In this document: piece by piece, positions 1-32,361 of the stretch
How the letters are laid out: the number at the start of each line of letters is the position of its first letter
Numbering within the stretch: the stretch's first letter is position 1
The notes under the pieces: generated by a model
The model's database searches: none
Told to the model about the DNA's origin: nothing
What the model saw: the letters and a program-made list of their open reading frames with translations, nothing else
Source of the DNA: Alistipes sp.
Lineage (GTDB): Bacteria; Bacteroidota; Bacteroidia; Bacteroidales; Rikenellaceae
Assembly: GCA_017505725.1 (NCBI GenBank)
Contig: JAFVOR010000076.1
Location: 1 to 32,361 of the forward strand
DNA length: 32,361 nucleotides
Reading direction: 5' to 3'
Position numbers and translations under genes: made by a program

Positions 1-314
1 ACGAACTCAGGTTTCTTTGCCAAATATAAGGCAGGAGTAGCGAAACGCTGACCACCTGGGTAACCAGTGTGGCGGACATAGACCTTGTCGGTCAACTTCT
101 TACCTGTGAGCTTAACCTTCTCTGCATTGATAACGATAACATAGTCACCGCAGTCAACGTGAGGGGTGTAGCCCGGCTTGTTCTTACCGCAGAGAATCTT
201 TGCGATCTGCGATGCCAAGCGACCCAATACCTCGTTAGTAGCGTCGATAACAACCCACTCCTTGTTGACTGTCTCAGCATTCAACGAGATAGTTTTGTAA
301 CTTAATGAATCCAT
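1..314 (-). CDS. rplM: 50S ribosomal protein L13 (partial, C-terminus beyond window)
   Basis: Large-subunit ribosomal protein L13, an early assembly protein that binds 23S rRNA. The minus-strand reading begins with ATG at 314 and runs off the left edge, giving about 104 residues of a protein normally around 150. The N-terminus [16 protein letters not shown], then [36 protein letters not shown] and [10 protein letters not shown], are the conserved L13 blocks; the MDxLSYKT opening is typical of Bacteroidetes. In most genomes rpsI (S9) follows, and would lie to the left of this window. A consensus promoter and a small 5' UTR hairpin sit directly upstream. It is divergent from the amidohydrolase. 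The identification is firm; only the missing end limits the entry. Confidence 0.97.
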
Positions 315-347
315 CTAATACTTGTTAAAAAATTTATGTAATCCAAC

Positions 348-362
348 CTCGCACTTTGCGAG
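348..362 (-). promoter_or_regulatory. Hairpin at the 5' end of the rplM leader
   Basis: A perfect 6-bp inverted repeat (CTCGCA / TGCGAG, 3-base loop) lies just downstream of the -7 box of the rplM promoter. It would form at or within a few bases of the transcript's 5' end, with about 35 bases between it and the start codon. It could be a 5' stability element or part of an autogenous L13 leader; the sequence alone does not decide. It is too short and too far from the left end to act as a terminator for another gene. Confidence 0.45.
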
Positions 363-366
363 TGCG

Positions 367-398
367 CAAAGGTACGAACAATTTTTGAATTACACAAA
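367..398 (-). promoter_or_regulatory. Bacteroidetes-type promoter for rplM
   Basis: Read on the minus strand, TTTG (395-398) is followed after exactly 20 bases by TACCTTTG (367-374), a full match to the primary sigma factor pattern TTTG / TAnnTTTG of Bacteroidetes. The expected start of transcription is near 360-363, giving a leader of about 48 bases. Confidence 0.8.
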
Positions 399-475
399 CT
401 TTTTAATAATTAAAAATCAAAGTAAAAGATCGGACATTCGACATCGACTTTTTCTGTGATTTTCAGCCACATCGT

Positions 476-507
476 TTTGCTCATTTGAAAAGAATGCACT
501 ACCTTTG
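476..507 (+). promoter_or_regulatory. Bacteroidetes-type promoter for the M20 amidohydrolase
   Basis: TTTG at 476-479 and TACCTTTG at 500-507 are separated by 20 bases, a full consensus match. The -7 box overlaps a possible in-frame TTG start at 505, which rules that codon out and leaves ATG 535 as the first usable start, roughly 20 bases after the predicted transcription start. Confidence 0.8.
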
Positions 508-534
508 TGGTTAGCAGATAAATTTAATAGAAGT

Positions 535-1953
535 ATGATCAAGACACTATTAGCTTCGGCAATATTGGTTTCGAACATCGGACTCACTTGGTTCGAGAAC
601 CATTTCGAGACCTACGACAAGATGCAGAAGGAACTTCACGAATTGGCAGAGCCAGGTTTTGTGGAGTACAAGAGCAGCGAACTCATAATCAAGCACCTCG
701 AGGAGAACGGATTCAAGGTTGAGCGCGGCGTAGCCAACCTCCCAACCGCATTTATCGCCACCTTTGGCGAGGGCGAACCGGTCTTGGCGGTGCTTGCCGA
801 GTACGATGCCCTACCCGGACTCTCGCAAGATACAACAGCCTGCTTTAGTCCACGCGTACAAGGTGGCTACGGACACGGTTGCGGACACAATCTCATCGGC
901 ACAACTGCCGTATCTGCCGCAGTAGCACTATCGAAATGGCTCGCTCAAGGACACAAGGGAACAATCAAACTCTATGGTTGCCCTGCCGAAGAGGGCGGTG
1001 GAGGAAAGACCTATATGGTGCGTGAGGGTCTGTTCGATGGTGTCGATTGCGCCATCTCGTACCACCCTATGTCACACAATCAGATACTCCGTGACACCTG
1101 GTCGACAAAAATCGGCATACTCTTCAACTTCGAGGGTATAACATCGCACGCTGGAGGAACTCCCCACCTTGGTCGCTCTGCACTCGATGGTGTAGAGGCG
1201 TTCAATATGATGATGAATATGAACCGTGAGCACTTCCACCAAAATAGCCGAGTGCACTATGTGATTACCAATGGCGGTGAGGCACCAAATATCGTTCCCG
1301 ACAAGGCACAGGTCTACTACTACCTCCGTCACCAGGACCCGAAGGTTGCCAAAGATATCCTTGAGCGCACCATAGCTGCCGCCAAAGGCGCGGCAATGGG
1401 CACGGGTACAACCGTCAAGTACAATTTCGTGGCGGGCTCGTATTCGATGTTGTGCAACACCTACCTCGGTCGTATGGCGCAGCGCAACCTCGAAAAGGTG
1501 GGAGGAGTAAAACTCACCGCAGAGGAGAAGGCCTATCTCGAGGAGTTAAATCGCAACGCAGGACTACCGGTTCTCGATCTCTCGAGATACGAGAAGGTTA
1601 AACCATTCCAAGAGGTCATCAGCAGCCAAGGTGGAAGCTCGGATGATACGGGCGATGTTTCGCAAGTTTTGCCTCTTTGCCGAGTTGAGACCTGCGTAAG
1701 TCCGGGTTCGCTGCACACTTGGCACTTCTCCTCAGTTTCGGGAACTTCGATTGCCACAAAGGCGATGCTCAATGCCGCCAAGACCATATTCCTAACCTTT
1801 GTCGAGATTTACAAAAATCCGAAGGAGTTGAAGCATATTCGCGCAGATTGGGAGGCGGTACAGGGCAAGGATTACAAGTACGAATGTCTGATAGGCAACG
1901 AGCCTCCGGCATTGGAGTACTTCAGAGATTTGGCCAAAAAGGCGAACAAATAA
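535..1953 (+). CDS. M20 family amidohydrolase, AbgB-like (p-aminobenzoyl-glutamate hydrolase subunit B type)
   Basis: A 472-residue metal-dependent amidohydrolase of peptidase family M20, closest by eye to E. coli AbgB, which with AbgA cleaves p-aminobenzoyl-glutamate, a folate breakdown product. Metal and catalytic motifs are visible: GHGCGHN at 113-119, GCPAEEGGGGKT around 148-158 with the catalytic Glu pair at 152-153, YHP at 176-178, SSDDTGDVS before residue 383, and LHTW near 393-396. The central FNFEGITSHAGGTPHLGRSALD stretch is the dimerisation or lid domain. ATG 535 is chosen because the in-frame TTG at 505 lies inside the promoter -7 box. The first 20 residues are hydrophobic, where AbgB has a polar helix, so a weak signal or membrane anchor is possible but no clear cleavage site is seen. 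No abgA or abgT is nearby. Substrate is inferred only; other N-acyl amino acids are possible. Confidence 0.88.
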   Translation: MIKTLLASAILVSNIGLTWFENHFETYDKMQKELHELAEPGFVEYKSSELIIKHLEENGFKVERGVANLPTAFIATFGEGEPVLAVLAEYDALPGLSQDTTACFSPRVQGGYGHGCGHNLIGTTAVSAAVALSKWLAQGHKGTIKLYGCPAEEGGGGKTYMVREGLFDGVDCAISYHPMSHNQILRDTWSTKIGILFNFEGITSHAGGTPHLGRSALDGVEAFNMMMNMNREHFHQNSRVHYVITNGGEAPNIVPDKAQVYYYLRHQDPKVAKDILERTIAAAKGAAMGTGTTVKYNFVAGSYSMLCNTYLGRMAQRNLEKVGGVKLTAEEKAYLEELNRNAGLPVLDLSRYEKVKPFQEVISSQGGSSDDTGDVSQVLPLCRVETCVSPGSLHTWHFSSVSGTSIATKAMLNAAKTIFLTFVEIYKNPKELKHIRADWEAVQGKDYKYECLIGNEPPALEYFRDLAKKANK

Positions 1954-1964
1954 TTCCACAACAA

Positions 1965-2000
1965 AAGCAATAGCCAAGCATTCGTGCTTGGCTATTGCTT
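1965..2000. terminator. Hairpin terminator between convergent genes
   Basis: A perfect 16-bp inverted repeat (1965-1980 and 1985-2000) closed by a UUCG tetraloop lies between the amidohydrolase stop and the convergent PH-domain gene stop. It lacks a long T run on either side, but the very stable stem and its position between converging genes make a bidirectional terminator likely. Confidence 0.75.
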
Positions 2001-2016
2001 ATTAGTATTCACATAG

Positions 2017-2529
2017 TTAGAGGTAAATCTCCATTTTATCGGGCTCGGCGCAAGATATCACAATGCTCTTGCCATCCCATTTTCGCACCAAAAAGAGGTT
2101 ATCAAACGAAGTAGCATAGAGTTTGAATGAGCCAATCAAGCGTGAATAGTACGAGCCATAATAGCCGAACAGACCTCCCACGCCCGCAGTGCGAATTGCA
2201 CCTCGCATCGCATTCGCAGGCAATCGCTCCACGCTCTTTATCTCCTCGCGGGTTATGACGATACTCTTATAGCGACGCAAAACGACTATTTGCGACTCCC
2301 CTACCTCGAGTCGTTGCGGAGCGTAGCCCTCGCACGCAAGAATCGTAGGCAACATTATCGCATTAAAGAGCAAGAGCGCGATGAGCGGTTCGGTCGAATT
2401 CTCTTGCGTAAAGATGTTGTCGAAGAGAAATATCGACACACAAATCCACAAGATAAAGACCGCAAAGGTCACCGCCCATATCCGCTTGTCCCACACAAAA
2501 GGAACCGTATAGAACTCTTTTGACTTCAT
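2017..2529 (-). CDS. Small membrane protein with bacterial PH-like domain
   Basis: A 170-residue protein with two hydrophobic helices near the N-terminus (about residues 17-37 and 47-65), followed by a cytoplasmic-looking region of about 100 residues. That region contains QRLEVGESQIVVLRRYKSIVI and EIKSVERLP, a pattern like the bacterial PH-domain membrane proteins (bPH_5 type). A glycine/tyrosine-rich patch (GGLFGYYGSYYSRLIGSFKLY) sits where these proteins carry a beta hairpin. It starts 13 bases after the stop of the beta-barrel gene and is the last gene of that operon, so it is probably co-expressed with the TPR and barrel proteins. No catalytic motif is seen and its function is unknown. 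Confidence 0.7.
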   Translation of the reverse strand: MKSKEFYTVPFVWDKRIWAVTFAVFILWICVSIFLFDNIFTQENSTEPLIALLLFNAIMLPTILACEGYAPQRLEVGESQIVVLRRYKSIVITREEIKSVERLPANAMRGAIRTAGVGGLFGYYGSYYSRLIGSFKLYATSFDNLFLVRKWDGKSIVISCAEPDKMEIYL

Positions 2530-2542
2530 TGGCCACTATTGG

Positions 2543-4324
2543 TTAGAATTGCACCTTGATACCCACCAGGAAACCAGCGCCCACCTCACGATAGAATGCC
2601 CAATTGTAGGTCGGCATAACATCACCAACGAGATTATTGCCCTGCAAGAACACCGTCCAGGTCTTGTTCACCTTGTAGTCGGCATAGAGGCTCAAATCGA
2701 GCGCTGTAGGGGCGGTAAATCTGCCGATTTTGGTCTCTGCAGTCGAGCCCTCGACAAAGAGTCGCTCGTCGAAAACTGTTGTCCACTGCGTCTTGCCACA
2801 GATCTCAGCCGAGAGTCCCAGAGTAAACTTCTTGTGGTTGTAGCGCACGCGCAACATAGCCTCGTAGTCGGGCATCGCTCCACCAAGCGGTGTCTCATCG
2901 TCAAGCATCGCAAAATTGTCGTACAGCGACCCCTTCACCTGTGCAGTTATAAGCAACTGCGAGATTGGGCGGTAGTCGATAGCACCACACAACGACCATA
3001 CATTGCGTCGAGCCGAGATTGCATCGAAGAATAGCTGATTGACATTGTACCAATAGACGGCATTGAGCATAAACGACATATTGGCATAGACACGGTATGC
3101 GAACTTGCTATCCGCAGTGTGTCCCGACACACCGAAACGCAAATTATAGAGATCAGTATTAGCCACCGCCTTATCGCTACGAAGCAGAGTATTCGGTGCG
3201 CCCAATATTGCCACATACGGATTACGACGAGCCAACGAGCAGTAGCTATTATTCTGCAGACCACCATCCGCCTCGACATAAGGTACTGCCAAGCCGCTAT
3301 CGCCAATATTCAGCGAGACATTCACCACCGGAAAGGCGTGCCACCTATTCTTCTTAACCTCGTCAGCAGGGTTGTTGTCATAGCAGAGTTTTGCTCCGAC
3401 ATTCAAATCAATCAATCCTCCCGAGCGATAACGATACATAAGCGTTGCACCTACAATCGAATTTTTGTAGTTCTTGAGCGACTTCAGACCGTAATAACCC
3501 TCGTAGTCGACATTCAGCGAGATAGCACTCTTCTTTGTCACCTCACGAGCCAAAGCGAGACCTGCCACCACATTCATCTGATTGTATCGATCGGCCTCGA
3601 TGAAGCTGGTTGACTCATCGAAGAAGTAGTCGGCGGCAGCATATATCTTAAAGTTGAGATGTCGGTAGTCAGCAAAAGTATCACCAAAGCTGACTCCTAA
3701 CTTGACATCCTGATAGTCTATTCGTCGACGCTTGAAGAGCATCTCGGGCTCACCACTCTCGCTGTAACGATTGTGAAACGGATAGCGGTGGTAGACATCC
3801 ATCGTGTAGGAGAGGTCGCCGGCCAATGTGTAGCGTCCGAAATACTTACCACCTATCACGCCAAACTTATTGTTCATCTGCATAGAGCGGTTATCGTTGT
3901 ACGACGCATCGCCCTCGACATAGCGCAACTTTGAGTAGAGTCCATAGTGGTTGGCATAACCCGTAATATAACCCACATCGGCACGATGTGCAGTGGCATA
4001 GAGATCACCAACGGTGGTCAACGGATAGCCCGCACCCAGCTTCAGATAGAAGGGGTAGCGACGCTGATACTCCCAATAGGTAGCGGTAGCCGCATTGAAG
4101 CGGTGAGTGCCGAGTGTCGAGGCAAACGAACGCGGAGTGATCGTATAGTCGATCTCGGGGCGCAAGGTGATGGTGTCGACCATATTCGGAGCGACATCCA
4201 TCTTTCGAGCCTTGGCAATCTCGGGCGCATACTCCTTGGTCACCTCGACCTGTTTGGTCACCTGTGCCGATGCCGAGAGCGACATCGCACACAAAACTGC
4301 AATGAGTGTAATATATCGTTTCAT
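2543..4324 (-). CDS. Outer-membrane beta-barrel protein (TonB-dependent-receptor-like, no plug)
   Basis: A 593-residue protein with a signal peptide ending SLSASA-Q. A mature N-terminus with QVEVTKEYAPEI follows, then about 500 residues of alternating aromatic/polar strands and a C-terminal ...GFLVGIKVQF that ends in Phe, as outer-membrane barrels do. No plug domain or clear TonB box is visible, so although relatives are often called TonB-dependent receptors it is better described as a barrel protein. ATG at 4322-4324 gives the best signal peptide; a GTG six bases upstream overlaps the TPR gene stop and is less likely. It lies 5 bases after the TPR gene, indicating translational coupling. By inference the exported TPR protein and this barrel work as a pair in the envelope; the role is unknown. 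Confidence 0.8.
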   Translation of the reverse strand: MKRYITLIAVLCAMSLSASAQVTKQVEVTKEYAPEIAKARKMDVAPNMVDTITLRPEIDYTITPRSFASTLGTHRFNAATATYWEYQRRYPFYLKLGAGYPLTTVGDLYATAHRADVGYITGYANHYGLYSKLRYVEGDASYNDNRSMQMNNKFGVIGGKYFGRYTLAGDLSYTMDVYHRYPFHNRYSESGEPEMLFKRRRIDYQDVKLGVSFGDTFADYRHLNFKIYAAADYFFDESTSFIEADRYNQMNVVAGLALAREVTKKSAISLNVDYEGYYGLKSLKNYKNSIVGATLMYRYRSGGLIDLNVGAKLCYDNNPADEVKKNRWHAFPVVNVSLNIGDSGLAVPYVEADGGLQNNSYCSLARRNPYVAILGAPNTLLRSDKAVANTDLYNLRFGVSGHTADSKFAYRVYANMSFMLNAVYWYNVNQLFFDAISARRNVWSLCGAIDYRPISQLLITAQVKGSLYDNFAMLDDETPLGGAMPDYEAMLRVRYNHKKFTLGLSAEICGKTQWTTVFDERLFVEGSTAETKIGRFTAPTALDLSLYADYKVNKTWTVFLQGNNLVGDVMPTYNWAFYREVGAGFLVGIKVQF

Positions 4325-4329
4325 AGCCA

Positions 4330-7314
4330 CTAATTCAATTTTTCGAGTTTAGACTGAGCCTCTGCTACAATGCCATCGTCGGCAGGGGTGTAGCCATCGA
4401 CCACGCTGCGATAGGTGGCTCGCGCCTGGAACATATCGTTGCGCTGCACATAGATATCGCCGAGCAGAATAAATGCCTTACCCAACCAATAGGAGTGAGG
4501 AGTCTTGCTATCGGCAAGGTTGTATACCTTCTTCTCGCTCTCCTCGTACTTACCCTCGGCAAAGAGTCGCTCGATGATGCGATATGCCGACTCGGCACCC
4601 TCCACATTCGAGACGTCGGCAGAGAGGGCTTCGTAAATCTTGGCAGCCTCCTCCACCTCGTTACGCGAAGCGTGCACCTTCGCCTTGGCAAAGCGCACTC
4701 GGCGCAACATCGTTGCATCCACATCCGCCAGGCTATCCAGGTCGCCCGCCATAACGAGCAACGCATCGTCATCCTTCGACAGAAGCACCGACTCGGCATA
4801 GCCGCTTGCAGCATCGGTTCGTGCCGCGGCACTATCCACCACCGTGTAGAGGCGACGATATGCCACTGCCGACTCGTCGTACATCTTGTGCTCGAAGGTC
4901 AGATTTGCCAACTTCTCGACCACAGGCGTGGTGTATTGGTTAGTAGGCTGCTCCGAGAGAAGTTTCAAGCTCGCTATTGCGCTATCGAGGCTGTCGCTCT
5001 TGAGGTAGCAATCACTCAAATAGTAGAGAGCATCGTTAGTGTAGTAGCCCTTCGGATAATCCTTCAGATAGTTCTTTAGATGAGGTATAGCATCGTTGAC
5101 ACGATTTGCTAAGTAGATATTCTGCGCTGCACGGAACGACAACGAGTCGCGTGCCATAAGGCTGGTATCGACCACCGCACCTGTGCGCTCGGCATAGGCG
5201 AAGTAGGCGTTGATATCACCCTTCGACACATATATCTCGCGCACGCTCTGGATAGCATCCTTAGCAGCTGCCGACTGCGGTGCTGCGCTGATAATCTTAT
5301 CGTAAAAGTGTAGCGATCGGTCACTATTACCGAGGTTGAAGTGTACCAAGCCGAGGTCGAGCAATGCCGGTGTATGGAATGGCGACTGCGGATAGTCATC
5401 CACAAACTTCTCCAACACGGTAGCACCATCGGAGTAGCGGCCGAGCGAGACATAGGTGCGTCCCAACTCGTAGGCGGCATCATCGTTGAAATCTCCGCAA
5501 TTCTCGCCCTGCATCTGCTTCAATGCACCAATCTTTGCCGATGTCTTACCCGCCAAGCCGAGCGAGATGGCACGCTGATACTTTGCATAGTCCTGCTCGG
5601 CAGTACCAAGCGACGCTGCACCTTCGTAACTCTTAACCGCATCGGCATACTTGCGCTGCGAATATTGGGCATCGCCCAAGCGGTTGTAGGCATCGGCCCT
5701 ATAGCGGTCGGCCGTCTTGTAGAGCCAGATGAAACCCTCGAAAGCCTTCTGGCTCTTTGCCATATTCGACTGCTCGAAGTGTGCATAGCCGAGGTTATAG
5801 AGCGCCATCTTATACTCATTCTCCGTCTTCGGCGCACGACGGAGGTAGTAGTCGTAGTAGTTTATAGCCTTATCGAGGTTGCCCTGCTTATACTCTATCT
5901 CGCCAAGCCAGAAGAGGCACAACGCATTGTACTTTGGACTCACGCCAACCTTCTGTGCCTCATCGAGTTTCGACTTCGCCTTATCATAGTCGCCTGCAAC
6001 AAACGCCTCCAGACCATTGAAATATGCAATCTTCTGCAGTGCCGCACGCTGTGTTCCGTCGGGATTAGGGAAGGCCTTGATAGCCTTGTAGGCCATCTCG
6101 TAGTCGTGCGAGTTGTAGTAGGCAGCAATGAGCAGCTCACGAGCCTCGTCGGCACGCTCCGACTCGGGATACTTGGTGACATAGCGGGTCAACACATTTA
6201 TCGACTCGTTGAATGTGCCACCTCCCGTCTCGAAGAGGAGCTTTCCGTAGTTGAAAAGTGCATCCTCCGAAATCTCGTTGTTGTACTTCTCGTCGGCAGA
6301 CATCGCAAAGGCGTGGATAGCCTTGCGCTTGTCGTCACGACGGATATAGCAGTCTGCCAAGTGGTAGGAGGCATTCTGCGCCAACTCGTCGCTACCTTCG
6401 GCAACCTTCAGGAGAGCCTCGATAGCGGTAGCGTAGTCGGTCGAACGATATGCCGAGTAGCCGAGAATATAGTTCTCCTCGCGGCCCATCTTACCACCCG
6501 AGCGCTGATACATCGAGATGTAGAGGAACGACTTGTTGTAGCCCTGTAGACGATACCACGCCTCTGCCACAACACGCATAAGCTCCGTGCGCTCCAACTC
6601 CACCGAGTTTTTGAGCAGAGCATCGCCATTCTTCACCACATATTGGTAGTTACCCCTCGCAAACTCTATCTGGAAGAGGTAGTAAGGGATAATCTTTGCG
6701 TAGTTGTCGCTCTTTTTCAGACTCTCGAAACCGGTGTATGCAGCCTTATACTCGCCACGCGCGTAGTGGATATAGGATTTGTAGTAGATTGCGTGGTCGG
6801 CATAATCACCCGTTGGCGAGAGTATCGAAAATAGTTCGTAGGCCTTATCATAGTTGCCCGAAGTGAACTCGATATAGCCGAGTCGCATATTGTAGCGCTC
6901 CTTGTTGTCGGAGGTAAGAGCCTTGTACGATACACGATTGAGATACTTGCGGGCCTGACTGTACTCCTCGCGTTCGCAGTGGTACATAGCCAACATAAAG
7001 CGGACATCGTTCACGTGCACCGACTCGGGATAGCGACGCAGATAGGCGAGCATAATCTGCTCGGCATCGTTGTCGTGCATCTCGGCAGCACAACGCACCA
7101 AGGCAAAGTCGATATAACGCACCATCGGTTCGTCGTCAATCGAGATCTTCTCGCGCAAGCGAGAGAGCGAGTAGCGGGCATCACCATAACGACCGTGCTC
7201 GAGCAACGAAAAGGCACGATCCATCTCTCGCTTCAAATCAGCAGTGACCGAAGCCACCGCCGAGCCTATATAGAGCGTTGCAAAGAGCAACACAAAGAGG
7301 GTTTTCTTCAACAT
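4330..7314 (-). CDS. Large exported tetratricopeptide-repeat protein
   Basis: A 994-residue protein with a signal peptide (hydrophobic core at residues 5-20) and then almost continuous TPR units to the C-terminus. Typical repeats are A..LF..GNYDKAYELF, LGEIEYKQGNLDKAINYYDYYLRRAP and ALLDLGLVHFNLGNSDRSLHFYDKII, with repeated YP(E/Q/K)S between units as in the YbgF/BamD type of periplasmic TPR. There is no lipobox, so it is probably periplasmic. It is the first gene of the operon with the barrel and PH-like genes. TPR solenoids bind peptides or proteins, so a scaffold for an outer-membrane complex is likely, but the partner is unknown. Start ATG 7314 is supported by the signal peptide and by the TACTTTTG box upstream. 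Confidence 0.88.
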   Translation of the reverse strand: MLKKTLFVLLFATLYIGSAVASVTADLKREMDRAFSLLEHGRYGDARYSLSRLREKISIDDEPMVRYIDFALVRCAAEMHDNDAEQIMLAYLRRYPESVHVNDVRFMLAMYHCEREEYSQARKYLNRVSYKALTSDNKERYNMRLGYIEFTSGNYDKAYELFSILSPTGDYADHAIYYKSYIHYARGEYKAAYTGFESLKKSDNYAKIIPYYLFQIEFARGNYQYVVKNGDALLKNSVELERTELMRVVAEAWYRLQGYNKSFLYISMYQRSGGKMGREENYILGYSAYRSTDYATAIEALLKVAEGSDELAQNASYHLADCYIRRDDKRKAIHAFAMSADEKYNNEISEDALFNYGKLLFETGGGTFNESINVLTRYVTKYPESERADEARELLIAAYYNSHDYEMAYKAIKAFPNPDGTQRAALQKIAYFNGLEAFVAGDYDKAKSKLDEAQKVGVSPKYNALCLFWLGEIEYKQGNLDKAINYYDYYLRRAPKTENEYKMALYNLGYAHFEQSNMAKSQKAFEGFIWLYKTADRYRADAYNRLGDAQYSQRKYADAVKSYEGAASLGTAEQDYAKYQRAISLGLAGKTSAKIGALKQMQGENCGDFNDDAAYELGRTYVSLGRYSDGATVLEKFVDDYPQSPFHTPALLDLGLVHFNLGNSDRSLHFYDKIISAAPQSAAAKDAIQSVREIYVSKGDINAYFAYAERTGAVVDTSLMARDSLSFRAAQNIYLANRVNDAIPHLKNYLKDYPKGYYTNDALYYLSDCYLKSDSLDSAIASLKLLSEQPTNQYTTPVVEKLANLTFEHKMYDESAVAYRRLYTVVDSAAARTDAASGYAESVLLSKDDDALLVMAGDLDSLADVDATMLRRVRFAKAKVHASRNEVEEAAKIYEALSADVSNVEGAESAYRIIERLFAEGKYEESEKKVYNLADSKTPHSYWLGKAFILLGDIYVQRNDMFQARATYRSVVDGYTPADDGIVAEAQSKLEKLN

Positions 7315-7340
7315 AACTACACTCGTTTTCAGAATCTAGG

Positions 7341-7348
7341 CAAAAGTA
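7341..7348 (-). promoter_or_regulatory. Probable -7 box for the TPR/barrel/PH operon
   Basis: The minus-strand octamer TACTTTTG fits TAnnTTTG and lies 26 bases upstream of ATG 7314. The -33 region about 20 bases further upstream is T-rich but has no exact TTTG, so the match is partial. Confidence 0.5.
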
Positions 7349-7468
7349 CGAAATAAATTCGAGAATTAAAAATTAAAAATTGTAAATTTTTACGTTCTAT
7401 AAGAAATTAAGGACTACAATAACACACAGATAGTGCTTATGGGATTAATGAGGACATTTAGACTCAAT

Positions 7469-7900
7469 CTATCGCTCCAACATTCCTAAGACTTTATCCA
7501 CTAGGTATGGTTCAATTGGGAAATCACGCATATTAAAACTACCAATGGATCTCGATGGGAGAGAGTGATCCAAAACAAACTTCCAGAAAAAGGGCATTTC
7601 CGAATCGTCAATTATGTATAAAATTATCGAGTTTTCCCTATTTTCTTCTCTCTCCAAATGCCACCTATAACGAAGTCCGTCTTCCACCCAACCAGAGTCA
7701 TACGAGTTTTTACTAGCGAGCACCAAATAGATTTTTGCGCTTCGTACATTCTCAAGTATAACATCGGTAATAACACACCCGACAGGTATACATTTTCTAT
7801 CAATAAAATAAGAAATACCCACCTTATCGAAGGCCTCGCAGATGCGATCCGCTATTATTGTATCTTTGCGCGAATAGCTAATAAACACATCGTAGTTCAT
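7469..7900 (-). CDS. Stand-alone TIR-domain protein, apparently lacking the catalytic Glu
   Basis: A 143-residue protein that is essentially one TIR domain. It opens MNYDVFISYSRKDT, has the BB-loop region FIDRKCIPVGCVI at 32-44 and a central IYLVLASKNS strand at 57-66. ATG 7900 is chosen because the TIR core starts there and a -7-like box sits at 7921-7928, inside the longer in-frame extension. In NADase TIRs the motif is S-x-W-V-x-x-E-L. Here it reads SGWVEDGL (69-76), with Gly75 in the Glu position and a Glu at W+2 instead. Bacterial TIRs often act in phage defence or as signalling adaptors, but no partner gene flanks this one. The gene and its surroundings are clearly AT-richer than the neighbours and codon use differs, suggesting acquisition. 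It may be a degenerate enzyme or a non-catalytic adaptor. Confidence 0.82.
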   Translation of the reverse strand: MNYDVFISYSRKDTIIADRICEAFDKVGISYFIDRKCIPVGCVITDVILENVRSAKIYLVLASKNSYDSGWVEDGLRYRWHLEREENRENSIILYIIDDSEMPFFWKFVLDHSLPSRSIGSFNMRDFPIEPYLVDKVLGMLER

Positions 7901-7920
7901 AGGAAAAATTTTTGAGGATT

Positions 7921-7951
7921 TAAAGTTAGCAAACTTTTGCCACTTCACAAA
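7921..7951 (-). promoter_or_regulatory. Probable promoter for the TIR gene
   Basis: On the minus strand, TTTG (7948-7951) is followed after 19 bases by TAACTTTA (7921-7928), one mismatch from TAnnTTTG. It lies about 20 bases upstream of ATG 7900, so the TIR gene probably has its own transcript, starting just after the secG terminator. Confidence 0.5.
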
Positions 7952-7970
7952 ATTAAAGGCACAAAAAGCA

Positions 7971-7996
7971 TAAAAGCCGAACAAAATTGCTCGGCT
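7971..7996 (-). terminator. Terminator of the secG operon
   Basis: On the minus strand AGCCGA and TCGGCT (6-bp stem, 10-base loop) are followed by TTTTA and then TGCTTTTTG. The hairpin begins 26 bases after the secG stop codon, in the right place and orientation for a rho-independent terminator. Confidence 0.7.
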
Positions 7997-8021
7997 CATA
8001 TTAGTGATTTTGTGTTACGGA

Positions 8022-8357
8022 TTAGTTGTTCGCCGGAGTCTCAACCGGAGCTGCCTCTGCAGCAGGAGCCTCAGCCTGTGGAACCTCCACAACCTCAACA
8101 GCCTCGCCTACGCCCTGAAGGTCAGTGTCAACAGCCTTGGTACCGATAAATACGGTGAAGAGGAGCGACAAAACCAACACAGTTGCAGCAGTACCCCAAG
8201 TAAACTTCTCGAGGAAATCTGCAGTCTGACGAACACCCATAACCTGGTTCGAAGCACCAAAGTTAGCAGCCATACCGCTCTTTGGGTTCTGTACCAACAC
8301 TGCGAGAATCATCAAAATGCTCGCAATAAGAATCAATACGATCAAAAATGTACTCAT
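8022..8357 (-). CDS. secG: Preprotein translocase subunit SecG
   Basis: A 111-residue small subunit of the SecYEG channel in the inner membrane. Two transmembrane helices (about 3-23 and 56-73) flank the cytoplasmic loop VQNPKSGMAANFGASNQVMG, and VRQTADFLEKFTW follows; these are the SecG signature blocks. After the second helix comes a 38-residue tail rich in Glu, Val, Ala and Pro, a common addition in Bacteroidetes SecG. It is the last gene of the minus-strand operon, 14 bases after the upstream acidic protein gene, and is followed by a terminator. Confidence 0.95.
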   Translation of the reverse strand: MSTFLIVLILIASILMILAVLVQNPKSGMAANFGASNQVMGVRQTADFLEKFTWGTAATVLVLSLLFTVFIGTKAVDTDLQGVGEAVEVVEVPQAEAPAAEAAPVETPANN

Positions 8358-8371
8358 AATCTATTCTGTTT

Positions 8372-8806
8372 TTAACTATTTTTCTCGATTTTTTCGATTT
8401 TCTCGGCAAAGTAAATACTTTTTTCCGAATTTAGCAAACTTAATTTGCGATATATTTCTTTTGCCTCGTTTTTCAGACCTTGCGCGAGATAGATTTCGGC
8501 AAGCTCCTCGCTCACAATATCGTCCTCGTCGTCGAGCTCAGCTTCGGTGCGGATATCACCCTCGACATCGCCCTCCTCGGCTACGATACGATAGTCATTT
8601 TTACGCAAGAAGCGGTTGATAAGTTCGCCCTCACTCTCCTCGGCAAGTTTCTCTATATCAACATCATAAGCACCAAACAGTTGCGCCCGCTCATCGTCGG
8701 CCAACGCTCTCGCCGCCTCGAACCACGGGTACTTCTCAATCAATTCGTTCAACTCCTCAGCAGAGGGTTTTACACCGCCCGCAATATAATTTTTCAGCAC
8801 AGACAT
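8372..8806 (-). CDS. Small acidic protein between lptE and secG, function unknown
   Basis: A 144-residue soluble, strongly acidic protein with no signal peptide. The N-terminal part (NELIEKYPWFEAARALA) and the C-terminal part (VSEELAEIYLAQGLKNEAKEIYRKLSLLNSEKSIYFAEKIEKIE, about 97-141) look helical. The latter resembles a single TPR-like helical hairpin of the kind that ends in a coiled coil. The acidic middle (EEGDVEGDIRTEAELDDEDD) is probably disordered. Spacing is 6 bases after lptE and 14 bases before secG, so it is co-transcribed with envelope-biogenesis genes. As far as I recall, similar proteins occupy this position in other Bacteroidales, but I know of no assigned function. Confidence 0.75.
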   Translation of the reverse strand: MSVLKNYIAGGVKPSAEELNELIEKYPWFEAARALADDERAQLFGAYDVDIEKLAEESEGELINRFLRKNDYRIVAEEGDVEGDIRTEAELDDEDDIVSEELAEIYLAQGLKNEAKEIYRKLSLLNSEKSIYFAEKIEKIEKNS

Positions 8807-8812
8807 ACTCTT

Positions 8813-9322
8813 CTACCAGTTTGAGGCCGCAGCCATAAAAATATCTGTAACAAGTTGCTCGACAATCTCGGGGATGAGGGTACTCTCCACCTCGTTCAAC
8901 AATTTTGTCGAGTCGTAGTCGGCATAGGCCGAGAAGCTCCTCGCCTTGAACGAAGCCTTCTCGTCAATCACATTTGTGAAGGTCACCTTCACTGTGATGG
9001 TGAGTCGGTTTTGCAGGGCATACTCACCACTCGACACCGACGAAGTGACCGAAGTATAGCCCACAATCTCACCCTCGAAGGCGAAGTCACCACCCTCGGG
9101 CACCTGCACCAGGCGAGTACGCGAAGCGAAGCGCTGAGTGAGTTCATCCGTAAGTGTTGAGCTCAAGATCGGCGCAACCATAGGGGCATTATTTGGGAAA
9201 TATGCCACCGAGAAGGTCTTGGCATCAGGCGGAATCGAAGCACCCGACAAGGTATACTTGACCGTACAACCACTTGTAGCCAAGAGCAGTAGGGCATATA
9301 TTGCAAACAATAACTTCTTCAT
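8813..9322 (-). CDS. lptE: LPS-assembly lipoprotein LptE
   Basis: A 169-residue lipoprotein of the LptE family, the outer-membrane partner that plugs LptD during lipopolysaccharide insertion. It has a lipoprotein signal with Cys19 in LATSGC, then the Bacteroidetes-type core: YTLSGASIPPDAKTFSVAYF, NNAPMVAPILSSTLTDEL, a GYTSVTSSV strand, RLTITVKVTF and a C-terminal LIPEIVEQLVTDIF helix. The start follows the upstream AAA+ gene stop by 2 bases, and the GAGGAG that encodes the last Glu codons of that gene can act as its ribosome-binding site, so the two are translationally coupled. lptD is not in the window. Confidence 0.88.
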   Translation of the reverse strand: MKKLLFAIYALLLLATSGCTVKYTLSGASIPPDAKTFSVAYFPNNAPMVAPILSSTLTDELTQRFASRTRLVQVPEGGDFAFEGEIVGYTSVTSSVSSGEYALQNRLTITVKVTFTNVIDEKASFKARSFSAYADYDSTKLLNEVESTLIPEIVEQLVTDIFMAAASNW

Positions 9323-9324
9323 AT

Positions 9325-10524
9325 CTACTCCTCGATATTCAACTCCTTAATTTTGCGATAGAGCGTGCGCTCTGACATATATAACTCGGCAGCAGCTGCA
9401 CGACGACTGCCTCCGTGGCGACGCAGAGCCTTCACAATCTGCTCACGCTGCACATCGGCCTTGGTCATCTCGCGTGGTTGCTCATCCACAACCTCGGTCT
9501 CAACATAGCTATCGGCAGGCACCTGCACAGATTGCGGCAAGAGAGCCACACCACCCGACGGCGACGGTGTCTCGCCACGATACGACGAGAATCGACCATA
9601 CATATCGCCCACCATACGCTTGAGTTCGCTGATGTCGTTACGCATCTCGAACAACACCTTATAGAGCAATTCGCGCTCGTAGTTCACATCCTCGACCTTA
9701 GCAGACTGCATCACACTTGGCGAGGATGACACCACCTCGTCAACGAGATACTTGGCAAGAATTGGAGCCGAGATATTGCGTGTCTCCTCGATAGCCGACA
9801 TCTGCTCCGCCACATTCTTCAGCTGGCGAATATTTCCGCGCCAATAGTATCGCTCGAGCATTGTGCGAGCCTCCTCGTCCAACGCAATAGCGGGCATACG
9901 GTACTGCGTAGCCACATCTGCAGCAAAGCGACGGAAGAGCATATAGATATCCTCGGGACGCTCACGCAGAGCGGGCACCGAGATAGGCACAGTATTCAAG
10001 CGGTAGTACAAATCCTCACGGAAACGGCCATCGGCCATTGCCGCCATAAGGTTCGAATTGGTAGCTGCCACCACACGCACATTGGTCTTCTGCACCTTGG
10101 CAGAGCCTACTCGCATAAACTCGCCCGTCTGCAACACACGCAACAAACGCACCTGTGTAGCAAGCGGTAGTTCACCCACCTCGTCGAGAAATATCGTACC
10201 GCCATCGGCCTCCTCGAAGTAGCCCTTACGAGCCTCGACTGCACCCGTAAAAGCACCCTTCTCGTGGCCGAAGAGCTCCGAGTCGATAGTTCCCTCGGGG
10301 ATAGCACCGCAGTTCACCGCTACATATTTATTATGCTTGCGCGAGGAGTGGGCGTGGATAACCTGCGGAAAGAACTCCTTTCCGACACCGCTCTCACCCG
10401 TCACAAGCACGGTCAAATCGGTTGCAGCAACGCGCAACGCCACCTCCAACGCTCTGTTCAGAAGCGGAGAGTTGCCGATTATGCCAAATCGTTGCTTGAC
10501 CGAGAGTAATGCACTATTATCCAT
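9325..10524 (-). CDS. Sigma-54-dependent Fis-family transcriptional activator, no receiver domain
   Basis: A 399-residue bacterial enhancer-binding protein. The AAA+ domain starts almost at residue 12 and has Walker A GESGVGKE (43-50), the sigma-54 contact loop GAFTGA (90-95), Walker B IFLDE (111-115), an R-finger region RFREDLYYRLN and sensor II-like YYWRGNIRQLKN. A linker of about 110 residues follows and then a Fis-type helix-turn-helix (about 365-396, RRAAAAELYMSERTLYRKIKEL). There is no phosphoacceptor receiver or other sensory domain, so it may be controlled by abundance or a partner protein. It is co-transcribed with lptE, suggesting a link to envelope homeostasis, although this may be a fixed neighbourhood rather than direct regulation. 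No sigma-54 (GG-N10-GC) promoter was identified in the window. Confidence 0.9.
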   Translation of the reverse strand: MDNSALLSVKQRFGIIGNSPLLNRALEVALRVAATDLTVLVTGESGVGKEFFPQVIHAHSSRKHNKYVAVNCGAIPEGTIDSELFGHEKGAFTGAVEARKGYFEEADGGTIFLDEVGELPLATQVRLLRVLQTGEFMRVGSAKVQKTNVRVVAATNSNLMAAMADGRFREDLYYRLNTVPISVPALRERPEDIYMLFRRFAADVATQYRMPAIALDEEARTMLERYYWRGNIRQLKNVAEQMSAIEETRNISAPILAKYLVDEVVSSSPSVMQSAKVEDVNYERELLYKVLFEMRNDISELKRMVGDMYGRFSSYRGETPSPSGGVALLPQSVQVPADSYVETEVVDEQPREMTKADVQREQIVKALRRHGGSRRAAAAELYMSERTLYRKIKELNIEE

Positions 10525-10558
10525 TCTTCTACATTCTTATTTATTTGTGACCACCCCA

Positions 10559-11131
10559 CTACAAGGTCGACACATAGACTCCGTAGGCAATGCCTGCCAG
10601 CGCCAACACCAAAATAACTACTGCAAAGATCATCACAAAGTCGACTCTCTTGCGTGGCTGCCTCTTCGGTGTCGGTTTCGATACCGATTTGCGCTCCTTT
10701 GGTTGAGGCTCTGGTGTTGGTGTCGGCGGAGTGACAACCTCTTCGGTGTTGCTCTCCGTCTCCTCCTCAATCACCATTGGCTCTGGTACATACGGGGTCT
10801 GTTTGGGTATTTCACCATAGACAGGTTCGTAGAGGCGCAGCACCTTTGTCTCAGGCTCGACACGAAGCGTTCCCAAATCGCCCAGGCGACAGTAGCCATA
10901 CGACTCCAGCTCGTGGCGTGTCTCAAAGACAAAGCGGTCGACCGTCACTGCAGCCTCCATCTCGGAGAGTCCCTTTGCCCGCAACAACGAGGTGAGAACG
11001 CCATCGTCGTTACGCAACAAATCGGAGAAAATGCGCTCGCCCGACTCCTTCACCATAAAGGCTCCGAGGTTGGGCACAACCAACTTGCGATTGGTGAGCA
11101 GATACTCCGCAATTACCTCTACAACATTCAT
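10559..11131 (-). CDS. HU-CCDC81-like domain protein with C-terminal membrane anchor
   Basis: A 190-residue protein. Its first 90 residues resemble the two HU-like subdomains of the bacterial HU-CCDC81 family: VIAEYLLTNRKLVVPNLGAFMVKESGE, then LRNDDGVLTSLLRAKGLSEMEAA, and a GYCRLGDLGTLR hairpin. A Pro/Glu/Thr-rich linker (about 110-150) and a basic KPTPKRQPRKRVDF segment lead into one transmembrane helix (about 165-188) at the C-terminus. Longer relatives end in a SPOR domain that binds denuded peptidoglycan; this one has none. The orientation predicted from the basic flank puts the HU-like region in the cytoplasm. It begins 6 bases after the pyrophosphohydrolase gene. Confidence 0.78.
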   Translation of the reverse strand: MNVVEVIAEYLLTNRKLVVPNLGAFMVKESGERIFSDLLRNDDGVLTSLLRAKGLSEMEAAVTVDRFVFETRHELESYGYCRLGDLGTLRVEPETKVLRLYEPVYGEIPKQTPYVPEPMVIEEETESNTEEVVTPPTPTPEPQPKERKSVSKPTPKRQPRKRVDFVMIFAVVILVLALAGIAYGVYVSTL

Positions 11132-11137
11132 TCTCTT

Positions 11138-11536
11138 CTACTTGTTCTTTGCAGCAATAACCGAGTCGATATAGGCCTTGATCTTTGGTGCAGGATCCTC
11201 CCATCCCTCAGGCTTGATAACTTTGTTATCCTTCGGGTTGTAGTGAGGTTTGCCATCAGGCCACAACTTTGCCATATTCGCCTTCTGCACGATGTCGAAC
11301 AACTCGTCGGCCTCCAAGCCCATCTCTACCATTGTGCCGAGTGCAAAGTAGATCAAATCGATCATTGCATCGGCCTGCTCGTAGATATCCTCAGCAATAA
11401 GGAACTCGGCAACCTCCTCGTTCATCCACTTTGCACGCGAGAGGGCTCGCTTCTTTGCTATCATCACCGGTTTCTCTGCCACAGGATGTCCGAATTTCTC
11501 GTGAAATTCACGAACATCTCTCCATTCCTTTTTCAT
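11138..11536 (-). CDS. PRA-PH/MazG-like nucleotide pyrophosphohydrolase family protein
   Basis: A 132-residue all-alpha protein of the HisE/MazG fold. The metal-binding pattern is present: EEVAEF (about residues 40-45) followed by YEQADAMIDLIYFALGTMVEMGL. The family block VQKANMAKLWPDGKPHYNPKDNKVIKPEGW is then seen. Members cleave the alpha-beta bond of nucleotides or related substrates; the true substrate here is unknown, and the lack of neighbouring his genes argues against a histidine-pathway role. It is the first gene of the six-gene operon. A -7 box (TATATTTG) lies about 110 bases upstream. Confidence 0.8.
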   Translation of the reverse strand: MKKEWRDVREFHEKFGHPVAEKPVMIAKKRALSRAKWMNEEVAEFLIAEDIYEQADAMIDLIYFALGTMVEMGLEADELFDIVQKANMAKLWPDGKPHYNPKDNKVIKPEGWEDPAPKIKAYIDSVIAAKNK

Positions 11537-11648
11537 AATTTTCGTTTATCTTTTTGTTATTCGTTTTACTTTTCCATCCAACTAAAACCGAGGCTTTTCG
11601 CCACAACAACAGTCATTGCCCGTCATTACCCCATTTTAATTCAAGGTG

Positions 11649-11656
11649 CAAATATA
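11649..11656 (-). promoter_or_regulatory. -7 box for the pyrophosphohydrolase-to-secG operon
   Basis: The minus-strand octamer TATATTTG is an exact TAnnTTTG match, about 113 bases upstream of ATG 11536. No clean TTTG is present 20 bases further upstream. It diverges from the GH36 promoter, with the two -7 boxes about 44 bases apart. Confidence 0.5.
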
Positions 11657-11699
11657 CAAAAAAGTTTTAACTTTTTAACTTCCGTTCAATAGTTTTTGT

Positions 11700-11707
11700 T
11701 ATCTTTG
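11700..11707 (+). promoter_or_regulatory. -7 box for the alpha-galactosidase gene
   Basis: TATCTTTG is an exact TAnnTTTG match, 32 bases before ATG 11740. The -33 area is T-rich (around 11670-11677) without an exact TTTG, so this is a partial promoter match. Confidence 0.6.
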
Positions 11708-11739
11708 CCCAAAATAGAGACTATTAACACCTTTTTTCG

Positions 11740-13971
11740 ATGAAAAAAACACTCCTTATTCTGGGTGCCATTCTGATGGCGATCGCTGTGCAGGCAAAGA
11801 ACTATTCGATCTCTACGCCTAACACAACACTCATCGTAACAGCTACAGAGGGCGAACCACTCTTGTTCCGCTACTACGGTGCACGCGCCGAGATGAGCGA
11901 CATTTTCGCCGCAGGTCGCACCGTAAAGCAGGAGGCATACCCTGCCTACGGAACATATTGCGAGAAGCCTTTCGCCTCGCTTGTTAAGCAGCACGATGGC
12001 GACAATGCCGTAAACTTTGTTGTCGAGAAGGTCGAGCAGGGCACAGTCGACGGATTGTCGAAGCTCACCATCTCGTTGCGCGACACAGCGCACCCTACCC
12101 TGCTTGTCAAGGTCAACTACTCGGCATATTCCGATTGCGATATCGTAAAGATGAACACCGAGTACATCAACGAGGGCAAGAGGCCTGTAGTATTGCAGAA
12201 ATATATGTCGGCTGTACTCCCTATCCAGTCGGACAACTGTGTATTGTTGCACCTCGACGGATCGTCAAAGAACGAGTGCAACGAGCATATCGAGCCACTC
12301 ACAAACGGTGTTCGCGTAATCTCGACACAGTCATTGTCGCAGATGGCAAAGTATAACAACGCATCGTTTATGCTCGGTCTTGATGGTCGTCTCGAGGAGA
12401 CCAACTGCCCTGTTATAGCAGGTTCGCTCATATGGATGGGTAACTTCCATTTCGAGTTCCACAACACATTGCAGACAACATCGCCAACCCTCTTTATGGG
12501 TGGTATCAACCCTGCAGCAAGCGACTATACACTTATGGGCAAGAGGTCGCTCGCAACACCTGAGATGGTATTCACCTACACCAACAACGGTAAGGGCGAG
12601 GCAACCCGCACATTCCACCGCTGGGCTCGTCACCACCAGCTCCTGGATGGCACCAAGGAGCGTGAGGTGCTGCTCAACTCGTGGGAGGGCGTTCACTTCG
12701 ACACCACACCTGAGAGCTTGCAGGGTATGGTTACCGATTTTGCAAAGCTCGGTGGCGAGATGTTCGTAGTTGACGATGGTTGGTTTGGCCCTAAGTACCC
12801 ACGCAACAACGACAAGACATCGCTCGGCGACTGGGGCATTGCAAAGTCGAAACTCCCGAATGGCATTCGCCCACTCATCGACTTGACCCACAAGAACGGA
12901 ATGAAGTTCGGTATTTGGATTGAGCCGGAGATGGTTAATGTCAAGAGTGAGCTCTATGAGAAGCACCCTGATTGGGTATTGCGTCACCCCGATTTCGAGC
13001 CTAACTATGGTCGTGGAGGCGGTCAGATGTTGCTCGATCTGACCAACCCACAGGTGCAGGATTTTGTATTCAAGGTTGTAGATGATATTCTCACCGAGAA
13101 CCCTGATGTTTACTACATCAAGTGGGATAACAATATGGGTATGCGCAACGCCTCTTCGCAGTATTTGCCTAAGGCACTGCAATCGAACTTGCAGGTCGAT
13201 TTCACCCTTGCACTCGAGAAGATTCTCAAGCGCATCCGTGCCAAGTATCCGAAGGTTGTGATTCAGCTCTGTGCATCGGGTGGTACACGCCTTAACTACG
13301 GCTTTATGCCATACTTCCAGGAGATGTGGACAAGCGACCAGACCGACGCATTCCACCGCATCCAGATTCAGTGGGGCGCACTCAACTTCTACCCATCGAA
13401 TATGTTGGCTGCACACGTAGGCTCGGCCTACAGCAAATATACTCAGCGACTTATCCCTATCAAGTTCCGTTTCGATGTTGCATCGATGTGCCGACTCGGA
13501 ATGGAGATGGTCCCTGCAAAGTTGAACCCTGCAGAGCGTGAGTATGCCCAGCGTGCTATTGCCGAGTACAAGAAGATTCGCCCTGTAGTTCAGCAGGGTG
13601 ACCTCTACCGCCTTATCTCGCCATATGAGGGCGACAAGAACCTCACATCGTTGATGTATGTAAGCGAGAACAAGGAGAAGGCCGTACTCTTCGCATACCG
13701 TCACCTCATCAGAGAGAACCTGTCGCAGCCAATTATTCGTCTTCAGGGATTGAACCCTAATGCGAAGTACTCAATTCGTGAGGTTGCCCCTGAGTTTGTC
13801 AACAAGCCTGTAAAAATCAGCGGCAAGACCATCAGCAGCAAGATGCTTATGGAGGAGGGTATCGTAATGCCTGAGTTGACAAATCGCTACAAATCGAATG
13901 TGCCCCTCAGCGAGGTGCGTGCTACCAACGATTGGCGTAGCGTAGTACTCGAGCTAACCGAGGTTAAATAA
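11740..13971 (+). CDS. Exported alpha-galactosidase, glycoside hydrolase family 36
   Basis: A 743-residue GH36 enzyme that removes terminal alpha-linked galactose, for example from raffinose-type oligosaccharides or galactomannan. The signal peptide ends near AVQA (residue 19), so it is periplasmic or beyond. The N-terminal beta-sandwich domain covers roughly 20-300. The TIM barrel has NSWEGVHFDTT, GGEMFVVDDGWFGP and KFGIWIEPEMVN. The nucleophile lies in YYIKWDNN (Asp463) and the acid/base in WTSDQTDA (Asp533), and CASGGTRLNYG separates them as in the family. A short C-terminal beta domain ends the protein. It has its own promoter and is not next to other carbohydrate genes, and it precedes engB by 11 bases. 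Alpha-N-acetylgalactosaminidase activity cannot be excluded. Confidence 0.93.
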   Translation: MKKTLLILGAILMAIAVQAKNYSISTPNTTLIVTATEGEPLLFRYYGARAEMSDIFAAGRTVKQEAYPAYGTYCEKPFASLVKQHDGDNAVNFVVEKVEQGTVDGLSKLTISLRDTAHPTLLVKVNYSAYSDCDIVKMNTEYINEGKRPVVLQKYMSAVLPIQSDNCVLLHLDGSSKNECNEHIEPLTNGVRVISTQSLSQMAKYNNASFMLGLDGRLEETNCPVIAGSLIWMGNFHFEFHNTLQTTSPTLFMGGINPAASDYTLMGKRSLATPEMVFTYTNNGKGEATRTFHRWARHHQLLDGTKEREVLLNSWEGVHFDTTPESLQGMVTDFAKLGGEMFVVDDGWFGPKYPRNNDKTSLGDWGIAKSKLPNGIRPLIDLTHKNGMKFGIWIEPEMVNVKSELYEKHPDWVLRHPDFEPNYGRGGGQMLLDLTNPQVQDFVFKVVDDILTENPDVYYIKWDNNMGMRNASSQYLPKALQSNLQVDFTLALEKILKRIRAKYPKVVIQLCASGGTRLNYGFMPYFQEMWTSDQTDAFHRIQIQWGALNFYPSNMLAAHVGSAYSKYTQRLIPIKFRFDVASMCRLGMEMVPAKLNPAEREYAQRAIAEYKKIRPVVQQGDLYRLISPYEGDKNLTSLMYVSENKEKAVLFAYRHLIRENLSQPIIRLQGLNPNAKYSIREVAPEFVNKPVKISGKTISSKMLMEEGIVMPELTNRYKSNVPLSEVRATNDWRSVVLELTEVK

Positions 13972-13982
13972 CAGACAAACTG

Positions 13983-14585
13983 ATGATTACAAAAGCGGAA
14001 TTCAAGTGCTCATCGGAGCGCATCACCCAAGTGCCAAAGGACTCGTTAAAGGATATCGCCTTCATCGGTCGAAGCAATGTGGGCAAGTCGTCGCTCATCA
14101 ATATGTTGACCCGTCACAAGGGGTTGGCAAAGGTCTCGGCGACACCTGGCAAGACCAAGCTCATCAACCACTTCCTCATCAACAAGGAGTGGTACTTGGT
14201 CGACCTTCCGGGTTATGGTTACGCCCGCACCTCGAAGCGTGAGCGAGGAGCCTTCGCCAAGATTATCCTCGACTATGTATTCAAGTGCGAGAAGATGCAC
14301 TTCCTCTTTGTACTTGTCGACTCGCGCCTCGAGCCACAGAAGATAGACCTCGAGTTTATCGAGATGTTGGGTGAGGGAGGAGTTCCGTTTGCGCTCATCT
14401 TCACCAAGTGCGACAAGCAGTCGGCGACACAGACGCAACGCAACATAACCAACTACAAGAGGCGACTCGCCGAGCAGTGGGAGGAGTTGCCGCCGATGTT
14501 GCTCTCCTCGAGCGAGAACGGACAAGGTCGCGACGAGATTTTGGCATTTGTTGATAAAATTTTAGCAGAAACTGCCGAAGAGTAG
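13983..14585 (+). CDS. engB: Ribosome biogenesis GTP-binding protein EngB/YsxC
   Basis: A 200-residue GTPase needed for assembly of the 50S subunit. All G motifs are visible: G1 GRSNVGKSS (29-37), G2 within ATPGKT (53-58), G3 DLPGYGYA (74-81), G4 TKCD (141-144) and a G5-like SSSENGQG near the C-terminus. The length is normal for EngB. It starts 11 bases after the alpha-galactosidase stop, so it is probably at least partly co-transcribed with that gene, an unusual pairing of an essential gene with an accessory enzyme. Confidence 0.96.
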   Translation: MITKAEFKCSSERITQVPKDSLKDIAFIGRSNVGKSSLINMLTRHKGLAKVSATPGKTKLINHFLINKEWYLVDLPGYGYARTSKRERGAFAKIILDYVFKCEKMHFLFVLVDSRLEPQKIDLEFIEMLGEGGVPFALIFTKCDKQSATQTQRNITNYKRRLAEQWEELPPMLLSSSENGQGRDEILAFVDKILAETAEE

Positions 14586-14607
14586 TACAACTAACAAAAA
14601 GGAGTGC

Positions 14608-14615
14608 TATCTTTG
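14608..14615 (+). promoter_or_regulatory. Probable -7 box for prs
   Basis: TATCTTTG, an exact TAnnTTTG match, lies 41 bases before ATG 14657 in the engB-prs gap. No TTTG is found at the -33 distance, which falls in the end of engB. Confidence 0.45.
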
Positions 14616-14656
14616 CGCTCTCAAACTGAAGAAAACTCATTTAAACATATAAGTTT

Positions 14657-15598
14657 ATGGCTATCCACAAAATTAAGTTCTTCACAGGTCGCGCATCGCG
14701 CTACCTGGCAGAGAAAATCGTTGCTGCCTATGGCACCACACTCGGAGAGTGCGAGGTTATAGAGTTCAGCGACGGTGAGTTCCAGCCGCACTTCATCGAG
14801 TCGATTCGCGGTTGCACCGTATTCATCATCCAGTCGACATTCCCTAAGTCGGACAATCTCATGGAGTTGTTGATGATGATTGATGCAGCAAAGCGTGCTT
14901 CGGCATACAAGGTTGTAGCGGTAATCCCTTACTTCGGTTGGGCTCGTCAGGACCGCAAAGATCGTCCGCGCGTACCAATCACATCGGCTCTCGTAGCAAA
15001 TATGCTTTCTGTGGCAGGTGCAGACCGAGTTATGACACTCGACCTCCACGCAGACCAGATTCAGGGCTTCTTCGATGTGCCTGTTGATGCACTCTACGCA
15101 AGCGGCATCTTCATCCCTTACATCAAGAGCCTCGGCATCGAGGATCTCTCAATTGCTTCACCTGATATGGGTGGTGCAAAGCGTGCAAGCACCTACGCAA
15201 AGTTGCTCGAGACACCTATTATCATCTCGCACAAGGAGCGTGCAAAGGCAAATGTCGTTGGCTCGATGACCGCTATCGGCGAGGTTGAGGGTCGCAACAT
15301 CCTTATCGTCGACGATATGATCGACACCGCAGGCACAATCTGTATGGCTGCAAATATGTTGATAGAGCGTGGCGCAAAGAGCGTTCGTGCCGCCATCACC
15401 CACCCTGTACTCTCGGGTAAGGCTTACGACCGCATCAACGAGAGCGCATTGACCGAGGTTATCGTAACCGACACCATTCCGCTCAACCCAGAACAGGATT
15501 TACACAAGTTCACCGTGCTCTCGTGTGCCGACATCATTGCCGAGTGCATCGAGCGCGTACACAACTATCAGTCTATATCGCCACTCTTCTACAAGTAG
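14657..15598 (+). CDS. prs: Ribose-phosphate pyrophosphokinase (PRPP synthetase)
   Basis: A 313-residue enzyme making 5-phosphoribosyl-1-pyrophosphate from ribose-5-phosphate and ATP, feeding purine, pyrimidine, histidine and NAD synthesis. It shows the N-terminal FTGRASRYLAEKI, the ATP and metal region VIPYFGWARQDRKDRPR, VMTLDLHADQIQGFFD, and the PRPP-binding loop LIVDDMIDTAGT with Asp219, Asp220 and Asp223. The length is standard for class I PRPP synthetases. It is followed by a strong terminator. Confidence 0.97.
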   Translation: MAIHKIKFFTGRASRYLAEKIVAAYGTTLGECEVIEFSDGEFQPHFIESIRGCTVFIIQSTFPKSDNLMELLMMIDAAKRASAYKVVAVIPYFGWARQDRKDRPRVPITSALVANMLSVAGADRVMTLDLHADQIQGFFDVPVDALYASGIFIPYIKSLGIEDLSIASPDMGGAKRASTYAKLLETPIIISHKERAKANVVGSMTAIGEVEGRNILIVDDMIDTAGTICMAANMLIERGAKSVRAAITHPVLSGKAYDRINESALTEVIVTDTIPLNPEQDLHKFTVLSCADIIAECIERVHNYQSISPLFYK

Positions 15599-15624
15599 AA
15601 CGAGTAGTCACAATAGCAAAGCGA

Positions 15625-15662
15625 GTGAGTTCGACAATACAATGTCGGGCTCACTTTTTTTT
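15625..15662 (+). terminator. Rho-independent terminator after prs
   Basis: A 12-bp stem (15625-15636 with 15643-15654, two G-U pairs, 6-base loop) is followed by a run of eight T. It sits 26 bases after the prs stop and insulates the SusC/D locus from the genes before it. Confidence 0.9.
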
Positions 15663-15706
15663 CTATCAATACAAAATAAATTATTATTAAAAAAACATAC
15701 ATAAAA

Positions 15707-15738
15707 TTTGAATATTTAACAAACATTCTCTAAATTTG
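15707..15738 (+). promoter_or_regulatory. Bacteroidetes-type promoter for the SusC/D-GLUG-phosphoesterase operon
   Basis: TTTG (15707-15710) and TAAATTTG (15731-15738) are separated by exactly 20 bases, a full consensus match in an AT-rich region right after the prs terminator. Predicted transcription starts near 15743-15746, giving a leader of about 75-110 bases depending on the start codon used. Confidence 0.8.
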
Positions 15739-15779
15739 TAGATGATTATTATAAATAATAACAAACAAAACATAAAAAC

Positions 15780-15819
15780 CTACTAAACTAATTAAAAAAA
15801 CTACTAAACTAATTAAAAA
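15780..15819 (+). repeat. Two-copy tandem repeat in the susC leader
   Basis: A 19-base unit beginning CTACTAAACTAATT occurs at 15780-15798 and again at 15801-15819 (period 21). It lies in the predicted 5' UTR between the promoter and the unclear start of the SusC gene. Each copy carries an in-frame stop relative to the SusC frame, so translation must start after it. Confidence 0.8.
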
Positions 15820-15855
15820 CCTATTTTTATTAGAATCTCTACTCAACGAGTTTTT

Positions 15856-18800
15856 GTGACTCTTTTGGTTGCGTTCTTTGCATTGTCCGCATCGGTTGCG
15901 ATGGCGGCACAGTCATCTGCGCAGCCTACAGAGGGAGGTGGAGCAGCGGCTCAACAGACAGCCGAAGCTTCGACCTCGAAGCCACACCTCGTATCGGGTG
16001 TCGTTCTTGACGAGAATGGCAAACCGATGGCGGGTGTGGGCGTAATCATCCCTACAACTTTGCAGGGTGTGGTCACCGACATCGATGGTAAGTACCAGAT
16101 TAAGGCGACACCCGAGCAGAGCATCGAGTTCAGCTTCCTCGGCTACAAGAGCGAGGTTGTGAAGGTTGGCTCACGCACCAACATCGACATCTCACTGAAG
16201 ACCGAGGCACAGGCCGTACAGTCGGTGGTTGTCACCGCACTCGGTATCAAGCGTGACGAGAAGTCGCTCGGTTATGCTGCACAGAAGATTGATGGCGATG
16301 TGGTATCGTCAGCAGCAAACTCATCGAACTGGCTCTCGGGCTTGACCGGTCAGGTGGCGGGTCTGAACATCCAGCAGTCGAACTCGGGCCCGGGCGGTAC
16401 AACCCGTGTAACACTCCGTGGTGAGTCGTCGGTGGACTTCAGCAACAACACCGCACTCTTCGTGGTGGATGGCGTGCCGATGTACAACCACTCGACACAG
16501 TCGGATGCAGGTGGCGAGGGTTCGGCCTATGCAATCGACTATGGTGATGGTACGGGCGATATCAACCCCGAGGATATCGAGAATATCACCGTTTTGAAGG
16601 GCCCTGCCGCAACCGCCCTTTATGGCTCGGCAGCAGCCAATGGTGCGATTGTCATCACCACCAAGTCGGCAGACAAGCTCGAATCGAAGATTAGCGTCAC
16701 CTACACCACAAACCTCACCTTCGAGAGCGTGAACACCTCGCCAGATTTGCAGTATGTATATGGTCAGGGCAGTAGCAATGACGACTATTACTACTACATC
16801 CGTCCCGAGGACAAGGCTTTGGGTTTGGCGTGGGACCCATATCCGACATACACATCTTCGCCAGGTCTTCTCTCGTGGGGTACCAAGATGGATGGTCGCG
16901 AGATGTATCAATTCTACCACCGAGGCTCAGGCATAGGTCTCACAACCGATGAATTGGGAGATGTTCGCCGTGTGGCTACCCCATTCGTAAGCTATGGCGA
17001 CTGGTTCAAGCAGTACTTCGAGACCGGCCACTCGTGGTCGAACTCGGTATCGGTGTCGGGCCGCATCAACAAGCGCAATCAGGTGCGTATCTCGGTGCGC
17101 GATATGCACAGCCAGGGCATCACCCCGAACTCGCCATACAACCGTCAGGACATCTCGTTGCGCTCGCGCAGTGAGGTTGCCAAGTGGTTCACTTCGGAGA
17201 TCTCGCTCAAGTACACCCGTCGCGACTACGACAATATCCCTGTATCGTCAGGTTATGGCTCAACTGCCATTATGTACAGTTTGTGGTGCTATGCGCCAAA
17301 CATCGATATGGATTGGGCAAAGAACTATTGGCTCGAAGGTCAAGAGGGTCTCAAGCAGGATGCAACCCTCACAGGTGGCAAGAACAACGCCTACTTCCTC
17401 GCACACGAGAGCGTCAACACACAGAACAAGGACCGTATCTACGGTAACTTGTCGCTCAATTTCGACATCTACAAGGGCTTGACCTTGATGGTACGCGGAG
17501 GTTTGGATGCAAACAACGATTTCCGTACACAGCGTACTCCGACCTCGACACAGGCCGATCCGAATGGTTACTATCGCGAGCAGAGCATCCGTTCGATGCA
17601 GTACTCGGGCGAGTTCCTCTTCCGATACACTCACGACTTCGACCACGACATCAACCTTACAGCAAACTTCGGTGGTAGCATTCTCAACCGTAGCTACTCG
17701 AAGCATCAGCAGTGGGCCGACGACTTGAAGTATCCGAGCATCTACACCTTGGCAAATGCCGAGTCGCTCGTCAAGACTACCAACGAATCGTATGTTCGTC
17801 AGACCAACTCACTCTACGGAATGGTGCAGCTCTCGTGGAAGAATGCTCTCTTCTTGGATATCACAGGCCGTAACGATTGGTCGAGCACTCTTCCTGCATC
17901 GAACCGCTCATACTTCTACCCATCGGTTTCGGGTAGCGTTGTGCTCAACGAGATTTGGGACTTTGGTCGCACAAATGGTCTCGTAAACCTTATGAAGGTG
18001 CGTGCATCGTGGGCACAGGTTGGTCACGACACCGCCCCTTACCGCATCGAGGAGTTCTTTGCAAGCACAATGTTCCCGGGCAATGTCACCACACAGTCGA
18101 AGAAGGTTAATGGTAGCCTCAAGCCGGAGATGGTATCGTCGTGGGAGGTGGGTCTCGACTTGAGAATGTTCCGCAACAGACTCAACCTCGATATCTCGTA
18201 CTACAACAGTAAGACCACTAACGCCCTTGCACAGATGCCTGTTTCGGCAGCTACGGGTGTTGACAATGTATTCACCAACGCAGGTTCGATTCGCAACCAG
18301 GGCGTCGAGATTTCGGCTACAGGTACCTTGATTCGTACCAAGGATATCCGCTGGACCGTAAATGCCAACTGGTCGATGAACCGCAACAAGGTGCTTCAGC
18401 TCGGTGACGGCATCGACTTCTGGCAGGTATCGCAGTACTCGTCGTGGGCATATATGTACGCCTACACTGGTGGCTCGTTGACCGCTATGTATGGTCGCCC
18501 ATACAAGCGTGCGCCTGAGGGTTCGTATGTGGTAGATTCGACAGGTCGAATGATTGATGTATCGGGACAGATTGTTCACGACATCAATGGTACTCCGATG
18601 GCAGACGAGAAGATGTCATACATCGGCGAGTGTTTGCCTGATTGGCGCGGTGGCTTCGGCACATCGTTCAGCTGGAAGGGACTCAAGTTCGGCATCAAGT
18701 TCGACGGACAGTATGGTGGCAATGTATGGTCGTTGACCAACTGGGTGCTCAACTATCGTGGTAAAGGTACTGCAACTCTCGAGGGTCGTGAGGGCGGTCT

Positions 18801-19182
18801 CAAGCCTCAGGGTGTAATCGAGCTCGCAGACGGAAACTACAAGATTTGCGACATCACACACGACAGAAACACCATTCAGTCATACTATCAGGCCAAGTAC
18901 GATCGTGGTTGTACCGAGGCCAACTTCGTGAGCACATCGTTCCTCAAGTTGCGCGAGGTGCGTCTCGAGTACTCGTTCCCACGCAAGCTGCTTGCAAAGA
19001 GCAAGGTTATTCAGAACCTCTCTATCGCAGTATTCGGCAACAACCTCTATTGTTGGAGCAAGTTCCCGGGATTCGATCCTGAGGCTGTTTCGATGCGTGG
19101 CGCAGCACTCTCGCCAGGTTTCGACCTTCTGCAGATGCCGGGCACAGCAACCTATGGAGGTAGCATTTCTATCACATTCTAA
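15856..19182 (+). CDS. SusC/RagA-type TonB-dependent outer-membrane transporter
   Basis: A 1108-residue (from GTG) SusC-family transporter. It carries out TonB-powered import across the outer membrane and forms a complex with its SusD lipoprotein. It has a hydrophobic export segment ending SVAMA, and a carboxypeptidase-regulatory-like domain (about 44-115, GVVLDENGKPMAGVGVII). Next come a TonB-box-like VQSVVVTALGIKRDEKSLGYA, a plug (about 145-270, LSGLTGQVAGLNIQQ and LRG, FVVDGVPM), and a 22-strand type barrel ending GGSISITF. The start is odd. No in-frame ATG exists after the stop at 15814, and the GTG at 15856 yields a signal peptide with no positive charge. Starting at ATT 15823 would restore a basic n-region (FIRISTQR), so the true start may be a non-standard codon. 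It is the first gene of the operon, with susD 17 bases after it. Confidence 0.92.
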   Translation: MTLLVAFFALSASVAMAAQSSAQPTEGGGAAAQQTAEASTSKPHLVSGVVLDENGKPMAGVGVIIPTTLQGVVTDIDGKYQIKATPEQSIEFSFLGYKSEVVKVGSRTNIDISLKTEAQAVQSVVVTALGIKRDEKSLGYAAQKIDGDVVSSAANSSNWLSGLTGQVAGLNIQQSNSGPGGTTRVTLRGESSVDFSNNTALFVVDGVPMYNHSTQSDAGGEGSAYAIDYGDGTGDINPEDIENITVLKGPAATALYGSAAANGAIVITTKSADKLESKISVTYTTNLTFESVNTSPDLQYVYGQGSSNDDYYYYIRPEDKALGLAWDPYPTYTSSPGLLSWGTKMDGREMYQFYHRGSGIGLTTDELGDVRRVATPFVSYGDWFKQYFETGHSWSNSVSVSGRINKRNQVRISVRDMHSQGITPNSPYNRQDISLRSRSEVAKWFTSEISLKYTRRDYDNIPVSSGYGSTAIMYSLWCYAPNIDMDWAKNYWLEGQEGLKQDATLTGGKNNAYFLAHESVNTQNKDRIYGNLSLNFDIYKGLTLMVRGGLDANNDFRTQRTPTSTQADPNGYYREQSIRSMQYSGEFLFRYTHDFDHDINLTANFGGSILNRSYSKHQQWADDLKYPSIYTLANAESLVKTTNESYVRQTNSLYGMVQLSWKNALFLDITGRNDWSSTLPASNRSYFYPSVSGSVVLNEIWDFGRTNGLVNLMKVRASWAQVGHDTAPYRIEEFFASTMFPGNVTTQSKKVNGSLKPEMVSSWEVGLDLRMFRNRLNLDISYYNSKTTNALAQMPVSAATGVDNVFTNAGSIRNQGVEISATGTLIRTKDIRWTVNANWSMNRNKVLQLGDGIDFWQVSQYSSWAYMYAYTGGSLTAMYGRPYKRAPEGSYVVDSTGRMIDVSGQIVHDINGTPMADEKMSYIGECLPDWRGGFGTSFSWKGLKFGIKFDGQYGGNVWSLTNWVLNYRGKGTATLEGREGGLKPQGVIELADGNYKICDITHDRNTIQSYYQAKYDRGCTEANFVSTSFLKLREVRLEYSFPRKLLAKSKVIQNLSIAVFGNNLYCWSKFPGFDPEAVSMRGAALSPGFDLLQMPGTATYGGSISITF

Positions 19183-19199
19183 CGATGGAGGAGATGAAT

Positions 19200-20900
19200 A
19201 TGAGAAAGACTATTAAATATTTTGCAGTAATTTTGGCTTCGGCCTTTGTGGTAGCGGGTTGCACCAAGTTCGATGATATGAACAAGAACCCATACGCACT
19301 ATACGAGGTGGAGGCGGAGTCGTTTGTTCAGCCAATCCTATACAACACGGCCTACACAAACACCTACAATAACTACTACATCAGCAGCGAGCTAATGCAG
19401 TATGCCATCAACACCAGCTTCGAGACCTCTGCTCTATTGACCTACAACTACGAACTTGCCGAGAACTACTCGAGCTACCTGTGGAGACTCTACAAGCAGT
19501 TTGGTAATGCGCAGTATATGCTCGAGCTTGCACGCAAGGGCGACAACCCTGCAATGGTGGGTGTGGCACTTGTACTCCGCAGCTATGTAGCATCAATTCT
19601 CACTGACGCCTATGGCGATGTGCCTTACTTCAACGCTGGTAAGATTTCGCTTCAGGGCAACGATTTCGACTACACCGTAGCCTACGACAAGCAGGAGGAT
19701 ATCTACATCGATATGCTTCGCTCGTTGGAGGAGGCCAATGCCTGCTTTGCCGAGGCAAAGAGTATGCGTGAGGCTGATGCGACCTTGGTAGTTGACTTCA
19801 GCCACGGTTGCGACTATATGTACGATGGTAACATCGACAAGTGGCACCGCTTCGGCAACTCGCTCTACTTGCGACTCTTGATGCACGCAGCACTCAAGGC
19901 GCAGGAGAATGGCGGCGTAATCTCGCTCGGCGACGAGTATGGCGACATTCAGGTGATTGCCAAGTTGAACGAGCTCTACGACTGCTACAAGTCGGGCGAT
20001 GGAGTCTACCCTATGATGCGTTCGATTAGCGACAGCGCGCGCGTTGAGTTCAGCTCGACCGATTCGGCACTCTACACTCCGTTCTACTCGACCACTAGTG
20101 GTAACTGGAATGCAAAGGCGGCCTGCTTGACCTTCACCGACTTGATGCTCATCGAGAAGGATAACGACAAGGATGGCGAGTGGGACCTCTACGATCCGCG
20201 CTACTTCCGCATCTTCACAAAGGCTATGGGCGCACCTACACAGATTCCGCTCACAGAGCTTGAGGACTACTTCAACTCCAACCTCTCGAAGGCGGGTAAC
20301 TCGCTGATTGGTCGCTTCACTCGCGGTACTGTGACAGGTACACACACAGGAGATCTTCAGAATGCTCCATCGTATGGTTTGCTCAACTACGACGAATTGT
20401 ACTTCCTCTTTGCCGAGGCGGGTGCTCGCGGTTGGCTCAGCATCGACGAGAAGAGCGTCAAGGATCTCTACCTGGAGGGTGTTCGTCAGTCTATCCTGCA
20501 GTGGCAGGTAGGTTTCGAGGGTGCTGTGGACTACCTGATGCCTACAGCTCAGGTAATCAGCGACTTCATCAAGTACCTCGACAACGATTTCGACTACAAC
20601 AAGATGCTCGAGAAGATTCTCACACAGAAGTATGTTGCTACATTCTGGGTAGGCATCGAGTCGTGGGTTGACTATCGCCGTACAGGCTACCCTATCCTCA
20701 AGACCAATGGTCGCACAGCGCAAAATGATGGTATTCTTCCAACCCGTATGCGCTACCCTGCAACCGAGGCATTCCAGAATGCAAAGCACTATAGCGATGC
20801 TGTAGCCGGCTGGTTGAAGGGCACAGACAATATGCAGACCGATGTTTGGTGGGCTTCGACAACCGAGAGCCAGAGCATCCGTCGTTTGGGTCGTCAATAA
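19200..20900 (+). CDS. SusD/RagB-like substrate-binding outer-membrane lipoprotein
   Basis: A 566-residue surface lipoprotein that forms the lid of the SusC channel and captures substrate. The lipoprotein signal has the lipobox VVAGC (Cys21). The N-terminal FDDMNKNPYALY, followed by helical TPR-like segments (YILSSELMQ-like region, RLYKQFGNAQYMLELARKG, ALVLRSYVASILTDAYGDVPYF) and the C-terminal ATFWVGIESWVDYRRTGYP, match the SusD-like_2 (nutrient-binding) branch. Two in-frame ATGs lie upstream (19185, 19194). ATG 19200 is chosen because a GGAGGAG element ends 6 bases before it and it gives a standard signal peptide. The family does not reveal the substrate; the phosphoesterases downstream are the main clue. 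Confidence 0.93.
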   Translation: MRKTIKYFAVILASAFVVAGCTKFDDMNKNPYALYEVEAESFVQPILYNTAYTNTYNNYYISSELMQYAINTSFETSALLTYNYELAENYSSYLWRLYKQFGNAQYMLELARKGDNPAMVGVALVLRSYVASILTDAYGDVPYFNAGKISLQGNDFDYTVAYDKQEDIYIDMLRSLEEANACFAEAKSMREADATLVVDFSHGCDYMYDGNIDKWHRFGNSLYLRLLMHAALKAQENGGVISLGDEYGDIQVIAKLNELYDCYKSGDGVYPMMRSISDSARVEFSSTDSALYTPFYSTTSGNWNAKAACLTFTDLMLIEKDNDKDGEWDLYDPRYFRIFTKAMGAPTQIPLTELEDYFNSNLSKAGNSLIGRFTRGTVTGTHTGDLQNAPSYGLLNYDELYFLFAEAGARGWLSIDEKSVKDLYLEGVRQSILQWQVGFEGAVDYLMPTAQVISDFIKYLDNDFDYNKMLEKILTQKYVATFWVGIESWVDYRRTGYPILKTNGRTAQNDGILPTRMRYPATEAFQNAKHYSDAVAGWLKGTDNMQTDVWWASTTESQSIRRLGRQ

Positions 20901-20921
20901 CAGAATAAACAGTTGAAAAAT

Positions 20922-23900
20922 ATGAAACGATACCTTATATATATAATGTCGGTTGTGGTACTGCTCTTTACGGGCTGTACCACCGACACTACCGACACTC
21001 CAAAGATGGAGGATGTTGGTCAAATGGAGCTTTCGGTAAGCATCGATGGCGAGAGTGTTCGCTCGCTTACCCTCCCATCATTCAACCACAATGTGGTGGT
21101 TGATGTGACACTCAACAACGAGAATATCTACTGGACTCCTGTAGCAAATCAGCCGTGGTGTCAGATTGTAGAGGAGGAGCACCGTGGTAGTGGCTCGTTC
21201 ACCATCAAGATTGAGCGCAACGACTCGTTCGAGGATCGTGCAACTGCAAAGATTAAGATTGTTGCAGGCGAGTACGAACAGGAGGTTCTCACAGTGGATC
21301 ACCTCGGCAATGTCTTCGTTATTGACAAGCCATACTTGGCAGTCAACAAGGCTGCAGGCACTATGAGCATCAAGGTGCAGAGCAAGCAGGGCTTGGAGTG
21401 GAGTGTTGAGCCTTGCGACTGGATCACAGCAACCAAGGGCGCAGAGACCGAGAGCGGTGAGTTTATCGTAACCGATGTAACCATCGCGTGGAACGAGAAT
21501 AGCGAGGCCTCGCGTTATGCCGAGATGGAGCTTCAGATCGAGGGTGTAAGCGGCAGCGACGGTAAGTTCTCGTTGTGGCAGTTTGGCACAGAGCACAACT
21601 ACGACGAGGAGGGACACATCTTGCTCCCTGCAAAGGATGCTGCTCCGCTCGAGTTACGAGCTCCGGAGAACACCATCAAAAACATAGTTTTGCCTAACTG
21701 GGTGACAGCTGCCGAGCCTGCAGTGAATGGCGACGGCACTGTATCGTATATGCTTTCGTTCAACGACAACCCAAGCGACGCACAGTTTATCCGCCCATCG
21801 CAGATTTCGCTCGAGATGGTAGCTACAGGTGCCGAGACAATTCTCTTGCCTGAGATTCGTCAGGAGTACTACTCTATCGGCGGTCTGCTCACAGGTGCAG
21901 GTTTGCAGCGTTTTGCCGAGGTATGGGCCGAGGGTGGCGACATCTCGTCGTGGTGCATCGATGGCGTACCTACACTGGTGGGTGATGTCGATATGTCACT
22001 CGTCGAGAATTGGACTCCAATCGGAACTCAGGAGAAGCCTTTCGACGGCAAGCTCAATGGTGCGGGTTACAAGATTCAGTACTTCAACTCGAATCAGCCA
22101 CTCTTTGGCTACTGCGAGGGTGCAGAGATTTCGAATCTCTCGTTCGACTCGACTTGCGAGATTGCACAGAAGGAGCCATTTGCGGGCGCAATCACCCTTG
22201 CTCCTTTGGCAGCAGAGTTGGGCGCAGGATGCGTTGTTTCGAACTGCTCGAGCTATGCAAGCGTCGTATTGGATAGCATTCCAAGCGCAGCCGACTACAA
22301 TTTATACCTCGGAGGTTTGGTTGGTAAGAGCGGTGAAAATGCTACCATCTCGAACTGCAAGTTCTATGGTACAATCACCACAGTTGAGCACGCAAAGCCT
22401 GCTATCACCGCTACCGACAACTCGAGAAGCTATATCGGTGGTGTTGTAGCAGCAAATAGCGGCCTTGTCGATGGTTGCACCAGCGAGGGCGTACTTACTG
22501 CAGCAGCATACTCTCGTTATTTCCATATGGGAGGTCTTGTAGCTCTTGCCGATGGTGCTACATCGGTTGTCAGCAACAATCGCAATGTATCGACTCTCAA
22601 CTACAACCTCAAGCGTCAGCTCAATGGCATCAACGACATCTCGCGCTATGGTTACGTGGGTGGCATCGTAGGTGCTGCAGATGGTAGTGTTGTGGGCAAC
22701 GAGAACGAAGGCGACATCATCTCGACCTCGAACATCAAGCTCCTCTACTTGGGAGGTATCGCAGCTCTGGTCAACAAGACCAATGTGATATTCCAGAACA
22801 ACAGCGTGGCTAACCGTGCCGACATTCAGTGTAATGGCGACGCTCGCTATGCTTATATGGGCTCGCTGATTGGATACATCAACAAGAGCATCACGCTCGA
22901 CTTCACCGAGGATACAGGCGTTATCAGCGGTTACATCCAACTCACAAAGAACGAGGCTGCATCTACAACCAAGACCGCTTTGGGTGGTATTATCGGTTAC
23001 GCCGATGGCGTCGATGCTGCTCTCACAGTGAAGCTTATTGCTCCGAAGTGGTCGGGTAAGATTCTCTACAACTTCGAGAACCGCAACTCCACCGCAGTAT
23101 ACAACGCAGCAGGTGGTATCGTAGGTTCTGCAATAGCTTGCACTGTCGAGATTGATGGCGCAGAGGTTACCGGCGACAACATCAGCTTCAAGGTTGTATC
23201 TAACACCAACACCCTTGTAGGCCGAGTTGCAACAGGTGGTATCGTTGGATACGCAGAGGGTTACGAAGGTCGATTGCCAAGCATCACAATTGCAAACTCC
23301 ACAAACCACACCCCTATCAACTGGAACACCTACAACAAGAAATCGAATGGTACACCTTCGTACTCGGGCGGTATCTTGGGTTGCGTTTTGGATGGTGAGA
23401 CCTCTATCACAAATTGCCACAACAAGGGCGACATCTACAATGGTCACTACAACAACAACGCATACACCTCAACCGTAGCAGGTTTGCGTACATCGATGTG
23501 TGCAACAGGTGGTATCGTAGGTGCAGCAGGCGTAGGTGCAGGCAGCACATCGAAGGTTGTTGTTTCGGGCTGCTCGAACACTGCAAATATCGACGCTTAT
23601 CGCGCTGCAGTGGGCGGCGTAGTAGGCTATGTAGTGAATGCTACCGTATCGGAGTGCTCGTTCACCGACAACAAGATTGGTAACCACGAGAGCTCCTATG
23701 CGGGAGGTATCGCAGGTGTTGCCGAGGCCTCGACTATCGAGAGTTGCAAGGCTGTGGCCAACATCAAGAGTACACAAGCCGGATCGTGCAACCCTCGCGC
23801 GGGTGGTATCGCAGGTTGGGCTATTGGCGAGGTTGAGATTTCGGGATGTAAGTATTTCGGTAATCTCACTATCGGCAAAACAACCCTTGCTCGTCCTGCC

Positions 23901-24128
23901 GAAGGTGAGTACACAGGAGGTATTGCAGGTTTCACCACAAATGAGTGCAGCATCATCGACTGCAAGTTTGGTGGCAAGCTCGCAAATGAGTTGGATGAGA
24001 CAATGAATGCAACAATCACACCAGAGAACTTTGCCGACTATGTAGTGGGTATCTCGAGCCAAAGCAAAGGTACTTGCGCTACTCGCGAGGTTACGGGTTG
24101 CGGCTACTGGGATGGTGCAAGCGAATAG
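20922..24128 (+). CDS. BACON-like and GLUG-repeat surface lipoprotein
   Basis: A 1068-residue lipoprotein (lipobox LFTGC, Cys19). Two Ig-like segments of BACON type follow (about 40-115, with WTPVANQPWCQI; about 118-210, with LEWSVEPCDWITAT). Then a linker and a pre-repeat module (about 330-410: DVDMSLVENWTPIG, PFDGKLNGAGYKI, NSNQPLF) lead into about 15 GLUG-like repeats (462-1020). The repeats have the form Y-x-GG-[IVL]-[VA]-[GA] and later ones carry a Cys, as in SGCSNTANI and ESCKAVANI. ATG 20922 is preferred over the in-frame TTG nine bases earlier. BACON domains often bind glycans or mucin, and GLUG repeats are thought to form a beta-solenoid. A binding or adhesion role at the cell surface is inferred; no catalytic motif is seen. 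It lies 21 bases after susD. Confidence 0.85.
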   Translation: MKRYLIYIMSVVVLLFTGCTTDTTDTPKMEDVGQMELSVSIDGESVRSLTLPSFNHNVVVDVTLNNENIYWTPVANQPWCQIVEEEHRGSGSFTIKIERNDSFEDRATAKIKIVAGEYEQEVLTVDHLGNVFVIDKPYLAVNKAAGTMSIKVQSKQGLEWSVEPCDWITATKGAETESGEFIVTDVTIAWNENSEASRYAEMELQIEGVSGSDGKFSLWQFGTEHNYDEEGHILLPAKDAAPLELRAPENTIKNIVLPNWVTAAEPAVNGDGTVSYMLSFNDNPSDAQFIRPSQISLEMVATGAETILLPEIRQEYYSIGGLLTGAGLQRFAEVWAEGGDISSWCIDGVPTLVGDVDMSLVENWTPIGTQEKPFDGKLNGAGYKIQYFNSNQPLFGYCEGAEISNLSFDSTCEIAQKEPFAGAITLAPLAAELGAGCVVSNCSSYASVVLDSIPSAADYNLYLGGLVGKSGENATISNCKFYGTITTVEHAKPAITATDNSRSYIGGVVAANSGLVDGCTSEGVLTAAAYSRYFHMGGLVALADGATSVVSNNRNVSTLNYNLKRQLNGINDISRYGYVGGIVGAADGSVVGNENEGDIISTSNIKLLYLGGIAALVNKTNVIFQNNSVANRADIQCNGDARYAYMGSLIGYINKSITLDFTEDTGVISGYIQLTKNEAASTTKTALGGIIGYADGVDAALTVKLIAPKWSGKILYNFENRNSTAVYNAAGGIVGSAIACTVEIDGAEVTGDNISFKVVSNTNTLVGRVATGGIVGYAEGYEGRLPSITIANSTNHTPINWNTYNKKSNGTPSYSGGILGCVLDGETSITNCHNKGDIYNGHYNNNAYTSTVAGLRTSMCATGGIVGAAGVGAGSTSKVVVSGCSNTANIDAYRAAVGGVVGYVVNATVSECSFTDNKIGNHESSYAGGIAGVAEASTIESCKAVANIKSTQAGSCNPRAGGIAGWAIGEVEISGCKYFGNLTIGKTTLARPAEGEYTGGIAGFTTNECSIIDCKFGGKLANELDETMNATITPENFADYVVGISSQSKGTCATREVTGCGYWDGASE
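22305..23981 (+). repeat. GLUG-like repeat array, copy A (about 15 units)
   Basis: This part of the BACON-GLUG gene encodes about 15 units with a GG-hydrophobic-hydrophobic-G core, mostly 25-45 residues apart. At DNA level, near-identical cores such as GGTGGTATCGTAGGT and GGAGGTATCGCAGGT recur. Early units lack the Cys and are more diverged; the last six are regular with Cys-x-x-x-x-x-x. Confidence 0.8.
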
Positions 24129-24155
24129 ACAAACTGTAAAACGATAAACAAAAAG

Positions 24156-24293
24156 ATGAAAAAGAGTATTATGCAGACCTCTGCAGCCTATGAGAGACCT
24201 ATGGTCGAGGTTGTAGAGGTGGTGACCGAGAGAGGATTCGAGACATCCTCGCAAATGGACGATATGAACGAATCGGAAGGCTCGTGGTATTAA
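24156..24293 (+). CDS. 45-residue acidic small protein, function unknown
   Basis: A small gene encoding 45 residues, starting MKKSIMQTSAAYERPMVEVV, then EVVTERGFETSSQMDDM and ending NESEGSWY. The start is preceded by an A-rich stretch as in neighbouring genes, with 27 bases after the BACON-GLUG stop and 24 bases before the fimbrillin-GLUG start. This spacing fits the operon. The pattern (Lys-rich start, Tyr-x-x-Pro-x-Val-Glu-Val, Glu-x-Gly-Phe, acidic tail with Trp) resembles small proteins I recall from other Bacteroidales surface loci, usually labelled hypothetical. It has no signal peptide or membrane segment. It could be a regulatory or chaperone-like peptide, or a peptide precursor; nothing here decides. 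Confidence 0.72.
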   Translation: MKKSIMQTSAAYERPMVEVVEVVTERGFETSSQMDDMNESEGSWY

Positions 24294-24317
24294 TCAACAA
24301 CTAAAAAAGGAGAAAAG

Positions 24318-27300
24318 ATGAAAAATATTTTTAGAAGTGTTGCAGCCCTTGTCGTAGTTTTGTTCGCAGGCTGTACAACAGAACCTATTGAAGATACCAT
24401 TGCGCCAAGCGTAGATGGTGGTACTACCGTCGTGACATTCGACTTGGGCGAGAGCCGCACCTCGTTGGGTGATTTGGACGACAACAACCGTCGCAAGGTG
24501 CTTTGGAGCGCAGGCGACAAGATCGCCATCAATGGCGTAACCTCTGCCGAGGCGGTCATCAGCGAGGAGAATCCTGCTTTGGCATCGTTCTCGTTCGATG
24601 GCACATTGGCATACCCTTACAACGCACTCTACCCTGCAGCATTCTACAAGGATGAGGCTACAATCACTCTCCCTGCGACACAGGATGTAGGCGTGGGTAC
24701 ATTCGCTACAAACACACTCCCAATGGCTTCGCACATCGGCGAGGGCGAGGCGGCAACATTGCACCACATTGCTGGCGCATTGCGCTTCCGCATCAAGCAG
24801 GCGGCAGCCGAGGGTGCTGACGCTCACAAGATTCACCATTTGGAGTTCCGTGGCAACAATGGCGAGCAGTTGTCGGGCGATTTCGCTATCGACTACGCAA
24901 ACCTTTCCCTCACCTCTGCTTCAGTTGCCGAGGCTGACAAGGTTGTTGCAACCAAGGTCAACGCCAATAGCTCGAAGGAGCAGGATTTGGATGTGTTTGT
25001 GGTAGTACCGGCTCGCACCTACGAGAAGGGCTTCACTCTCCGCATCATCGACGAGAATGGCCACTATATGGATGTCAAGAGCGAGATTTCGCAGACTATC
25101 GCAAAGGGCGAGATTAAGGCTATGCCATCGGTAGAGTTTGTTCCTACGGGCACACTCGTAAATGTGGAGATTAAGAGCGCAGCCGAGCTTGTAGCATTCG
25201 CAAAGGAGTACAACACAGGTAAGTACAGTACTATCGATCCTTTCGTAGTGAACATTGCCGAGGATATCGTGTTCGACGATGCAACAAACGCTGAGTGGGA
25301 GCCAATCGGCAATGTACTTTCAGACGAGTCGACTAACTACTTTCACGGCATATTGGAAGGAAACAACCACTTGATTAAGAATTGGAAAACATCTCGCCCT
25401 CTGTTCGCCTACACAGGTAGCGGTTCGTTGATCAAGGATCTGACTATTGATGCTTCGTGCGTGCTTACAGCAAACTTCGCTGACGGAGTGGAGTATACCG
25501 CAGGTTTCGTAGGTTATCACCGCGGTGATTTGTACAACTGCGTAAACAATGCAGCTATCACGGCAACCGGTGCCTGGAGCAAAGATGCGTATGTTGCAGG
25601 TTTGGCTGGTCGAGTTGTTGTAGGTAAGGTTGAGAACTGCTCGATGAACGGTAACATCACCATCGACGAGAACTTCAAGGTTGCCGGTGCTATATATGTG
25701 GGTGGTCTTGTAGGTCGCGTGTCGAACGCTGATGGCGAGATTCTAAATTCACACTATACAGCAACAATTAGTTTTGCAGGAGGCTCTTCAGAAGCAGACA
25801 AGAAAGGTTATATCGGAGGTATCGCAGGATGCAATGCCGGTACAGTCAAAGGCTGCACCAACGGAGTGGATATGAGTGTTATTGGTTCTCACACAACAAA
25901 CTATATTAAAACCATTTACTGGGGTGGTATTGTAGGATATATCAGCGAAGATGCAACCGTAAGCGAGTGTGTGAATAACTCTATCGTAAAATTGACATAT
26001 CAGAGAAATAGCGACGCTACACGCTATCTCTATATGGGAGGTATCGCAGGCTTCGTTGATCAAAATGCAACCATAAAGGATTGCGACAACGCAGCCGAGG
26101 TTCAGAGTCGTTCGGCTTGTAAGACTATTTCGATTGGCGGTATCGTTGGTCACGCAGAGACTGACTCTGTAATCGAAGGTTGCAATAACACAAGCGTCGT
26201 ATCGGCTCGAACAAGCAGTGCAGGTTCTTACGGAGGTCGCTACCTCTCGATTGGAGGTATTATCGGAGCGTGTGAAACATCTAATGTTTCGAATGTATTG
26301 AACTCTGGTACAATTGCAGTATCGAGGAGTGAAAGCAACCTCACTGCTAACATCTGTGTAGGTGGTTGCATCGGTGAGTTGCTGACAGCTCTCGATGGTA
26401 AGAACACCGTCGCAAATAGTGGTGCATTGGAGTTCTCCGACACATCAACTAATCGCTCGTTCCTCGGAGTGGGAGGTGTTGTAGGTGTTATCAACAAGGC
26501 CGGTGCAAATCTTTCGAATGTTTCGAATAGCGGAGCTGTTGCAGACAAGGCTACTACACTACACACCAACGCATTTATCGGAGGCGTTGTAGGTCTTATC
26601 CGACACGCTGCAACCGTTTCGGGTGCAACAAACAATGGCCAGGTATCTTTTGCCGACGTCACCAAGACTCACGTAAACCTCGGTATGGGAGGTATTGTTG
26701 GAGGTGTTGGAAATTACGCCTATAGCGAAGAAGTTGTTGTTGAGACTCTTGTAACCGCACACATCGAGAACTCCATTAACAATGGTAAGGTTGTAATTAC
26801 CAAGAATGGTGTATCGCCAAACTTTGCAGCAGGAGGTGTAGTTGGAATCATCAAGGGAGCAGGTTCTTCGGTAACTAATTGCGAGAATACGGCTCACATT
26901 GACTGCCGCGTATCGAACAACGGTTACAACGACGAGGCATTGGATACAACCATTCCATCTCAATTCGACGCAAACAATGTTATCGTAGCCAACACAAGTG
27001 CTACTTGTGCAGCCGGTATAGCAGGATTCGCACTCGGTACCGAGGGCGCACCTCTTCAAATTACAAACTGCAAGAGTACAGGCACAACCTATCCTATTCA
27101 GTCGTACCGTGGTTATACAGGCGGTATCGTAGGATATGCTCGCTATGCAGCTATCGCAGATTGCAGCAACGTTACAACCGTATCGTCGGCAAACACAAGC
27201 AACCGTTGCGGTGGTATCGCAGGATACATCCACACTTCGACAATCACCAATAGTACAGCAACGTGCAAAGTCGATGGCGTTAAGAACACTTATAGTGGCG

Positions 27301-27548
27301 GTATTGCAGGAGGTATGAACGCTACATCTGCAATTAGCTCGTCGAAGTTCAACGGCACGGTGACTGCATCAGGAAACGCCGGCACAAAGTTGGGTGCTAT
27401 TGTTGCATATTCGGCAGTAGGTGCTACCATTACCGATTGCGGAGCCAAGGGTCAGATTGGTTTCACAACCAATCTTGCAAATATCACCGTAGATACATTC
27501 TGCGGCGATGCTAACGCAACTATCACAGGTTCGTATATCCTCGAATAA
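24318..27548 (+). CDS. Fimbrillin-like and GLUG-repeat surface lipoprotein
   Basis: A 1076-residue lipoprotein (lipobox LFAGC, Cys19). Residues about 35-280 follow the fimbrillin-family (Mfa-like) pattern: ESRTSLGDLDDNNRRKVLWS, GDKIAINGVTSAEAV, YPYNALYPAAFY, LHHIAGALRFRI and DVFVVVPARTYEKGFTLRI. Next comes the pre-repeat module shared with its neighbours (about 287-375: ELVAFAKEYN, AEWEPIGNV, KNWKTSRPLF, LTIDASC). About 18 GLUG-like repeats follow (393-1047), for example YVGGLVGRVS and YTGGIVGYARYAAIADCSN. The fimbrillin-type N-terminus suggests a surface or even pilus-like display, but no Mfa/Fim assembly genes are in the window. No catalytic residues are seen. It is followed by a strong hairpin. 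Confidence 0.85.
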   Translation: MKNIFRSVAALVVVLFAGCTTEPIEDTIAPSVDGGTTVVTFDLGESRTSLGDLDDNNRRKVLWSAGDKIAINGVTSAEAVISEENPALASFSFDGTLAYPYNALYPAAFYKDEATITLPATQDVGVGTFATNTLPMASHIGEGEAATLHHIAGALRFRIKQAAAEGADAHKIHHLEFRGNNGEQLSGDFAIDYANLSLTSASVAEADKVVATKVNANSSKEQDLDVFVVVPARTYEKGFTLRIIDENGHYMDVKSEISQTIAKGEIKAMPSVEFVPTGTLVNVEIKSAAELVAFAKEYNTGKYSTIDPFVVNIAEDIVFDDATNAEWEPIGNVLSDESTNYFHGILEGNNHLIKNWKTSRPLFAYTGSGSLIKDLTIDASCVLTANFADGVEYTAGFVGYHRGDLYNCVNNAAITATGAWSKDAYVAGLAGRVVVGKVENCSMNGNITIDENFKVAGAIYVGGLVGRVSNADGEILNSHYTATISFAGGSSEADKKGYIGGIAGCNAGTVKGCTNGVDMSVIGSHTTNYIKTIYWGGIVGYISEDATVSECVNNSIVKLTYQRNSDATRYLYMGGIAGFVDQNATIKDCDNAAEVQSRSACKTISIGGIVGHAETDSVIEGCNNTSVVSARTSSAGSYGGRYLSIGGIIGACETSNVSNVLNSGTIAVSRSESNLTANICVGGCIGELLTALDGKNTVANSGALEFSDTSTNRSFLGVGGVVGVINKAGANLSNVSNSGAVADKATTLHTNAFIGGVVGLIRHAATVSGATNNGQVSFADVTKTHVNLGMGGIVGGVGNYAYSEEVVVETLVTAHIENSINNGKVVITKNGVSPNFAAGGVVGIIKGAGSSVTNCENTAHIDCRVSNNGYNDEALDTTIPSQFDANNVIVANTSATCAAGIAGFALGTEGAPLQITNCKSTGTTYPIQSYRGYTGGIVGYARYAAIADCSNVTTVSSANTSNRCGGIAGYIHTSTITNSTATCKVDGVKNTYSGGIAGGMNATSAISSSKFNGTVTASGNAGTKLGAIVAYSAVGATITDCGAKGQIGFTTNLANITVDTFCGDANATITGSYILE
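25494..27458 (+). repeat. GLUG-like repeat array, copy B (about 18 units)
   Basis: Within the fimbrillin-GLUG gene, about 18 units with GG-I-V-G cores and endings such as NCVNNAAI, ECVNNSIV, DCDNAAEV, NVSNSGAV and NCENTAHI. Units are mostly 30-40 residues. The DNA cores (GGAGGTATCGCAGG, GGTGGTATCGCAGGA) recur here and are shared with copies A and C. Confidence 0.8.
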
Positions 27549-27555
27549 TTTATAT

Positions 27556-27596
27556 AAAACCCATTGTCGGGCTTTAGAAGCTCGACAATGGGTTTT
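27556..27596 (+). terminator. Strong intercistronic hairpin/terminator inside the operon
   Basis: A 19-bp stem (27556-27574 with 27578-27596, one G-U pair, 3-base loop TAG) whose right arm ends in a run of five T. It lies 7 bases after the fimbrillin-GLUG stop and 28 bases before the phosphoesterase start. It should stop or attenuate transcription, or protect the 3' end of the upstream messages. No consensus promoter is seen between it and the next gene. Confidence 0.85.
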
Positions 27597-27624
27597 TACA
27601 CAAAAGCTAATAGCTGAAAAAGAG

Positions 27625-29340
27625 ATGAAACGACTTTTAATCCCAATTTTAACCCTTCTTTTCGCTCTCGCCTGTACGCCCGACAATGGCGGTGATGGCG
27701 GAGGCTCAAACGGTGGCGGCTACAAGCCAACCGGCAAAATAACCGTCAAAGGTACGGTGTATGGTGGCGATGGACCACTCAACGATGTGGTAGTGTCGGA
27801 TGGTCTGATTTGCGTAAAGACAAATGCAAATGGCTATTTCGAGATGGATACCGACCTCGCAAATGCAAAGTTTGTGATGGTCAGCACACCTGCGGGCTAC
27901 GCTGCTCCTATTGACGAGGAGACCAAGGTACCCCTCTTCTTCCACCGCATCACCTCCGAGGAGCGCAAGGCCGATCTTTGCGTTGCTCGATTCAACCTTG
28001 TGAAGATAACCGATAGCGATCCTAATCGCTATACGATGATTATAGGTGCTGATCCTCAACCGCGTGCGTCGAGTGCTAATTTCGACAAGAACGCATACCA
28101 CGCACTCGACATCTGCAAGGATCTCTACCGCGATATGCGCGAAACTGCCGCCAACATCACCGACCGCGAGGTCTATGGTATGATGCTCGGCGACATTGTT
28201 CACGAGAATATGGGTCTGTTCACAAACTATATCAACGATGGTTTGAAGACTCTCGGATTCCCTGTATTCAATGTGATAGGCAACCACGACAACGACAAGA
28301 GCGCTGCCGACGATGTGCAGGGTCGTCGCAAGTTCGAGGAGCACTTTGGTCCAACCTACTACTCGTTCAACATCGGCAAGCAGCACTATATCGTGTTGGA
28401 CAATCTCATTATGAAGAAGGAGGGCAACAACCTCACAGCCTACGATCAGGGACTAACCGACGAGATTTGGCAGTGGATGGAGAACGATCTCCGCTATGTG
28501 GACCGCTCGACCACTATTATGGTGGCAGCACACTCGCCTATGTTTATGCTGACCGATCTCTCCGACCGCAGTCAGAGTGGCGGCACACATCACGGTAAGG
28601 ACTACTCTACCCTGCTTGCAAAGTATGCCAAGGTGCACGCTTGGGCAGGTCACACCCACACTACATTCAACTACAACTACGAGGCTGGTCACCGCTTCGA
28701 GAATATCGAGGTGCACACCCTCGCACGCTCAACAGGAGAGTTGTGGACAAACGAGTATTTGGCAAACGGTACACCACGCGGATATACCGTTGTAGAGGTC
28801 GATGGCGACGAGATTGAGTGGTACTTCAAGCCTACCGAGTATCAGACCGCCAAGTATACGGGCTCGACCAAGCCGCAGCCTACATTCGCTCATCGCGACT
28901 ACACATTCAACGAGAGTGGCGTGGCTATGCTCGATGGCAAGAAGCTCTCGGCTGATTACCAGATGAAGGTCTACGCTCCGGGCACCTACACCGACACATA
29001 CGCAAACCTCGTGGAGAACAAGGGTTCGAAATCGAAATATATCTATGTGGATGTCTTCTACTGGGACAACAAGTGGGAGAAGCCAAAGTACAACGGAGCG
29101 ACTATGTCGCAAGTGGTAGCAAAGGATGCCTATTCGTTGGCCAACTACGAGTTGAAGAACCACTACTACACCTATGGCTATACACTCAAGGAGAGCACAG
29201 ATTACTTCGATCCAAACCCGAAGGCTAAGACACTTTATCACACCCTCTTCCGAGCATACGAATCGAAGGATAGTGGCACTGGTACGGTAACAGTCAAGGA
29301 TCGCTTTGGCAACGAGTACTCGAGGACCATTTCGTGGTAA
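27625..29340 (+). CDS. Calcineurin-like metallophosphoesterase lipoprotein
   Basis: A 571-residue probable lipoprotein (signal with ALAC, Cys17, then a Gly/Asp-rich tether). It has a MetallophosN-type beta domain (about 35-125, ITVKGTVYGGDGPLNDVVVSD), a calcineurin-type catalytic domain (about 135-350) and a MetallophosC-type beta domain to the end. Metal ligands are in place: Asp143 in GADPQ, Asp190 in LGDIVHE, Asn220-His221 in GNHDND, His303 in AAHSP, and His343/His345 in GHTH. Such enzymes cleave phosphomonoesters or diesters. ATG 27625 is chosen for the signal peptide; an upstream in-frame extension would run through the hairpin. It is the near twin of the C-terminal half of the next protein. 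Substrate unknown. Confidence 0.88.
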   Translation: MKRLLIPILTLLFALACTPDNGGDGGGSNGGGYKPTGKITVKGTVYGGDGPLNDVVVSDGLICVKTNANGYFEMDTDLANAKFVMVSTPAGYAAPIDEETKVPLFFHRITSEERKADLCVARFNLVKITDSDPNRYTMIIGADPQPRASSANFDKNAYHALDICKDLYRDMRETAANITDREVYGMMLGDIVHENMGLFTNYINDGLKTLGFPVFNVIGNHDNDKSAADDVQGRRKFEEHFGPTYYSFNIGKQHYIVLDNLIMKKEGNNLTAYDQGLTDEIWQWMENDLRYVDRSTTIMVAAHSPMFMLTDLSDRSQSGGTHHGKDYSTLLAKYAKVHAWAGHTHTTFNYNYEAGHRFENIEVHTLARSTGELWTNEYLANGTPRGYTVVEVDGDEIEWYFKPTEYQTAKYTGSTKPQPTFAHRDYTFNESGVAMLDGKKLSADYQMKVYAPGTYTDTYANLVENKGSKSKYIYVDVFYWDNKWEKPKYNGATMSQVVAKDAYSLANYELKNHYYTYGYTLKESTDYFDPNPKAKTLYHTLFRAYESKDSGTGTVTVKDRFGNEYSRTISW

Positions 29341-29364
29341 GAAACCAACTAATACTCAACTTAT

Positions 29365-32220
29365 ATGAACTACATCAAGAGATTATCAATCTTTGCGATA
29401 CTCCTGCTCTCCGTCATTGCGGTGTATGCAGGTGGTATCAAGGATGCACAGCAATTGGTTGCCTTCGTGACGGCCATCAACCAGGGTGGCGACTACTCTG
29501 CCTTCAAGAACGACAAGGGCGTAGTATGTCTCGAGGCCGATATCGATATGGCGAAGGTGAAGAAGTTCCAGCCGATCAAGTCATTCGGTGGCACATTCGA
29601 TGGCCAGGGCTTCGCCTTGAAGAATTGGAAGGCGCAGAGCGGTCTCTTCCACGAGATTCTCGAGGGCGGTAAGGTGCTAAACCTCCGCATCGACGCTTCG
29701 TGCTCGATGAAGGCACAGAACAAGAGCGGTGAGTACTTCGTAGGATGGATTGCCGACATCAATAGCGGACAGATCGAGAATTGCGAAAACCACGCTCCGT
29801 TGGCTCACAAGTCGAACTACACCGACAAGGATCTCTACATCGGAGGTCTTGTAGGTTCGAATCGTTATGTCATCTACAACTGCCGCAACTATGGCGAAAT
29901 CACATCGGTTTGCATCTCGAGCAAGTTCGAGACACAGGTACTCCGCTTGGGCGGTATCGCAGGTGGTGCCTATCCAAAGAGTGTGTCTTGTGCCACAATA
30001 GCTCGTTGCGAGAATCACGGTAAGGTGGCCTACGCCGGCGATATGCCTTACGACCGCGTGGGAGGTATCGTGGGTGAGGCGTTCAAGACCACAACCAAGA
30101 TGTGTATCAATCGCGGCGCAGTATCGTCGCAGTCGAATCTCGGCGAGGAGGGCAAGATTGGCGACTCGTGGGTGGCAGGTGTTGTAGCCTACACCAAGTT
30201 CGATGTTATCTGCTGCGACAACTTCGGCACAGTATCGAGCACAGGTTGTCACCGCACAAATGCTGCGGGTATCGTGGGTATGCCTCATAGCAAGATGGTT
30301 ATTGCAGACTGCACCAACTTCGGCAAGATTGAGACATCGAACGAAAGCCCTGCGAATATGGGTGGCGTAGTGGCTACAATTCGTCGCGAGGTGCACCTTA
30401 TCAATGGCGTAAATCGTGGTCACATCTACTTTGCAGGCTCGAGCCCTCGCTCGGCATCATACATCGGAGGCGTTGTGGGTAGTATCCACACAGTACGCAC
30501 CAGCAAGACAAGTGCCTACCTCCGTCGTTGCGTAAACTATGGTAAGGTGGAGAGCCTTTCGGGCGGTAACAACTACGAGAACCACGACAACTCGATACAT
30601 ACGGGTGGTATCGTGGGCAAATCGTCGGGTACAGCTATTGCCATTGCCACCATTCTCGACTGCTACAACAAGGGTGAGGTGAAGGCTGCTACGGGTCGTA
30701 GAAACGACTTTGCAGGCCGCGTCATTGCAACCGATATCCGTGGCGAGTGGTTCGACAACAACTACGCTACCCCTTGTCAGCCAATGACCGATGGAGCAAC
30801 TCTCTATGGTCGCGTGACCGACACACAGGGCAACGCCGTAGTGGGTTGCGTGGTGTCGGATGGTAAGCAGTGCGTAACTACAAACAACGATGGCTACTAC
30901 TCGATGAAGAGTGATATGGCATCGGCTCGTTTTGTGCAGATTTCGATTCCTGCCGACTACAAGTTGCCTCACCGCAAGAGCGTGATGCAGATATTCCGCC
31001 GCATACCTCGCTACCAGCAGGCTGCCTCGGCAAACTTCTGCCTCGAGCGTCGCACCGAGCCAACCGACAAGTACACTGTGATTATGATTGGTGACCCTCA
31101 GATGCGTGGTCTTGGTCACGACGGTTCGGGTGAGCGTTACCGCGATGTGGTATTGCCCGATATCGAGAAGTTCAAGTCAACTACAAAGGGAGAGTTCTTC
31201 GCCATCAACCTCGGTGACCTGGTCTACAACTGGATGGCGGGCTACGACGACTATATGGATATCAGCACATCGTGTTCCTACCCTATGTGCCACATCATCG
31301 GTAACCACGACTACGACCAGAGCAACATACTCGAGACCGCACTCGGAACACCCTATTTCGAGGAGTACATTTCGCCAATATACTACTCTTTCAACATCGG
31401 CAAGATTCACTATGTGATGGTCAACAGCATCGTCTACAACCGTGCCGACCACACCAAGCGTTATGGCGCAGGCCTGGAGGATGAGCAGATGAAGTGGCTC
31501 GAGGAGGATTTGAAGTTCGTACCGAAGGATCACACCATCTACATCTGTGGTCACGCGCAGCTCTACAAGAAAAAGGGCACCTCGCCAAAGGGCTCCTACG
31601 GAATGTACAATGTGAACTACGAGCGATACAACAACCTGCTCAAGCAGTTCAAGCGTGTCTACTCGTGGTCGGGACACTACCACACAAATCACGGTTTTGA
31701 TTATGCCGGCAAGAAGGGCTTCGAGGATATGGGACACATCTCGGCAATTGCGGTGGCTCGTTGCAACGGTACATTGCGCTCGAACCTCGAGTTGGACAAT
31801 GACGGAACGCCAAACGGATATATGGTAGTGAATGTCGATGGCGAGAATATCGACTGGTACTACAAGACCATAGGCAAGGACCGCAGCTACCAGATGCGCG
31901 CATACTCCCCTACCCGCACAGGCGACGGATATGTCAAGGTAAACATCTGGAACTACACGCAGGGCTACTGGAGCGATGTCGAGTGGTGGGAGAATGGCAC
32001 AAAGGTTGCAACATTCGAGAAGTTCGCAGAGGCAGACCCTGACTATCTGCTTATGCACGCAACACGACTCACACACTTGAAGGGTACGGCGGCAAAATAT
32101 GCCAAACCGACCAATTCGGACTATATGTTCCGTGTGAAGCCAAGCGAGGGTGCTCGCTCGGGCGAAATCCGCGTAACAGACAACTTTGGCGTTACCTACA
32201 CCGAAAAGATTGAGTGGTAA
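29365..32220 (+). CDS. GLUG-repeat/calcineurin-like phosphoesterase fusion, exported
   Basis: A 951-residue fusion protein. The signal peptide ends VYA (about residue 22) with no lipobox. The pre-repeat module is at about 26-115 (DIDMAKVKKFQPI, GGTFDGQGFALKNW, LRIDASC). Nine GLUG-like units follow (124-439), with strikingly regular endings: NCRNYGEI, RCENHGKV, MCINRGAV, DCTNFGKI, RCVNYGKV, DCYNKGEV. MetallophosN (about 478-560), the catalytic domain (about 570-775) and a C-terminal beta domain complete it. Ligands present are Asp577 (GDPQ), Asp618 (LGDLVYN), Asn647-His648 (GNHDYD), His730 (CGHAQ) and His771/His773 (GHYH), so it should be active. It is 24 bases after the lipoprotein paralogue. 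The solenoid probably targets the enzyme to the same ligand bound by the other GLUG proteins. Confidence 0.88.
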   Translation: MNYIKRLSIFAILLLSVIAVYAGGIKDAQQLVAFVTAINQGGDYSAFKNDKGVVCLEADIDMAKVKKFQPIKSFGGTFDGQGFALKNWKAQSGLFHEILEGGKVLNLRIDASCSMKAQNKSGEYFVGWIADINSGQIENCENHAPLAHKSNYTDKDLYIGGLVGSNRYVIYNCRNYGEITSVCISSKFETQVLRLGGIAGGAYPKSVSCATIARCENHGKVAYAGDMPYDRVGGIVGEAFKTTTKMCINRGAVSSQSNLGEEGKIGDSWVAGVVAYTKFDVICCDNFGTVSSTGCHRTNAAGIVGMPHSKMVIADCTNFGKIETSNESPANMGGVVATIRREVHLINGVNRGHIYFAGSSPRSASYIGGVVGSIHTVRTSKTSAYLRRCVNYGKVESLSGGNNYENHDNSIHTGGIVGKSSGTAIAIATILDCYNKGEVKAATGRRNDFAGRVIATDIRGEWFDNNYATPCQPMTDGATLYGRVTDTQGNAVVGCVVSDGKQCVTTNNDGYYSMKSDMASARFVQISIPADYKLPHRKSVMQIFRRIPRYQQAASANFCLERRTEPTDKYTVIMIGDPQMRGLGHDGSGERYRDVVLPDIEKFKSTTKGEFFAINLGDLVYNWMAGYDDYMDISTSCSYPMCHIIGNHDYDQSNILETALGTPYFEEYISPIYYSFNIGKIHYVMVNSIVYNRADHTKRYGAGLEDEQMKWLEEDLKFVPKDHTIYICGHAQLYKKKGTSPKGSYGMYNVNYERYNNLLKQFKRVYSWSGHYHTNHGFDYAGKKGFEDMGHISAIAVARCNGTLRSNLELDNDGTPNGYMVVNVDGENIDWYYKTIGKDRSYQMRAYSPTRTGDGYVKVNIWNYTQGYWSDVEWWENGTKVATFEKFAEADPDYLLMHATRLTHLKGTAAKYAKPTNSDYMFRVKPSEGARSGEIRVTDNFGVTYTEKIEW
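29734..30681 (+). repeat. GLUG-like repeat array, copy C (nine units)
   Basis: Nine units in the fusion gene with the ending C-x-N-x-G-x-[IV/L]. Eight of nine keep the Cys, and the seventh (LINGVNRGHI) replaces it. This is the most regular of the three arrays and the best source for a consensus. Confidence 0.8.
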
Positions 32221-32361
32221 CATTCCGAGTTGAGAATTGAGAGTGGATCATTAGAAATTGCAATTTTGTTTACAACAAATGGTAAGTAATTTCTTAATGA
32301 AACTGATTCTAAGTTTACATATTGTTCGCCACTCTTATTTGATTTAGCTTGCCAATAGTAA
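32221..32361 (+). other. AT-rich end of window, no feature seen
   Basis: The last 141 bases follow the stop of the fusion gene. They contain a short palindrome (AAATTGCAATTT, about 32256-32267) followed by TTGTTT, too weak to call a terminator. No consensus promoter or convincing start of another gene is seen. Confidence 0.5.

What the first reader, a model, noticed from the sequence alone, without database searches (positions are those of the whole stretch)
15707..32220. SusC/D operon built from GLUG solenoids and phosphoesterases, with no carbohydrate enzymes
Seen: one promoter, seven same-strand genes with gaps of 17-76 bases, and a SusC/SusD pair followed by three GLUG-repeat proteins, two phosphoesterase modules and a 45-residue peptide. 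There is no glycosidase, lyase, sulfatase, protease or regulator. Known: SusC/D pairs import products of surface enzymes, and calcineurin-like enzymes cleave phosphoesters. Inference: this is a surface phosphoester-scavenging system, with GLUG proteins holding a large phosphate-bearing ligand (teichoic acid, phosphoglycan, nucleic acid, phytate-like) and the phosphoesterases releasing what SusC imports. I do not know a described system with this exact make-up.
Basis: partly seen in the sequence, partly recalled or inferred. Interest (0 to 1): 0.8.

Follow-up and report, generated by a model that had tools for sequence, protein, structure and literature searches.

The report
SusC/D locus for phosphate-linked polymers
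A gut bacterium's outer-membrane import operon carries surface-binding proteins and phosphoester-cutting enzymes where sugar-cutting enzymes usually stand, and some relatives of the operon add genes of the kinds that carry and convert sugar phosphates, so it may feed on a phosphate-linked polymer.

Summary
The anatomy is real: seven same-strand genes (SusC, SusD, BACON-GLUG protein, 45-aa peptide, fimbrillin-GLUG protein, MetallophosN/C lipoprotein, secreted GLUG+MetallophosN/C fusion) behind one Bacteroidetes-type promoter match. The set is conserved: of 15 SusD relatives in 131 genus genomes, 13 have a phosphoesterase of this family in the same cluster and two lie on cut contigs. In two relatives the last gene is split into adjacent GLUG and phosphoesterase genes. 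Clues to function come from orthologues, not the window: three carry an organophosphate-antiporter-type transporter and an Exo_endo_phos gene, two of them also a ManNAc-6-P epimerase and a phosphosugar mutase. This favours uptake of phosphorylated sugars from a phosphodiester-linked polymer; the ligand is unproven. Corrections: the contig ends 141 bases after the last gene and some orthologues continue into GH3, GH97 or an FAD oxidoreductase, so 'no carbohydrate enzymes' cannot be asserted; 12 of 14 phosphoesterase genes of this family in the genome are not beside SusC/D. SusCD-phosphoesterase loci (PUS) are already described in Flavobacterium. Verdict: new variant of a known kind. Side finding: poly-G tracts in several orthologous susC genes suggest phase variation.

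The parts
15623..15656 (+). terminator-like stem-loop and T run between the preceding PRPP-synthetase-like gene and the operon
   Evidence: 14-pair stem
15707..15738 (+). Bacteroidetes-type promoter match TTTG-N20-TAAATTTG
   Evidence: consensus recalled; 4 of 2000 Markov shuffles match
15829..19182 (+). SusC/RagA TonB-dependent transporter; start at ATT 15829 by homology (tool-listed GTG start 15856)
   Evidence: best solved relative BT_2264
19185..20900 (+). SusD-like lipoprotein, Pfam SusD-like_2
   Evidence: N-terminus ...VVAGCTKFDDMNKNP
20913..24128 (+). protein A: BACON + GLUG lipoprotein (first ATG 20922)
24156..24293 (+). 45-aa peptide, found at this position in 5 orthologous operons
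24318..27548 (+). protein B: fimbrillin-like domain + GLUG beta-solenoid, lipoprotein
   Evidence: Pfam; AlphaFold2 mean pLDDT 82.1; Foldseek hits to Bacteroides fimbrial proteins and IgA1 proteases
27625..29340 (+). protein C: MetallophosN + calcineurin-like phosphoesterase + MetallophosC lipoprotein
   Evidence: motif residues invariant in the 8 sequences aligned
29365..32220 (+). protein D: GLUG solenoid fused to MetallophosN/catalytic/MetallophosC; signal-peptide-like N-terminus without an obvious lipobox (by eye)
   Evidence: matched by two neighbouring genes in G054 and G002:C4

Best explanation
A phosphorus-flavoured counterpart of a polysaccharide utilisation locus. Proposed working: lipoproteins A and B (GLUG beta-solenoids on BACON or fimbrillin-like bases) and SusD hold a large phosphodiester-linked ligand at the surface; lipoprotein phosphoesterase C cuts it there into shorter pieces; SusC/D take them through the outer membrane; secreted D, whose GLUG solenoid is joined to a second phosphoesterase, finishes the cutting in the periplasm; the sugar- or glycerol-phosphate products enter the cytosol through an organophosphate antiporter-type (OPA) transporter and, in the relatives that encode them, an epimerase and a mutase feed them into amino-sugar metabolism. 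Shown: gene content, conservation, domain make-up, retention of the metal-site motifs, OPA/EEP/NanE/mutase genes inside some orthologous operons, an OPA-type gene elsewhere in this genome. Inferred: cell location of each protein, diesterase rather than monoesterase action, the polymer's identity (an amino-sugar-phosphate or glycerol-phosphate polymer such as a teichoic-acid- or capsule-like glycan is my leading guess).
For: Conserved linkage: 13 of 15 SusD relatives (E<=1e-40, 131 genus genomes) have a MetallophosN/C gene in the cluster; the other 2 are on contigs that end inside A or B. OPA-type transporter + Exo_endo_phos genes in the operons of G002:C6, G026 and G054; NanE (NF002231, 238 and 251 bits, cut-off 189) and a GlmM-like mutase in G002:C6 and G026. 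Less related SusC-phosphoesterase clusters: G126 has a GlpT-like gene (605 bits, glpT cut-off 632.55; over the cut-off of subfamily TIGR00881) between SusD and two phosphoesterases with a GH31 between them; G045 has a GlpT-like and a glycerol-3-phosphate-dehydrogenase-like gene beside two phosphoesterases and SusC/D. NAGPA phosphodiester-glycosidase genes lie in 2 clusters with a phosphoesterase of this family (L099, L122). Catalytic part of D: best folds are purple acid phosphatase, glycerophosphodiesterase GpdQ (TM 0.54 by target length) and SMPDL3A. Residues D143, Q145, D190, N220, H221, H303, H343, H345 of C are invariant in 8 sequences, and D577, Q579, D618, N647, H648, H730, H771, H773 of D in 12. 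This genome has an OPA-type gene next to a GDPD-like gene, outside the operon.
Against: OPA, EEP, NanE and mutase genes were not found in the operon stretches of the window and of G078, G047, G057 and G070. Three related operons carry GH3, GH97, GDSL or FAD oxidoreductase genes right after D, and two SusC-phosphoesterase clusters with another SusD type carry GH31, as in carbohydrate loci. 12 of 14 family phosphoesterases in this genome stand apart from SusC/D. The OPA-type proteins of G002, G054 and G000 are below all curated cut-offs of the GlpT/UhpT/PgtP models, so their substrate is unknown; the GDPD-like protein is below its cut-off too. Active-site loops of the D model have pLDDT under 50, so the fold does not tell mono- from diesterase. 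No expression or activity data.
Confidence: 0.55

Rival explanations
1. An ordinary carbohydrate locus with accessory phosphatases: the ligand is a glycan with phosphate decorations, the glycosidases are downstream of the contig end or elsewhere, and C and D only remove phosphate caps.
For: GH3 60 bases after D in G047, FAD_oxidored+GH97 after D in L123, GDSL+BACON-LRR+FAD_oxidored in G057:C19; GH31 in two more distant SusC-phosphoesterase clusters; GH36 gene at 11740-13971 of the window.
Against: The enzymes differ between orthologues while the phosphoesterases stay; in G002:C6 and G002:C4 an opposite-strand gene follows the last phosphoesterase; OPA-type transporters and NanE belong to families that handle sugar phosphates.
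Confidence: 0.22
2. A Pho-regulon phosphate-scavenging system like Flavobacterium PUS: the point is Pi, not carbon; induced by phosphate starvation.
For: PUS loci are SusCD pairs with PME/PDE genes and no CAZymes, some with inner-membrane transporters for organic phosphorus (PMC8115612, passages).
Against: NanE and mutase genes in two orthologues point to use of the organic part; FecR/ECF genes in some orthologues suggest ligand-driven control. No Pho-box search was made, so regulation is open.
Confidence: 0.12
3. A surface adhesion or host-interaction set: fimbrillin/GLUG adhesins with phosphoesterases that act on host nucleotides or lipids, SusC/D only adjacent.
For: B's N-terminal part folds like Bacteroides fimbrial proteins and its GLUG part like IgA1 proteases; orphan Fim+GLUG and Fim+phosphoesterase genes in this genome.
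Against: SusC and SusD accompany the set in the 13 uncut clusters, and SusC is a full-length TonB-linked transporter.
Confidence: 0.08

Closest known systems
Phosphate utilisation systems (PUSI/PUSII, PusCD) of Flavobacterium (PMC8115612; abstract and passages seen)
   Same: SusCD-like pair co-located with phosphomono/diesterases and not with CAZymes; proposed uptake of organic phosphorus across the outer membrane.
   Different: PUSI/PUSII enzymes there are periplasmic PDEs or PhoA1, induced by Pi depletion; here they are MetallophosN/C proteins, one a lipoprotein, one fused to a GLUG solenoid; this SusD is SusD-like_2 where the tabulated PusD1/D2 are SusD_RagB/SusD-like_3; regulation here is unknown.
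Polysaccharide utilisation loci (Sus-like)
   Same: SusC/SusD pair, further lipoproteins, a lipoprotein and a secreted enzyme, FecR/ECF genes in some orthologues.
   Different: No CAZyme within the held operon; phosphoesterases take their place; OPA-type transporters in some orthologues.
RagAB / BT_2264 peptide importers (peptide ligand recalled)
   Same: BT_2264 is by far the best solved relative of the SusC (365 bits against 138 for the next).
   Different: No peptidase domain in the seven genes; one relative, G078, has a C10 peptidase gene about 430 bases after D.
GpdQ and SMPDL3A calcineurin-fold phosphodiesterases
   Same: Best fold matches of D's catalytic part together with purple acid phosphatase.
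   Different: C and D have Asp-Pro-Gln in the first metal motif instead of Asp-x-His (canonical form recalled) and carry MetallophosN/C domains.

Membership tests
Phosphate utilisation system (PUS) | SusCD-like pair in one gene cluster with phosphoesterases | tested here: met
Phosphate utilisation system (PUS) | no CAZymes in the cluster | tested here: inconclusive
   none in the seven genes, but the contig ends 141 bases after D and some relatives continue into GH3 or GH97
Phosphate utilisation system (PUS) | induced by Pi depletion only | not testable with these tools
   needs expression data
Phosphate utilisation system (PUS) | inner-membrane transporter for organic phosphorus in the cluster (seen in some PUS) | tested here: inconclusive
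   OPA-type gene in orthologues G002:C6, G026, G054 but not in the window operon
Polysaccharide utilisation locus | SusC and SusD genes adjacent | tested here: met
Polysaccharide utilisation locus | glycan-degrading enzyme in the locus | tested here: inconclusive
   no glycosidase or lyase domain in the seven genes; held sequence ends after D and relatives vary
RagAB-type peptide importer | peptidase in the locus | tested here: not met
   no peptidase domain in the seven genes
RagAB-type peptide importer | peptide ligand | not testable with these tools
   needs binding or structure data
Calcineurin-like phosphoesterase, MetallophosN/C type | PF16371 and PF16370 above cut-off, calcineurin fold, metal-site motifs kept | tested here: met
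   for D, PF00149 itself is not reported at E 0.01, the fold and motifs are seen

The most novel reading that the evidence does not exclude
A gut Bacteroidales system dedicated to importing and using sugar phosphates intact from a phosphodiester-backbone glycan (for instance a ManNAc- or GlcNAc-phosphate polymer of other gut microbes), with GLUG beta-solenoids as the polymer-holding parts outside and inside the outer membrane, and with SusC under slipped-strand (poly-G) on/off control in several species.
Probability: 0.27. Interest if true: 0.75.

Novelty: new variant of a known kind. Interest (0 to 1): 0.55.

Why it matters
If right, it shows that SusC/D loci of gut bacteria can be built around cutting phosphodiester bonds rather than glycosidic bonds, suggests a role for MetallophosN/C and GLUG proteins, and offers a way to test whether teichoic-acid- or capsule-like phosphopolymers of neighbouring microbes are food. 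It also names a strain with a related operon (Alistipes montrealensis kh20) in which this could be tested.

Tried and rejected
Considered and rejected: chance neighbours (conserved set); BT_2264-like peptide uptake (no peptidase in the seven genes). The weak sequence hits of D and C to purple acid phosphatase chains (6git, 6gja) were not taken as evidence for phytate. The two NAGPA genes of this genome are on C56, where the MetallophosC search found nothing. My first ORF picker let long antisense ORFs hide real genes in some loci; redone with HMM priority. The linked/unlinked labels were wrong for stretches fetched in two pieces (7 rows relabelled) and four contig-cut rows were set aside; redone (53 linked, 21 unlinked, 4 set aside of 78 rows); 12 loci that repeat G-handle records were left out of the tree. 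dN/dS of the peptide could be computed for 6 of 15 pairs (dN<dS in these 6). Paper searches without a relevant hit: (terms too broad); one search listed 9 general microbiome papers. Profile search of B against solved structures: nothing. Structure comparison by VIA-align was not available. No phage, plasmid, viral or E. coli collection was searched.
Full report
What is there. The window is a whole contig (C67, 32,361 bases) of a 105-contig genome, 85% complete. Genomes with its genus code have contigs equal in length to records titled Alistipes sp., Rikenellaceae bacterium, Candidatus Alistipes excrementipullorum and Alistipes montrealensis, so it is probably an Alistipes-type gut species. The operon at 15707-32220 is as described, with corrected gaps (2, 12, 27, 24, 76, 24) and a susC frame that begins at an ATT (15829) where orthologues have ATG. 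Pfam: SusC domains, SusD-like_2, BACON+GLUG, GLUG, MetallophosN/Metallophos/MetallophosC, GLUG+MetallophosN+MetallophosC.

Is it more than chance? Yes. SusD was sought in 131 genus genomes: 15 matches at E<=1e-40 in 13 genomes. In 13 of the 15 a MetallophosN/C gene lies in the same cluster; the two others (G031:C82, G026:C155) are on contigs that end inside the B or A gene, and matching pieces lie on other contigs of the same genomes. 14 of the 15 clusters hold a protein with at least three GLUG-like repeats by regular expression, G088 being the exception. The tight group (window, G078, G047, G057 twice, G070, G002:C6, and pieces in G031 and G026) keeps the order SusC-SusD-A-B-C-D; G002:C6 has four more genes between B and C; G078, G047, one G057 copy and G070 have one or two fimbrillin+phosphoesterase genes between C and D. 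L123 and L126, titled Bacteroidales bacterium (goat rectum, sheep rumen), have similar sets. In a sample of 393 genomes of the order no other genome had a match along the whole of D at E<=1e-60; three matched its phosphoesterase half only, and one other had a SusD at E<=1e-50. So the set is lineage-limited but stable there.

The last gene as a fusion. D is one 951-aa protein here. In G054:C6 and G002:C4 its GLUG half (39% identity each, residues 4-461 and 7-451) and its phosphoesterase half (48% and 45%) are matched by neighbouring genes. Fused in some and adjacent in others is good evidence that solenoid and enzyme work together.

The 45-aa peptide. An ORF of the form Y-x-x-P ... G-F-x-x-S ... 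D-x-M-x-E-x-x-G-x-W lies between A and B in the window and in 5 of 6 other A-B gaps looked at (not found in the 125-base gap of G057:C19; G031, G026, G054 and G002:C4 were not looked at; a stretch before C in L123 gave an unrelated ORF). dN is below dS in the 6 of 15 pairs that can be computed. It is probably a real gene, of unknown role.

The enzymes. In C (8 sequences) and D (12 sequences) eight metal-site-type residues of the calcineurin fold are invariant, with Asp-Pro-Gln in the first motif. The D model has mean pLDDT 77.6, but loops around the metal site are under 50. Its best solved matches are purple acid phosphatase, the glycerophosphodiesterase GpdQ and SMPDL3A. C has a lipoprotein-type N-terminus (A-C, invariant in the 8 aligned). 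D starts with a signal-peptide-like stretch without an obvious lipobox in the 12 aligned, judged by eye. I read this as a surface enzyme and a secreted, probably periplasmic, one; location is inference.

The holders. B was modelled with mean pLDDT 82.1, its solenoid mostly over 80. Foldseek's best matches are Bacteroides fimbrial/cell-adhesion proteins (3sy6, 3t2l, 3ufi; about 280-310 columns) and IgA1 proteases (440-500 columns). I take the first for the N-terminal part and the second for the GLUG part.

Clues to the ligand, all from relatives. G002:C6 has, between B and C, four genes in a row: an MFS protein whose best NCBIfam hits are PgtP, UhpC, GlpT and UhpT (222, 182, 151, 127 bits, all under the curated cut-offs), an Exo_endo_phos protein, a ManNAc-6-P 2-epimerase (238 bits, cut-off 189) and a GlmM-like phosphosugar mutase (under its cut-offs). 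G026 has the same four (83, 75, 85 and 81% identity) on one fragment, between a GLUG piece and a phosphoesterase piece. G054 has an ECF sigma gene, an Exo_endo_phos gene and an OPA-type gene right after the split D. Among less related clusters, G126 has a GlpT-like gene between SusD and two phosphoesterases, and G045 a GlpT-like and a glycerol-3-phosphate-dehydrogenase-like gene next to phosphoesterases and SusC/D. NAGPA (phosphodiester glycosidase) genes lie near a phosphoesterase of this family in L099 and L122. The window's own genome has an OPA-type gene at C44:5058-6455 next to a GDPD-like gene and a BglX-type GH3 gene; G047 shows the same neighbourhood by the look of its ORFs. These genes fit a ligand whose products enter as organophosphates. 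They are not in the window operon nor in the operon stretches of G078, G047, G057 and G070, so the step to the window is inference.

Against. Right after D, on the same strand and at gaps of about 20-60 bases, G047 has a GH3, G057:C19 a GDSL, a BACON-LRR and an FAD oxidoreductase, and L123 an FAD oxidoreductase and a GH97; G078 has a C10 peptidase about 430 bases on. Two clusters with SusD_RagB-type SusD carry GH31. In this genome 17 MetallophosC matches fall in 14 genes, and only the two of the window are beside SusC/D in the stretches held; four of the other twelve lie close to a contig end (C72 twice, C74, C7), and the one at C44:46.7-49.5 kb is 12 kb from a SusC at C44:61.7 kb. On a tree of 78 phosphoesterase domains linkage needs 13 changes after label correction, so it is gained or lost often; in the C and D clades the deepest branches are linked and this genome's orphan relatives (in L056, L057, L064) lie inside (quick tree, SH-aLRT support only). 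Five genomes of the tight group (G000, G078, G047, G057, G070) have 4-6 SusC genes each at E<=1e-100, G054 has 42.

Known or new. SusCD loci with phosphoesterases and without CAZymes are described in Flavobacterium as phosphate utilisation systems (PMC8115612; abstract and passages seen). I found no paper that joins GLUG, MetallophosN/C and SusC/D (searches; open-licence PubMed Central papers only, and 16 used terms too broad to be a good test). PhoB of Bacteroides fragilis is described (PMC3547664; two passages), with no such locus in what I saw.

Side finding: poly-G in susC. A run of 9-10 G lies in the 5' coding part of susC in G078, G047, G057:C27, G031 and G070, and a run of 9 C in that of G054: 6 of 11 operon susC genes looked at; the window, G057:C19, G026 and both G002 copies have none of 8 or more there. 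Of 18 other susC 5' regions of five of these genomes, 1 has such a run (G047:C8). Fisher p = 0.0055, but orthologues are not independent and the two sets come from partly different genomes. As assembled the run leaves the signal peptide in frame with the barrel in G078 and out of frame in G047 and G057:C27. Over the loci annotated, 10 of 22 distinct G/C runs of 8 or more in 1.21 Mb (some records held twice, loci chosen for SusC or phosphoesterase genes) lie in the first ~450 bases of a susC. Slipped-strand phase variation is the natural reading; assembly error at homopolymers is not excluded. A search for papers with Alistipes, phase variation and homopolymer found none; SusC/D phase variation by a DNA invertase is known (reference entry seen).

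Noticed in passing
L136:6659 (+), L137 and L138 (reverse strand 1727 and 370), L135 (reverse strand 11), L080:9489, L088:16765; the window has an interrupted GAGGGAGGTGGA instead: Poly-G (one poly-C) tracts of 9-10 in the 5' coding part of 6 of 11 orthologous susC genes, out of frame as assembled in two of them: possible slipped-strand phase variation.
   Followed up: partly
window 15829-15831: susC frame begins at ATT where orthologues have ATG: a rare start codon or a sequence difference.
   Followed up: partly
window 24156-24293: 45-aa peptide with a conserved pattern, found between A and B in five relatives; role unknown.
   Followed up: partly
G000 contigs C7, C15, C44, C66, C72, C74 (L056, L057, L059, L060, L062-L064): Many MetallophosN/C genes, several fused to fimbrillin-like or GLUG parts, away from SusC/D; listed genus members range from 0 to 19 MetallophosC matches.
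   Followed up: partly
window 11740-13971: GH36 alpha-galactosidase-type gene, separated from the operon by a GTPase-like and a PRPP-synthetase-like gene (by eye) and a terminator-like stem.
   Followed up: no
L099:5099-6115 and L122:12884-13927: NAGPA-type phosphodiester glycosidase genes in clusters that also hold a MetallophosN/C phosphoesterase; L099 also has a sialate-O-acetylesterase-type (SASA) gene.
   Followed up: no
L119, L120, L124, L125: Near-identical cluster in four MAG records with SusC/SusD pairs on both sides of one MetallophosN/C gene (L125 holds one side only); in L119, beta-propeller proteins (BACON or fn3) and an AP_endonuc_2-type gene.
   Followed up: no
L103:5626-8237: N-acylglucosamine 2-epimerase gene (NCBIfam over cut-off) directly before a MetallophosN/C gene and an FAD oxidoreductase gene.
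   Followed up: no
window 7469-7999 (-): Small protein whose sequence (YDVFISYSRKD...) looks like a TIR domain; judged by eye only.
   Followed up: no
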